64,000 bases of DNA. Origin: Rhizopus arrhizus. Lineage: Eukaryota > Mucoromycota > Mucoromycetes > Mucorales > Rhizopodaceae. Shown one piece after another: positions 1 through 64,000 of this stretch. Location: positions 186,001-250,000 of the forward strand of contig JAKZZE010000030.1 of NCBI GenBank assembly GCA_024220505.1, written 5' to 3'. The notes beneath the pieces are model-generated. The model had not been told where the DNA came from. It made no database searches and was given only the letters and a program-made list of their open reading frames with translations. Made by a program: the position numbers and the translations under genes. Positions within the stretch are counted from its first letter, which is position 1; each line of letters starts with the position of its first letter.

Positions 1-1119
1 TAAATAAAAATAAGAACAATAATAATAAAAAAACTGGTGTTGATCCTGATGAACTGAACATTCTCAACTAGGGCGATGTGATTTGAAAATATAATTTTGC
101 GATCAGTCTGGGAAAGCTAAGTCTATATATTGTTTAGAAGGTGAGGATACTCGTATTTCTTTTGACAAGGAATGGCTTTGTTAGAATCGATAAGCTTATA
201 AATAGCTTGGATGTACTGAAAAGCAATGTTAACTCAGGATACATGTTAAATTCTAATATATATGGTGCTTAGACTTTACCAAAAGATGCTGAATAAAAAC
301 CAGACTAATGATAGAAAAAAAAAAAAAAAAAAAAAAAAATAGAGAATTTAAGGAGATTGATCAGGAAATAAAAGTATGACAATTGAAATGCACAGGCTAG
401 CATGTTATTTTTTTTTTTTAGCTTCCCAACTTGGACTAGGATGAGGATAGTGCTAATAAGAATGATATGGGTCAAAGAAAGAAAGCCAGTGAATACCTTG
501 TAGATCTACAGCAGCTTAGAACGTTGGCAAAAGAACCGCCAATGATAATAAAGAGCTTATCTATGCTTTTTTAAATGAAGTACTGGCTATATTTTTACGA
601 TTGCATCTGCTGCTTTACATAGATATATTTTAATAAAGTTTATATTATTAGTTGCATTCGTTTTTCAACTCTCTAAATTACTTGATGTTTGTCTTGATAC
701 CATTTGTATGTAATAGTTATAAAAATAAATTCACTAATAGTAATCTATTCTAAACCTTAGATTCAATTAGAATGAGAAGCCGAATGTTGGTAATATATTA
801 AGTAATAAGTTTATATACTAGTGTTAGCCAAGACTACATCATGGTTTAGCTTTAATTCAGTGATCTATTGCATGTTTTTTTTTATCCAGTCATCCCTCTT
901 CTCTTATTCAGAATACCTTACAAGTATTCTCTTGCGCTGATGGATGCTTCACTGCTTTTGCTTTATTCATCGGCAATGTTTGCCCGGTTCATACGTACTG
1001 AAATGGATGTACAACTGAAAAATCATGTTAGGATTTGAAAGTAACACATAGAACGGATATCTTGAATACTTTATACACTGCTTTTTATTACTCATGCACA
1101 AGATATTTTTATTGACAAA
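1..1119. other. AT-rich region, no intact gene
   Basis: I see no intact gene. Short open stretches, such as about 45 codons on the plus strand near 438-573 (Asp/Glu/Lys/Gln-rich), are flanked by stops in all frames and look like decayed coding sequence. A homopolymer A tract lies near 317-339. The last part is the 3' flank of the SET-domain gene. Confidence 0.5.
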
Positions 1120-2698
1120 TTACTTTTTCTTTTTACCGATCGTTCCTCTACAACTTTCACTTCCACAATGGCACATTTGTTCATTTTCTACATTAAAAGT
1201 AGAGAAATTATAATCATAAGACAATTCTGAATAAGCAGGGATATCTTTTGAAGCAAACACACCAAAATGAGCTTCACCTCTATATGACCTATAACAATCA
1301 CCTTAGTAAACAGTTTCCTTATCTCCTTTATTTCTTACCACTTTTCAATATGACAATTAGGATCGCAACTATGATTGATAAATCTTGCCTCAGTTCCTTT
1401 TGTACAAGCATCAATCACTTCACCTTTTGAATATTCCAAAAAGTAGAAGTTATTCTCATTCACATAATCTGTACACATTCTTTCTTCACATAACTTTTGA
1501 CTAATGATTTCACCTCGATATTCAATGACAAATGCGCCCTTTTTTATATCTTCCAGTGTACGAAGACCCCAACCACGTTGATCTGTTTTGAATACTTCGA
1601 GTTTGTATTTTCTTTGCTTTTTTTGAAATCGATTGTTGGAGCATTTGGGTCCACAAGGACAATGTTTGGGATCACATTCATAAAACAGTAACCTAGAGCG
1701 AAAATAAGATGAACAAGTCTTTGATATATATAAACTATACCTATTGATGCAATCATCACCACAACCAACTTCATTTTCACCCGTAGGTTCTTTACAGTGA
1801 CATACGTTTCGTTCATCAGGACATAATTTGGGCTTTCTTTCAACAAATAAATTAGACCTAATCTTTGTAAACACAGGCCGCTTATCCTTTAAGCTTTTGA
1901 TTAAATTCAATTCCCTTTCTTGCCATATAAATGGGGGTAATTCGAATTCTTTGATGGTCAGCAGTGTAGATTCGCCTTGATGAATAGGCAAAGGCAACTC
2001 AAATCGTGTAGGTTTGTTTGTGCCTTGTCGGTTTTCAACTGAATAAAGACCGTGGCTGATGAATTCTTTACGGTGGAAAAGTAAATGACTCATCTTTTTA
2101 GGTGCTGGTGTTGCCTTTTTTGGCGCGGTTCTTTTTAATGGTCTTGCCTCGTCTGGATTTTTTTGTTTGGCCCATCTTAATCCGCATGCATTGCACAGAC
2201 TATACACAGGATATGAGAAAAAAAAAAGTTTCGTGTATATAAACCAGTCTATTTACGTTCTATAGCCTTGTGGGCCTCTACGCCACTGTGGAGTATCTAT
2301 TGTTTTACATTCTGTACATGGACCATCCTCCTTTTTGGTATCTAATTTATTGTCTTCTTTTATACTATTAGTTACACGCTCTTTATAAATAGATGATAGT
2401 TTACTTTCTATGTTTTTTTCATTTAGATTTATCTTGGAAATAGCTCTATTGAATTGTATTAGTCGTAATAATAAAAACAATAAAATCTTTTCTACAGTGA
2501 AAATAATTGATCATCATCAACCTGTTGAGTTGAATTTAATTTTCTTCTTTTTGGTATGTTTAACGCGTCATCATCTTCATCATCCTCTTCTGTTGTTGGG
2601 GGAGATAATGATTCTGTAGTGGGTATTGGTGATGATAAGGGCTTATAATCAATCAATGAAACTAGTGTATCAGTTTCATGGTCCAAAATATGTACCAT
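1120..2698 (-). CDS. Ash1-like histone methyltransferase (GATA finger, AWS-SET-post-SET)
   Basis: This is a predicted nuclear histone lysine methyltransferase, by family probably acting on H3K36. My exon model is 2698-2522, about 2432-2257, 2199-1741, 1692-1339 and 1288-1120, giving about 444 residues. An acidic N-terminus (EEDDEDDD) precedes a GATA zinc finger (CTEC...LCNAC) whose codons are split by intron 2. A Cys-rich AWS segment follows, then the SET domain with GWGLRT, FINHSCDPNC and YDYNF, and a C-terminal post-SET CHCGSESCRG. The 1740-1693 intron is 48 nt, in frame and without a stop, so a naive reading keeps 16 extra residues inside the AWS domain; removing them restores the Ash1-like spacing NRLLFYECDPKHCPCG. 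Exon phases sum correctly to the TAA at 1120. The first intron (2521 to about 2433, or to 2487) is the least certain boundary. Joining a GATA finger to an Ash1-type SET module is notable. Confidence 0.9.
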
Positions 2699-2968
2699 TT
2701 GCCTATAGAAGTAGTTTAGTTTTATGTCTGTATGTCAACTGTCTCTTCTTTACCCAAAAATTGTTTACCTTTTTTTACAATTAAAAAAGAGAGAAGAGAA
2801 AGAAGTCAATTTTTTTTTTTTTGTTAAGGGACAAGTGAAAAAACAATTGAATTTCCGACATCCATAAAAATATTTTTTTTTTTGTACTGGATCAAACAAA
2901 AGTATGATTTTTATTATTATTATTATTGTCATATATACATATGAATAGATTATATACAGAAATTAATA

Positions 2969-3295
2969 TCAATGGGCAATAGTTAAATAGTGATCGTGTC
3001 GTGAGTGATGAAATATTGATTTCAATTTCAGGAATATGCTTGGTTGAGTAGCAACATGGGGGGATCTTTGCCATGGTTTTGATGAATATGAGTTGTGTTT
3101 AATAAATAATTCAGGATAGTCTTTTTCTTCATCATGTAAGACTTGTGGATCAAATATACACTCTACAAATGTATCTTCTAATGCGTCTCTTTCAAAGTAA
3201 ACAACAGCAGGTGGCTCTTTACTGATCTTAACTGTTTTCTTTTCTGAGGAAGGTCTGTTTAATAATATAAATAATTTCGAATGTCTATGATTCAT
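2969..3295 (-). CDS. small hypothetical protein (108 aa)
   Basis: I do not recognise this protein. The frame is also open upstream, but I chose the internal Met at 3295 because the sequence before it is a (GA)n microsatellite that would encode only Ser/Leu repeats. The predicted product has a basic N-terminus (MNHRHSKLF), a central acidic stretch (FERDALEDTFVECIFD, HDEEKDYPELF) and a basic His-rich tail. I see no signal peptide or membrane segment. It lies between CHS7 and the Ash1-like gene on the same strand, with a 130-bp gap to CHS7. The mixed, non-repetitive composition favours a real small gene, but it could be an exon of something larger. Confidence 0.45.
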   Translation of the reverse strand: MNHRHSKLFILLNRPSSEKKTVKISKEPPAVVYFERDALEDTFVECIFDPQVLHDEEKDYPELFIKHNSYSSKPWQRSPHVATQPSIFLKLKSIFHHSRHDHYLTIAH

Positions 3296-3313
3296 TATAC
3301 AAGATATACAATA

Positions 3314-3317
<4 letters not shown>

Positions 3318-3353
<36 letters not shown>
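3318..3353. repeat. (GA)n microsatellite
   Basis: An uninterrupted GA dinucleotide tract of about 35 bp lies in the short gap between the CHS7 stop and the small downstream ORF, in what would be the promoter or 5' UTR of that ORF. Confidence 0.9.
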
Positions 3354-3356
<3 letters not shown>

Positions 3357-3424
3357 AAAGAGCGTGTTCCTGCTTTTATTTTTTTGTATATAAAAGTGGT
3401 GTGATTCAAATGTAGCACAAAAAT

Positions 3425-4499
3425 CTATTTTTCTTTTTCGTTCACTAACAAAGTTTCCAATTCCCAAGTCCTTTGCTTTGCGTCAATCGAAAACTCTAAA
3501 TCTTCCTTTGTGATTGAATCCCAATATTTGTAAATCATCATAACAGAGAGTAAATTGAACATGGTACCAAAGAACATACCATCTAAATAATGTTTGACTT
3601 CTTCACAAATTGTGACTGAAAAGACATACATGGTTACCAGCCCACTCACAAAAAATAATACACCAAATGCAATATCACCCAATGGCCATCGATCTTCCAA
3701 TGTATAGACTACCAAGATGATTTGTGACACAGTATAAGTGAATATCATGATACCATTCAATATATAATAAATAGTCCAAATCATAGATGCTGTAGCCGTA
3801 CTGAAAGGTGAAATGTTTAAAAATGTAAGGATCGATATAATCCAAACAAGTAGAAATACAATAAAGCTTGATATTCTCATAATCTAGTAAAGAAGTAACG
3901 CATTAAAAAATAACACAGAAATCTCCTGATTATTATCACGTTACCCATAAACTGATTTTTGTTCCATCTTCAATAAATTGAAATCCAATAAATCCATTTA
4001 ATAGTAAACACCAACAGGTAGCTGTTATTAAACCTAAATGTGCTGCTGTAAAGTACTTGGAAAGGAAAATATTATTCTTTTCCATTTTTTAAAATATATA
4101 TGATTCTTACAGGATATAAGATGGAAGCAGTCGGAATGATATTTGAAAGTAATAACATTTCAAGAAATACCGTCACCAAATAAAGCTGTAAGAACATTGC
4201 GATTTCCTTTCTACCCACTGCAGTATATTTTGTCTTTACATGATACACCATCACACTTGTCATACAAAGTGCCACAATATTCATAATCAACGTAGCTAGC
4301 TCGTTGTATAAGTAATTTAATAAATGAGGGGTGAATAATAATTACCGGGCTGAAAGATAATAAGACCACCTATTTCTACATTTCTTGAATAGCACATGGC
4401 TTCAATGCCATTAAATTTTCCCATTAATGGACACAGTGTTAAAGCTACTGTTTGACATATGCCATCAAATTTAAATGATTGAAATTTAAACAATACCAT
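3425..4499 (-). CDS. CHS7: Chitin synthase export chaperone Chs7
   Basis: This is an ER multi-pass membrane protein that in other fungi is needed for folding and ER exit of chitin synthase (Chs3 type), so it serves cell-wall chitin deposition. Exons are 4499-4346, 4295-4111, 4055-3945 and 3883-3425; the introns are 50, 55 and 61 nt with GTAAT/GTAAG/GTAAC donors. Family signatures in order: CYSRNVE...[56 protein letters not shown] and [15 protein letters not shown] near the C-terminus. About six to seven hydrophobic segments are visible. The gene looks complete, and exon phases agree with the motif order. It is divergent to the universal stress protein gene across 273 bp. Confidence 0.95.
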
Positions 4500-4772
4500 T
4501 TTATAAAGTGAAAAAAAAAAGAAGAGGACAATAAAATAAATTTTACTACTCTTTCTCTATTATTAAGGAATGTAGTGGTGTGTTTGTGTGTTCTATTCTA
4601 TTTTAATATAAACCATTCTATAGACAATATATCTTTCTATATTTTCCAATCAGCTCACTTTTTCATAAATTATAAACTCCACTCTTTTTCTTTCTATTGA
4701 ATCTGCATATAAATTCATGCTAATTTTTTTTTTTTCTCATATATCTCTTTAACCTTTTTATTATATTAAATA
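4500..4772. promoter_or_regulatory. divergent intergenic region CHS7 / USP
   Basis: This 273-bp AT-rich gap separates two divergently transcribed genes and must contain both promoters. It holds pyrimidine-rich stretches just before the plus-strand start (T-rich 4727-4737, then a CT-rich segment) and TATA-like AT stretches near 4605-4615. No specific regulator site can be named. Confidence 0.5.
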
Positions 4773-5282
4773 ATGTCTGTATCAATTACTGATAAACGCC
4801 GTGTTGCGCTTGCTTATGATGGTAGCGACGATGCTCGTAAATTATTTGACTGGACTATCAAAAACATCATTCGTCCCGAAAGTGATCATCTCATCCTCTT
4901 ATCTGCTGTACAACGATCTGCTAGTAATGCTGTTCCAGGAAGAAGAAGATCATCCAGTCCAGAGTTACCCATGCTGTCTACCACAGCAACCAAGATGGAT
5001 CAAGCCATGGAGGAAACAGAGCATCATCCCACAGCTCGAGAACGTTTAGAAGATATGTCTGCTCAACTTCGAAAGGCCAAGATCTCGAGTGAAGAGCATA
5101 TCCTTTGGGGTGATGCTAAGACACTTTTACCTCGTTATACTCAGTCGAACAAAGTGGATTTACTTATCATGGGTTCTCGTGGTTTGGGAGCTGTGAAAAG
5201 CGTCTTTTTGGGCTCTGTATCAGATGCTTGTCTAAAGGAGTGCCCTTGTCCTGTTCTTGTTGTACGTAATACTACTATTTAA
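4773..5282 (+). CDS. Universal stress protein (USP/UspA family)
   Basis: This single-exon gene encodes 169 residues, probably a soluble nucleotide-binding stress protein. It opens with the family's beta-1 strand (RRVALAYDGSDDARKLFDW). The C-terminal ATP-binding signature G-x2-G-x9-G-S is seen in GSRGLGAVKSVFLGS, followed by CPCPVLVVRN. A Ser/Arg-rich linker (PGRRRSSSPELP) in the middle makes it slightly longer than bacterial members and is typical of fungal forms. The ATG follows a pyrimidine-rich leader. Its tail converges with MRS2 across 80 bp. The exact cellular role cannot be inferred from the sequence. Confidence 0.92.
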   Translation: MSVSITDKRRVALAYDGSDDARKLFDWTIKNIIRPESDHLILLSAVQRSASNAVPGRRRSSSPELPMLSTTATKMDQAMEETEHHPTARERLEDMSAQLRKAKISSEEHILWGDAKTLLPRYTQSNKVDLLIMGSRGLGAVKSVFLGSVSDACLKECPCPVLVVRNTTI

Positions 5283-5362
5283 ATAAAAATAATTATTGTG
5301 TGTGTATAATATATATATTGTGTATTTTGTGTGTTTATATAGTACATTTTATTATCATACAA

Positions 5363-6674
5363 TTAATAAGGTTTAATCTTGGCCAATGTTCTTAATTTCT
5401 TTAACGCCACAGCAAATGCACCTGCTCCTGATAAAAGTGCGAAACCAGTCACAAGCCCAAACGCATAAGGATCATCCTCAAAGTAATTCTTGAGATTCAT
5501 ACCCAACAAGGCACCATATCCGCCCACTATGGATACAGATAATGTAAAGATCGTTAATCGGATATCATACCACATTAATGAATTGCGAGACACGTCCAAG
5601 ATGAGCTGTACAATTTCTTCTGTGGATCGCATATGTTGCCTTAGTGTCGATGCCTTGGCTGCAATTTCTTCTGTTTGTTTATAGTATGCCTCTAACAAGA
5701 GCTCCACCTCTTCATGATCGTGGGCTGCTCTTTGTTTACCGGATGATTTATCTGTTAAATACATTGCCGCCAAATCATCGTCTATTCTCCAATATGATAT
5801 TAGCTTGTATCAATCACAGGTATGACCTATGTTTACCGTTGTCTAATACTTCTTCTAATGCATCTCGAATAGAAAGTGCATCTTGTTCAAATTTAGCCAG
5901 CTTCTTTGAATATTTTAATAAATCTCGCAACTTGTCACCGTTCATTGACTCTTCAATATCTGCCAAATCTTCTAAATCACCTAGTAGTTTATTCACCGGC
6001 CCTTCTAATACATCCAACTCGGATTGTAACGATGAGGTCGCTGATATCAGTATAGCTTCCAGAGCCCTGTTTTAGAATGAGTATGGTGTCAGGGAGTAAT
6101 GAAGCTTCACTAGCTGATTACCTGAATTCAAAAGGTAAACTCTCCTTGGAAGATTTAAGTCGTTCTTCTAAATCATAAATAAATACACTTTGATTATAAC
6201 TATCCGTCGACCCAAAGGTATCAAACAAGACCACCAAATCGCTCTTTAATAGTGCTTTCAAATGAGCAATACTCACCAAAATAGCTTGGGGTCTAACCAA
6301 GATAGTGGGCTTTTGGTAAACAGAATAGGTATCAATTGTTCTTAGATCGCGAGGTAACAGTGAATGATGTTGACAGAAATCTGATTTGAGAAACTCGCCT
6401 GCTGTGATCTTGACAGAACCATGCTTATCAAACTCAGTACCTAATAACAAAGGAATTAGCATAAAATCCACTCTGTACCATACAACTTACAGCGTAGTTT
6501 CATTTCGTTTACTTTTGTTGGTAAAGCAATGACTCTTTTATTTAAGTTAGATTTAATTGTAGTTGTTGTTGCTTCAGTGATTGAGAAAGGTGAGTAATGT
6601 ACACATCTCCTATTGGGTATAAATAGCTTTTTGCTTGTTGGAAATAACTTGGCATATTTTATGAATAAAGACAT
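5363..6674 (-). CDS. MRS2: Mitochondrial magnesium channel Mrs2/Lpe10 (CorA superfamily)
   Basis: This gene encodes an inner-membrane Mg2+ channel subunit importing Mg2+ into the mitochondrial matrix. Exons 6674-6491, 6440-6122, 6066-5837 and 5781-5363 give 383 residues; the introns are 50, 55 and 55 nt and all codon phases close. The N-terminus (MSLFIKYAKLFPTSKKLF) is basic and hydroxylated, as expected for a mitochondrial presequence. Family blocks: MKLRC-TEFDKHG across intron 1, LPFEFRALEAIL across intron 2 and LDNDDDLAAMYLTDK across intron 3. Two C-terminal transmembrane helices flank the diagnostic Gly-Met-Asn motif (YGALLGMNLKNYFE). The protein is somewhat shorter than yeast Mrs2 but has all core parts. 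A 25-nt A tract lies just upstream of the start. Confidence 0.95.
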
Positions 6675-7388
6675 TTTAAAGAAGCAAAAAAAAAAAAAAA
6701 AAAAAAAAAAATCAAGTTAAGATTCAGCTTCATCTATTTCGAATTTTTAAAACGCCAATATCCAGCTCTCTTGTCTATTTAAACATTTACTTCTTTACTT
6801 GTCGTCGTATATAGCAATAAAAAGCGATAATAAGAGCTAAAAAAAAATTCTTTTCTTCTCACTGTTATCATGTTTATAGCTAGTAACATGTTTGAGTCAG
6901 TAACAAGGTCTACTCAAGAAGAGCAAAGCAGCGTTGCTGCTATTACAAATGGTTCATGTAGAAAAGTACTTGATAAATATTCATTGATACGCTCTCTTAA
7001 ACACTTTAGTACTATAATATAAGGATTTATAGTAAGTAACCATCATATTTTAAATTGTCAATGATGCTTAGATCAACTACAGGAACCTTTATGAAGTAAA
7101 TATCACATCATAAAGAGGTATAAATTAATAAGGTAACAATTGTAAATAGCAAAAATTAATGAATTAGAGAAAGAGTGCTTGGATAAAAGTAATATTTTTC
7201 AAGAAGTGTTCTAAACAAGTGCCTCGATTCTATTTCCTTACTTATAAATCACAACTATAAGCCTTGATCGTGATGTAATGCTTTATTGTAGCAGTATATT
7301 TTTTACTTAGATCACATATACTCATAAGGGATTTTTGAATAAATTGAATGAAGATAAGGCTTTAAGTAAAGAAAAAAAATAGTTTGAA
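6675..7388. other. AT-rich intergenic DNA, no gene seen
   Basis: This is the upstream flank of MRS2. It starts with an A tract (about 6687-6711) and has no open frame of note and no RNA gene that I can recognise. From about 7389 the repeat motif of the adjoining array begins. Confidence 0.5.
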
Positions 7389-7788
7389 GTGACCACTAGA
7401 TCTTGTAATTTAATGTTATATAATGTTGATAGAATAGGAGGTTGCAGTGAAGATGATTAGGCTTTAAGGGACTTACTTGCTAGATTGTAAAGTAAAGTTT
7501 AAAGCGAGTAACAAAGAGATATTTCGAAATAAATAAATAAAATGAGGAATAAAAAGTAACGCCGAGTGTTGTAAATATTATGAGACTATAGAAAGTGTAA
7601 AACAAATAGACCTTTTTGAAATCGGAGTAAAAACGGCCATTAGGTTGTAAGTTAACCAGCTGTAAAAAAAATATAGTAAGACGAAAATAAATAAAGAATA
7701 AAAAGAAAAGAGATTTACCTTAATGAAAGTAATTCAAATATAAATAACAAGTACAAAGACTAAATTTTAAAAATGTGTGCTAATTTAT

Positions 7789-7820
<32 letters not shown>

Positions 7821-9205
7821 GTGATTATATTTGTTGTAATATTCCATAGTATGGTTCTGCTTATGGGCTTCTAAATATATGTATTTCAATAAAATTTGAA
7901 TAAGAATGATTAAGGACAATTGATAGTAGAATAAATTCGCTTGTTGTTAATGACAATCAGATCCTATTAAGTAAATAAGGCCACTTTCAAAAAACAAAGT
8001 AATTTAATTAGAATAAAAAGAGGTACACTGAAGATTGTAGACTTCATAAGGCTTATGTTGCTTGTATGGTAATATAAAATCAGATACCTGAGATTTACTT
8101 GAACAAAAAGGATATTTTAAATATAAACATAATAAAATGTCACTTGCATAACAAAAGTTACTTAATTTAATAGAATTATTTCCCGAACCTTGATTGCAAC
8201 AGTATGTTTACAGAAAAATATTAAGAGAATTAACAATGTTGTTAAATAATAATATTATTATTTTATATTCCAATTCCATCTAACTTCTTTAGCAGTGTAA
8301 TGTTGTTAGATTTATTGGCTTAAGGTTTAAACAAAAAAAAAACATTTGAATTGTAGTTGATATAGGAACTGACTTGAATTGAGTTTTGATGCTTGATTTG
8401 CTTGTTATAAGTGATCACCGGATCTTGTAGAGTAGATCGATCTTGTTTTGATTCGTAAAAAGATTTATTTAAAGTAAAAGTAAATAAAAAGGGATACAAT
8501 GAATCTAATTAGTTTCAAAAGACTTGGTTTTGAAGTTATAATAAAATATCAAAAGAGCTTTTTAAAAGGATGATTGATAAATTCATTCAAATAGAAATAA
8601 AGCAAATAAAGTTGAGGATCTGATAAATTTAGAAGTTTAAAGTGCAAATATCAAAAGTGAGTTTTTAAATCATCAGGAACAAATCCTCAATATTTGCTCT
8701 GTTTGGTGAGTTAATGTTTGGTAGGATTTGATTGGTGATATTAGCTTTTGAATTGTTAGAAAAGATTGTACCAAAAAACCGTTCCTTTTATTCGTTCAAA
8801 AAGTTGGTTTTTTGTGTTGTAAAATCTTTATATTTCAGGGTTTAGATAGGATTGAGATTTGAATAAAGAATTGGATATAGAATGTATACAAAGGAGTAAA
8901 GTTGAATAGATATAGGTTTGCGTGTAAATGGCCAACAGATCTTATTAAGTAGATTAGACTTAAATTGAATAAAAAGGTAAAGATAAAGTAAAAATAAAAT
9001 AAAAGGGATTTACAATGAAATATAAGTCTCAAAGTACTATTGGTTCTTCCTATCTATACAAATAAAATAAAAAGAGATAATTGGATCCAAAGGATATTTA
9101 TTGTGATAAGGTAAAGTAATAATAATAAGGTAAGATGATAATAATTGAAACATTTATAAAAAGTTACTGATATTTATATGTTTTTGATTTTCATATTTTT
9201 ATGCT

Positions 9206-9264
<59 letters not shown>

Positions 9265-11130
9265 TTGTTGTCATTGAATTCCTTTGATATTAGCATAGCT
9301 TCGCTTGCTATTGAGATAGCATCTCTCCTATTGTAATTTTCTCTTCCTTTAATGGCTTGTGAGAGCTAACGGTTTCGAATAGAATAAAGTTGATAAAAAG
9401 AATAAAAAATAAGACTTGAGTTAAGTATTGATATATGATTCGCTTGTTATAAGTGACCACCAGATCTTGTTAAGTAGATCAGACTTGTTTGTAATAAAGT
9501 AACTTGATGAGAGCTTTGAAAGTGTTTACAATGAAGATAATTGGCTTCAAGGGACTTGTCTTGCCTGTGTTTTAAGAGTGTTATACCAAAAGATTCAGGG
9601 ATAAAAATACTTGATTTATTGGATAAAATATATTTAAAGTAAGTAAAGTTAAGATATATAAGTCAAGATAAATGAAGTAAAATAAAAATAAAAACTTGTC
9701 TATTTTATAGACAAAGGAAAATAAGGTTTGTTTTTTGAAGTAAGCTTTACTTTTTGAAATAACGTTTGATTTTTTTTTTTTTTTGGAATAAAGTTCAAAA
9801 CTTGAACAAGGTCCAAAATGGGGAACTCACAAGGCGCAGTCATTACTGGTACTAATAGTGTTATTTTATTGGATGACTTGTAGGTTTGTGTTTTGATTGA
9901 GTAAAGTTTGCTTGTAAAGCTTGAATGTAAGGTTAAGATTGCCTTATAAATTGTTGTTTAATATAGAATTTAAGCAAATGCTTAATATAAGTAGTGACCA
10001 CCAGATCTTATATGTAAGATCAATACGATGTTTCTGGATAAAATAATATAAAAAGTAAAGTAAAATAACAGATCAGTAACTTCTATGAGTAAATTAGCCT
10101 ACTTTATTGAGTTAAGTATAAAAATAAAATAAAAGAACTTGACTAGTTTTTCTTCCTTGACTGAATGGTTGGGATATATATGTATATATATTGTTATTCT
10201 AAACCTTGTAGGTTGGGTGAGTGTTTTATATATAGAAGCTTTTCTTGAAACTTTAAAGTAAGGTATTGTAGTGACCACCGGATCTTTTATGTAAGATCAA
10301 ATATAAGTAAATAAAAGATAAAGATAAAAAAAAAATAAAAGGATCAGGAATTTTTTTTTATGAGAAGGTTGCCTGTTTATTGAATAATATATAAAAAAAA
10401 TATATGAGCAGAACTGTACTGTCCTTTTTCTTTGACTAAATGGTTGTGATATTTATATTGTTACTTAGTAGGTACCTGAGATTTGAGTATAAAGCTATAG
10501 GGTATATTTGATGTATTTAGTTGTTGTTTGAAGTGCTTCATAAGAGAAACTTGTTATTCTTGATATAAAGTTTAAGCGAAAGCTTGATATAGATAGTGAC
10601 CATCAAATCTTGCTTGTTAAGATCAATAAAAAGTGTGTTGTAAAATAAAAAGGTAATATAAAAAAGGGATTCAAAGAGCTCAATGAAGAGTCTGAATGTA
10701 AGATATAAGTGATTCTTTTATTGATGTTGATAAGAATAAGAATAAGAATAAAAAGAAAAAGGTTTGTTGGATATTTATATAAAATTTGCTGCCTTGATTC
10801 TGCTTGTTAGATTAATTTTCCCTTTAACCGAAAGTTTTCTGTCTATCGACTCCAGTCATTTTGTTGTTGACTCAAGTCGCTAAAATGACTTGCATCGGAA
10901 GTGGTTTGTACGATCTGATTGACATTTTCGTCACAATATTGTAACTTGTTAGTACTTGGGATTTGTATTGTATTAAAGTGATGTAGATTTATTTAGTTTG
11001 AGGTTAGAAGCCTTGAATGACTTGAGTTTGATTAAGTTGATTGAACGTTTAAAAGTTCTTTTGATAGAGTAATTTGGCTTTAAGTAATGACCACCAGATC
11101 TTTATAGATCAATAAGATTAAGAGTAAGAT
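7389..11130. repeat. degenerate tandem array, left block (hairpin motif units)
   Basis: Nine copies of a motif close to GTGACCACCAGATCTTG, followed by a spacer and AGTAGATCA or AAGATCAA, start near 7389, 7951, 8411, 8928, 9453, 9994, 10271, 10596 and 11086. Spacing is 562, 460, 517, 525, 541, 277, 325 and 490 bp. The motif contains an inverted pair, for example GATCTTA-TATG-TAAGATC at about 10006-10023. It is often preceded by TTCGCTTGTTATAA. A second conserved block, ACAATGAAG...TTCAAGGGACTTG, follows 60-100 bp later in several units. No coding frame exists. The units are AT-rich and diverged, so this is an old non-coding repeat of unknown class. Confidence 0.75.
9214..9263. repeat. T50 homopolymer tract
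   Basis: An uninterrupted run of 50 T lies within one unit of the array. Its length is likely to be polymorphic and is prone to sequencing error. Confidence 0.9.
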
Positions 11131-12619
11131 TATTTTATAAAAGATAAAAAAATAAAATAAAAGGGGTCTTTCTTGATTCGTGATAATTCAGGTATCAGAT
11201 CAGAAAGAATAAGTAAAAATAAAAAGAAAAAAAAAGGTAATTGTGACCCGATAAGAAAAGATTGGTTTTTAAGGGCAAGAAGATTTAATTTATTGAATGT
11301 CTGTTATTTTGGTTAAAAATGTTCACCTTATTTATATAAAAAACATGGGGCGCCTTTTGTCTCTTGTCCTGAACTGTAAATTACAGTTCATGTTCTTCAT
11401 CCAAACTGTCATTATACATGATTGTATCGGGGACTAAACCATTGTTCGTGCTGTTGTATAATGGTAATAATGATTTAAGAAAAGATAAAAACAAAGATCA
11501 AGAAACAGTGTGAGTACTTTTTGAGGCTGATCTTTATTTCAGTTTAAGTTAAAGTAAAAATTATTCTAATTGAAGGCAGGTATTTATATCTTATTGAGTG
11601 AGCGGCTTGATATCTTCTATTGTAAGCGTTCTTCTAATATTCAGGTACTTTAGCAAGTGTCATCTATAATTATGATTATGAAAACTTTTCATTTGTTCTT
11701 TTGTATGTCTGTCATAGATTATCTTTTATTCTGGGAATTCCTCACTGATTTGAATAACGTTATTTTACGCGTTATTTCAATTATGTGAAGGATTAGCAAT
11801 ATTCCTGATATTGGATTGGATCTTGTTATTTTAGTTGATACTTCTTCTTATCAAAGAACTCTCATTAATACAAAACATATTCTAAAAGAATATGTTTAAT
11901 TGGAATTGATTGTATGATCTTATTTAAATAAACTTATATTTTTATTTTATTTAATTATGATCTTGTATTAAGACTTATATTTATCAATGTCTACTACGAT
12001 CAGTTACTGTTCTACAACAGACATAACTTGGAATCATTTATAACATTATTCCCAACACAGATCAATAAAATACTTTGATTAGATTTTTATATTAAGCTTT
12101 ATTCATATTAACTTCACATAATCAAATAAGATGACATGGTTGTAATATAGTTTAGTGATAATATGAGCATGTTGAATAAGGAATGACGATTACTTACCGG
12201 ATCATCATTAGTCATGAAAACATCTATCCTAACTGAGATATTATTGTTAGCAATGATATCCAATCATGAAACTAAAGGTCTTTATATTCATCCGTACCGT
12301 CTCCTTAAATAGTCCTTTATCCAGAGTTATCTGAAACCATCCCAATAGCATAATTGACAATACAGGCTAGGAACAGGCTAAACTAATAATTAGAAATAGT
12401 AATCATCTATTCTGTCAAGTTGATTATAAATCTGTCTTAATTCTTTATCCGTATCATGTCTATAAATACTCTTACTTTTTATATGTAGAATCTATATCAT
12501 AGTTATCTTAACTTAATAAAGAGATACCAAGTTCTAACAGTATTTCTTTATCTTTGTTGCTATATTACATTTTACCTAAAACTCCCCTTTCCTAAACACT
12601 CTGTTATCCCATCGTATCT
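11131..12619. other. AT-rich non-coding DNA
   Basis: I see no gene. The repeat motif stops near 11.1 kb. The segment 11.5-12.0 kb has small palindromes (for example AACATATTCT-AAA-AGAATATGTT near 11872-11899) and could be the remains of a solo LTR, but I find no second copy in the window, so this is not called. Confidence 0.4.
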
Positions 12620-12901
12620 CCCGATGGCATGATTGTCACTCAGCGAATCTGGTGATTTACTTGGGATACCCTCTCTACACCTCCACAGCTCAACTTGACT
12701 CTTACTTGGCTGTTCTTCTACACAAGATTAATACAGCTTGTGTTCTACATTCTCATAGGTCTCTCTCGGTAAGAGGCAGAGCGACTATTATCAATTCCCT
12801 CATTCTGTCTAAATTATGGCATGCATTACGGGTAACCTCTGTTTTTCAAGCTTTCTTGGAAAAAGTGAAGTTGGTCGTAGGTGCTTTTCTGACGAGACGA
12901 A
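12620..12901 (+). pseudogene. LINE ORF2 fragment (post-RT region), interrupted
   Basis: This is a short remnant of a non-LTR retrotransposon reading frame. Visible blocks are IYLGYPLYTS, KINTACVLHSHRSLSVRGRA and SLILSKLWHALRV, the part that follows the reverse transcriptase domain in fungal LINEs. It differs from the LINE families at 34-56 kb. The frame is cut at 12901 by a Tc1-like element, and both ends of the original LINE are missing. An in-frame GTG at 12652 is only the edge of the open frame. Confidence 0.7.
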
Positions 12902-14531
12902 CAGTAGCGGACAAAACTGGTGCACAAAACTTTTTTTCAGCTTTTAACTACCATTACCTGCTCATGGTAATTGCAATAGTCATGAAACTGTACTAGAAGG
13001 AGGATATACTAGTCATTGTAATTTATGTATGTTCTAAGCATGACATTGTTAAAACTGAGCGATAAGCGTGCTTTAAATTTATAAAATTTTATATTTTCTA
13101 AAAACCGCAAAAGTGGCTAAGACCTTAGACTTTATATAATCATCTCATCTCTTGATATCATCGGATGTTCTTCTTTGCATATGCTAATAATATGCGTGTA
13201 TATCATTTTCAGTAAAAGAACCCGGCTCTTTAACTACTCTTTTCCATAGATCATCGACCCTTTTTGATCTAGTGTCGTATCATCATACCTTTGCCATCAA
13301 TTGCCACCTGGCATGCTTAAGCGGACTTAGGCCGGGATTAGTGGCGGGTAAACTTGTAGCACAGAAGCGCTGTTGTCAAATATTGAGTTTGTGACATGCG
13401 TCGACTTGTGCCTTGTGTCATTGTCATACTGAAACGAGAGATTACGACGTTTTAGACCACTATACGCTAGGCTTTTGTGGTATGAAGTAAGCGAAATATA
13501 TGTGTATATTTATGAGTTCATTATACCATCATATACTTGACACACATATTCCGGTCCTCAATATCTAATACAGCCTTAAAACATAACGGAGCAGCCAGCA
13601 TGCTTCATTGTTTGATCACCGTGAAAAAATCGCTCAGGTTGCTCGACTTGCTTTCAATATTAGTGTATACTATCTGCATCCATAATGTTCATATTTGTTT
13701 CATTGCTAAAGATAGCAGACTTCCAGCCCTCTATTGTATACAATGGCTTGTCATGATACCACATTCATCGCTTTTTCCGGCTAATACAGCTGATGAAATT
13801 CTTCGATTCCTTACTTCCAGACTCAAAATCTAGCTTCGTACAGTGCCTTCAGACTGACAATTTGCTAATACTGTATCTTAAGGTCCTCAAAATGTGCTGA
13901 GCATCGGAAACTGTATGTAACGGACCTTGTCCAAGCTTTAGGTTGGTGATTGAGCTAGTAACTTTTCAGACTAAAAGCGGGAGACCTTCATGATCACAAG
14001 ACATTAAGCTTCTTTCTTCCCTCTTTCTCCTGTTGATTGTCCATTTAGAGATTCTTGTTATTCTAGAAATATCTGTTGTCGTACGAACTAAGTGTATTCG
14101 AGATCTCAGAGTTTCGTTTTTACAGTTGCTTATTTTCTTAAACATATAAGGCTAGTACTTTGTTATAGTGAATAGGGTAAAAACAAAAGGGGGGATTCAA
14201 TGGGAAATACAAAATAACTACGGTTTTATATATTTTTTAAGAGCTACTAAAATTCACTAATATGCGGTGAAATCTGAAAGCAAACGGGAAAGATATGGGG
14301 AAAATTGAAAGAAGGCTAGACAAGCACCACATTTTTGGCGAAAATTGAAATATGCAAAAAATCACTAAAAATGACCTTATGCCTGGGGGATGTCCGGTAC
14401 AGTTCCGGTTTACATAACATAATGTATATTTTGGACTGTCTTTCAGATGGTATATGCCACAAAAGTCGCAGACATATGGCGGAGATACAATGTTGATTTT
14501 AATTTTTGTGCACCAGTTTTGTCCGCTACTG
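12902..14531 (-). mobile_element. Tc1/mariner-like element, defective copy 1
   Basis: The element is 1630 bp with inverted ends of about 28 bp that start CAGTAGCGGACAAAACTGG at 12902 and mirror at 14531. TA follows the right end. The left flank reads AA, so one TA has probably mutated. It has the same length and nearly the same sequence as 22654-24283 but in opposite orientation. It lies inside a LINE fragment. The internal transposase is broken. Confidence 0.88.
13300..14120 (-). pseudogene. Tc1-like transposase remnant, copy 1
   Basis: Read on the minus strand this is the mirror of the remnant in copy 2. It contains the HTH-like RTTTDISRITRISKWT, the first catalytic region as WKSAIFSNET (Asp replaced by Asn), a KHAGCSVMF block (KHGGG in active relatives), a QYDND block and NPGLSPLKHARW, where the final Glu is Lys. 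Several stops and frameshifts lie between the blocks. The 98-residue frame on the opposite strand is not meaningful. Confidence 0.75.
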
Positions 14532-14690
14532 TAGGTCGATAACTTGCGTTCATGTTAGCGTTAGCCAACGCGATGTGTCCATTTATATAAGCCATTTTAG
14601 TTTCAGGTAAATTTGATAATTTGTTTTTTTTTTTTGTTTAAGGTTGTTTCTTGATTTAATTTTTTGATTAATTTCTTGATTTAATGTTTT
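14532..14690. other. short flank between Tc1-like copy 1 and gypsy A
   Basis: This flank probably contains the downstream remnant of the LINE fragment, then T-rich DNA ending in the GTTTT target duplication (14686-14690) of gypsy A. Confidence 0.5.
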
Positions 14691-15106
14691 TGATTTATCC
14701 AAGAATAGAAAGGAACAAGAGAGGACGAGATTCGATAAAGAGATTACTTTATTTAATAAGAAAATGATACTCTATTTATACTTTTCATACACGGATAATA
14801 TTTCATGTCATGGATTAATAATTAATGAGTATGATATAACTGATGACAAATAGATAATGGTTACGTGTTCCTCCATTGTTATCTTTGTCATCGTAAGCAT
14901 TTATCCATAGAATACTCGTATATGATTGACTGCGATTGACTGTGATTTAGTCCCTGGATTTAATATAATTTAACCGTGCAATTACGCAGCATCTTATTCT
15001 TAATGAAGATTTATCCGAATTAACCTGTAGCCTATCTATTGGATATATTTTACATGTAGCTTATTAATACTGTTTTCATATCGAGTTATGAATGATGGAT
15101 ACATCA
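14691..15106 (-). repeat. 3' LTR of gypsy A
   Basis: This 416-bp repeat is bounded by TG/CA and matches 21878-22293 with no difference that I could find by eye. Confidence 0.95.
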
Positions 15107-15121
15107 TTGCCCCCTTCCAGG
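15107..15121 (-). other. polypurine tract of gypsy A
   Basis: Minus-strand GGAAGGGGGCAA lies directly before the 3' LTR, the expected plus-strand primer site. Confidence 0.8.
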
Positions 15122-16217
15122 TTGGAACAACCGATGAGCATCATGAATAACGAAGAGTACATGGATCATATCCAACATGATTGCGCAGGCTGTTTATATT
15201 AAAGACGTAAGTGTAGAGGAAAGAGAGAGTATGCTCTTCTGGTATATAATCGATAAAAACCCAAAAAACCTGTTGAGGAAAAAAGTAATGGGAAAAGATC
15301 ATATTCAGCTCGTTACTTTGTCTTGTTTCGTTTGTTAAAATTATTAGTCTTTGTTGGAACATTCGTATGAGATGAGCGTTTACGTTTGCCAATGTTATTA
15401 TTGACGTTACGTCTTGCCCAGTACTGTTCTATCATACTCATGTCATCAAAACTTGAGGCAGGTTCCCAGGTATCATATTCTGGAGGATAACCTTTCCATC
15501 TTACTAGGTATTTATAATTACTAGTGTTATTTCCTTTATGTTGGATAATTGCCTGCACATCGTACTGTTGTTGGTCAGCGCGATTATTAACAACGTTGTC
15601 TGTAGAGATGAGTTTGATGTGCGAGGTAGGTACGTCGCGCGATAATAATGTACCTGTTTTATCCGTCAAAATGTAGCTACCATTTTTTGTGACTCCATGT
15701 ACGACAAAGGGGCCCTCGTACCTTGGGTCAGTTTTACTATTTCTATTCACATTTTTTATCATAACTTCGCTATTAGTAGGAAATTGTTGATGTACAATGC
15801 GGTGCTTCTTTGTAAAATACTCGTTGTCAGTTCTTTGAGTAGTCATAATACGGTTACGTATAGCAGGGATTACTATGTTGTTCATATTGTCTAATTTATT
15901 TTCTAGTGCTTTAGCATACTGCTGACTAGAGTTAGGTATTGAGGATTGTGCATTGGAATAATCCTGAAATTCATTTGGTTGTCTATTATACATAAGCACA
16001 AATGGTCTGGAATGATGTAATCTAGAATATTTGCAATTCATAGCATATTGAATACTAGGAAGGAAAAGATTCCACTCGTCTTTCTTGCCTTGTAATCTTT
16101 TAACAAGAGCTCGTTTGGCTATTCCAACAAACGATTCGTTAGTCGAATTACCCAATGGGTTATAAGGCAGTGAAAGTCTATGGTCAATACCACAGGTTTC
16201 CATTAATGAATTAAATA

Positions 16218-16429
16218 CAGTTGCCGTCAAAACTGGTCGCATGTTTTCATATTTTGCCTATACACGTTGCGGTCTACTTCATTTCTTAGTTTATAGCAAT
16301 GTAGTATACACCATTCGAAAGAGCAAACTCTGGGTAGCTCAGTGGTAGTAAAAGTATTGCAGTAGAGCCAGTGTATCGGTAATCACTGGCCCTCAAAGTC
16401 CGACGGTACATGCGACCAGTTTTGACGGC
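16218..16429 (+). repeat. left compound inverted repeat of Tc1-like element, with tRNA-like segment
   Basis: This arm mirrors 17651-17862. Between the two 21-bp end motifs lies a segment (about 16328-16407) with a perfect Pol III A-box-like TAGCTCAGTGG at 16335-16345. A GCTC/GAGC pair and a CCAGTG/CACTGG stem resemble D and anticodon arms, and CCTCAAAGTCC sits at a degenerate B-box position. It resembles a decayed tRNA gene with an insertion in the D loop. Function is unknown. Confidence 0.7.
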
Positions 16430-16469
16430 GTTTATAAGTAAACGTTTTGATACACTTTATTTAAAAAAA

Positions 16470-17561
16470 TCAATACTTAGTCCAGCGACCTTTTGCTTTA
16501 ATAACTGCAGCACATCTTTTCGGCATACTTTCGATGTATTTTTGGCATTCCTCTTTAGAAATGGCATACCAGGTCTGACCTATACGCTCCCATAGCTCAT
16601 GCATACTACTTGGTGGTGCCTCATAGCTATGAAATAGCTCTCTCTTTAAATGTGCCCACATATGCTCTATAGGATTTAGGTCTGGGGACTGAGGAGGCCA
16701 TTCCAATGCTTCGAATGGCTGCTGGTCAATCCATTCTTTCACTACCTTCGATGTATGCTTGGGATCATTATCCTGCTGAAACACTATTTTGGAAGAATCC
16801 AAGTCATAACTCTCCATTGTCTTCAGTAAGTCATCTTTTAAGACCTCAAGATAGGCTTCGCTATTCATACGATGACCTACATCAACTATCCACCCAACGC
16901 CTTCCCATGTAATGCAGCTCCAGACCATAATATTGCCACCCCCATGCTTGACGGTTTGCTGTACATGTCGCGAGTTCAACTCCTCATGGGGTAGTTTCCA
17001 TGTATAAGCCTTTCCGTCGGATTCAAAACGATTTATTTTGGTCTCATCTGAGAATATGACCCGTTTCCAGTCGTCCACAGTCCAATGTTGGTGCGATTTA
17101 GCCCATTGAAGGCATTTAATGATGTTTTGCGTTCGCAGCAATGGTTTTTGAGGCTTGACAAATGCTATAAACCCGGCTTTTTTAAGGACGCGGCGTACGG
17201 TACTGTCACTTACAGACATTCCAAATTCTTCTTTTAGAGCTTTTTGGATCTCTACAGCATTATTTTTTCTTCCCAAGGTGACTAATCTCCGGATGTAGTT
17301 TACCATGCGTTGACTAATTAGAGATGGACGACCACCTTCATCAACATTTCCACTCATCTTCAGAGATGAGCAGTACTTCTGAACAGTAGTACGACTAACA
17401 CCAACTTGTTTTGCTACTTTGCTGTTTGACTTCTTGGATCTTAGCAATGAGGAAATGCTGTTTACTTTGTCAGTTGCAATTGCGCGCATGTCGAATCTGC
17501 AATGGTGCAACTTCTTAATGGGGTGTCGCAATGTAGCAAAAAAACACTTACATGTAGACAA
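16470..17561 (-). CDS. Tc1/mariner transposase (DD34E), intact
   Basis: The product cuts and pastes its own element at TA sites. The open frame has 363 codons. A second Met at 17489 (MRAIATDKV) gives 339 residues, nearer the family's usual length, and is the likelier start. N-terminal helix-turn-helix: SKVAKQVGVSRTTVQKY, then a second DNA-binding part around GMSVSDSTVRRVLKKAGF. Catalytic residues: Asp in VIFSDETK, Asp in VFQQDNDPKHTS, and Glu in DLNPIEHMW exactly 34 residues later. The KHGGGNIMVW block is present. No stop or frameshift interrupts it, unlike the two 1630-bp relatives nearby. Confidence 0.95.
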   Translation of the reverse strand: MSTCKCFFATLRHPIKKLHHCRFDMRAIATDKVNSISSLLRSKKSNSKVAKQVGVSRTTVQKYCSSLKMSGNVDEGGRPSLISQRMVNYIRRLVTLGRKNNAVEIQKALKEEFGMSVSDSTVRRVLKKAGFIAFVKPQKPLLRTQNIIKCLQWAKSHQHWTVDDWKRVIFSDETKINRFESDGKAYTWKLPHEELNSRHVQQTVKHGGGNIMVWSCITWEGVGWIVDVGHRMNSEAYLEVLKDDLLKTMESYDLDSSKIVFQQDNDPKHTSKVVKEWIDQQPFEALEWPPQSPDLNPIEHMWAHLKRELFHSYEAPPSSMHELWERIGQTWYAISKEECQKYIESMPKRCAAVIKAKGRWTKY

Positions 17562-17650
17562 TATTATTATAATAGAAGAAAGAGAAGAAAAAAATATAAA
17601 AATTTACAATTAAGTCACATTTTTGTGACTATATTATGTCACTTATAAAC

Positions 17651-17862
17651 GCCGTCAAAACTGGTCGCATGTACCGTCGGACTTTGAGGGCCAGTGATTA
17701 CCGATACACTGGCTCTACTGCAATACTTGTACTACCACTGAGCTACCCAGAGTTTGCTCTTTCGAATGGTGTATACTACATTGCTATAAACTAAGAAATG
17801 AAGTAGACCGCAACGTGTATAGGCAAAATATGAAAACATGCGACCAGTTTTGACGGCAACTG
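17651..17862 (-). repeat. right compound inverted repeat of Tc1-like element
   Basis: This is the mirror of 16218-16429 with very few differences (for example one near 17729 in the AATACTTGTAC segment). It contains the same tRNA-like segment, here on the minus strand at about 17673-17752. Confidence 0.85.
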
Positions 17863-20800
17863 TATTTCATTAGTGAATTCTGTACCGTTATCTGAACTAA
17901 GCTTTTTGGGCCAACCAAAAGTGCAAAAGATATCTCTAAGTTCATTAGCTATGGATACTGCAGTTTTATCCATTAATGGTCTTAGAATTGTAAATCTTGT
18001 GAAGAGATCAACTAGGACTAAAATGAAATTATGTCCTTCTGTTGATGTAATGTTCAGGGTACCGAGGTCAATGCAGACGTGGTCAAAAGGACCATCTGGT
18101 AGAATACTACGGGGAGGGTGATACCCGTGTTTGCCAATATTAAATTGCTGACATTCAGGACAATTGGATACTAGCTGCAATGCATCTTTTTTAATATTAA
18201 TCCAGTGCAAATTATCATTGTGGATTGTCTTTACAATAGCATCAGCCCCAAAGTGTCCAAGTAGATGTGCCTTTAATAATAGGTTATGACGTTCCTCTTC
18301 TGGTGGTGTCATGTAGTCTACTAGTTGTACAGCTCTTTGTTTTATGTTTGTACTGTTGTCTGTAGTACGTTTGCTCTGTGACTTTGTATTTTTATTTTTT
18401 ATGGAAAGTTGCTGAGGATTATTATCTCCCCCCAGTCTTTTTTCCGTATCGTCTGAAAAAAGACGAGAAAGTGAATCCGGCAACACATTTTCAATTCCTG
18501 GACGATGGATTACTTTGAATGTATAGTTGAAAATAGTTTCGAACCAATTCAGCATCATGGGATTAGGAATGTTTTGTGTGCCAAGATAGACCAAACTTTT
18601 ATGATCAGTATACAGCGTGAATTGAGATCCATACAACCACTTGTGAAATCTTTCAAAAAGATAACAGATGGCTAACAGCTCTCGTTTAGTTGTCGAGTAG
18701 TTCATTTCTGACTTCGACAGTGCTCTTGCTGCGAATCCAATATAGCGAGTTTTATCGTCAATAATTTGATAAAGTACACCGCCAATTCCTGTGTTGCTAG
18801 CATCTGTAGCTAGCTGTAATTCATGACGCATGTCAGGTATAGACAGAACAGGAGCATTGGATAAGGCTGTCTGTATATTTCGAAAAGCCTGTAGGTATTT
18901 GTCAGTCCAAATGTGTTCCAATGAACCTTCGTTACGTAGTTTATCTAACGGTGCGGTCATGGTAGAGAAATTTGGGAGATGACTTCGAAAATAATTAGCG
19001 AGGCCTAGAAAGCGTTGTATATCTTTTCCAGTCTTTGGTATTGGCCATGCTAAAGCATTTGCAACCTTTCTGCTATCCAATGAGAGACTATCGTGACTAA
19101 TAGTGAAGCCTAGGATGTTTACCGAAGTTTGCATAAAGTGACATTTATCAACATTAAGAATAAATTTAGCTGATGTAAGTCGTTCGATGACAGTAGTTAC
19201 ACATTTGATATGTTCCTCAATATCGGGTCCAGTACCGATAGTTAAATCATCAATGAAACATGTAACGTATGGCAAGTCGTGTAAGAGGGTAGTTAGCACA
19301 CGTTGAAAGTGATTTGGTATAGGAGTCAAACCGAATGGTGCTCTACAGAATTGATATTGTTGACCGTTAAATGTAAAAGCTGTAAGAGCTCTATGCTCAT
19401 CAGCTAGAGGTAACCGATGAAAAGCTTGTTTGAGGTCAAGTACTGTGAATAGTGTCGCAGCACTCATTTTTTGATGCAACTCAGTTATCAATGGTAATTG
19501 AAAGCGGTCGGTACGATCTTTTATGAGTATTGCATTGATATGTCTGGGGTCTATACACACCCGTACATCGTCACTATAATTACCATTAGCATCCTTTTTA
19601 CGTACAGTCAACAAAGGAGAGTTAAATGCAGTATTAGGAGGGGCTATTTCAATTACACCATCTGCTAACCATTTATCAACCTGTTCTTGTACTTTAGGCT
19701 GGATTGACAGTGCAATAGGATACTGCCGTCTATAAGTGGTTTTACCTGGCTCAGTTTCCAAGCGAACTATCGCTTCAGGTAGAGGACATGCAGACGTGCT
19801 AGGGATCTTAGCATTGGCGCTCAAATATGGCTGTAATGCGTCCATAAGTTGTTCACGCTGTTGGTGAGTACCAGCGGGTGACTTATTAGGTTTGATAGGT
19901 GAAGGGTCTATTGGATCAGGTATTGTAGAGATATTAGGACTATCCCACGTAACAGCTAAACCTGTCAAGTTAATGTTTAACTTAGGCATAAGATCTGTAC
20001 CAATACAAATAGGTATATCCTTATCAAACTTAAAAATTTCAAATTCATGTAAGACATTGATTCCGTTATAAAATACTTTTATTTGATCTGTAATAGCAGT
20101 TCTAGGTACCAAGGTATTCAAACTAGCTAATTGTAATTTTCCTGAAACAGGAAAAGTTCTAACGTTTATAATTTTTGCTAGGTCAGGAGAGATCGTAGAA
20201 GTATTACACCCAGTATCAACCAAAGCCCAAGTACGGACATTTTCTATAGTGATGGGCACAAAAAAGGAATCAGTACGTTTGTTATTAAAACTGTGAAGTT
20301 TTGTATTAAACGGTTGCAACTTACATAATGATGAGTAGTAGTGGATGTCCTTGACGGCTTCATCGTCAAGATCCTGTTCTTCATCGTGGCTTTGTTGGTT
20401 GGCAGGGTTGTATTTAGAAGCCTTTGTACCCATTGGTTTATCTTCACTGCCAGTCAACTGAAGTGAGCGGAATGCCCTGGTTATGGTAGGTGCAGTAGAG
20501 GAGGAGGAAGAGGCAGAACCAGCAGAAAGAGGTTGATTCCTTTTAGGGCAAACATTTAAATGCTCCCTAGTAAAAGGAGCGTTGCATTTAAAGCAACGCT
20601 TACTAGATGTCTCTTTGTTCATACTGCTAGCAATTCCGAGTTCCTGAGCCTTTTTACAACGATCTGTTGTGTGGTTGCACTTTCCATGGATGATACAAGT
20701 CCTTCCATCCGTACGGTGGTTTCTTTTATGAATACCACTGGGAGGGTTCAACCCGTTGACTTGAGAGGGTTGGTTATGGAATTTTTTGGTTGACATATTG

Positions 20801-21877
20801 GGCAAGGTCTGTTGTTTTGTATGGAACTTTCTTGCGATACTAGAAAGGAGGTTTATGTCATTCTTTGCCTCCTGATCCAGACTGACGATGGCCATATTGA
20901 CATGATTTTGTAGGCTACCAGTGAGGGAGTTCACAAACAAAATAGCCAAAAAATCATCAGCTACGGGAGTGGCTTCACGCTTGAGCTTCAAAAAGCGGTC
21001 AGTGTATTTTTCCACAGATTCATCAGGTTGCATGCTGATGGTTAACAGCTCTCTTGAGGCGTGGGCTTGAGCCTCAGTGGATTCAATGCCATATTTCAAG
21101 GTTAATTGCTCCTTGAAAATGGTCCAAGATAAATTCTTCTTTACCCGCAATTCATCATACCAAGAACGCTGAGTATGGGTAAGAGAGAAAGGGATGAGGC
21201 GCTGCCAATGCACCTGTACATCCAAGCGGTACGCAAAGAGGATATCCTCAAAACGTCGGATACAGTCAGCAATGTCTTTAAAGACGGGCAATGCTGAGTT
21301 CTCTACATTACCAGTGTACTGAAACAAAGGTAAGTTTTGAGGAACCACTGTAGGTTGACTGTTAGAACCGTTAATGGCAGAGCCATTGGTCTGTATAGTC
21401 AAGGTATTAGCCAGTTTTGCTTGCAAGTCCAACAAGGAGGCCAAGATGGTAGACTTGGTCGTATATTCGCGGGAAAGGTTAGCCAGTTGCTTTCCTGTAA
21501 GCTCTTGACCCGTGATAGCCGCAGCAATTTGTTCTACCTGTTTCGTCAAAGTCTGGATGGTAGCCGTCAAATTACGACTACCAGAGACCTGAGAAGGTGG
21601 TGCTGCGCCACTGTTCTTGACACCAGCAAGCGGAGAGGCCATGGCCCTGGGTTCAACTTCTTCCATCTCTATGTCTTCTATAATAGAGTTTGGGGATCCA
21701 GTAAGAGGAAGTTCGATCCCATTAACCATGGAGGGCTTTTCAAGTCTAGGACCAATGAAAGCAGGGTCACTTTCAGAAAGAAGGGTTTCTTCGTTGTAAG
21801 CCAAAAGATTAGAGTTGATAGACATGTTTGAGAATAGCGTAGTAATAATAGAGTAAAGAGAATTCGTCAAAAAAAAA

Positions 21878-22293
21878 TGATTTATCCAAGAATAGAAAGG
21901 AACAAGAGAGGACGAGATTCGATAAAGAGATTACTTTATTTAATAAGAAAATGATACTCTATTTATACTTTTCATACACGGATAATATTTCATGTCATGG
22001 ATTAATAATTAATGAGTATGATATAACTGATGACAAATAGATAATGGTTACGTGTTCCTCCATTGTTATCTTTGTCATCGTAAGCATTTATCCATAGAAT
22101 ACTCGTATATGATTGACTGCGATTGACTGTGATTTAGTCCCTGGATTTAATATAATTTAACCGTGCAATTACGCAGCATCTTATTCTTAATGAAGATTTA
22201 TCCGAATTAACCTGTAGCCTATCTATTGGATATATTTTACATGTAGCTTATTAATACTGTTTTCATATCGAGTTATGAATGATGGATACATCA
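21878..22293 (-). repeat. 5' LTR of gypsy A
   Basis: This 416-bp LTR is the upstream copy in element orientation. I could not identify a clear tRNA primer site immediately after it; the leader begins with a T run, then GACGAATTC. Confidence 0.93.
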
Positions 22294-22372
22294 GTTTTAT
22301 TTCCCTCGTTTGATTTCTTTGTTTCCCTCGTTTGATTTTTTTGTTTCCCTCGTTTGATTTTTTGTTTCCCTC
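22294..22372. repeat. short tandem repeat of about 22 bp
   Basis: About four copies of a unit like TTTCCCTCGTTTGATTTTTT follow the GTTTT duplication of gypsy A directly. Confidence 0.8.
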
Positions 22373-22653
22373 GTAGTGACCACCAAATGTTATTTTATAT
22401 GGTTGGCTTGTTGTAAGTGAGTAAAGTTTGTGTTTTAATAAAGTAAGTTTGCTTGTAAAGCTTGATTGTAAGGTTAAGATTGTCTTGTACGTTGTTGTTT
22501 AATATAGAAGTTAAGCGGATGCTTGTTAAGTAGTGACCACCAGATCTTATGTGTAAGATCAATACGATGTTTCTTGATAAAAGTTAAAATAGAGTAAAAA
22601 TATATGATTTATTTAAACTGACTAACAATTTCTTCACAAAAAGATGGGATATA

Positions 22654-24283
22654 CAGTAGCGGACAAAACTGGTGCACAAAAATTAAAATCAACATTGTAT
22701 CTCCGCCATATGTCTGCGACTTTTGTGGCATATACCATCTGAAAGACAGTCCAAAATATACATTATGTTATGTAAACCGGAACTGTACCGGACATCCCCC
22801 AGGCATAAGGTCATTTTTAGTGATTTTTTGCATATTTCAATTTTCGCCAAAAATGTGGTGCTTGTCTAGCCTTCTTTCAATTTTCCCCATATCTTTCCCG
22901 TTTGCTTTCAGATTTCACCGCATATTAGTGAATTTTAGTAGCTCTTAAAAAATATATAAAACCGTAGTTATTTTGTATTTCCCATTGAATCCCCCCTTTT
23001 GTTTTTACCCTATTCACTATAACAAAGTACTAGCCTTATATGTTTAAGAAAATAAGCAACTGTAAAAACGAAACTCTGAGATCTCGAATACACTTAGTTC
23101 GTACGACAACAGATATTTCTAGAATAACAAGAATCTCTAAATGGACAATCAACAGGAGAAAGAGGGAAGAAAGAAGCTTAATGTCTTGTGATCATGAAGG
23201 TCTCCCGCTTTTAGTCTGAAAAGTTACTAGCTCAATCACCAACCTAAAGCTTGGACAAGGTCCGTTACATACAGTTTCCGATGCTCAGCACATTTTGAGG
23301 ACCTTAAGATACAGTATTAGCAAATTGTCAGTCTGAAGGCACTGTACGAAGCTAGATTTTGAGTCTGGAAGTAAGGAATCGAAGAATTTCATCAGCTGTA
23401 TTAGCCGGAAAAAGCGATGAATGTGGTATCATGACAAGCCATTGTATACAATAGAGGGCTGGAAGTCTGCTATCTTTAGCAATGAAACAAATATGAACAT
23501 TATGGATGCAGATAGTATACACTAATATTGAAAGCAAGTCGAGCAACCTGAGCGATTTTTTCACGGTGATCAAACAATGAAGCATGCTGGCTGCTCCGTT
23601 ATGTTTTAAGGCTGTATTAGATATTGAGGACCAGAATATGTGTGTCAGGTATACGATGGTATAATGAACTCATAAATATACACATATATTTCGCTTACTT
23701 CATACCACAAAAGCCTAGCGTATAGTGGTCTAAAACGTCGTAATCTCTCGTTTCAGTATGACAATGACACAAGGCACAAGTCGACGCATGTCACAAACTC
23801 AATATTTGACAACAGCGCTTCTGTGCTACAAGTTTACCCGCCACTAATCCCGGCCTAAGTCCGCTTAAGCATGCCAGGTGGCAATTGATGGCAAAGGTAT
23901 GATGATACGACACTAGATCAAAAAGGGTCGATGATCTATGGAAAAGAGTAGTTAAAGAGCCGGGTTCTTTTACTGAAAATGATATACACGCATATTATTA
24001 GCATATGCAAAGAAGAAAATCCGATGATATCAAGAGATGAGATGATTATATAAAGTCTAAGGTCTTAGCCACTTTTGCGGTTTTTAGAAAATATAAAATT
24101 TTATAAATTTAAAGCACGCTTATCGCTCAGTTTTAACAATGTCATGCTTAGAACATACATAAATTACAATGACTAGTATATCCTCCTTCTAGTACAGTTT
24201 CATGACTATTGCAATTACCATGAGCAGGTAATGGTAGTTAAAAGCTGAAAAAAAGTTTTGTGCACCAGTTTTGTCCGCTACTG
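22654..24283 (+). mobile_element. Tc1/mariner-like element, defective copy 2
   Basis: This element is 1630 bp, flanked by TA on both sides, with the same inverted ends as 12902-14531. It is inserted in the non-coding repeat array in the opposite orientation to copy 1. Only scattered single-base differences from copy 1 were seen (for example in the segments near 23635 and 24017). Confidence 0.9.
23065..23885 (+). pseudogene. Tc1-like transposase remnant, copy 2
   Basis: Transposase blocks are readable in shifting frames: an HTH-like RTTTDISRITRISKWT near 23100, GWKSAIFSNET near 23458 with the first Asp replaced by Asn, TMKHAGCSVMF near 23575, a QYDND-like block near 23755, and NPGLSPLKHARWQL near 23840 with the last catalytic Glu replaced by Lys. 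Copy 1 shares these defects, so the ancestor was already dead and the copies were mobilised by another transposase or by segmental duplication. Confidence 0.75.
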
Positions 24284-25970
24284 TATGTCAACATATTATT
24301 CAGGATCATATTTGATTCCTTTTACTAAAATAAAGTGACTATAATCTTATGTATCCTTAACAAATAGGTTTGATTTAAGAGAGTCTTGATATAAGATCAA
24401 AGGTTAGGTAGGATTTGATTCCAAAAAGAGTAATGATTTGAATATAAGTTCGCTTGTAAGAAGTGACCACCAGATCTTGTTAAGTAGATCAAACAGTTGT
24501 GAATAAAATAAAGTAAAAAGATAAAAAAAAAAGGGATTACAATGAAGTGTATTTGCTTCAAGGGACTTCTTGTTCTTGATATTAGATAAAATAAAAGAAA
24601 AACAAAAGAGATTTACTTTGTATGATATTTATTAAAATAATCAAAAAGTAAAGTAAATAAGTGAAGTAAGTAAGTAAGTAAGTCAAGAGTATAAGAAATA
24701 TTGATGTTATTTATATGTTTTTGGCTTTTCTGATTATATGCTGTTTTTGATGATTTTGTGAATATTCTGTATTTTTTTGTATTTTTCTGGATTTATCTGT
24801 ATTCCTACGTATTCATACGTATTTGTTTGTATTGTAATTTTTTGTTGCTTCAATGGCTTGTAAGAGTTAACGGTTTTGAAATAAAGTAAAGTTGATGAAA
24901 ATGGATAAAAAAAATAAGAGTTGGGTAGAGTATTGATATTAGGTTCGCTTATAAGTGACCACCAGATCTTGTTAAGTAGATCAAACTTGTTTGTAATAAA
25001 GTAACTTGATAAGAGTTTTAAGAATGTTTACAATGAAGATAATTGACTTCAAGGGACTTGTCTTGCTTGTGTTTTAAGAGTGTTATACCAAAGATTCAGG
25101 GATAAAGATACTTGATTTATTGGATAAAATATATTTAAGATAAGTAAAGTTAAAATATATATAAGTCAAGAGAAGTAAGTCAAGATAAGTGAAGTAAAAT
25201 AAAAAGTAAAAACTTGTCTATTTTATAGACAAAGAAAAATAAAGTTTCATTTCGATATAAGGTTTGATTTCGATATAAGGTTTGATTTTGATATAAAGTT
25301 TGATTTTGAAATAAAGTTCAAAAAAAGGATAAGGTTCAAAATTAAAAAATCACAAGCCGCAGCCATTGCTGGTGTTAATGTTGTAATCTTTGTTACAGTA
25401 TTTTCCTGGTGTTACTTTATAGGTTCTTGTGATTTGAGTATAAGGTTATAGAGTAGATTTGATGTATTTAGTTGTTGTTTGAAGTGTTTCGTAAGAGAAA
25501 CTTGTTATTCTTGATATAAAGTTTAAGCGAAAGCTTGATATAGGTAGTGACCACCAGATCTTGTTTGTTAAGATCGATAAAAAGTGTGTTGTAAAATAAA
25601 AAGATAATATAAAAGGGGTTCAAAGAGCTCAATGAAGAGTCTGAATATGAGATATAAGTGATTCTTTTATTGATAAGAATAAGAATAAAAATTTTATATA
25701 AAATTTTTGGATATTTATATAAAATTTGTTGCCTTGATTCTCCTTGTTGGATTAATTTTTCCTTTAACCAAAAGTTTTCGGTCTAACGACTCAAGTCATT
25801 TTGTTGACTCAAGTCGCCAGAACGACTTGCATCGGAAGGGATTTGTACGACCCGATTGCCGTTTTCGTCACACTGGATTTGAATTAGTTGGAGAGAGAAA
25901 AGTCAAATGCTGCAAAAGTTTGCTGCATTGTGTTACAGTACTATAAGCTCTTAAAAGTTTATCCGAAAAA

Positions 25971-25987
25971 AAAAACAAAAAAAAAGG
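25971..25987 (-). terminator. putative Pol III terminator of tRNA-Ile
   Basis: On the minus strand, T runs of 9 and 10 lie about 40-55 nt past the tRNA 3' end, beyond a palindrome. Such T runs end Pol III transcripts. Confidence 0.6.
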
Positions 25988-25991
25988 TTTC

Positions 25992-26015
25992 GACCTCTTC
26001 TTCGAAGAAGAGGTC
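25992..26015. other. perfect 24-bp palindrome in the tRNA-Ile trailer
   Basis: GACCTCTTCTTC is followed directly by its reverse complement, without a mismatch. The palindrome lies between the tRNA and the T-run terminator, so a primary transcript would end in a strong hairpin. Confidence 0.85.
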
Positions 26016-26026
26016 ATATAGGTAAT

Positions 26027-26100
26027 TGGTCACTACGAGGGTCGAACTCGCGACCTTGGCGTTATTAGCACCACGCTCTAACCAACTGAGCTAAGCGACC
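26027..26100 (-). tRNA. tRNA-Ile(AAU)
   Basis: This is an intact 73-nt body plus discriminator A. The acceptor GGTCGCT pairs with AGTGACC (one G-T). The D arm is GCTC/GAGC. The anticodon arm TGGTG/CGCCA encloses loop CTAATAA (anticodon AAT). The T arm GCGAG/CTCGT encloses TTCGACC. It has no intron. Its first 15 nt, read on the plus strand as CTGAGCTAAGCGACC, recur at every junction of the SINE/LINE array to the right, so it is the likely insertion target. Gypsy B starts 8 bp upstream of nucleotide 1. Confidence 0.97.
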
Positions 26101-26108
26101 AGGTATGT
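26101..26108 (+). other. first 8 bp of the SINE, ending in the gypsy B target duplication
   Basis: AGGTATGT lies between the tRNA and the gypsy B LTR. ATGT (26105-26108) is repeated at 33460-33463 after the 3' LTR. Joining the two sides gives AGGTATGTGGAGATAG, the inferred 5' start of the SINE. Confidence 0.75.
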
Positions 26109-26813
26109 TGACGAAGTCGGATTTTGGTCGATGATCGCCTTTGATTCCTTTTTGATTTTTAAAGCTTATTTTGTATTCAAAAGATACTCCTTTTCATGGC
26201 GATTCGAATGGTATGCTTTTCGGTGTGGTTGGATAACTCTAACAGACGTTATTGAAGAAAATGTAAAAGAAAATAAGGGGAAAGGAAAATAATCAGCTTC
26301 ACCGCATCGGGAATTGAAAAGACACACGTCACAATTGGCCGACATTATTTTTCTTACCTATTATTTTCTATCCCTCATAGGATACATCAAGAAGACGATC
26401 TCTGGACGCATTATTCACCCAATGTGCCAGCACACTAAACAGAAAAGAACACCATTAAAATCAACATGAAGACGAATACTCAATTGATACATCATATACT
26501 TTATTTATCAAAAATCACCATAATCCTCTTTACAATTGTATATTTTCCCCAATTACCTTTATATTAATATGTATTCCAAAGTATCTATTGTTGTAAAGTA
26601 ATAAACGATAGGCTTTCTTCCCGCTAAAATTAATTTTGGGTGCCGAGTAAATTCTTTTTGCACGTTCAAGCAATTGAAGTCAAGAACTAGTTTATATTGT
26701 TAACTTTGTTGTTATTGTACATTAATAGTCTTTACAGTCTTCTATTAATTGGTTTCTGTTATCACTTCACCGTATAGCGAAACTAGACATAACATACATA
26801 TTTTCAACTGTCA
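26109..26813 (+). repeat. 5' LTR of gypsy B
   Basis: This 705-bp LTR starts TGACGAAGTCGG and ends TTTTCAACTGTCA. Confidence 0.95.
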
Positions 26814-26816
26814 TTT

Positions 26817-26834
26817 TGGTCCGGCCTACCAGAT
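26817..26834 (+). other. putative tRNA primer-binding site of gypsy B
   Basis: TGGTCCGGCCTACCAGAT lies 3 nt past the LTR. It starts with TGG, complementary to a tRNA 3' CCA. The donor tRNA cannot be named from this window. Confidence 0.6.
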
Positions 26835-27191
26835 TCGTGTCAAGATAATCACTCGATCAAGTCTCTAGGTGTAGGTGTAATATTAGATTTGTGTAATTTT
26901 TTTTTTTTTTTTTTCCTGTGTCTCTAGTATTGTATTTTTGTTAATTTTTTTTTTTCCTTTCTTTACTTGTGATTACCTTTCTTCACCGTTTGTTAATCCA
27001 AGGGCCCCTTGTTTCTCTTTTTTTTATTGTATTAGCCAGGAAAACTTTTCATTGCTTCTATTTTTATATTTTTTTTTTTGTACCTGTTGTAAAATTTTTT
27101 TTGACATCAGTGATCTTTCTGTTTAATTTTAATTTTAATTTTTTTTTTTTGTAACCTATTACACAAAATCGATAATCACCCTTTTGATAAT

Positions 27192-28175
27192 ATGGCTTAC
27201 AATTCTGTTAATGATGACGGTCTTTTGGAGACTACAAGAAGTCCTTTCGCTCCTAGTCAGCAAACGCACGGTGGCAAGAAGGTATTGCGCTTCCTTAATG
27301 ATCCAAGGAATTTCTCAGGCGAAATAGAGAACAATGGTGGTCGTTTGGAAGGTTTGTCTGCTGCTGCTCTGACCTGGTGGAAAAGGATGGACAGGATCCG
27401 TGTGTCTGCGGACCTGTCAGACGAAGAAATTCTGCTGGTGGCTGGTGATCACCTTACCGGCAAGGCGGAATTATGGTGGAACGTTTTGGGGTTCCAATAC
27501 GAAACATGGGCAGAGTTCTCTGTTGCTTTTAAGAAACAGTATGCTGCTGACCAAGAAGACGTTTGGTGGCAAGAACTTTACAGTTTGAAGCAGCGTGCTG
27601 GGGAAAGTATTGATGATCTTTCCTTGAGAATGAGGGAATTGTTGGTGTTGCTAAATAATAGAGTGGATAGCTTCCATGTTCGTGTCTTCTTGGGGGCAAT
27701 CAACCCTGTTATCGCCTGTGAGATCGAGAAAAGGGATCTCCCTAGAACGTTAGACATGGCCATCGTAGAGGCTAAAAAGATCGAAAGATCTTTAAACAAG
27801 TATGGTGCTGGATCCATGGATGGTGTTTCATTCAGGTCTCTGCCGATTACAGGTGGTAATCAAGGAGTGGGTGAGGACAATGTCTCTGTGTCCACCATGA
27901 CAGCCCTAATGAAGGAGCTTGAGCAAATGCGTATTAACATTGTTCAACTCCAGAATGAAAGGCAACGAGGTCCTTATCCTAGACCTTTTAACACTGGTGT
28001 TGTATCAGGATGTTTTTACTGCAAGGAGGAAGGGCACCGTAAGGTTGACTGCCCCAAGCTTCGAAATATGGGAGGTGTTCCTGTATCGGGAAGTAATGCG
28101 GTTCCTCTTGGTGGTGGGTCGAAACCAGAGAAGGGTGAAGTTTCCTTTTCGGGAAAAGACTCGGAGCGTCTGTAA
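27192..28175 (+). CDS. Gag protein of gypsy B
   Basis: This frame encodes 327 residues forming the retrotransposon particle shell. The middle has the Gag capsid pattern of Trp-rich helices (LTWWKRM, ELWWNVLG, WWQELYSLKQRAGESIDDL). A single CCHC zinc knuckle, CFYCKEEGHRKVDC, lies near residue 278-291 and would bind the element RNA. The start follows a T-rich leader of 378 bp. The stop at 28173-28175 is 23 nt before the pol ATG in another frame, so pol would need reinitiation, frameshifting or its own transcript. Confidence 0.92.
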   Translation: MAYNSVNDDGLLETTRSPFAPSQQTHGGKKVLRFLNDPRNFSGEIENNGGRLEGLSAAALTWWKRMDRIRVSADLSDEEILLVAGDHLTGKAELWWNVLGFQYETWAEFSVAFKKQYAADQEDVWWQELYSLKQRAGESIDDLSLRMRELLVLLNNRVDSFHVRVFLGAINPVIACEIEKRDLPRTLDMAIVEAKKIERSLNKYGAGSMDGVSFRSLPITGGNQGVGEDNVSVSTMTALMKELEQMRINIVQLQNERQRGPYPRPFNTGVVSGCFYCKEEGHRKVDCPKLRNMGGVPVSGSNAVPLGGGSKPEKGEVSFSGKDSERL

Positions 28176-28198
28176 AGGAGGCAACAGGCGCTCTAGAA

Positions 28199-31054
28199 AT
28201 GAATAAGTCCTCTAGTAACAATAATCAAGTTCGGATGGTGGATGTAGTTGATGTGGAGTCTCAGGAGATATTTGCTGCCGAAAAGAGAAGAAGCGAGGTC
28301 CCTGCTGCAAATCCATATCCAAGTTCAAGACCAAGAACGAATGGTGTACCAGTTGCTGTTCCCACCAGTTCAGCTCCTGCCTATGGTCATTCGATTCCAG
28401 TTGCAGGTCAGTCGATGGGAGAGGCTGCGGGTTTCCCAAACCGTCCATCTAGGGTTATCCCTATGCCGGTGGTGGATGCACCAAAGAAAAGAACCCGTGC
28501 CAAACCCAGGAAACTAGCAGTACAGACCAACAAGGTCAACGTTTGGGATGTACTGAGCAGAACCAATGCTGGTGCTTCGGTGGCTGATCTGTTGGCAGTG
28601 GATCGTACGGCTTGCAAGGACCTGGTAGATGGTGTACGTTACCTACGCCAAGGTAAACGAACGGCTGCTATGGGATCTACTGGTCCACATCGAAATGGTT
28701 CGTCAAGCGTGCCAATGGTAGTCGATACGGTGCAACCCACCGATGCTGATTGGAGTTCTGTTGGTACTGGTGGTGATGAAGATTCGGGGTCTGAAGGATC
28801 TTCAGTGGATTTCTCTGTTTCAGATATGGATAGCCAGGTATCGTCTGTTTATAGATATCCATACAGCCTCGACAATATGAAAGGTAGTTCTCCTTTTAAG
28901 GGCTTGGTGTCTATAAATGGACGTACCGTGGAATGTGTCTTCGATTCTGGTGCAAGTGTCAGTGTGATCAGTGGTGGTCTAGCTAGTAAGTTAGGGCTAG
29001 TGCCAAGCAACGACGAGTTGTGGCTGTCTGGTTTTGATAGTAGAACTGCTGGTAAACCATCGAAAGTGGTTGTTGATGTGCCTGTTGTCATCTCTGGTTG
29101 TTTAAGGCCTGAACACATGTGTATCTTGGAAAGGACCGACCAGTACCGTGAAAGAGAATTGTGTTTGCTCGGTGTGACCTGGTTCAAAGCTTATGGTATC
29201 CAACCTCGCATTGGTGTTGCCGAGATCCATATACCAACAAGTCGTGGTGTAGTAGTCCACAAGGGCTATACTGAAGCTAGACAAGTAGGTACTAGCAAGC
29301 AAGGCATGTTGGCGAAAAAGGAAAGGAAGGTCCACTTCATGGAAAGACAAGTCGAATCAGGACCTGAGAGACAGTCAATGGTGGAGTCTGGTCTTCCTTT
29401 TGAGGACAAAGATGTGAAAGTTGGAGAGGACGCAGAAGTGTATGCTGTCAGCATATCTGCTGTCAGTAATGGTGCTCCTGGATCTTCAAACAGTTTGGAT
29501 GTCGTTGATCAGACTAGGATTCAACAAGGGCGAGATCTGGTGGAATCGTACGAAGAAGGCATCTTTGACAAGCTGTCTGACAATGAAGATGATGATGAGC
29601 AACTGGTTCCCCAAGAAATGAAAGAAATGGTCGAATCAAGGTTTGCGGATTGTTTTGTCGAGAATTCGGGCCTGGGTAAGGTGAAGGGCTTCGAACACAA
29701 GATCGTCTTGAAGCCTGACGCTACCCCAGTGCGTTCTGTACCGTTTCGACTAACATGGGAAGAGAATGAATTCTTGGAGAAGGAACTGAACAGTATGCTG
29801 AAACTGGGAATAATCAGACCGTCTAAATCAGGCGCATACTCTTCTCCCTGTTTCTTCGTCAAGAAAAAGGATGGCAGTCGTAGAATGGTATTAGATTACC
29901 GAAAACTTAATCAAATGACTGTATCAAATGCGTATCCCTTACCTTTGATTTCAGAATTGTTGGATTCGTTGGGTGGTGCCAAGTTTTTCACTACGATGGA
30001 TATGGCTTTCGGTTATTGGCAAGTCCCTATGGCTGAAGATTCGATAGAGAAGACTGGTTTCGTAACAAAGAAAGGAATTTATGAATTCCTGGTCATGCCA
30101 TTTGGATTGACATCTGCACCCTCTACTTTCCAAGCCATGATGAACTCCATCCTAGGTGAGTATATTGGTAAGTTCTGCTTGGTGTTCATTGATGATGTGT
30201 TGATCTTTGGTGGTGATTCTTTGACGGAGCATAGTGTCTTGGTTGAAAAGGTGTTGATCAAGTGTAAAGAAGCTGGTTTGAAACTGAAGAAGAAGAAATG
30301 TTCGTGGGGTCGGTCTTCAGTATCGTATTTGGGTCATGAAGTTACATCGGATGGTTTAAAGCCTAGTGATCACAATGTTAATAAGATCGTTAAGTTTGAC
30401 ACGCCCAAGAATGTTGGAGAAGTAAGGTCTTACCTTGGCTTGTGTAGCTATTACCGTGCGTTCTGTCCAAATTTTGCAAGTGTGGCAGCTCCGTTACAGA
30501 AGTTGGTAAAGAAGAATGTGGCTTTTGTTTGGGGCGAAGAGCAAGAAACAAGTTTTAGGAGGTTTCAAGAAATGTTGACGTCGCCTCCTTTGCTTTCGTA
30601 CCCGGATAGAAGAAAGTACCAAGTGTTGTCCGTAGATGCATCGAAGTCTGGTTTAGGTGCAGTGCTTTCACAAGTTACAGATCTGTATTCATTGGCGAAT
30701 GAACAAGTTATATCGTATGCTTCAAGGTCATTACGTGGTGCTGAAACCAATTACGCGATCACACATTTAGAAGCTCTTGCAGTTGTATGGGGTGTTCAGC
30801 ATTATCGTCATTTCTTGTTAGGTCGCAAATTCGTCTTGATCACAGATCATTCTGCTTTGAGATATGTTTTTCAACCTGTCAAGTCTACCCCAAAATTGTC
30901 AAGATGGGCTGCCTGTTTGATGGAGTATGACTATATTTTGAGATATAGACCTGGTAATGCTAACCCAGCAGATGCGTTGTCAAGACTTCCAGTTGTAGAA
31001 AACGAACGAAATAGTGGGACTGACGAGCAAGATGAAACTCCTGAAGCGAATTGA
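28199..31054 (+). CDS. Protease-RT-RNase H polyprotein of gypsy B (no integrase)
   Basis: This 951-residue frame makes the element cDNA. A Pro/Ser-rich N-terminal 200 residues precede a retropepsin active site VFDSGASVSVIS near 246. RT: KKDGSRRMVLDYRKLNQ near 560, TTMDMAFGYWQVPM near 600 and FIDDVLIFGG near 662. RNase H: SVDASKSGLGAVL near 810 and ITDHSALRYVF near 880. It ends shortly after PADALSRL, the usual hinge before integrase, then acidic residues and a stop. Typical Ty3/gypsy pol frames continue into integrase here; this one does not. Confidence 0.94.
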   Translation: MNKSSSNNNQVRMVDVVDVESQEIFAAEKRRSEVPAANPYPSSRPRTNGVPVAVPTSSAPAYGHSIPVAGQSMGEAAGFPNRPSRVIPMPVVDAPKKRTRAKPRKLAVQTNKVNVWDVLSRTNAGASVADLLAVDRTACKDLVDGVRYLRQGKRTAAMGSTGPHRNGSSSVPMVVDTVQPTDADWSSVGTGGDEDSGSEGSSVDFSVSDMDSQVSSVYRYPYSLDNMKGSSPFKGLVSINGRTVECVFDSGASVSVISGGLASKLGLVPSNDELWLSGFDSRTAGKPSKVVVDVPVVISGCLRPEHMCILERTDQYRERELCLLGVTWFKAYGIQPRIGVAEIHIPTSRGVVVHKGYTEARQVGTSKQGMLAKKERKVHFMERQVESGPERQSMVESGLPFEDKDVKVGEDAEVYAVSISAVSNGAPGSSNSLDVVDQTRIQQGRDLVESYEEGIFDKLSDNEDDDEQLVPQEMKEMVESRFADCFVENSGLGKVKGFEHKIVLKPDATPVRSVPFRLTWEENEFLEKELNSMLKLGIIRPSKSGAYSSPCFFVKKKDGSRRMVLDYRKLNQMTVSNAYPLPLISELLDSLGGAKFFTTMDMAFGYWQVPMAEDSIEKTGFVTKKGIYEFLVMPFGLTSAPSTFQAMMNSILGEYIGKFCLVFIDDVLIFGGDSLTEHSVLVEKVLIKCKEAGLKLKKKKCSWGRSSVSYLGHEVTSDGLKPSDHNVNKIVKFDTPKNVGEVRSYLGLCSYYRAFCPNFASVAAPLQKLVKKNVAFVWGEEQETSFRRFQEMLTSPPLLSYPDRRKYQVLSVDASKSGLGAVLSQVTDLYSLANEQVISYASRSLRGAETNYAITHLEALAVVWGVQHYRHFLLGRKFVLITDHSALRYVFQPVKSTPKLSRWAACLMEYDYILRYRPGNANPADALSRLPVVENERNSGTDEQDETPEAN

Positions 31055-31382
31055 GGAAGTTTATTGGTGTTCATTAGATATATTTATAGATGTTAAAATT
31101 TTTTTTTGAAAAAGGGACAGAGGTTCTTTCGCACTCTTATCACTTTTTTTTGGGCTTGCCTAATTTTACCTTTATTTTTTACTTCATTCTTCCCCTTTTT
31201 ATTTTGTTACAACCCTTCACTCTTGTTTATCTTTAATTGATCAAGGTTTCTTTGAATAAAAGTTTTTGTCCAGATCAACTATAGTGGTAGTGATTAGTCC
31301 TTAGCTCATCCTTGGGATAATCATATAAATATACAAGACTTCCCTTTCTTTTTATAATTCTACGGTTGGTATTTACTTCAAG
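31055..31382 (+). promoter_or_regulatory. 328-bp non-coding spacer before the integrase ORF
   Basis: The spacer has stops in all frames, T-rich tracts, a TATAAAT at 31324-31330 about 53 bp before the integrase ATG, and pyrimidine-rich DNA after it. Gypsy C keeps the same layout with only small differences (near 31115-31128 and in T-tract length), so it is a fixed part of the element. It might hold an internal promoter; an intron is an alternative. Confidence 0.5.
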
Positions 31383-32711
31383 ATGCCTATGTCTTTTGCA
31401 TGGTTTGTGGCTATCTATCGTCACCTAGTTGATGGCACTTATCCTTCTGGTTGTACTGATGCTAATGAAAAAAGAAGAATTAAATATCAAGCCAAAAAGT
31501 ACTTTGTCGATGGTGATCGCTTACTTGAGATGGGTACGGGAAGAGAAGTGGTTCATGAAGGGAATGCAGTGGAAATAATTCGAATGGTACATGGTGAAGG
31601 TCATTTGGGTGTTGTCAACACTGTCAAGAAATTGTTGTTAGGGTATGTGTGCACAGAAGCAAGAGAGATTGTGGCTGAGGTGGTCAAAACTTGTGAAACA
31701 TGCCAATTTCGTGCAAGAGTAGATCGTTCGCGGCACAATCCAGGTTACATTGTCAAGACGCCCCGACACCCCTTCTTCATGGTTGGTTGTGATGCGGTGG
31801 GTCCTCTTACTCAAACTGCTAGGGGTAACAAGTACATCCTAGTAGCCACTGATTACTTGACAAGATGGCCCATGGCTTTGGCTGTTCCTGAGATAAATGC
31901 GGTCACTACTCAAAAATTTTTGTATGATGAAATTGTAGCTCAGTACGGTGTCCCAAATTACCTGTTGACTGATCGGGGAAGTAATTTTGTGGCAACGCTG
32001 GTCCATGAGTTTTTGGCGAAGATTGGTTGCAAGCACATTACTACCACTAGCTGGAGACCAAACTGTAATGGTGCTTGTGAAAGATTGAATCAGACGCTGT
32101 GTAGAACGATTGCTAAATTAGCGCGTGATGAAGACAAGATCCATCAATGGGATAATTACATTGCGTCCGCTCTTTTAGCAATTAGAACGATGAAGAATTC
32201 GGCTACTGGCTTTACTCCTGCTTTTCTCTTGTATGGATATGAATTTATGACGCCAGTGATATGGATGGCTCCCAGAGAAGATTTCGTGGAAGACGATTGG
32301 GAGGAAACCATCAAGGAAAGGGCGATTATGATTCAAGAGAAATTGAAGGAAGCCAGGGAGCATGCGCGCATGAAGTCTGATGAAAAGAAGAAAAAGGAAA
32401 AAGCTGTGTACGATAGAACAGTTGGTTTTCGTAAGCAGTTTGAAGTAGGAGAAGAAGTGTTGATGAAGGACATGTTGCCTGCAAGCAAGTTTGCTGACAA
32501 GTGGATTGGTCCTTTCCGTGTGTTGAAAGTCAACAAAAATGGTACGTACCATTTAGTGGGCTCAAATAGTCGGAAGCTCGACGGTGCCGTGAATGGCGAT
32601 AAGTTGACTGCATTTCATAATGCAAAGTTGATGGTTCCTGATGTCACGGTGACAAGAGCTCAACAGCAGTTCAAGTCTTGGGTGGCAAGGTTTAGCACTG
32701 TGCCCAGTTAG
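31383..32711 (+). CDS. Integrase of gypsy B, separate ORF
   Basis: This 442-residue frame has its own ATG (MPMSFAWFVAIYRH). The HHCC zinc domain lies near residues 69-110 (HGEGH...CETCQ). The DDE core has Asp in VGCDAVGPL, Asp in LLTDRGSNF and Glu in NGACERLNQ. A GPY/F-like C-terminal module (DKWIGPFRVLKVNKNGTYHL) follows near 385-405. There is no chromodomain, so targeting must use another surface. The protein inserts element DNA; the window suggests sites just upstream of Pol III genes. Confidence 0.94.
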   Translation: MPMSFAWFVAIYRHLVDGTYPSGCTDANEKRRIKYQAKKYFVDGDRLLEMGTGREVVHEGNAVEIIRMVHGEGHLGVVNTVKKLLLGYVCTEAREIVAEVVKTCETCQFRARVDRSRHNPGYIVKTPRHPFFMVGCDAVGPLTQTARGNKYILVATDYLTRWPMALAVPEINAVTTQKFLYDEIVAQYGVPNYLLTDRGSNFVATLVHEFLAKIGCKHITTTSWRPNCNGACERLNQTLCRTIAKLARDEDKIHQWDNYIASALLAIRTMKNSATGFTPAFLLYGYEFMTPVIWMAPREDFVEDDWEETIKERAIMIQEKLKEAREHARMKSDEKKKKEKAVYDRTVGFRKQFEVGEEVLMKDMLPASKFADKWIGPFRVLKVNKNGTYHLVGSNSRKLDGAVNGDKLTAFHNAKLMVPDVTVTRAQQQFKSWVARFSTVPS

Positions 32712-32738
32712 AAGAAAATCAAAGAAGATAAGCAAAGG

Positions 32739-32754
32739 CTAGGGGGGAGGTACA
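32739..32754 (+). other. polypurine tract of gypsy B
   Basis: AGGGGGGAGG followed by TACA sits directly before the 3' LTR. Confidence 0.85.
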
Positions 32755-33459
32755 TGACGAAGTCGGATTTTGGTCGATGATCGCCTTTGATTCCTTTTTG
32801 ATTTTTAAAGCTTATTTTGTATTCAAAAGATACTCCTTTTCATGGCGATTCGAATGGTATGCTTTTCGGTGTGGTTGGATAACTCTAACAGACGTTATTG
32901 AAGAAAATGTAAAAGAAAATAAGGGGAAAGGAAAATAATCAGCTTCACCGCATCGGGAATTGAAAAGACACACGTCACAATTGGCCGACATTATTTTTCT
33001 TACCTATTATTTTCTATCCCTCATAGGATACATCAAGAAGACGATCTCTGGACGCATTATTCACCCAATGTGCCAGCACACTAAACAGAAAAGAACACCA
33101 TTAAAATCAACATGAAGACGAATACTCAATTGATACATCATATACTTTATTTATCAAAAATCACCATAATCCTCTTTACAATTGTATATTTTCCCCAATT
33201 ACCTTTATATTAATATGTATTCCAAAGTATCTATTGTTGTAAAGTAATAAACGATAGGCTTTCTTCCCGCTAAAATTAATTTTGGGTGCCGAGTAAATTC
33301 TTTTTGCACGTTCAAGCAATTGAAGTCAAGAACTAGTTTATATTGTTAACTTTGTTGTTATTGTACATTAATAGTCTTTACAGTCTTCTATTAATTGGTT
33401 TCTGTTATCACTTCACCGTATAGCGAAACTAGACATAACATACATATTTTCAACTGTCA
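32755..33459 (+). repeat. 3' LTR of gypsy B
   Basis: This 705-bp LTR matches 26109-26813, with no difference noticed by eye. Confidence 0.95.
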
Positions 33460-33962
33460 ATGTGGAGATAGTGCAAATGGTTAGAGCGTCTGTCTATCAT
33501 TCGGGAGGTTGCAAGTTCAACCCCTCGTATCCGCATATCTACCCTTCCCGCACTCTAACTGCATGTTCTCTTTCTGCGGTGCTTCAAGCGCTGAATGATT
33601 TTGTCTTGTGTGTCGCGTTGAGCGGCAGCTTTGTATCTGTTCGCCTTCCTTCCCTCCATTGTTGTTTGGTGTTGTGCCGCTTGATAACACCCTGGTTTTA
33701 ACGCCGCAAAGTTGCTTCGGTGGTTTGAGGTGTTTGTTGATCGTTGTCTGTGCGTTGCCTGGATTCCCAGCCCCGGGATTAAAGAAGCATCGTTCTGTCT
33801 CTGCCTCAAGTCTTCGTCTATGGTTTCTGCTTCCAGATCATAATTCGCTCCTTCCCCCATTCCCCCTTAATAACTTGTATGCTTTCCAGGATGTTCCTGT
33901 GGATTGCAATAATGATTTCTTAATCGCCTGCATATAATCCAATAAAATATAAAATCTTTCAC
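33460..33962 (+). mobile_element. tRNA-headed SINE with a LINE-type 3' tail
   Basis: Together with 26101-26108 this forms an element of about 507 bp, split by gypsy B. Head (about 33461-33540): tRNA-like, with A-box-like TAGTGCAAATGG, B-box-like AGTTCAACCC and pairing TGTGGA/TCCGCA; the anticodon arm is degenerate. The body of about 370 bp has no conserved ORF. The tail, TGCAATAATGATTTCTTAATC then CGCCTGCA and AAAATCTTTCAC, matches the 3' ends of LINE copies 2-4. The 15-bp tRNA-Ile fragment follows at once. A Pol III-headed element with a LINE tail is a classic SINE layout. Confidence 0.75.
33913..33926 (+). other. 3' stem-loop of the SINE
   Basis: Stem GATT (33914-33917), loop TCTT, stem AATC (33922-33925), closed by a T-G pair. 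It aligns with stem-loops at 38969, 43846, 48679 and 53563 with compensatory stem changes. Confidence 0.7.
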
Positions 33963-33977
33963 CTGAGCTAAGCGACC
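33963..33977 (+). repeat. 15-bp tRNA-Ile target duplication (junction 1)
   Basis: CTGAGCTAAGCGACC lies between the SINE 3' end and the 5' end of LINE copy 1. It equals the reverse complement of tRNA-Ile nucleotides 1-15. Confidence 0.9.
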
Positions 33978-34164
33978 ACCTTTCTTTCGCTCTTCCGACC
34001 GTTACACAAGGTATTTATTTTTCTACAACTTTCTATCGTCAATATCTCGACAACAAGAAACGATCCATCTTTACTTTTTTCACCATCGTATTCGCCGTAT
34101 CTTATTCTATTAGTACGCCAACTTTCATCTCTCTACGATAATTATTCACCATTGACATTTCGAC

Positions 34165-35199
34165 ATGTCGAATTCGCAATTACATGGAACAGGGGTCAAT
34201 TCCCCTGCAAATGTCAGTTCTTCGACCTATGAACAGCTTCTACCTTTGTTTTTTCAAGAGTTTGAAAAAATAAAAGCTCAAGTTCAAGAACACTCCTCCA
34301 TTCTACCTGAAATTAAGCGATTACAAGAGCACATTGCTAATCTCGAAAGTCGCAATTCAGAATTAGAACTTGAAAACCGCCGCCTTCGCGAGCTTTTAGG
34401 CTCTCATCAAATCGAACGTACTGCAAACACACCAGCCGCAAGTAAAAAAGTTGCTACAAGCACTTTCGAGCAGTCCATGAGTAAGTCATCAGAAAACTCG
34501 CTGACATCTGTGTCAAATGTCACCATGCCAGTTGCCGAATTAGGCACTGAAGCGTCCGCCTGGGCTATGGTTGCCCGTAAAGCTGCCAAAAAGAAGCCTG
34601 CTCCTAAACGCCGTACAGTTGAATCAGCTGCTCGTGGTTTTCAACCCATAACCGGCCCAGTTGGGTTTGGTTATGTGTACATTCCAAGATCTCGACGCAT
34701 GTCGAGACGCGATGTCCGCTCCCGCTTGTCAGTCCTTGGCATTGATCCTTATCGTGTCTTGGACATTACGTTTCCTGCCCGGTCCGTCGTTGGACTCCTA
34801 GTACATGAACAGTACAAAGACGTCCTCCTTGCTCAATTAGGCAAAGCCAAGATTCAAGTGTACCAAGACTTCAACCCTTGTGACCCTGCCCACCTTGCAG
34901 ATCCTTCTTACAAGAACAAGTCCAATGCTGAACGTCTTGCCATTGCTATGGACATTCACCGTAATCGCTGCTGCAGAGGCCTTGCCCGCCTTCGTCACCC
35001 TATCGCCGTTGCCGTTGGTCGTACCTTCCTCGACGAAGGTTTTATCACTGACGAAGATTTACAAGATGCACTCTCCAGATGTCCTGGTACGCCTTTATCT
35101 CCAAAGAAGGCCTTCATGGCTCCTCATGGCTCCCAAGGCTCATCCGAAGACCAAGAAATGGATGATGCGACTCGCTCTGACTATGACGATGAATTATGA
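34165..35199 (+). CDS. ORF1 protein of LINE copy 1
   Basis: This 344-residue protein probably coats the element RNA. Residues 20-75 form a predicted coiled coil (heptad-like KRLQEHIANLESRNSELELE). A basic patch, AAKKKPAPKRRT, may be a nuclear signal. The C-terminal half (about 165-300) corresponds to the RRM-like region of ORF1 in copies 2-5 (YVYIPRSRRMSRRDVRSRL). The stop overlaps the ORF2 start as ATGA. About 20% of its length is charged/acidic tail (EDQEMDDATRSDYDDEL). Confidence 0.85.
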   Translation: MSNSQLHGTGVNSPANVSSSTYEQLLPLFFQEFEKIKAQVQEHSSILPEIKRLQEHIANLESRNSELELENRRLRELLGSHQIERTANTPAASKKVATSTFEQSMSKSSENSLTSVSNVTMPVAELGTEASAWAMVARKAAKKKPAPKRRTVESAARGFQPITGPVGFGYVYIPRSRRMSRRDVRSRLSVLGIDPYRVLDITFPARSVVGLLVHEQYKDVLLAQLGKAKIQVYQDFNPCDPAHLADPSYKNKSNAERLAIAMDIHRNRCCRGLARLRHPIAVAVGRTFLDEGFITDEDLQDALSRCPGTPLSPKKAFMAPHGSQGSSEDQEMDDATRSDYDDEL

Positions 35200-38100
35200 G
35201 TGTAAGTCCAACGACTGCAACTTATAATTCTGACTTCTGCTCCGCTCCTTTGACTCCTTCCGTTCCTTCTCCCTCTGGTTCCCATGGTTCCTCTGGTTCT
35301 TATGGCTCCTTTGGTTCTCCTGGCTCTACTGGTTCTCCTGGTTCTGCTATCTCCTCTTCATCATCGTTACCGCTCACCATCGGCTTGTGGAATGCCAATG
35401 GTCTCCAGGCTACCACAGTCGATGATCTCCTTCGTCACTGCCAGTCGTTCTCTTTAATCTTCATCACTGAGACCTGGCTGCTCTCGCCAAACAAGATTCG
35501 TACTCCATGGCCACAGTTCCATTTATATGGTACTCCTGTTGATGGTAACTTCCGTGGCTCCCAAGGTATCTCTGCTCTGGTCTCTCCTTCCTTTCCTTTG
35601 CCGGTGATGCCGTTCCCAGTTCATACAAAGTATGGTCTAGGCTTACAGGTGGGTCGATCCCTTCGACTCATCTGTCTATATCTACCTCCTTCGCTGTCTG
35701 AAGATGAAGTTTCTGCTGCTCTGGATGTGCTACCCTTGACTCAAGACACTATCATCTGTGGTGATCTCAACGCTCGTCTTGGTGCTGTCACTGGCGACTC
35801 CATTTCCAACGCTCGTGGACCGCTTTTGCGGGACTGGGTTGAGGAACGGGGGTTGACCATCCTGAACTCATCTTTGGCTCATGGTGTCCCTACCTATCTG
35901 TCGTACCGGAATGGCCGTGTGATGAGTAGTATTGTCGACTACTTCATTACCAACCTGCCTTGCCTCAACCGTCCTCAGCTCCAGGTATACACTGATCTTT
36001 CGCTAGGCTCTGATCATAAACTGATGTCTCTTTCTTTCGAGTACTCTGTCCCTGTCGATCAACCTATCCAGTCCACTCCTTCTGCTTCTGCTCGTCGTCT
36101 CTGGAACCTCTCTCGTTTACAAGAACCTGATGTTCTCAAGTTGTACGTTGACTCCTTCCGTTCGTTCTCTGCTGCTTTGGTGGACCAGCTTCAACAGCTG
36201 TGCTCCAGCCCTCCTGACTCGATACCACCCATTGACCGTCTTAACGACGAACTCAATGCGGCCATCTATGGTGCTCTTGACAAGTCCGTTGGTTCTCGTG
36301 CTGCTCGTCCTCCTCAATGGAAGACCTTCTGGAACTCGCACTTGCAAGGACTCGCCGATGTCCGTGACCACATGTACAGACGGTGGCGTCGTGCCATTGG
36401 CATTGACAAAGCTGTTTGGTGGGATCGACATCAGGCCGCTCAGGACCGCTTTCGTAGTGCCGTCAGGTCTGCGAAGCGTCAATCCTGGCGTGCGTTCTGC
36501 GACACTTTAGCCCGAGGTGATTTCTCGCGCGCGATGTCCAAGGTCAAAGCTATCCGAAACCGTCGTCGCCAACAGGTTGGGTTTACTCATCCTGATGGCC
36601 CTGCTGCAGCTGCAAACGCGATGCGTGACCACCTGGCTACGGTATACTCTGGTGCTGGTCTCCCTGCTTGTCGTCCTCCTCCTCTTGGCTCTGCTGCTGG
36701 TTCAGTACCCTTTGATCTGTCTCCTTCTACGTCTGGTACGCCTTTCTTCTCTGCCGCTGATGTCTCTGCTTCGATGCGACGTCTCCCTCTGCGTAAGGCT
36801 CCTGGTTCTGACCACTTACGTACGGAGATGCTCCTTCCTATCAAGTCTCTTCTGGCTCCCATCCTTTCTTTGCTCTTCAACATTTGCTGCCAATGGTCAT
36901 ATACCCCAGTTCTCTGGCGTCAAGCACAGGTGGTCCCCATCCACAAGAAGGGTGACCCTACCTCGCCAGGGAACTACCGTCCAATCTCTCTGACTTCTAT
37001 TGTCCGTAAGCTGTTTGAAATGTGTCTCTTTCCGTTCGTTGAACTGGTCTCTCCTCCCCTGGATGTTGCGCAAGGTGGTTTCCGACATCAACGTAGTGCG
37101 TTGGATCAGGCCCTCTGCTTGCATGACCTGATGCGTGCCTACCGCGATCGTCACAATCATTACCCAGTCGTTGCTTTCTTGGATATCAAGGCCGCCTATG
37201 ATACTGTCGACAGACGTATCATATGGCAATCAATGCTCGCTTCTTCCGCTCCTTTCTGTCTGGTCTCGCTGCTGGCTAATCTCTTTGATGATGTCTCGGT
37301 GTCTGTCCTGCTGAACAACAATGTCTCCACTCCTTTCACTCCGAGTACAGGTGTGCTTCAGGGTTCTGTCCTAAGTCCCCACCTGTACTCCATTTATATC
37401 AATACACTTCCTGCTCTTCTTCGTTCCGCTGCTTCCTCTTCCACCACTTCGGTTCTCACTTTGTCTCCGTCTAGTCCTCCTGGTCCTGGTTCTCTGGTTC
37501 TTCCTGGTCTTCCCTTTGGTCCTTTGGTTGGCTCTTCTGCTTTGTCTTCCTCGTCTCCATCGCCCTCTCCCATCAATTGTCTTTTGTATGCGGATGATGT
37601 GGCACTGGTTGGGTCTGCTCGCGAAGTTCGGCATATGCTGGACCTAGCACAGATCCATTCTCTCACCCTTGGTTACAAATGGAGCCCTTCCAAATGTGCT
37701 GTACTGAACTCGCCTGTACAATCGTCAAGAAGCTTTGTCCGGATGTCTCTATATGATGAGGATCTTCCCTCAGTAGATGAGTTCATCTATCTTGGTATCC
37801 CATTCTGCAGCAAAGGCATCTCTGTTCCGGCTATGGTCAAGCATCGCGCCTCTAGTACCTTGTTTGCCATGTCACAGCTCAACGCTATTGGTCTCAACCG
37901 TAATGGTTTCTCTCTGCTGCTTTCTTCTCGTTTCTACGCTTCTTTCGTACGTCCGAAGCTTGAGTATGGCCTAGCCATTGCTCATCTTCTCAAGAAGGAC
38001 TACACTGAGCTCAACCGAGTTCAGGATAGATGTCTTAGGATGATCGTTGGTGGTCATCGAACTTCGTCCACGGTAGTGCTTCGGCACATTTGTAATCTAC

Positions 38101-38765
38101 CATCCATGGATTTCCGTGCCGATACTCTGGTGCTCAAGTACTGTCTTCGTGTCTCTGGTCTTCCTGATGACTGTCTACTGTCACTCCTTGCATCCTCCGT
38201 TCCTTTGTCTCTTTTGTCTCGGCTCCGGCAGCGGCGTATCGTTCATGATTGCCCTCCGGATGCTTCATCATCTACATCTCGTCTCTCGTCTTGGTTGCGT
38301 CGGTATCGTCAAGAATGCTTTGATACCTTCCTCCAGTCCACCTCCCGGGTACTAATTCGTGCTTGTCGCCCAGTACTTCGGGTTGATCCCGTTCTCTTTG
38401 TTCCTGCCTCCCGTGCTGACCGGAGCCGCTTCGTGCGATGGCGCATGGGATGGCTTCCTGGTAAACCTCGTCCTTGCTCCTGTGGTCTTGGTCAAACAAG
38501 TCGCTCACACCTTGTGCTCTGTACAATGGTTCCTTCCTACCTTTGGTCTTGTCTTCCATTTCCACCGACTAGCTATGTGGGCAACCACATAGACTATGTC
38601 CTCAATCAACTGCCGCTGTCTCCTTCTGCTTCTTGTCCTCCGTTCTGGTCTGCTCTCTGCACAATTCTGTGGCATTTCGACAGGTTGTGCAATCCTGATG
38701 GTGACTACACCACTGATCCCACGCCAGGTCAAGTCTGGCTTGACAAGTCTCAGTCTCCCTCGTGA
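35196..38765 (+). CDS. ORF2 protein of LINE copy 1 (APE endonuclease-RT)
   Basis: This 1189-residue frame encodes the enzyme for target-primed reverse transcription. A Gly/Ser-rich leader (about 25-55) precedes an apurinic-type endonuclease (about 62-285) with LWNANGL, ITETWL, CGDLNARLG and GSDHKLMSLS. RT region about 560-820: KKGDPTSPGNYRPISLTS, FLDIKAAYDTVD, GVLQGSVLSPHLYS and YADD near 798, with a Ser/Pro-rich insert just before YADD. A C-terminal Cys/His motif (CSCGLGQTSRSHLVLC, about 1093) may help RNA or DNA binding. The frame is intact. Confidence 0.93.
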   Translation: MSVSPTTATYNSDFCSAPLTPSVPSPSGSHGSSGSYGSFGSPGSTGSPGSAISSSSSLPLTIGLWNANGLQATTVDDLLRHCQSFSLIFITETWLLSPNKIRTPWPQFHLYGTPVDGNFRGSQGISALVSPSFPLPVMPFPVHTKYGLGLQVGRSLRLICLYLPPSLSEDEVSAALDVLPLTQDTIICGDLNARLGAVTGDSISNARGPLLRDWVEERGLTILNSSLAHGVPTYLSYRNGRVMSSIVDYFITNLPCLNRPQLQVYTDLSLGSDHKLMSLSFEYSVPVDQPIQSTPSASARRLWNLSRLQEPDVLKLYVDSFRSFSAALVDQLQQLCSSPPDSIPPIDRLNDELNAAIYGALDKSVGSRAARPPQWKTFWNSHLQGLADVRDHMYRRWRRAIGIDKAVWWDRHQAAQDRFRSAVRSAKRQSWRAFCDTLARGDFSRAMSKVKAIRNRRRQQVGFTHPDGPAAAANAMRDHLATVYSGAGLPACRPPPLGSAAGSVPFDLSPSTSGTPFFSAADVSASMRRLPLRKAPGSDHLRTEMLLPIKSLLAPILSLLFNICCQWSYTPVLWRQAQVVPIHKKGDPTSPGNYRPISLTSIVRKLFEMCLFPFVELVSPPLDVAQGGFRHQRSALDQALCLHDLMRAYRDRHNHYPVVAFLDIKAAYDTVDRRIIWQSMLASSAPFCLVSLLANLFDDVSVSVLLNNNVSTPFTPSTGVLQGSVLSPHLYSIYINTLPALLRSAASSSTTSVLTLSPSSPPGPGSLVLPGLPFGPLVGSSALSSSSPSPSPINCLLYADDVALVGSAREVRHMLDLAQIHSLTLGYKWSPSKCAVLNSPVQSSRSFVRMSLYDEDLPSVDEFIYLGIPFCSKGISVPAMVKHRASSTLFAMSQLNAIGLNRNGFSLLLSSRFYASFVRPKLEYGLAIAHLLKKDYTELNRVQDRCLRMIVGGHRTSSTVVLRHICNLPSMDFRADTLVLKYCLRVSGLPDDCLLSLLASSVPLSLLSRLRQRRIVHDCPPDASSSTSRLSSWLRRYRQECFDTFLQSTSRVLIRACRPVLRVDPVLFVPASRADRSRFVRWRMGWLPGKPRPCSCGLGQTSRSHLVLCTMVPSYLWSCLPFPPTSYVGNHIDYVLNQLPLSPSASCPPFWSALCTILWHFDRLCNPDGDYTTDPTPGQVWLDKSQSPS

Positions 38766-38968
38766 ACAGCGCCCTGATTCTCCCTCTGGCTTCTTCCTCC
38801 CACTGCCAAACCATCTTCGTGCACGTTGCGGAGGGGACCAAGGAGCTGACGGGATTGCTTATTAACTTGCGCTTCTCTTCCACTGCTTCTACATTTTCAC
38901 CTTTGATGTGTATCCGCTGGTGTTTTTTCGTTCTCTTGTTCCTTTGTCTCCGAGGTTATCACAGTTAA

Positions 38969-38982
38969 TGATCCATTGATCG
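38969..38982 (+). other. 3' stem-loop of LINE copy 1
   Basis: Stem GATC (38970-38973), loop CATT, stem GATC (38978-38981), with an outer T-G pair. It holds the same position before CGCTTGTA as the loops in the other elements. Confidence 0.65.
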
Positions 38983-39025
38983 CTTGTATTTTAACCTTTA
39001 TTTTAATAAAAACATAAATTTTCGA

Positions 39026-39040
39026 CTGAGCTAAGCGACC
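39026..39040 (+). repeat. 15-bp tRNA-Ile target duplication (junction 2)
   Basis: CTGAGCTAAGCGACC lies between LINE copies 1 and 2. Confidence 0.9.
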
Positions 39041-39229
39041 ACCTTTCTTTCGCTCTTCCGACCGTTACACAAGGTATAGTACGCGTAATCAACTTTGAAC
39101 TCAAATATCTCTGCGAATACGATACATCCATCCACCGTTTTAACACCAAAATAATCGTCGTATTTTTCTCTACAAACTATATTTTTTTCAACTCGATTGC
39201 TGTATTTTTCACCATTTTCGACATTTCCC

Positions 39230-40240
39230 ATGTCTCAACAATCTGGCTCCCCCATTTCGCTCATCTCGCAAGATGGAGTGGCAAATGTCAACATTCCAAA
39301 CCCTTCTGACATGCAACAAGCTTTGCAATATTTATTGCACAACTTCCAAACCCTCCAGCAACGTGTTTCAACACACGATGACTTATTTGCTGAACTGACT
39401 GCATTACGCAGTGAAAACGCTACTCTGAAGGCGAAAATCGCCTCACTCGAATCTCAACTCTCCGCTGGCGCTGACGTCAACAGTTCTTCCGCTTTTTTCT
39501 CTTTGGCTTCCGACTCGGCTACCATACGTGCGCCCCAAGATGCACCCCAAATGAACAAAGTAACCTATAGTGCTATTGCTGCCAAGGCTGCTGCTACTGC
39601 TACTGCTACTATCCCCTCTCGTCGCCCACCTAGCAAGAAGCGTAAGCTTGCTGCTAGTCGTACATTTATGCCAGTTGACCCTTCTGCTCCTCGTGGATTC
39701 GAGTACTTGTACTTGAATCGCAACCGCAAGCTGTCCCGTTCTGAAGTTCGCAGAAACCTCCGTTTGCTTGGTCTTGATCTTTCCCGTGTCTTGGACATCT
39801 GCTTCCCTGGCCCAAAGGCCATTGGTCTCCTGATTCATGTTCAATACAAAGAAGAGGTGATCTCTCTTCTCTCTGCTGCCAAGGTTCCGTTGGTTGATGG
39901 TTTTGATCCTCTGGATCCTGTCAACTTGGCGGATCCTGAGCTCCAGCATCTTTCATCGGCTGACAAGGCTAATGAATGTGCTGAGCTCCAGTTCACTCGC
40001 TGCTCCCGTGCTCTCTCTCGTCTTGGTGCTGGCCGTGCTCACCTGGTGGGTCCCATAGGTAAGTACTTTTGTTCTAAGGGTTGGATCGATGACGACTCTT
40101 TGAGTCAGATTCTGTCCTCCCTTCCCCCTTCCTCATTTGCTTCTCGTGGTCGTGACCCAGGCGCTGCTTTCCGTGGTGACACGGTCATGTCAGATGCTTT
40201 GGTCTCTGATTCCGCTAGTGCTGGATCACACTCATTATGA
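39230..40240 (+). CDS. ORF1 protein of LINE copy 2
   Basis: The start is set at the Met at 39230 (MSQQSGSP), since the same CCATGTC context begins ORF1 in copy 3, which lacks the upstream Met at 39197. The protein has 336 residues. It has a coiled-coil-like segment (HDDLFAELTALRSENATLKA, about 55-75), a basic KKRKLAASR patch near 140 and an RRM-like C-terminal domain with FEYLYLNRNRKLSRSEVRR. It ends GSHSL with an ATGA overlap with ORF2. By family it is an RNA-binding chaperone of the transposition particle. Confidence 0.88.
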   Translation: MSQQSGSPISLISQDGVANVNIPNPSDMQQALQYLLHNFQTLQQRVSTHDDLFAELTALRSENATLKAKIASLESQLSAGADVNSSSAFFSLASDSATIRAPQDAPQMNKVTYSAIAAKAAATATATIPSRRPPSKKRKLAASRTFMPVDPSAPRGFEYLYLNRNRKLSRSEVRRNLRLLGLDLSRVLDICFPGPKAIGLLIHVQYKEEVISLLSAAKVPLVDGFDPLDPVNLADPELQHLSSADKANECAELQFTRCSRALSRLGAGRAHLVGPIGKYFCSKGWIDDDSLSQILSSLPPSSFASRGRDPGAAFRGDTVMSDALVSDSASAGSHSL

Positions 40241-43200
40241 GTGAGGTCCAACACCTTTCTATAAGCCTTTGGAACGCGAATGGTCTTCGGACCACGACCG
40301 TTCATGAAGTCCTGTCTCATTGTCTCTCCTCTACACTCCTTTTTATCACCGAGACTTGGCTTCTTTCCCCTTCTCTTCTTCCTACAGACTGGATGCAATA
40401 TCATGTGTATGGTGTTCCTGTACCTTCGGCCAACCGTGGTTCGATGGGTGTTACTGCTCTGGTCTCTCCTTCTTGTCCCTTTCCTGTCTCTCAACTTCCT
40501 TCAGCGAATCGGTATACCCTTTCGTTGAAGGTCGGACCGTTTCGCATTCATTGTTTGTATGTTCCTCCTCCTCTTTCCAACTCTGAATTTATTAATGTAC
40601 TTTCCTCCATCCCCTCCTTACCCAATACTTTCATTTGTGGCGACTTTAATGCTCGTCTTGGTGACCTCACTGGTGATGCATTGGTCTCTCCTCGTGGTGC
40701 TGTTATGGCTCGCTGGCTTGCTGATCGCTCTTTGACCGTTCTGAACGGCCCACTGGCTCATGGTATTCCTACCTGGGTCGGGTTTCGTGATGATCGAGAG
40801 ATGAGTAGCATCCTTGACATGTTTCTAACAAACGCGTCATTGATGTCTCCTCGCCTTGACATCGCGTCTGACTTGTCTCTTGGTTCTGACCATCGTCTAC
40901 TCACGTTGTCATTCTCATTTGCTCAGTCAAGTGCCTCTGAGTCTTCATCTGATACTCCTGATTTCACTCTACATCCTCGTCGACTATGGAACTTGTCTCG
41001 CCTTGGTGAACCTGATCCATGTCAGCTGTATCAAGATACTTTTCGTTCGTCCTCCGCTCCTTTGCTTTCTCAACTGAAAAGGTTGGTTCAACACCCTCCT
41101 TCTTCACGTCCACATATTGACGACCTCAACGCGTCGCTCAACAACATAATCTACAGGTCTCTTGACTCTTCTGTCGGTGACCGACCTCCACGTCCATCGC
41201 ATTGGAAAAAGTACTGGACACAACAACTCCAAGATGCTGCTGACTTTCGTAACAGGTGCTACCGTAGATGGCGTCGTGCCTTTGGTATTGACAAAGTCTA
41301 TTGGTGGCATCAACATCAACAAGCAAACACTTCTTTTCGTCAAGCTGTGGCCAATGCCAAACGTCTCTCTTGGCAAGCATTTTGCAAGTCCCTCGAATCT
41401 GACTTTACGAAGGCCATATCTAAAGTCAAGCAACTCAAACAACGACATCAGTCATCATCGTCGTTCTCACATCCTGATGGTCCGTCTAAGGCAGTGGAGG
41501 TAATGGCTAGTCACTTGGCTTCGGTCTTTGATGGCAGTCTTCTACCTTCCACTCGCCCATCACCACCTCCATCTCCATCCTCTCTTGGTTTGCCTCTTGG
41601 TCTCCATGGTTCATCTCCTTCTGGTACGTCTCCCCCTGGTATGTCTCCTTCTGGTTCCTCTGGTCCTCCTGGTTCAAGTCAGTCTTTATTCAGTCCTTTA
41701 ACAATACATATGTATATCGGCCAGCTCCCTACTCGTAAAGCTCCTGGTGCTGATCACATCAAGGCCGAGATGCTCAAGCCGATCAGTACTGACCTCTCCC
41801 ACTTGCTGTCTTGGTTCTTTTCCTTGTGCTGTCAATGGTCCTACGTTCCTTCCCTCTGGCGGCATGCTCAAGTCTATCCGATCTTCAAGAAAGGTGATCC
41901 TTCGCTGCCGTCCAACTATCGACCCATCTCACTGACCTCGGTGTTTAGAAAGCTCCTTGAGCTTAGTCTTGCTCCATGGCTCGCCTCGGTGTCTCCTCGA
42001 CTTGATCTTGCTCAAGGTGGCTTTCGTCCTCGTCGCTCAGCTCTTGATCAAGCCTTATGTCTTCATGAGCTGATGCAGTCCTATTATCGTCGCTCACATC
42101 GGTTTCCTGTGGTTGCATTCCTGGATATCAAGTCGGCCTACGATACCGTCGACCGGCGTGTTATCTGGGATGCTCTCTCTCGTTCTGGTGCTGGTTCGTC
42201 TCCTTGTCTGCCTCTCTTGGTTCATCTTTTCGATGATGTCTCGGTGTCTGTCTTGGTGTCTAATCACTCGTCCGCTCCTTTCTCTCCTGTCACCGGTGTC
42301 TTGCAAGGTTCTGTTCTCAGTCCTCACTTGTACTCGGTGTACATCAATACATTACCTGCTCTCCTCCGTCAAGTCGCTGCTCCTGCCACCCATTTGGTTC
42401 CCTCCTCTGGTTCTCCTGATGCTGGTATGGTCCCAGTTAACTCTCTCCTCTTTGCTGACGATGTCGCAGTCATTGGCTCGGCAAAGTCAGTCAAAGAGAT
42501 GCTTCAGCTCTGTGACGAACACTCACTGTCTCTTGGTTATCGATGGAATCCTCTAAAGTGTGCGGTGCTCAACCACCCCACTTCCTCTTCATCGTCATCT
42601 GGTTCAACCCAACTAAAACTCTATGGTACTCCGCTTCCTTTGGTCGACAAGTTCGTATACCTTGGTATGCCTTTCGTCAAGACTGGTCTCTCTGCTGCTT
42701 CGGTGCTTCCTCTTCGTTCTCCTGGTGTCCTTCAACTGATGGGTATTCTCAACAAGATTGGTGTAAACCGTCAAGGCTTTTCTCTTCTCTTGTGTGCTCG
42801 GATCTATGCTACTTTTGTCCGTCCAAAATTCGAATATGGTCTCGCCATTTCCAAGTTTTCTGCTGCTCAAGTTAAAGAAATTGACCGCTTACAAGACCGA
42901 TGCCTTCGTATGATGGTAGGTGGTCATGCCACCTCCTCTACGTTGGTCATCAAACACATGACAACATTGCCATCTATGCACCACCGCATAGATGTGCTTA
43001 CAACTCGTTTCTGCCTTCGTGCCCGCTCTCTTCCTGGTTCTTGCCTGCTGTCTCTCCTGTCGTCAACGCTGCCTGTCTCTCGAATCAAGATCCATCTTGA
43101 CAAGAATCCGCTCTTCTTGGCTCTGCCTTCTCCTCCTCCGTCCTCCGATGCTCGGCTCAAGACCTTCTTTCGCCAGTACCGTGAGCGTCAAGTCACATCT

Positions 43201-43635
43201 ATTGTCACCTCCACTACCCAGGTTCTCTTACGCGCATGTCGCCCTGCTCTGGTGGTTGATCCCATTCTCTACGTTCCTGCTACTCGTGCAGAACGCTCTC
43301 TCTTGGTTCGTTGGCGTCTTGGTTGGCTGCCAGGTAAGCCTGAAGACTGTCCTTGTGGCCGTGATCGTCGTTCCCGTCGCCACTTTCTTGAGTGCGATTT
43401 GATACCGTCTTTCCTCTGGTCTGATCTGCCTCGCTGTCCTCCTGGGTCCTACCCTATAGACTTTGCTCTTTCCTCGTTGCCTCTTGGTCGCTCAGCTCGC
43501 TGTCCTCCTTGGTGGTCTTCTCTTCTCTTAATGCTCTGGCATATCCAACGTCTGTGTCGTCCTGATGGCTTCTATGCTATTGACTCTTCTCCTGGTGCCT
43601 CTTGGTATTCAAGTTCTTCTCGTCACCCTGACTGA
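40237..43635 (+). CDS. ORF2 protein of LINE copy 2 (APE endonuclease-RT)
   Basis: This frame has 1132 residues. The endonuclease (about 5-235) has LWNANGL, ITETWL, CGDFNARLGD and GSDHRLLTLS. A Pro/Ser/Gly linker with 15-bp-type repeats lies near 440-485. The RT (about 500-760) has FKKGDPSLPSNYRPISLTS, FLDIKSAYDTVDRR, GVLQGSVLSPHLYSVYI and FADD near 737. A Cys/His motif, CPCGRDRRSRRHFLEC, lies near 1038. The protein nicks the target, here inferred to be the tRNA-Ile gene, and primes cDNA synthesis from the nick. Confidence 0.94.
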   Translation: MSEVQHLSISLWNANGLRTTTVHEVLSHCLSSTLLFITETWLLSPSLLPTDWMQYHVYGVPVPSANRGSMGVTALVSPSCPFPVSQLPSANRYTLSLKVGPFRIHCLYVPPPLSNSEFINVLSSIPSLPNTFICGDFNARLGDLTGDALVSPRGAVMARWLADRSLTVLNGPLAHGIPTWVGFRDDREMSSILDMFLTNASLMSPRLDIASDLSLGSDHRLLTLSFSFAQSSASESSSDTPDFTLHPRRLWNLSRLGEPDPCQLYQDTFRSSSAPLLSQLKRLVQHPPSSRPHIDDLNASLNNIIYRSLDSSVGDRPPRPSHWKKYWTQQLQDAADFRNRCYRRWRRAFGIDKVYWWHQHQQANTSFRQAVANAKRLSWQAFCKSLESDFTKAISKVKQLKQRHQSSSSFSHPDGPSKAVEVMASHLASVFDGSLLPSTRPSPPPSPSSLGLPLGLHGSSPSGTSPPGMSPSGSSGPPGSSQSLFSPLTIHMYIGQLPTRKAPGADHIKAEMLKPISTDLSHLLSWFFSLCCQWSYVPSLWRHAQVYPIFKKGDPSLPSNYRPISLTSVFRKLLELSLAPWLASVSPRLDLAQGGFRPRRSALDQALCLHELMQSYYRRSHRFPVVAFLDIKSAYDTVDRRVIWDALSRSGAGSSPCLPLLVHLFDDVSVSVLVSNHSSAPFSPVTGVLQGSVLSPHLYSVYINTLPALLRQVAAPATHLVPSSGSPDAGMVPVNSLLFADDVAVIGSAKSVKEMLQLCDEHSLSLGYRWNPLKCAVLNHPTSSSSSSGSTQLKLYGTPLPLVDKFVYLGMPFVKTGLSAASVLPLRSPGVLQLMGILNKIGVNRQGFSLLLCARIYATFVRPKFEYGLAISKFSAAQVKEIDRLQDRCLRMMVGGHATSSTLVIKHMTTLPSMHHRIDVLTTRFCLRARSLPGSCLLSLLSSTLPVSRIKIHLDKNPLFLALPSPPPSSDARLKTFFRQYRERQVTSIVTSTTQVLLRACRPALVVDPILYVPATRAERSLLVRWRLGWLPGKPEDCPCGRDRRSRRHFLECDLIPSFLWSDLPRCPPGSYPIDFALSSLPLGRSARCPPWWSSLLLMLWHIQRLCRPDGFYAIDSSPGASWYSSSSRHPD

Positions 43636-43845
43636 AACCCTTCTTTGTCTGTCTCCTGCTGATCCCCCACGGAAGTAAAGCCATCAAAGTTCCTTGCCGT
43701 TGGGTTGTGACAGTAGGTCAGCTAAGTTGTGGAAGTAGGCAGTCCATCTCATCTTTTCACTTTATCTTTTTTTTGGAGTTTTTCTGTTTCTCAGGCTCCT
43801 TTTTTTGTATCTTATTCTCTTTTTTTATACTTGAAGATGCAATAA

Positions 43846-43859
43846 TGACTTTTTAGTCG
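43846..43859 (+). other. 3' stem-loop of LINE copy 2
   Basis: Stem GACT (43847-43850), loop TTTT, stem AGTC (43855-43858), with an outer T-G pair, followed by CGCCTGCA. Confidence 0.7.
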
Positions 43860-43900
43860 CCTGCAAATATCTTCCTATTAAATAAAACAAAATCTTTAAC

Positions 43901-43915
43901 CTGAGCTAAGCGACC
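43901..43915 (+). repeat. 15-bp tRNA-Ile target duplication (junction 3)
   Basis: CTGAGCTAAGCGACC lies between LINE copies 2 and 3. Confidence 0.9.
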
Positions 43916-44104
43916 ACCTTTCTTTCGCTCTTCCGACCGTTACATAAGGTAGACGACGCGTAATCAACTTTGAACTCGATTATCTCGCTCAATATAATAC
44001 ATCCATCAACCGTTTTAACATCAAAAAATTCGCTAATTTTTTCTCTACAAACCATATTTTTTTCAAGTTCATAACTCCTTTTTTTACAATTTTCGACATC
44101 CCCC

Positions 44105-45088
44105 ATGTCAGAACATTCCACCCTTGCTAATTTGCAAATGTCGACAAATGTCACAACTAATGTCGACATGCCCAACTCAACCGACCTCACACAAGCTGTG
44201 CAGTATCTATTAAATACTGTTCAAACCCTCCAACACCGTGTTACAACACACGACGACCTCTTGGCCGAACTTACTGCATTACGCAGTGAAAACTCTACAT
44301 TGAAAGCCGAGATTGCTAATCTCAAAGCTCAATTGAATGCTGCATCTGGCGAATCTGTCGCTAAGGCTACTTTTTCTGTTCCTGTCTCTTCTGTCCCTAC
44401 TTCTGTGGTCGAACAAGCGCCAACTACTGTCCGCCCTACTTATAGTGCTGTTGCCGCCCGTAACACTTCCAAACCTGCGTCTAAAAAGCGTAAGCTTGCT
44501 GCCGGCCGAACTTTTCAACCTGTGGATCCTACTGCACCTCGTGGATTCGAGTACTTGTACTTGAACCGTAACCGTAAGCTCACCCGCGCTGAAGTCAGAC
44601 GTAATCTACGTCTACTTGGTCTTGACCTCTCTCGTCTGCTCGATATCTGCTTCCCTGGCCCAAAGGTCATTGGTCTATTGGTGCACGTTCTTTACAAAGA
44701 AGAGGTGGTTTCTCTTCTTTCTGCTGCCAAGGTTCCGTTGGTTGACGGTTTTGATCCATTGGATCCTGTCAACTTGGCGGATCCTGAGCTCCAGCATCTT
44801 TCATCGGCTGACAAGGCTAATGAATGTGCTGAGCTCCAGTTCACTCGCTGCTCCCGTGCTCTCTCTCGTCTTGGTGCTGGCCGTGCTCACCTGGTGGGTC
44901 CCATAGGTAAGTACTTTTCTTCCAAGGGTTGGATCGATGAGGACTCTTTGGGTCAGATTCTGTCTTCCCTTCCCCCTTCCTCTTTTGCTGCTCGTGGTCG
45001 TGACCCAGGCGCTGCTTTCCGTGGTGACACGGTCATGTCAGATGCTTTGGTCTCTGATTCCGCTAGTGCTGGATCACACTCATTATGA
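44105..45088 (+). CDS. ORF1 protein of LINE copy 3
   Basis: This frame has 327 residues. The N-terminal third (MSEHSTLANLQMSTN) is unlike copies 2, 4 and 5 but keeps the coiled-coil (LLAELTALRSENSTLKAEIA) and the basic KKRKLAAGR patch. The C-terminal 140 residues are almost the same as in those copies. ORF2 starts in the ATGA overlap at the stop. Confidence 0.87.
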   Translation: MSEHSTLANLQMSTNVTTNVDMPNSTDLTQAVQYLLNTVQTLQHRVTTHDDLLAELTALRSENSTLKAEIANLKAQLNAASGESVAKATFSVPVSSVPTSVVEQAPTTVRPTYSAVAARNTSKPASKKRKLAAGRTFQPVDPTAPRGFEYLYLNRNRKLTRAEVRRNLRLLGLDLSRLLDICFPGPKVIGLLVHVLYKEEVVSLLSAAKVPLVDGFDPLDPVNLADPELQHLSSADKANECAELQFTRCSRALSRLGAGRAHLVGPIGKYFSSKGWIDEDSLGQILSSLPPSSFAARGRDPGAAFRGDTVMSDALVSDSASAGSHSL

Positions 45089-48000
45089 GTGAGGTCCAAC
45101 ACCTTTCTATAAGCCTTTGGAACGCGAATGGTCTTCGGACCACGACCGTTCATGAAGTCTTGTCTCATTGTCTCTCCTCTACTCTCCTTTTTATCACCGA
45201 GACTTGGCTTCTTTCCCCTTCTCTTCTTCCTACTGACTGGATGCAGTATCATGTGTATGGTGTTCCTGTACCTTCGGCCAACCGTGGTTCGATGGGTGTT
45301 ACTGCTCTGGTCTCTCCTTCTTGTCCCTTTCCTGTCTCTCAACTTCCTTCACCGAATCGGTATACCCTTTCGTTGAAGGTCGGACCCTTTCGCATTCATT
45401 GTTTGTATGTACCTCCTCCTCTTTCTAACTCTGACTTTATTAATGTACTGTCCTCCATTCCTTCTCTCCCCAATACTTTTATTTGTGGCGACTTTAATGC
45501 TCGTCTTGGTGACCTCACTGGTGATGCATTGGTCTCTCCTCGTGGTGCTGCTATGGCTCGCTGGCTTGCTGATCGTTCCTTGACCGTTCTGAACGGCCCA
45601 CTGGCTCATGGTATTCCTACCTGGGTCGGATTTCGTGATGATCGAGAGATAAGTAGCATCATTGACATGTTTTTAACAAACGCGTCATTGATGTCTCCTC
45701 GCCTTGACATCGCGTCTGACTTGTCTCTTGGTTCTGACCATCGTCTACTCACGCTGTCTTTTTCTTTTGCTCAGTCAAGTGCCTCTGAGTCTATGTCTGA
45801 TACCAATGATACCACACTACATCCTCGTCGACTATGGAACTTGTCTCGCCTTGGTGAACCTGATCCATGTCAGCTGTATCAAGATACCTTTCGTTCGTCA
45901 TCTGCTCCTTTGCTTTCTCAACTGAAGAGGTTGGTTCAACACCCTCCTTCTTCACGTCCGCCTATTGACGACCTCAACGCGTCGCTCAAGAACATCATCT
46001 ACAGCTCTCTTGACTCTTCTGTCGGTGACCGACCTCCACGTCCATCGCATTGGAAAAAGTACTGGACGCAACAACTCCAAGATGCTGCTGACTTCCGCAA
46101 CAGGTGCTACCGTAGATGGCGTCGTGCCTTTGGTATTGACAAAGTCTATTGGTGGCATCAACATCAACAAGCGAATGTCTCCTTTCGTCAAGCTGTGGCC
46201 AATGCCAAACGTCTATCCTGGCAAGCATTTTGCAAGTCTTTAGAAACTGACTTTACCAAAGCCGTATCCAAAGTCAAGCAACTCAATCGACGACATCAGT
46301 CGTCATCGTCGTTTTCCCATCCTGATGGTCCATCTAAGGCAGTGGAGGTAATGGCTAGTCACTTGGCTTCGGTCTTTGATGGCAGTCTTCTACCTTCCAC
46401 TCGTCCACCTTCTCCTCCATCTCCATCCTCTCTTGGTTTGCCTCTTGGTCTACATGGTTCGTCTCCTTCTGGTACGTCTCCCTCTGATTCCTCTGGTCCT
46501 CCTGGTTCAAGTCACTCTTTATTCACTCCTTTAACTATTCACATGTACATCGGTCAGCTTCCTACTCGTAAAGCTCCTGGTGCTGATCACATCAAGGCCG
46601 AGATGCTCAAGCCGATCAGTACTGACCTCTCTCACTTGCTGTCTTGGTTCTTCTCCTTGTGCTGTCAATGGTCTTACGTTCCTTCTCTCTGGCGGCATGC
46701 TCAAGTCTATCCGATCTTCAAGAAAGGTGATCCTTCGCTGCCGTCCAACTATCGACCGATCTCCCTGACCTCGGTGTTCAGAAAGCTCCTTGAGCTTAGT
46801 CTTGCTCCATGGCTCGCCTCGGTGTCGCCTCGACTTGATCTGGCTCAAGGTGGCTTTCGTCCTCGTCGCTCAGCTCTTGACCAAGCCCTATGTCTTCATG
46901 AGCTGATGCAGTCTTACTATCGTCGTTCACATCGTTTTCCTGTGGTGGCATTCCTGGATATCAAGTCGGCCTACGATACTGTCGACCGGCGTGTTATCTG
47001 GGATGCTCTCTCTCGTTCTGGTGCTGGTTCTTCTCCTTGCCTACCTCTCTTGGTTCATCTTTTCGATGATGTCTCGGTGTCTGTTTTGGTGTCAAACCAT
47101 TCTTCTGCTGCTTTTTCTCCTGTCACCGGTGTCTTGCAAGGTTCTGTTCTCAGTCCTCACTTGTACTCGGTGTACATCAATACATTACCTGCTCTCCTTC
47201 GTCAAGTCGCTGCTCCTGCTACACATTTGGTTCCCTCCTCTGGTTCTGCTGATGCTGGTATGGTCCCAGTGAACTCTCTCCTCTTTGCTGACGATGTCGC
47301 AGTCATTGGCTCGGCAAAGTCAGTCAAAGAGATGCTCAAGCTCTGTGAAGAACACTCCCTGTCTCTTGGATATCGCTGGAATCCTCTGAAGTGCGCGGTG
47401 CTCAACCACCCCACTTCCTCTTCATCATCATCTGGTTCAACCCAATTAAGCCTCTATGGTACTTCTCTGCCCTTGGTCGACAAGTTCGTATACCTTGGTA
47501 TGCCTTTTGTCAAGACTGGTCTCTCTGCTGCTTCGGTGCTTCCTCTTCGTTCTCCTGGTGTTCTCCAGTTAATGGGTATTCTCAACAAGATTGGCGTGAA
47601 CCGTCAAGGTTTTTCTCTGCTACTGTGTGCTCGGATCTATGCTACTTTTGTCCGCCCAAAATTCGAATATGGTCTAGCCATTTCCAAGTTTTCTGCTGCT
47701 CAAGTCAAAGATATCGACCGTTTACAAGACCGATGCCTTCGTATGATGGTTGGTGGTCATGCCACCTCCTCTACGTTGGTTATCAAACATATGACAACCT
47801 TGCCGTCTATGCACCACCGCATAGATGTGCTTACCACTCGTTTCTGCCTTCGTGCTCGCTCTCTACCTGGTTCTTGCCTGCTGTCTCTCCTGTCGTCAAC
47901 GCTGCCTGTCTCTCGAATCAAGATCCATCTTGACAAGAATCCGCTCTTCTTGGCTTTGCCTTCTCCTCCTCCGTCCTCCGATGCTCGGCTCAAGACCTTC

Positions 48001-48468
48001 TTTCGCCAGTATCGTGAGCGTCAAGTCATCACTCTCGTCACCTCCACTACCCAGGTTCTCTTACGCGCATGTCGCCCTGCTCTGGTGGTTGATCCCGTCC
48101 TATACGTTCCTGCAACCCGTGCAGAACGCTCTCTCTTGGTTCGTTGGCGTCTTGGCTGGCTGCCAGGTAAGCCTGAAGACTGTCCTTGTGGCCGTGATCG
48201 TCGCTCTCGCCGTCACTTTCTCGAGTGTGATTTGATCCCGTCCTTCCTTTGGTCTGATCTGCCTCGCTGTCCTCCTGGGTCTTATCCCATTGACTTTGCT
48301 CTTTCCTCGTTGCCTCTTGGCCGTTCAGCTCGCTGTCCTCCTTGGTGGTCATCACTGCTCCTTATGCTCTGGCATATTCAACGTCTCTGCCGTCCTGATA
48401 GCTTCTATGCTATTGATTCTTCTCCTGGTGCCTCTTGGTATTCAAGTTCTTCTCGCAACTCTGACTGA
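45085..48468 (+). CDS. ORF2 protein of LINE copy 3 (APE endonuclease-RT)
   Basis: This 1127-residue frame has the same domain order and catalytic motifs as copy 2 (CGDFNARLGD, GSDHRLLTLS, FLDIKSAYDTVDRR, FADD, CPCGRDRRSRRHFLEC). It has the shortest linker of the copies, with only one SPSGTSPSDSSGPPGSS block. No stop or frameshift is present. Confidence 0.94.
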   Translation: MSEVQHLSISLWNANGLRTTTVHEVLSHCLSSTLLFITETWLLSPSLLPTDWMQYHVYGVPVPSANRGSMGVTALVSPSCPFPVSQLPSPNRYTLSLKVGPFRIHCLYVPPPLSNSDFINVLSSIPSLPNTFICGDFNARLGDLTGDALVSPRGAAMARWLADRSLTVLNGPLAHGIPTWVGFRDDREISSIIDMFLTNASLMSPRLDIASDLSLGSDHRLLTLSFSFAQSSASESMSDTNDTTLHPRRLWNLSRLGEPDPCQLYQDTFRSSSAPLLSQLKRLVQHPPSSRPPIDDLNASLKNIIYSSLDSSVGDRPPRPSHWKKYWTQQLQDAADFRNRCYRRWRRAFGIDKVYWWHQHQQANVSFRQAVANAKRLSWQAFCKSLETDFTKAVSKVKQLNRRHQSSSSFSHPDGPSKAVEVMASHLASVFDGSLLPSTRPPSPPSPSSLGLPLGLHGSSPSGTSPSDSSGPPGSSHSLFTPLTIHMYIGQLPTRKAPGADHIKAEMLKPISTDLSHLLSWFFSLCCQWSYVPSLWRHAQVYPIFKKGDPSLPSNYRPISLTSVFRKLLELSLAPWLASVSPRLDLAQGGFRPRRSALDQALCLHELMQSYYRRSHRFPVVAFLDIKSAYDTVDRRVIWDALSRSGAGSSPCLPLLVHLFDDVSVSVLVSNHSSAAFSPVTGVLQGSVLSPHLYSVYINTLPALLRQVAAPATHLVPSSGSADAGMVPVNSLLFADDVAVIGSAKSVKEMLKLCEEHSLSLGYRWNPLKCAVLNHPTSSSSSSGSTQLSLYGTSLPLVDKFVYLGMPFVKTGLSAASVLPLRSPGVLQLMGILNKIGVNRQGFSLLLCARIYATFVRPKFEYGLAISKFSAAQVKDIDRLQDRCLRMMVGGHATSSTLVIKHMTTLPSMHHRIDVLTTRFCLRARSLPGSCLLSLLSSTLPVSRIKIHLDKNPLFLALPSPPPSSDARLKTFFRQYRERQVITLVTSTTQVLLRACRPALVVDPVLYVPATRAERSLLVRWRLGWLPGKPEDCPCGRDRRSRRHFLECDLIPSFLWSDLPRCPPGSYPIDFALSSLPLGRSARCPPWWSSLLLMLWHIQRLCRPDSFYAIDSSPGASWYSSSSRNSD

Positions 48469-48678
48469 AACCCTTCTTTGTCTGTCTCCTGCTGATCCCC
48501 CACGGAAGTAAAGCCATCAAAGTTCCTTGCCGTTGGGTTGTGACAGTACGTCAGCTAAGTTGTGGAAGTAGGCAGTCAATCTCATCTTTTTACTTTATCA
48601 TTTTTTTGGAGTTTTTCTGTTTCTCAGGCTCCTTTTTTTGTACTTATTCTTTTATCATTGTACTTGAAGATGCAACAA

Positions 48679-48692
48679 TGACTTTTTAGTCG
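48679..48692 (+). other. 3' stem-loop of LINE copy 3
   Basis: Stem GACT, loop TTTT, stem AGTC with an outer T-G pair. It is identical to copy 2 although the sequence just upstream differs by a base (GCAACAATG). Confidence 0.7.
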
Positions 48693-48733
48693 CCTGCAAA
48701 TATCTTCCTATTAAATAAAACAAAATCTTTAAC

Positions 48734-48748
48734 CTGAGCTAAGCGACC
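48734..48748 (+). repeat. 15-bp tRNA-Ile target duplication (junction 4)
   Basis: CTGAGCTAAGCGACC lies between LINE copies 3 and 4. Confidence 0.9.
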
Positions 48749-48937
48749 ACCTTTCTTTCGCTCTTCCGACCGTTACACAAGGTATAGTACGCGTAATCAA
48801 CTTTGAACTCAAATATCTCTGCGAATACGATACATCCATCTACCGTTTTAACACCAAAATAATCGTCGTATTTTTCTCTACAAACTATATTTTTTTCAAC
48901 TCGATTGCTGTATTTTTCACCATTTTCGACATTTCCC

Positions 48938-49942
48938 ATGTCTCAACAATCTGGCACTCCCATTTCGCTCATCTCGCAAGATGGAGTTGCAAATGTCAAC
49001 ATTCCAAACGCTTCTGACATGCAACAAGCTTTGCAATATTTATTGCACAACTTCGAAACACTCCAGCAACGTGTTTCAACACACGATGACTTGTTTGCTG
49101 AACTGACTGCTTTACGCAGTGAAAATGCTACTCTGAAGGCGAAAATCGCCTCACTCGAGTCTCAACTTTCCGCTGGCGCTGACGTCAACCGTTCTTCCGC
49201 TTTTTCCTCTTTGGCTTCCGACCCGGTTACCATACGTGCACCCCAAGATGCACCCCAAACGAACAATGCAACCTATAGTTCTATTGCTGCCAAGGCTGCT
49301 GCTACTACTGCTACTACTACCCGTCGCCCACCTAGCAAGAAGCGAAAGCTTGCTGCTAGTCGCCCATTCCAACCAGTTGACCCTTCTGCTCCTCGTGGTT
49401 TCGAATACCTGTACTTGCATAGAAACCGCAAACTGTCCCGTGCTGAAATTAGACGCAACCTGCGTTTACTTGGTCTTGATCTTTCCCGTGTTTTGGACAT
49501 CTGCTTTCCTGGCCCAAAGGCCATTGGTCTCCTGATCCATGTTCTTTACAAAGAAGAGGTGATCTCTCTTCTTTCTGCTGCCAAGGTTCCGTTGGTTGAC
49601 GGTTTTGATCCTTTGGATCCTGTCCACTTGGCGGATCCTGAGCTCCAGCATCTTTCATCGGCTGACAAGGCTAATGAATGTGCTGAGCTTCAGTTCACTC
49701 GCTGCTCCCGTGCTCTCTCTCGTCTTGGTGCTGGCCGTGCTCATCTGGTGGGTCCCGTAGGTAAGTACTTTTGTTCCAAGGGTTGGCTTGATGAGGACTC
49801 TTTGAGTCAGATTCTGTCTTCCCTTCCCCCTTCCTCTTTTGCTTCTCGTGGTCGTGACCCAGGCGCTGCTTTCCGTGGTGACACGGTCATGTCAGATGCT
49901 TTGGTCTCTGATTCCGCTAGTGCTGGATCACACTCATTATGA
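48938..49942 (+). CDS. ORF1 protein of LINE copy 4
   Basis: This frame has 334 residues from the Met at 48938, with MSQQSGTPISLISQDG at the start. It has the coiled coil, the KKRKLAASRPF patch and the RRM-like domain as in copy 2; its closest relative is copy 5. It ends in the ATGA overlap. Confidence 0.88.
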   Translation: MSQQSGTPISLISQDGVANVNIPNASDMQQALQYLLHNFETLQQRVSTHDDLFAELTALRSENATLKAKIASLESQLSAGADVNRSSAFSSLASDPVTIRAPQDAPQTNNATYSSIAAKAAATTATTTRRPPSKKRKLAASRPFQPVDPSAPRGFEYLYLHRNRKLSRAEIRRNLRLLGLDLSRVLDICFPGPKAIGLLIHVLYKEEVISLLSAAKVPLVDGFDPLDPVHLADPELQHLSSADKANECAELQFTRCSRALSRLGAGRAHLVGPVGKYFCSKGWLDEDSLSQILSSLPPSSFASRGRDPGAAFRGDTVMSDALVSDSASAGSHSL

Positions 49943-52900
49943 GTGAGGTCCAACACCTTTCTATAAGCCTTTGGAACGCGAATGGTCTTCGGACCACGAC
50001 CGTTCATGAGGTCCTGTCTCATTGTTTATCTTCCACACTCCTTTTTATTACCGAGACTTGGCTTCTTTCCCCTTCGCTCCTTCCTACTGACTGGATGCAG
50101 TATCATGTGTATGGTGTTCCTGTACCTTCGGCCAACCGTGGTTCGATGGGTGTTACTGCTCTGGTCTCTCCTTCTTGTCCCTTTCCTGTCTCTCAACTTC
50201 CTTCAGCGAATCGGTATACCCTTTCGTTGAAGGTCGGACCGTTTCGCATTCATTGTTTGTATGTTCCCCCTCCTCTTTCCAACTCTGAACTTATTAATGT
50301 ACTTTCCTCCATTCCTTCTCTCCCCAATACTTTTATTTGTGGCGACTTTAATGCTCGTCTTGGTGACCTCACTGGTGATGCATTGGTCTCTCCTCGTGGT
50401 GCTGCTATGGCTCGCTGGCTTGCTGATCGCTCTTTGACCGTTCTGAACGGCCCACTGGCTCATGGTATTCCTACCTGGGTCGGGTTTCGTGATGATCGAG
50501 AGATGAGTAGCATCATTGACATGTTTTTAACAAACGCGTTATTGATGTCTCCTCGCCTTGATATCGCGTCTGACTTGTCTCTTGGTTCTGATCATCGTCT
50601 ACTAACGCTGTCATTTTCTTTTGCTCAGTCAAGTGCCTCTGAGTCTATGTCTGATACATCTGATACCACATTACATCCTCGTCGACTATGGAACTTGTCT
50701 CGCCTTGGTGAACCTGATCCATGTCAATTGTATCAAGACACCTTTCGTTCGTCCTCTGCTCCTTTGCTGTCTCAACTGAAGAGGTTGGTTCAACACCCTC
50801 CTTCTTCACGTCCGCCTATTGACGACCTCAACGCGTCGCTCAACGATATCATCTACCGCTCCCTTGACTCTTCTGTCGGTGATCGTCCACCTCGTCCTTC
50901 ACATTGGAAAAAGTACTGGACACAACAACTTCAAGATGCTGCTGACTTCCGCAACAGGTGCTACCGTAGATGGCGTCGTGCCTTTGGCATCGACAAAGTC
51001 TATTGGTGGCATCAACATCAACAAGCGAATACCTCTTTCCGTCAAGCTGTGGCCAATGCCAAACGTCTCTCCTGGCAAGCATTTTGCAAGTCTCTCGAAT
51101 CTGACTTCACTAAAGCCGTTTCCAAAGTCAAGCAACTCAATCGACGACATCAGTCATCATCGTCGTTTTCCCATCCTGATGGTCCGTCTAAGGCAGTGGA
51201 GGTAATGGCTAGTCACTTGGCTTCGGTCTTTGATGGCAGTCTTCTACCTTCCACTCGCCCACCACCTCCATCATCTCCATCCTCTCTTGGTTTGCCTCTT
51301 GGTCTCCATGGTTCGTCTCCCTCTGGTTCGTCTCCTTCTGGTACGTCTCCCTCTGGTATGTCTCCTTTTGGTTCCTCTGGTCCTCCTGGTTCAAGTCACT
51401 CTTTATTCACTCCTTTAACAATCCACATGTATATCGGTCAGCTCCCTACTCGTAAAGCTCCTGGTGCTGATCACATCAAGGCCGAGATGCTCAAGCCGAT
51501 CAGTACTGACCTCTCCCACTTGCTGTCTTGGTTCTTCTCCTTGTGCTGTCAATGGTCTTACGTTCCTTCTCTCTGGCGGCATGCTCAAGTCTATCCAATC
51601 TTCAAGAAAGGTGATCCTTCGCTGCCGTCCAATTATCGACCGATCTCACTGACCTCGGTGTTCAGAAAGCTCCTTGAGCTTAGTCTCGCTCCATGGTTGT
51701 CTTCTGTCTCTCCTCCCCTTGACCTCGCTCAAGGTGGTTTCCGTCCTCGTCGCTCAGCTCTTGATCAAGCCCTATGCCTTCATGAGCTGATGCAGTCTTA
51801 CTATTGTCGATCTCATCGTTTTCCTGTGGTTGCATTCCTGGATATCAAGTCGGCCTACGATACCGTCGACCGGCGTGTTATCTGGGATGCTCTCTCTCGT
51901 TCTGGTGCTGGTTCGTCTCCTTGTCTGCCTCTCTTGGTCCATCTCTTTGATGATGTCTCGGTGTCTGTCCTGGTGTCAAACCATTCTTCTGCTGCTTTCT
52001 CTCCTGTCACCGGTGTCTTGCAAGGTTCTGTTCTCAGTCCTCACTTGTACTCGGTGTACATCAATACTCTTCCTGCTTTACTTCGTCAAGTCGCTGCTCC
52101 TGCCACCCATTTGGTTCCCTCCTCTGGTCGCTCCGATGCTGGTATGGTCCCAGTCAACTCTCTCCTCTTTGCTGACGATGTCGCAGTCATTGGCTCGGCA
52201 AAGTCAGTCAAAGAGATGCTCAAGCTCTGTGAGGATCACTCGCTGTCTCTTGGATATCGTTGGAATCCTCTGAAGTGTGCGGTGCTCAACCACCCCACTT
52301 CCTCTTCATCGTCATCTGGTTCAACCCAACTTACACTCTATGGTACTTCTCTGCCTTTGGTCGACAAGTTTGTGTACCTTGGTATGCCTTTCGTCAAGGC
52401 TGGTCTCTCTGCTGCTTCGGTGCTTTCTCTTCGTTCTCCTGGTGTGCTTCAACTAATGGGTATTCTCAACAAGATTGGCGTGAATCGTCAAGGCTTTTCT
52501 CTGCTCCTGTGTGCTCGCATCTATGCCACATTTGTCCGTCCAAAGTTCGAATATGGTCTCGCCATTTCCAAATTTTCTGCTGCTCAAGTGAAAGAAATTG
52601 AACGTCTTCAAGATCGCTGCCTTCGTATGATGGTAGGTGGCCATGCCACTTCTTCCACCACCATTATCAAGCATCTCACTACTTTGCCATCTATGCGCCA
52701 TCGTGTAGATGTGCTTACAACTCGCTACTGTCTTCGTGCTCGCTCTCTCCCTGCTTCTTGCTTGCTGTCTCTGTTGTCAACAACGTTACCTGTCTCTCGC
52801 ATACAAATCCATCTTCAAAAGAATCCGCTCTTCTTGGCTCTGCCTTTTCCTCCTCCGTCCTCCGATGCTCGGCTCAAGACCTTCTTTCGCCAGTATCGTG

Positions 52901-53352
52901 AGCGTCAAGTCACTTCACTCGTCACCTCCACTACCCAGGTTCTCTTACGCGCATGTCGCCCTGCTCTGGTGGTTGATCCCATCTTATGCGTTCCTGCAAC
53001 CCGTGCAGAACGCTCTCTCTTGGTTCGTTGGCGTCTTGGCTGGCTGCCAGGTAAGCCTGAAGATTGTCCTTGTGGCCGTGATCGTCGTTCTCGTCGCCAC
53101 TTCTTAGAATGCGATCTTATACCTTCGTTCCTTTGGTCTGATCTGCCTCGCTGTCCTCCTGGGTGCTATCCCATTGACTTTGCTCTTTCCTCGTTGCCTC
53201 TTGGTCGCTCAGCTCGCTGTCCTCCTTGGTGGTCATCACTGCTCCTTATGCTCTGGCATATACAACGTCTCTGCCGTCCTAATAGCTTCTATGCTATTGA
53301 CTCTTCTCCTGGTGCCTCTTGGTATTCAAGTTCTTCTCGCAACTCTGACTGA
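49939..53352 (+). CDS. ORF2 protein of LINE copy 4 (APE endonuclease-RT)
   Basis: This 1137-residue frame has the longest linker in the array (SPSGSSPSGTSPSGMSP), showing repeat-number change. All endonuclease and RT motifs are kept. The stretch after the RT (TTIIKHLTTLPSMRHRVDV, then RIQIHLQKN) differs from the other copies at many codons, then identity returns. Confidence 0.94.
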   Translation: MSEVQHLSISLWNANGLRTTTVHEVLSHCLSSTLLFITETWLLSPSLLPTDWMQYHVYGVPVPSANRGSMGVTALVSPSCPFPVSQLPSANRYTLSLKVGPFRIHCLYVPPPLSNSELINVLSSIPSLPNTFICGDFNARLGDLTGDALVSPRGAAMARWLADRSLTVLNGPLAHGIPTWVGFRDDREMSSIIDMFLTNALLMSPRLDIASDLSLGSDHRLLTLSFSFAQSSASESMSDTSDTTLHPRRLWNLSRLGEPDPCQLYQDTFRSSSAPLLSQLKRLVQHPPSSRPPIDDLNASLNDIIYRSLDSSVGDRPPRPSHWKKYWTQQLQDAADFRNRCYRRWRRAFGIDKVYWWHQHQQANTSFRQAVANAKRLSWQAFCKSLESDFTKAVSKVKQLNRRHQSSSSFSHPDGPSKAVEVMASHLASVFDGSLLPSTRPPPPSSPSSLGLPLGLHGSSPSGSSPSGTSPSGMSPFGSSGPPGSSHSLFTPLTIHMYIGQLPTRKAPGADHIKAEMLKPISTDLSHLLSWFFSLCCQWSYVPSLWRHAQVYPIFKKGDPSLPSNYRPISLTSVFRKLLELSLAPWLSSVSPPLDLAQGGFRPRRSALDQALCLHELMQSYYCRSHRFPVVAFLDIKSAYDTVDRRVIWDALSRSGAGSSPCLPLLVHLFDDVSVSVLVSNHSSAAFSPVTGVLQGSVLSPHLYSVYINTLPALLRQVAAPATHLVPSSGRSDAGMVPVNSLLFADDVAVIGSAKSVKEMLKLCEDHSLSLGYRWNPLKCAVLNHPTSSSSSSGSTQLTLYGTSLPLVDKFVYLGMPFVKAGLSAASVLSLRSPGVLQLMGILNKIGVNRQGFSLLLCARIYATFVRPKFEYGLAISKFSAAQVKEIERLQDRCLRMMVGGHATSSTTIIKHLTTLPSMRHRVDVLTTRYCLRARSLPASCLLSLLSTTLPVSRIQIHLQKNPLFLALPFPPPSSDARLKTFFRQYRERQVTSLVTSTTQVLLRACRPALVVDPILCVPATRAERSLLVRWRLGWLPGKPEDCPCGRDRRSRRHFLECDLIPSFLWSDLPRCPPGCYPIDFALSSLPLGRSARCPPWWSSLLLMLWHIQRLCRPNSFYAIDSSPGASWYSSSSRNSD

Positions 53353-53562
53353 AACCCTTCTTTGTCTGTCTCCTGCTGATCCCCCACGGAAGTAAAGCCA
53401 TCAAAGTTCCTTACCGTTGGGTTGTGACAGTAGGTCAGCTAAGTTGTGGAAGTAGGCAGTCCATCTCATCTTTTCACTTTATCTTTTTTTTGGAGTTTTT
53501 CTGTTTCTCAGGCTCCTTTTTTTGTACTTATTCTTTTTTCTTTGTACTTGAAGATGCAACAA

Positions 53563-53576
53563 TGACTTTTTAGTCG
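53563..53576 (+). other. 3' stem-loop of LINE copy 4
   Basis: Stem GACT (53564-53567), loop TTTT, stem AGTC (53572-53575), with an outer T-G pair. Confidence 0.7.
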
Positions 53577-53620
53577 CCTGCAATATATCTTCGTAATTAA
53601 ATAAAAACAAAATCTTTAAC

Positions 53621-53635
53621 CTGAGCTAAGCGACC
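53621..53635 (+). repeat. 15-bp tRNA-Ile target duplication (junction 5)
   Basis: CTGAGCTAAGCGACC lies between LINE copies 4 and 5; one extra G precedes the usual ACCTTTC start of copy 5. Confidence 0.9.
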
Positions 53636-53825
53636 GACCTTTCTTTCGCTCTTCCGACCGTTACACAAGGTATAGTACGCGTAATCAACTTTGAACTCAA
53701 ATATCTCTACGAATACGATACATCCATCTACCGTTTTAACACCAAAATAATCGTCGTATTTTTCTCTACAAACTATATTTTTTTCAACTCGATTGCTATA
53801 TTTTTCACCATTTTCGACATTTCCC

Positions 53826-54830
53826 ATGTCTCAACAATCTGGCACTCCCATTTCGCCCATCTCGCAAGATGGAGTGGCAAATGTCAACATTCCAAACCCT
53901 TCTGACATGCAACAAGCTTTGCAATATTTATTGCACAACTTCGAAACCCTCCAGCAACGTGTTTCAACACACGATGACTTGTTTGCTGAACTGACTGCTT
54001 TACGCAGTGAAAATGCTACTTTGAAGGCGAAAATCGCCTCACTCGAATCTCAACTCTCCGCTGGCGCTGACGTCAACCGTTCTTCCGCTTTTTCCTCTTT
54101 GGCTTCCGACCCGGTTACCATACGTGCACCCCAAGATGCACCCCAAACGAACAATGCAACCTATAGTTCTATTGCTGCCAAGGCTGCTGCTACTACTGCT
54201 ACTACTACCCGTCGCCCACCTAGCAAGAAGCGAAAGCTTGCTGCTAGTCGTCCATTCCAACCAGTTGACCCTTCTGCTCCTCGTGGTTTCGAATACCTGT
54301 ACTTGCATAGAAACCGCAAGCTGTCCCGTGCTGAAATTAGACGCAACCTGCGTTTACTTGGTCTTGATCTTTCCCGTGTTTTGGACATCTGCTTTCCTGG
54401 CCCAAAGGCCATTGGTCTCCTGATCCATGTTCTTTACAAAGAAGAGGTGATCTCTCTTCTTTCTGCTGCCAAGGTTCCGTTGGTTGACGGTTTTGATCCT
54501 CTGGATCCTATCAACTTGGCGGATCCTGAGCTCCAGCATCTTTCATCGGCTGACAAGGCTAATGAATGTGCTGAGCTCCAGTTCACTCGCTGCTCCCGTG
54601 CTCTCTCTCGTCTTGGTGCCGGCCGTGCTCACCTGGTGGGTCCCATAGGTAAGTACTTTTGTTCTAAGGGATGGATCGATGACGACTCTTTGAGTCAGAT
54701 TCTGTCTTCCCTTCCCCCTTCCTCTTTTGCTGCTCGTGGTCGTGACCCAGGCGCTGCTTTCCGTGGTGACACGGTCATGTCAGATGCTTTGGTCTCTGAT
54801 TCCGCTAGTGCTGGATCACACTCATTATGA
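53826..54830 (+). CDS. ORF1 protein of LINE copy 5
   Basis: This 334-residue frame is almost identical to ORF1 of copy 4 (ISPISQDG instead of ISLISQDG near residue 12, plus a few others). It is complete, with the ATGA overlap. Confidence 0.88.
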   Translation: MSQQSGTPISPISQDGVANVNIPNPSDMQQALQYLLHNFETLQQRVSTHDDLFAELTALRSENATLKAKIASLESQLSAGADVNRSSAFSSLASDPVTIRAPQDAPQTNNATYSSIAAKAAATTATTTRRPPSKKRKLAASRPFQPVDPSAPRGFEYLYLHRNRKLSRAEIRRNLRLLGLDLSRVLDICFPGPKAIGLLIHVLYKEEVISLLSAAKVPLVDGFDPLDPINLADPELQHLSSADKANECAELQFTRCSRALSRLGAGRAHLVGPIGKYFCSKGWIDDDSLSQILSSLPPSSFAARGRDPGAAFRGDTVMSDALVSDSASAGSHSL

Positions 54831-56136
54831 GTGAGGTCCAACACCTTTCTATAAGCCTTTGGAACGCGAATGGTCTTCGGACCACGACCGTTCATGAAGT
54901 CTTGTCTCATTGTCTCTCCTCTACTCTCCTTTTCATCACCGAGACTTGGCTTCTTTCCCCTTCTCTCCTTCCTACTGACTGGATGCAGTATCATGTGTAT
55001 GGTGTTCCTGTACCTTCGGCCAACCGTGGTTCGATGGGTGTTACTGCTCTGGTCTCTCCTTCTTGTCCCTTTCCTGTCTCTCAACTTCCTTCACCGAATC
55101 GGTATACCCTTTCGTTGAAGGTCGGACCGTTTCGCATTCATTGTTTGTATGTTCCCCCTCCTCTTTCCAACTCTGAATTTATGAATGTACTCTCTTCCAT
55201 CCCCTCCTTACCCAATACTTTTATTTGTGGCGACTTTAATGCTCGTCTTGGTGACCTCACTGGTGATGCATTGGTCTCTCCTCGTGGTGCTGCTATGGCT
55301 CGCTGGCTTGCTGATCGCTCTTTGACCGTTCTGAACGGCCCACTGGCTCATGGTATTCCTACCTGGGTCGGGTTTCGTGATGATCGAGAGATGAGTAGCA
55401 TCATTGACATGTTTTTAACAAACGCGTCATTGATGTCTCCTCGCCTTGACATCGCGTCTGACTTGTCTCTTGGTTCTGATCATCGTCTACTCACGCTGTC
55501 ATTTTCATTTGCTCAGTCAAGTGCCTCTGAGTCATTATCTGATATACCTGATGCTACTATTCATCCTCGTCGACTATGGAACTTGTCTCGCCTTGGTGAA
55601 CCTGATCCATGTCAGCTGTATCAAGATACATTTCGTTCGTCTTCTGCTCCTCTGCTTTCTCAACTGAAGAGGTTGGTTCAACACCCTCCTTCTTCACGTC
55701 CGCCAATTGACGACCTCAACGTGTCGCTCAACGATATAATCTACCGTTCTCTTGACTCTTCTGTCGGTGATCGTCCACCTCGTCCATCCCATTGGAAAAA
55801 GTACTGGACACAACAATTGCAAGATGCTGCTGACTTCCGTAACAGGTGCTACCGTAGATGGCGTCGTGCCTTTGGCATTGACAAAGTCTATTGGTGGCAT
55901 CAACATCAACAAGCAAATACCTCTTTCCGTCAAGCTGTGGCCAATGCCAAACGTCTCTCTTGGCAAGCATTCTGCAAGTCTCTAGAAACTGACTTTACCA
56001 AAGCGATGTCAAAAGTAAAGCAACTCAATCGACGACATCAGTCATCATCGTCATTTTCTCATCCTGATGGTCCATCTAAGGCAGTGGAGGTAATGGCTAG
56101 TCACTTGGCTTCGGTCTTTGATGGCAGTCTTCTACC
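54827..56136 (+). pseudogene. ORF2 of LINE copy 5, truncated by insertion
   Basis: The endonuclease domain is complete (LWNANGL through GSDHRLLTLS). The frame continues to about residue 436 (VFDGSLLP) and then reads 11 foreign codons to a stop at 56168-56170. The RT and C-terminal parts are absent from the window, so this copy cannot encode a working enzyme. Confidence 0.92.
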
Positions 56137-56249
56137 GGATGGTTGTAACTTTGCTGCCGTCGGACTTTAAAATTTTCAATTTCCTTATTAGGAAATCCCT
56201 ATTTTTAGGCATTTAGCTGTAATAACCCGTAAAATATAATTGTATTATG

Positions 56250-56321
56250 CATGTTATTGTCCAGATTGGTTAGGGCGTCAGCTTCCTAAGCAAGAGGTCA
56301 CCGGTTCGAAACGTGCGGTGC

Positions 56322-56325
<4 letters not shown>
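56250..56325 (+). other. tRNA-like sequence, left arm
   Basis: D arm GTCC...GGGC pairs. The anticodon-loop-like TTCCTAA would read CCU (Arg). The B box GGTTCGAAAC is strong, and CACCG/CGGTG can pair across it. The acceptor ends (CATGTTA and GTGCATCC) do not pair, and the anticodon stem is weak. A T45 tract follows. It is a pseudo-tRNA or a Pol III promoter module rather than a working tRNA. Confidence 0.65.

Positions 56326-56370
<45 letters not shown>
56326..56370 (+). repeat. T45 tract after the tRNA-like sequence
   Basis: This uninterrupted T run would end Pol III transcription from the left arm. Confidence 0.85.
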
Positions 56371-56372
<2 letters not shown>

Positions 56373-56613
56373 GAAGTTGCAATTGCAGTTTTATAGCTGT
56401 GATTCGTTTTTTTAAATTAACGCTTTTATGTATCGTTTTATTTTGTATTTATATTGTAGACACACAAAAACGAATACCATTACAATTTTTTTTTTTTAAA
56501 TTGATTATCTTAACACTTTGGCTATTTTTTTTACATAAAGTATTAATAATACTTGCTTCAAATAATATTTACATTTTAACAAAGATTTTTACTTTTATTT
56601 TTTATTATTATTA

Positions 56614-58007
56614 TTATTCTGCAGCAAGTTCTGTTAGCCAGGCTGGATTACGTTGAGCTCGATCAAAGCTAACATTCTTAAGGCAATTTATTATACCGTT
56701 AAATATATCGTTATGATGCTTTCTTCGCCAAATAAATTCAATAAGCAACCAAGGCATCATTTTCTTCGTTCTGAGAGCAGGAGTTACATTCATTTTTATT
56801 CCATTCCATGTTCCTAAAGAAATTTTAGAATAATTTTGAACTATAAACCTTTGTATATAGTAATCTTATTCTTACCCTCAATAGTGTTAGTATGAACATC
56901 GCCATCGCGAAATGTTACACTATGGTTGACAGTTCGATGTATTAAATTCATTCCAAGGTTTACCATATTTTCGTAGGCTCGCCAACAGTCTGTATGTACT
57001 ATCGATCCATCTGCAACATAATTTTGGATAATTGTATCCATCGTTTCCGTGTTTCTGTTATTCACCACAACAAGGAAACACTTTCGTTCAGGTGTCTTTT
57101 CCACACCACCAACCACCCAAACACCCTCCACACGGTGTCCACGATGATATTTTCTTTTTCCAAACTTTGATTCATCAATTTCTACCACGATTGGATTTCC
57201 ATCCACATCATAGCCTTCAATTTTACAGTCGTTTTGCTGCAAATCTTCTTGTAAGACTTGGTACCAATCTGTTAATGTTTTACGTACTGTATTAGGAGAG
57301 CATCCAACCATGGTAGAAATTGTCATGCGGCGTATTTTTAAACTCCAAAAGTAAAGAATAGAAAGTGTGTCATAGGTTGGTAAGTTGCGATGACTAAAAA
57401 AGGAAGCATTTCGTACGGCTATTTGACGTCCATTACAGCACTTTTCACCGGTTTCTTGGTTTATTATTATGCCATTACATCTCCAACGTGGAATACTTCC
57501 TGTTTGTTCCAAGTACATAATACTTCCTTCAGTACCATTGCAACGATAAACAGTATTGCTTCCATAATAAATTCCATTATTAATAAAAAATCTAATTTAT
57601 AAAAAAAAAAATAGAGTTACTAATATTGCATAAAAGAATATTTCGTTATACTTTTATACTTACTGCATACACGCTTCTTCTGTTCCAAAAGTTAAAAAAA
57701 ACGTTCTGGTGGACATAATAGGAACATTTTGCTCTATGCTCCAATTGTCTGGCAAAATATTACTGTCATGTAACTCTTCATCAACTTCAAAATCTTCTAT
57801 TTCCAATAATTCCTCATTATCGTCGTTATTGATAGAAATAAATGCTTCATCCAAATCTGAAGTTTGTTCAGTTTCTAAACGCATTTCTTCTACTTCTTCA
57901 TCAGAATCAACAATAATAATAGGGTTGCTTGGTGAAGTAACAGGTCTTTGACGACGAATACCAGCAGGATTGGTGTAGTTTGCAGTTGAAATGTTGATAA
58001 AAGACAT
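56614..58007 (-). CDS. IS1595/Merlin-type DDE transposase, three exons
   Basis: This is a transposase of about 419 residues. Exons are 58007-57664, 57591-56876 and 56813-56614; the introns are 72 and 62 nt with GTAAG donors and TTAG acceptors, and all phases close. The N-terminal exon is acidic (DSDEEVEEMRLETE). A zinc-ribbon-like Cys pattern follows (YRCNG, RWRCNG, EKCCNGRQ), then HTH-like TISTMVGCSPNTVRKTL. Catalytic parts: Asp in VEIDESKFGKRK, Asp in IVHTDCWRAY and Glu in HTNTIEGTWNGIK, the last spliced across intron 2. The C-terminus carries WRRKHHNDIF. The splice model rebuilds the E-G-T-W motif exactly, and the protein looks intact. Confidence 0.88.
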
Positions 58008-58155
58008 AATATACTAACTTTAATTTGAAAAATGTAAAAAGGGAAGAAAAAAAAAGAGGAAAAACGCGAAATGGAAAAAAATTTATTTCAAAAAATTTAA
58101 GTCACAAAAAGAAAAAACTCAGACTTAAAAAATTACTACCAAAATTTCAAAAAAA

Positions 58156-58229
58156 GGTATATGTAAGGGTCGAACTAGTGACCTCTTGCTTAGGAAACTG
58201 ACGCCCTAACCAATCTGGACAATAACATG
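58156..58229 (-). other. tRNA-like sequence, right arm
   Basis: This mirrors the left arm. The D arm GTCC/GGGC pairs, the anticodon-like loop is TTCCTAA, the B box is AGTTCGACCC, and a T7 run follows at 58149-58155. The T stem pairs only partly. Nucleotide 1 by D-arm numbering is 58229, 8 bp from the gypsy C LTR. Confidence 0.65.
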
Positions 58230-58237
58230 CATAATAC

Positions 58238-58942
58238 TGACGAAGTCGGATTTTGGTCGATGATCGCCTTTGATTCCTTTTTGATTTTTAAAGCTTATTT
58301 TGTATTCAAAAGATACTCCTTTTCATGGCGATTCGAATGGTATGCTTTTCGGTGTGGTTGGATAACTCTAACAGACGTTATTGAAGAAAATGTAAAAGAA
58401 AATAAGGGGAAAGGAAAATAATCAGCTTCACCGCATCGGGAATTGAAAAGACACACGTCACAATTGGCCGACATTATTTTTCTTACCTATTATTTTCTAT
58501 CCCTCATAGGATACATCAAGAAGACGATCTCTGGACGCATTATTCACCCAATGTGCCAGCACACTAAACAGAAAAGAACACCATTAAAATCAACATGAAG
58601 ACGAATACTCAATTGATACATCATATACTTTATTTATCAAAAATCACCATAATCCTCTTTACAATTGTATATTTTCCCCAATTACCTTTATATTAATATG
58701 TATTCCAAAGTATCTATTGTTGTAAAGTAATAAACGAAAGGCTTTCTTCCCGCTAAAATTAATTTTGGGTGCCGAGTAAATTCTTTTTGCACGTTCAAGC
58801 AATTGAAGTCAAGAACTAGTTTATATTGTTAACTTTGTTGTTATTGTACATTAATAGTCTTTACAGTCTTCTATTAATTGGTTTCTGTTATCACTTCACC
58901 GTATAGCGAAACTAGACATAACATACATATTTTCAACTGTCA
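58238..58942 (+). repeat. 5' LTR of gypsy C
   Basis: This 705-bp LTR matches the gypsy B LTRs except for at least one base (GAAAGG for GATAGG near 58737). Confidence 0.95.
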
Positions 58943-59323
58943 TTTTTGGTCCGGCCTACCAGATTCGTGTCAAGATAATCACTCGATCAAGTCTCTAGGT
59001 GTAGGTGTAATATTAGATTTGTGTAATTTTTTTTTTTTTTTTTCCTGTGTCTCTAGTATTGTATTTTTGTTAATTTTTTTTTTCCTTTCTTTACTTGTGA
59101 TTACCTTTCTTCACCGTTTGTTAATCCAAGGGCCCCTTGTTTCTCTTTTTTTTATTGTATTGGCCAGGAAAACTTTTCATTGCTTCTATTTTTATATTTT
59201 TTTTTTTTGTACCTGTTGTAAAATTTTTTTTTGACATCAGTGATCTTTCTGTTTAATTTTAATTTTAATTTTTTTTTTTTTTGAAACCTATTACACAAAA
59301 TCGATAATCACCCTTTTGATAAT

Positions 59324-60307
59324 ATGGCTTACAATTCTGTTAATGATGACGGTCTTTTGGAGACTACAAGAAGTCCTTTCGCTCCTAGTCAGCAAACGCA
59401 CGGTGGCAAGAAGGTATTGCGCTTCCTTAATGATCCAAGGAATTTCTCAGGCGAAATAGAGAACAATGGTGGTCGTTTGGAAGGTTTGTCTGCTGCTGCT
59501 CTGACCTGGTGGAAAAGGATGGACAGGATCCGTGTGTCTGCGGACCTGTCAGACGAAGAAATTCTGCTGGTGGCTGGTGATCACCTTACCGGCAAGGCGG
59601 AATTATGGTGGAACGTTTTGGGGTTCCAATACGAAACATGGGCAGAGTTCTCTGTTGCTTTTAAGAAACAGTATGCTGCTGACCAAGAAGACGTTTGGTG
59701 GCAAGAACTTTACAGTTTGAAGCAGCGTGCTGGGGAAAGTATTGATGATCTTTCCTTGAGAATGAGGGAATTGTTGGTGTTGCTAAATAATAGAGTGGAT
59801 AGCTTCCATGTTCGTGTCTTCTTGGGGGCAATCAACCCTGTTATCGCCTGTGAGATCGAGAAAAGGGATCTCCCTAGAACGTTAGACATGGCCATCGTAG
59901 AGGCTAAAAAGATCGAAAGATCTTTAAACAAGTATGGTGCTGGATCCATGGATGGTGTTTCATTCAGGTCTCTGCCGATTACAGGTGGTAATCAAGGAGT
60001 GGGTGAGGACAATGTCTCTGTGTCCACCATGACAGCCCTAATGAAGGAGCTTGAGCAAATGCGTATTAACATTGTTCAACTCCAGAATGAAAGGCAACGA
60101 GGTCCTTATCCTAGACCTTTTAACACTGGTGTTGTATCAGGATGTTTTTACTGCAAGGAGGAAGGGCACCGTAAGGTTGACTGCCCCAAGCTTCGAAATA
60201 TGGGAGGTGTTCCTGTATCGGGAAGTAATGCGGTTCCTCTTGGTGGTGGGTCGAAACCAGAGAAGGGTGAAGTTTCCTTTTCGGGAAAAGACTCGGAGCG
60301 TCTGTAA
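59324..60307 (+). CDS. Gag protein of gypsy C
   Basis: This 327-residue frame is the same as in gypsy B, with Trp-rich capsid blocks and the CFYCKEEGHRKVDC knuckle. It is complete, and the 23-nt gap to pol is preserved. Confidence 0.93.
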   Translation: MAYNSVNDDGLLETTRSPFAPSQQTHGGKKVLRFLNDPRNFSGEIENNGGRLEGLSAAALTWWKRMDRIRVSADLSDEEILLVAGDHLTGKAELWWNVLGFQYETWAEFSVAFKKQYAADQEDVWWQELYSLKQRAGESIDDLSLRMRELLVLLNNRVDSFHVRVFLGAINPVIACEIEKRDLPRTLDMAIVEAKKIERSLNKYGAGSMDGVSFRSLPITGGNQGVGEDNVSVSTMTALMKELEQMRINIVQLQNERQRGPYPRPFNTGVVSGCFYCKEEGHRKVDCPKLRNMGGVPVSGSNAVPLGGGSKPEKGEVSFSGKDSERL

Positions 60308-60330
60308 AGGAGGCAACAGGCGCTCTAGAA

Positions 60331-63186
60331 ATGAATAAGTCCTCTAGTAACAATAATCAAGTTCGGATGGTGGATGTAGTTGATGTGGAGTCTCAGGAGA
60401 TATTTGCTGCCGAAAAGAGAAGAAGCGAGGTCCCTGCTGCAAATCCATATCCAAGTTCAAGACCAAGAACGAATGGTGTACCAGTTGCTGTTCCCACCAG
60501 TTCAGCTCCTGCCTATGGTCATTCGATTCCAGTTGCAGGTCAGTCGATGGGAGAGGCTGCGGGTTTCCCAAACCGTCCATCTAGGGTTATCCCTATGCCG
60601 GTGGTGGATGCACCAAAGAAAAGAACCCGTGCCAAACCCAGGAAACTAGCAGTACAGACCAACAAGGTCAACGTTTGGGATGTACTGAGCAGAACCAATG
60701 CTGGTGCTTCGGTGGCTGATCTGTTGGCAGTGGATCGTACGGCTTGCAAGGACCTGGTAGATGGTGTACGTTACCTACGCCAAGGTAAACGAACGGCTGC
60801 TATGGGATCTACTGGTCCACATCGAAATGGTTCGTCAAGCGTGCCAATGGTAGTCGATACGGTGCAACCCACCGATGCTGATTGGAGTTCTGTTGGTACT
60901 GGTGGTGATGAAGATTCGGGGTCTGAAGGATCTTCAGTGGATTTCTCTGTTTCAGATATGGATAGCCAGGTATCGTCTGTTTATAGATATCCATACAGCC
61001 TCGACAATATGAAAGGTAGTTCTCCTTTTAAGGGCTTGGTGTCTATAAATGGACGTACCGTGGAATGTGTCTTCGATTCTGGTGCAAGTGTCAGTGTGAT
61101 CAGTGGTGGTCTAGCTAGTAAGTTAGGGCTAGTGCCAAGCAACGACGAGTTGTGGCTGTCTGGTTTTGATAGTAGAACTGCTGGTAAACCATCGAAAGTG
61201 GTTGTTGATGTGCCTGTTGTCATCTCTGGTTGTTTAAGGCCTGAACACATGTGTATCTTGGAAAGGACCGACCAGTACCGTGAAAGAGAATTGTGTTTGC
61301 TCGGTGTGACCTGGTTCAAAGCTTATGGTATCCAACCTCGCATTGGTGTTGCCGAGATCCATATACCAACAAGTCGTGGTGTAGTAGTCCACAAGGGCTA
61401 TACTGAAGCTAGACAAGTAGGTACTAGCAAGCAAGGCATGTTGGCGAAAAAGGAAAGGAAGGTCCACTTCATGGAAAGACAAGTCGAATCAGGACCTGAG
61501 AGACAGTCAATGGTGGAGTCTGGTCTTCCTTTTGAGGACAAAGATGTGAAAGTTGGAGAGGACGCAGAAGTGTATGCTGTCAGCATATCTGCTGTCAGTA
61601 ATGGTGCTCCTGGATCTTCAAACAGTTTGGATGTCGTTGATCAGACTAGGATTCAACAAGGGCGAGATCTGGTGGAATCGTACGAAGAAGGCATCTTTGA
61701 CAAGCTGTCTGACAATGAAGATGATGATGAGCAACTGGTTCCCCAAGAAATGAAAGAAATGGTCGAATCAAGGTTTGCGGATTGTTTTGTCGAGAATTCG
61801 GGCCTGGGTAAGGTGAAGGGCTTCGAACACAAGATCGTCTTGAAGCCTGACGCTACCCCAGTGCGTTCTGTACCGTTTCGACTAACATGGGAAGAGAATG
61901 AATTCTTGGAGAAGGAACTGAACAGTATGCTGGAACTGGGAATAATCAGACCGTCTAAATCAGGCGCATACTCTTCTCCCTGTTTCTTCGTCAAGAAAAA
62001 GGATGGCAGTCGTAGAATGGTATTAGATTACCGAAAACTTAATCAAATGACTGTATCAAATGCGTATCCCTTACCTTTGATTTCAGAATTGTTGGATTCG
62101 TTGGGTGGTGCCAAGTTTTTCACTACGATGGATATGGCTTTCGGTTATTGGCAAGTCCCTATGGCTGAAGATTCGATAGAGAAGACTGGTTTCGTAACAA
62201 AGAAAGGAATTTATGAATTCCTGGTCATGCCATTTGGATTGACATCTGCACCCTCTACTTTCCAAGCCATGATGAACTCCATCCTAGGTGAGTATATTGG
62301 TAAGTTCTGCTTGGTGTTCATTGATGATGTGTTGATCTTTGGTGGTGATTCTTTGACGGAGCATAGTGTCTTGGTTGAAAAGGTGTTGATCAAGTGTAAA
62401 GAAGCTGGTTTGAAACTGAAGAAGAAGAAATGTTCGTGGGGTCGGTCTTCAGTATCGTATTTGGGTCATGAAGTTACATCGGATGGTTTAAAGCCTAGTG
62501 ATCACAATGTTAATAAGATCGTTAAGTTTGACACGCCCAAGAATGTTGGAGAAGTAAGGTCTTACCTTGGCTTGTGTAGCTATTACCGTGCGTTCTGTCC
62601 AAATTTTGCAAGTGTGGCAGCTCCGTTACAGAAGTTGGTAAAGAAGAATGTGGCTTTTGTTTGGGGCGAAGAGCAAGAAACAAGTTTTAGGAGGTTTCAA
62701 GAAATGTTGACGTCGCCTCCTTTGCTTTCGTACCCGGATAGAAGAAAGTACCAAGTGTTGTCCGTAGATGCATCGAAGTCTGGTTTAGGTGCAGTGCTTT
62801 CACAAGTTACAGATCTGTATTCATTGGCGAATGAACAAGTTATATCGTATGCTTCAAGGTCATTACGTGGTGCTGAAACCAATTACGCGATCACACATTT
62901 AGAAGCTCTTGCAGTTGTATGGGGTGTTCAGCATTATCGTCATTTCTTGTTAGGTCGCAAATTCGTCTTGATCACAGATCATTCTGCTTTGAGATATGTT
63001 TTTCAACCTGTCAAGTCTACCCCAAAATTGTCAAGATGGGCTGCCTGTTTGATGGAGTATGACTATATTTTGAGATATAGACCTGGTAATGCTAACCCAG
63101 CAGATGCGTTGTCAAGACTTCCAGTTGTAGAAAACGAACGAAATAGTGGGACTGACGAGCAAGATGAAACTCCTGAAGCGAATTGA
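60331..63186 (+). CDS. Protease-RT-RNase H polyprotein of gypsy C
   Basis: This 951-residue frame is nearly identical to gypsy B pol; the one clear change is MLELGI instead of MLKLGI just before the RT. DSGA, FIDD and the RNase H Asp motifs are intact. It again ends after PADALSRL without integrase, so the split is a family trait. Confidence 0.94.
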   Translation: MNKSSSNNNQVRMVDVVDVESQEIFAAEKRRSEVPAANPYPSSRPRTNGVPVAVPTSSAPAYGHSIPVAGQSMGEAAGFPNRPSRVIPMPVVDAPKKRTRAKPRKLAVQTNKVNVWDVLSRTNAGASVADLLAVDRTACKDLVDGVRYLRQGKRTAAMGSTGPHRNGSSSVPMVVDTVQPTDADWSSVGTGGDEDSGSEGSSVDFSVSDMDSQVSSVYRYPYSLDNMKGSSPFKGLVSINGRTVECVFDSGASVSVISGGLASKLGLVPSNDELWLSGFDSRTAGKPSKVVVDVPVVISGCLRPEHMCILERTDQYRERELCLLGVTWFKAYGIQPRIGVAEIHIPTSRGVVVHKGYTEARQVGTSKQGMLAKKERKVHFMERQVESGPERQSMVESGLPFEDKDVKVGEDAEVYAVSISAVSNGAPGSSNSLDVVDQTRIQQGRDLVESYEEGIFDKLSDNEDDDEQLVPQEMKEMVESRFADCFVENSGLGKVKGFEHKIVLKPDATPVRSVPFRLTWEENEFLEKELNSMLELGIIRPSKSGAYSSPCFFVKKKDGSRRMVLDYRKLNQMTVSNAYPLPLISELLDSLGGAKFFTTMDMAFGYWQVPMAEDSIEKTGFVTKKGIYEFLVMPFGLTSAPSTFQAMMNSILGEYIGKFCLVFIDDVLIFGGDSLTEHSVLVEKVLIKCKEAGLKLKKKKCSWGRSSVSYLGHEVTSDGLKPSDHNVNKIVKFDTPKNVGEVRSYLGLCSYYRAFCPNFASVAAPLQKLVKKNVAFVWGEEQETSFRRFQEMLTSPPLLSYPDRRKYQVLSVDASKSGLGAVLSQVTDLYSLANEQVISYASRSLRGAETNYAITHLEALAVVWGVQHYRHFLLGRKFVLITDHSALRYVFQPVKSTPKLSRWAACLMEYDYILRYRPGNANPADALSRLPVVENERNSGTDEQDETPEAN

Positions 63187-63514
63187 GGAAGTTTATTGGT
63201 GTTCATTAGATATATTTATAGATGTTAAAATTTTTTTTTGAAAAGGAGACGGAGGTTCTTTTGCACTCTTATCACTTTTTTTGGGCTTGCCTAATTTTAC
63301 CTTTATTTTTTTTACTTCATTCTTCCCCTTTTTATTTTGTTACAACCCTTCACTCTTGTTTATCTTTAATTGATCAAGGTTTCTTTGAATAAAAGTTTTT
63401 GTCCAGATCAACTATAGTGGTAGTGATTAGTCCTTAGCTCATCCTTGGGATAATCATATAAATATACAAGACTTCCCTTTCTTTTTATAATTCTACGGTT
63501 GGTATTTACTTCAA
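63187..63514 (+). promoter_or_regulatory. non-coding spacer before the gypsy C integrase
   Basis: This is the counterpart of 31055-31382, with the same length. It has small substitutions and T-tract length changes, and keeps the TATA-like sequence and the ATG context TTCAAGATGCC. Confidence 0.5.
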
Positions 63515-64000
63515 GATGCCTATGTCTTTTGCATGGTTTGTGGCTATCTATCGTCACCTAGTTGATGGCACTTATCCTTCTGGTTGTACTGATGCTAATG
63601 AAAAAAGAAGAATTAAATATCAAGCCAAAAAGTACTTTGTCGATGGTGATCGCTTACTTGAGATGGGTACGGGAAGAGAAGTGGTTCATGAAGGGAATGC
63701 AGTGGAAATAATTCGAATGGTACATGGTGAAGGTCATTTGGGTGTTGTCAACACTGTCAAGAAATTGTTGTTAGGGTATGTGTGCACAGAAGCAAGAGAG
63801 ATTGTGGCTGAGGTGGTCAAAACTTGTGAAACATGCCAATTTCGTGCAAGAGTAGATCGTTCGCGGCACAATCCAGGTTACATTGTCAAGACGCCCCGAC
63901 ACCCCTTCTTCATGGTTGGTTGTGATGCGGTGGGTCCTCTTACTCAAACTGCTAGGGGTAACAAGTACATCCTAGTAGCCACTGATTACTTGACAAGATG
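63515..64000 (+). CDS. Integrase of gypsy C, partial (window end)
   Basis: The first 162 codons are visible: the MPMSFAWF start, the HHCC zinc domain (HGEGH...CETCQ) and the first catalytic Asp (VGCDAVGPL), identical in protein sequence to gypsy B as far as it goes. Confidence 0.93.

Follow-up and report, generated by a model that had tools for sequence, protein, structure and literature searches.

The array described here was very probably built by APE-type LINEs and accompanying SINEs that enter the A-box region of tRNA genes in a site-specific manner, by target-primed reverse transcription, and that pile up through repeated insertion. The SINEs appear to borrow the 3′ tails of the LINEs. 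That the insertions were separate events is supported by the truncated copies, by the empty sites, by donor bases that were carried over and by the dissimilarity of neighbours.

The tRNA-Ile array and its elements

The array lies in a window of 64,000 nucleotides of Rhizopus arrhizus DNA (Table 1). ARAGORN, run on the window, called a tRNA-Ile(AAT) at 26026-26101 on the minus strand, in agreement with the initial annotation, which had placed an intact tRNA-Ile(AAU) gene at the array start. Because a 74-nt gene was called at both empty copies in the genome, we set the mature gene to the limits given in Table 1. The six identical 15-mers reported earlier were all present; shuffled windows contained 0.07 such 15-mers per window, and none of 100 shuffles reached six.

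Table 1. Features of the tRNA-Ile array (window coordinates)
Position	Strand	Feature	Basis
26027..26100	-	Intact tRNA-Ile(AAU), target and anchor of the array	ARAGORN
26086..26100	+	tRNA nt 1-15 as reverse complement, 5′ copy of target duplication	Exact 15-mer
26101..26108	+	First 8 bp of SINE1 copy, ahead of Ty3 insertion	Sequence
26109..33459	+	Ty3/gypsy-type LTR element within SINE, 8 bp from tRNA; secondary insertion	ORFs, type by eye
33460..33962	+	Remainder of SINE1 copy: tRNA-like head, LINE-B-like 3′ tail	Sequence
33963..33977	+	15-mer junction	Exact 15-mer
33978..39025	+	LINE-A, full length, 5048 bp	ORFs and Pfam
34165..35199; 35196..38765	+	LINE-A ORF1; ORF2 (APE endonuclease and RT)	Pfam
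39026..39040	+	15-mer junction	Exact 15-mer
39041..43900	+	LINE-B, full length	ORFs and Pfam
39230..40240; 40237..43635	+	First LINE-B ORF1; ORF2 (APE endonuclease and RT)	Pfam
43901..43915	+	15-mer junction	Exact 15-mer
43916..48733	+	LINE-B with second head type GGTAGACGACGCG; ORF1 44105-45088, ORF2 45085-48468	
48734..48748	+	15-mer junction	Exact 15-mer
48749..53620	+	LINE-B; ORF1 48938-49942, ORF2 49939-53352	
53621..53635	+	15-mer junction, then one extra G at 53636	Exact 15-mer
53636..56150	+	Fifth LINE (LINE-B), 5′ part; ORF1 53826-54830, ORF2 from 54827 broken near 56150	

The order first proposed (tRNA, SINE, five LINEs) stood, but two details of it did not. The SINE is split by the 7.35-kb Ty3/gypsy-type element, with the TSD ATGT at 26105-26108 and 33460-33463, and only four LINEs are complete, one LINE-A and three LINE-B. 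The fifth is interrupted by a DNA transposon, after which comes a further Ty3 copy. Past the window, such junctions recur as far out as C24:280.8 kb, at a distance of about 69 kb from the tRNA, along a stretch that was read in parts. No Rfam family was found in 33400-39300, up to E=1, and single-strand folding of the conserved LINE head gave z values of -1.57 (Ile LINE-A head) and -0.50 (one LINE-B head).

In both LINE-A and LINE-B, PF14529 and PF00078 were above the Pfam cut-off in ORF2, which contains ETWLL, GDFNARLG, SDHRLLTL and ADD; these we take to be the catalytic motifs. An ORF2 with an apurinic-type endonuclease and a reverse transcriptase, together with target duplications, 5′ truncation and the lack of LTRs, identifies the elements as non-LTR retrotransposons (LINEs) of the APE type, and their fixed insertion place relative to tRNA genes makes them tRNA-gene-targeting LINEs in the broad sense. 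No restriction-like domain occurred among the Pfam matches of the LINE proteins. Among the matches listed, two Mucor proteins (P0042 and P0046) were 50-51% identical to the present LINE protein, and LINE-A and LINE-B were not sisters in a tree made with 19 of the 120 listed matches. Our scan found no relatives in viral_contigs and genome_contigs. A supposed third LINE type of 6.5 kb was discarded: the five units compared proved to be LINE-B with insertions of ~1.65 kb, whose proteins are, by eye, Tc1/mariner-like.

tRNA heads as targets across the genome

Throughout the 50.26 Mb of this single genome, the 15-mer was present in 95 copies, against 0.02-0.09 expected from base composition and none for a reversed control pattern. 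Nine copies lie inside tRNA-Ile genes, which bears out the earlier equation of the 15-mer with nucleotides 1-15 of tRNA-Ile, and the remaining 86 lie between the 3′ end of one element and the start of the next. We found ten tRNA-Ile genes: eight carry arrays (seven with the tRNA whole, one with it broken) and two, both on C25, are empty, so that the occupied and empty sites suggested as a check in the initial annotation both exist. Preservation of the tRNA is not absolute, since one of the eight occupied genes, on C18, is missing its first 7-8 nt.

Element ends were located without use of the target. For LINE-B and SINEs, 69 of 73 3′ ends were at a tRNA head (Ile, Ala or Phe), a count from which C4:1664295, one of 74 matches, had been excluded beforehand as chance by eye, and for which the SINE copies examined were mostly those within the arrays read. 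The same held for 70 of 71 LINE 5′ heads, the single outlier being C37:1346621. LINE-A 3′ ends could be read in 27 of 30 matches. Copies at random sites, which had been named as evidence against the proposed insertion, were confined to four LINE-B/SINE 3′ ends, one 5′ head and one readable LINE-A end. Six deeply 5′-truncated LINEs and two truncated SINEs are placed after the 15-mer, and 5′-truncated copies retain the 15-mer at both sides; two of the six LINEs have a common breakpoint and may represent one event.

Tests for other heads attested to a wider range of targets. ARAGORN identified four of the occupied genes as Ala(AGC) and one as Phe(GAA). Further LINE-A heads include a second target, which has 23 sites and five tRNA-like genes starting GAGGGATTAGCTCAG, each precisely at an array head; GCCCGTTTAGCACAG, read as a head alone, is another candidate. 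Junctions at other heads were of the Ala (10), Phe (3), GAGGGATT (16) and GCCCGTTT (5) types. A strict tRNA-gene pattern returned six genes with an abutting LINE head (four Ile and two Phe, two of the six identified by location only) and none in the control, whereas a loose pattern for tRNA-like genes was uninformative, with 93 matches versus 87 in the control. Since the heads used are those of Ile, Ala, Phe and further tRNA-like genes, several tRNA genes provide the target, which is best described as their A-box region (TAGCTCA). Hence tRNA-Ile, the target originally named, is a true one but not the sole one: Ala(AGC), Phe(GAA) and two or more other tRNA-like heads are used, all at the A box.

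The junctions at these heads carry further detail. The tRNA-Ala gene has TTTGAGC and its element junctions CTGAGC; CTGA was kept in all five non-tRNA 3′ junctions read; and two Ala-array copies have CGACC, with which the Ile 15-mer ends, in front of the LINE head.

Proposed insertion mechanism and array growth

The positions, the duplications, the empty sites, the independent copies, the several tRNA targets and the polarity of over-long units were all observed directly. Insertion at the 5′ boundary of the tRNA, with a duplication of ~15 bp that leaves the tRNA whole, had been the initial reading, and the two empty sites, the truncated copies and the interleaved families speak for it. The junctions are also, as claimed, without poly(A). 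In the mechanism we propose, the endonuclease would nick the tRNA sense strand after nt 14-15, at 5′-...TAGCTCA(G)^, and the 3′ end of the LINE RNA, with its CTGA, would pair with the target, where reverse transcription would be primed. The second cut would fall on the other strand at tRNA nt 1, so that nt 1-14/15 would be duplicated, the gene would remain whole and the element would face away from it. New insertions at the restored gene would push older elements outward, giving arrays of up to ~70 kb. The nick order, the annealing step and the recognition by the endonuclease, perhaps aided by Pol III factors, we infer.

As in Dictyostelium TRE5, the choice of target might instead lie with the Pol III machinery (TFIIIB/TFIIIC at the tRNA gene) and not with an endonuclease reading the A box. 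The several tRNA species in use, the apparent preference of growth for an intact tRNA over solitary 15-mers and the TRE5 precedent outlined in PMC5006619 are compatible with such targeting. However, the cut falls within the mature gene and is constant to within one nucleotide, while those elements that are tabulated in PMC5911963 land outside the gene, in windows of several bp; moreover, CTGA is still kept at non-tRNA insertions. We therefore regard direction by Pol III factors as unlikely, though it is the most serious competitor to recognition of the A box by the endonuclease.

Within the arrays, LINE-A, LINE-B, SINE1, SINE2 and private truncations are interleaved. Adjacent LINEs were 88.2% similar and LINEs of different arrays 89.7%, and for 18 of 19 LINEs the nearest relative sits in another array. 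These observations make it quite improbable that the arrays stem from one LINE insertion, with 15-mers or LINEs then serving for unequal crossing-over or for rolling duplication, and we rejected tandem duplication as the main route, neighbours being less alike than copies elsewhere. Recombination would nevertheless be permitted by the head-to-tail order and the exact 15-mers, and the arrays on C3 and C14 open with the same truncated LINE-A and show similar unit order and spacing, which makes it probable that one or more of the array starts arose by copying of the whole.

Over-long (interrupted) units, 15 out of 76, were distal to the tRNA (mean relative rank 0.73, P=8e-5), a polarity that suggests growth at the tRNA end. 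The initial proposal that arrays grow as the target is recreated is supported as regards repeated insertion, with the change that growth seems to occur mainly at the tRNA end and less at just any regenerated 15-mer; some elements may still have entered solitary 15-mers within arrays. The arrays may constitute an ordered record of insertions.

It is scarcely credible that the 15-mer is a mere 3′ (or 5′) LINE end, with insertion otherwise random: Ile-array copies do have it at both ends, but copies on other tRNA heads bear those heads in its place, and empty tRNA-Ile genes have it too, so this reading was rejected. Equally far-fetched is an artefact of collapsed or mis-joined repeats in the assembly, since, even if several arrays stop near contig ends (C3, C12, C14 and C18), eight anchored tRNA-Ile arrays and five on the second tRNA head carry private truncations and nested insertions.

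Relation to known elements and significance

LINEs that target tRNA genes were already known, among them the Dictyostelium TREs and those of the NeSL type from planaria and Trichomonas; what appears to be new here is a fungal APE-type group with duplication of the tRNA head and formation of arrays. Other sequence-specific LINEs, of the rDNA or telomere type, go by the names R1, R2, TRAS/SART and MoTeR.

The dictyostelid TRE5/TRE3 and NLTR-A/B resemble the present LINEs in being non-LTR elements at a set distance from tRNA genes, which is ~50 bp upstream for TRE5, 2-6 bp upstream for NLTR-A and ~100 bp downstream for TRE3; the TREs code for APE, RT and a zinc finger and end in poly(A) (PMC5006619, PMC5911963). 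As portrayed in those sources the dictyostelid elements insert outside the mature gene, whereas the present elements cut in the A box, duplicate nt 1-15, leave junctions without poly(A) and form arrays, and so stand apart from that group. The NeSL-related NeSL-1_TV (tRNA-Pro), LIN15_SM (tRNA-Arg) and LIN25_SM (tRNA-Glu) likewise combine sequence specificity with a tRNA-gene target, but NeSL is counted among the restriction-like-endonuclease clades in the relevant passages of PMC4640811, whereas the present LINEs are of the APE type and their close relatives use several tRNA species. Several lineages of Dada DNA transposons target tRNA nt 8-13 (e.g., TAGCTC, TGGCGC) inside the A box, and one family may use several tRNA species; they are described as having a transposase and 6-7-bp duplications (PMC8869645), in contrast to the RT/APE elements and 14-15-bp duplication found here. 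R1/R2, Tx1-clade and telomere LINEs are also sequence-specific, target-primed and located in repeated sequences, with different targets (for the R1 and Tx1 clades, see PMC4640811). Grem-LINE1 of Mucor, like the present elements an L1-like LINE of Mucoromycotina, is described as pericentric, and the main text of its description does not use the word "tRNA" (PMC7377519). Our literature search returned no fungal apurinic-type LINE group that duplicates a tRNA head and builds arrays.

Tentatively, and with rather less than even confidence, we propose that a Mucorales-wide LINE group targets the Pol III A box. The non-sister lineages A and B would share this target, move from one tRNA species to another as niches (Ile, Ala, Phe and two or more others) and bring tRNA-headed SINEs along; the duplication length would match the span between the A box and nt 1, so that the entered gene is rebuilt, and most tRNA-Ile genes found would now lie within LINE arrays. 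Insertion of LINEs and SINEs at tRNA heads explains the repeats upstream of most of the tRNA-Ile genes found. The system is a clear example, from nature, of a parasite entering an essential gene that it usually leaves restored. With several related endonucleases of neighbouring specificities for a site that serves as promoter and as tRNA structure at once, it also allows DNA reading by apurinic-type LINE endonucleases to be examined in a natural setting.

The array in the window

An initial annotation had described a LINE/SINE array (26027..56136) on the 5′ end of a tRNA-Ile gene, with a 15-bp target duplication. The array phenomenon is real, not due to chance, and broader than that annotation stated. 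We recovered the intact tRNA-Ile(AAU) gene and all six claimed exact copies of the 15-mer (the reverse complement of tRNA nucleotides 1–15); shuffled windows gave 0.07 per window. The proposed order of tRNA, SINE and five LINEs also stood, except that the SINE was found split and the fifth LINE interrupted: outward from tRNA-Ile, the array begins with a SINE that a Ty3-type LTR element divides in two, followed by one LINE-A, three LINE-B (a second LINE family) and a last LINE-B interrupted near 56150.

Pfam searches placed an apurinic-type endonuclease together with a reverse transcriptase in ORF2 of both families and gave no family above the cut-off for ORF1. The top three ORF2 protein matches came from R. 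stolonifer, R. delemar and R. arrhizus (89–95% identity over 65–100% of the query), and the best ORF1 match was an R. arrhizus protein (90% identity).

Inverted tRNA-like sequences flank the IS1595/ISXO2-like transposase gene of the window, as if the transposon ends were tRNA-like; we take this transposase to be linked to Merlin elements.

Coordinates of features in the window (bare numbers) and on other contigs of the same genome (C numbers; L numbers are individual loci read)
Feature	Position	Remarks
Exact 15-mers	26086, 33963, 39026, 43901, 48734, 53621	
Open frame	17791–21825, minus	1344 aa; by eye like another retroelement gag-pol
Ty3-type LTR element	26109–33459	5′ LTR 8 bp from tRNA-Ile 5′ end; TSD ATGT
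Identical 37-nt heads of LINE-A and LINE-B	33978–34014, 39041–39077	on tRNA-Ile
IS1595/ISXO2-like region	56240–58240	gene 56841–57518, minus; PF12762; interrupts fifth LINE
Second Ty3-type copy	58238 onward	adjoins tRNA-like sequence
Similar LTR start	C3:1754903 (L128)	~8 bp upstream of tRNA-Val
Tc1/mariner-like insertions, ~1.65 kb	C3:1641177, C12:780265, C12:19434, C3:1791483, C3:1682989	inside LINE units; two near-identical pairs (100% and 95%)
Empty tRNA-Ile sites	C25:412838, C25:420230	within inverted duplicate
Damaged tRNA-Ile gene	C18:837327–837395 (L121)	first 7–8 nt missing at LINE junction
Off-target LINE 5′ head	C37:1346621 (L124)	
LINE copies on tRNA-Ala heads	C17:329994 (L120), C41:1963451 (L118)	
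Arrays alike in order	C3:1635623, C14:1062440	same truncated LINE-A first, similar unit order

Target sites across the genome

The exact 15-mer occurs 95 times in the genome (79 plus, 16 minus), and a reversed control pattern gave 0. Flanks were read at 95/95 sites. The 5′ side carries a LINE-B end at 62, a SINE end at 19, the tRNA-Ile body at 9 and a LINE-A end at 5. On the 3′ side we found a full LINE head (60), a SINE1 head (10), a SINE2 head (9), a LINE head trimmed by ≤12 nt (6, counting 3 heads short by 11 nt), a more deeply truncated element (8, i.e., 6 LINEs and 2 SINEs, compared with reference units) or native flank (2, both empty tRNA-Ile sites). The genome holds 11 tRNA-Ile gene matches, one of them called tRNA-Val; a check of the other 10 for occupancy gave 7 whole genes with arrays, 2 empty and 1 damaged, the last being a case of failed preservation.

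With the target left out of the query, the LINE-B/SINE 3′ tail gave 74 matches, of which one was discarded as chance; the remaining 73 adjoin the exact Ile 15-mer (57), an Ile-like head (2), a tRNA-Ala head (CTGAGCTACATCCCC; 10) or other sequence (4). LINE 5′ heads, searched with ≤3 mismatches (n = 71), follow the exact Ile 15-mer (60), an altered Ile head (2), an Ala head (5), a Phe head (3) or, once, a sequence that is no tRNA head and in whose locus ARAGORN called no tRNA. Among 30 LINE-A 3′ ends, the 27 read adjoin GAGGGATTAGCTCAG (16, plus one decayed), GCCCGTTTAGCACAG (5), Ile (3), Phe (1) or another site (1). Copies off tRNA heads, which in number would have spoken against targeting, made up only 4/73, 1/71 and 1/27 of the three sets.

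At four occupied genes ARAGORN called tRNA-Ala(AGC), and at another tRNA-Phe(GAA). Exact copies of the GAGGGATTAGCTCAG target number 23; at 5 of them, each the first site of an array, a T-loop-like GAAC starts 40 nt before the 15-mer (control 0). Common to the targets is TAGCTCA or TAGCACA at nucleotides 8–14, the start of the A box.

Junctions and a possible insertion mechanism

The junction data fit a model in which the tRNA sense strand is nicked after nucleotide 14–15 and the nicked end serves as primer; we infer that the RNA would anneal to it. A second cut would fall at nucleotide 1, because that is the exact point at which LINE heads begin on the Ile, Ala and Phe genes; one extra base was present at 7 of the 60 full heads (G 4, A 2, C 1). 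The tRNA-Ala gene reads ...CATTTGAGCTACATCCCC, whereas its 3′ junctions read AACCTGAGCTACATCCCC, implying that the C is supplied by the element and that the duplication at tRNA-Ala is 14 nt. CTGA directly follows the element end at 5/5 non-tRNA 3′ junctions read, so the element RNA probably carries it.

In two copies of Ala arrays, CGACC or CGACCGACC, the end of the Ile 15-mer, precedes the LINE head, likely a carry-over by RNA from an Ile-array donor that moved to Ala. LINE-A and LINE-B differ in their bodies and have identical heads on tRNA-Ile, and LINE-A-tailed neighbors on other tRNA heads (L134, L137, L139) are followed by different heads (ACTTTTCTTTCGCTTTTGG, ATCTTTCTTTCGTG, GCCTTTCTTTCGTG); judging from these sequences, the head seems to track the target more than the element 3′ end. 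By eye only, the head ends looked able to pair in a short stem (ACCUU/AAGGU and variants).

The two SINE types, with 19 and 22 head matches genome-wide, occupy the same junctions as the LINEs and have in common with LINE-B a 3′ tail, ...CGCCTGCA...AAATCTTTAAC (identity to LINE-B 81% over 59–63 nt for SINE1, 77–78% over about 73 nt for SINE2), meaning that LINE enzymes probably mobilize them. By eye, SINE heads look tRNA-derived; ARAGORN, over the loci scanned, did not call them as tRNA.

Array growth, kinship and prior art

Neighboring target sites delimit 82 units. We read 39 of them in full, including 19 LINE-B units of 4.7–4.9 kb. Among these 19, mean identity was 88.2% for adjacent copies (11 pairs), 89.4% for non-adjacent copies within one array (17 pairs) and 89.7% between arrays (143 pairs). 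The closest relative sits in another array for 18 of the 19, with some pairs at 99.9%. ORF2 residues 1–1132 are covered without a stop by 32 of 41 scored matches (among 1184 candidates), and the LINE population looks recently active. The two arrays alike in order are likely a duplicate or second haplotype, the C14 array being the likely duplicate.

Eight tRNA-anchored arrays gave 76 units, with altered 15-mers as two boundary sites; long terminal gaps in some (one of 38 kb) may join separate arrays. The over-long units (>5.15 kb; 15/76) had a mean relative rank from the tRNA of 0.73 (P = 8e-5, within-array permutation), which became 0.774 (0/100,000 permutations as high) without the Ty3 beside the window tRNA and 0.779 (P = 3e-5) without this Ty3 and the C14 array. 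Of the 15, 7 were inspected: 5 showed an inserted transposon (mariner-like 3, Ty3 1, IS1595-like plus Ty3 1) and 2 extra DNA of no assigned kind. We took over-long units as interrupted ones; if so, units are older outward and arrays grow mainly at the tRNA end.

LINEs that target tRNA genes are already known, namely the dictyostelid TRE5/TRE3/NLTR (PMC5006619, PMC5911963) and NeSL-1_TV, LIN15_SM and LIN25_SM (PMC4640811), and Dada DNA transposons target the same A-box site (PMC8869645). In the R. oryzae genome paper, LINEs make up 3.78% of the assembly and its repeats section does not tie them to tRNA genes; Ty3 elements co-localize with tRNA genes (PMC2699053), with which the Ty3-type LTRs near tRNAs here agree. 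Passages from the paper on the R. stolonifer genome (PMC13111411) make no LINE–tRNA gene link either, and in a literature search with most subscription papers outside it we recognized no account of a fungal A-box LINE.

A tree built from 22 proteins, 3 of them encoded in the window and 19 taken from 120 listed database matches, clusters LINE-B with Mucor proteins and others and leaves LINE-A outside (11 rows, support 100/100). Targeting of tRNA genes is either old in this LINE group or has arisen twice.
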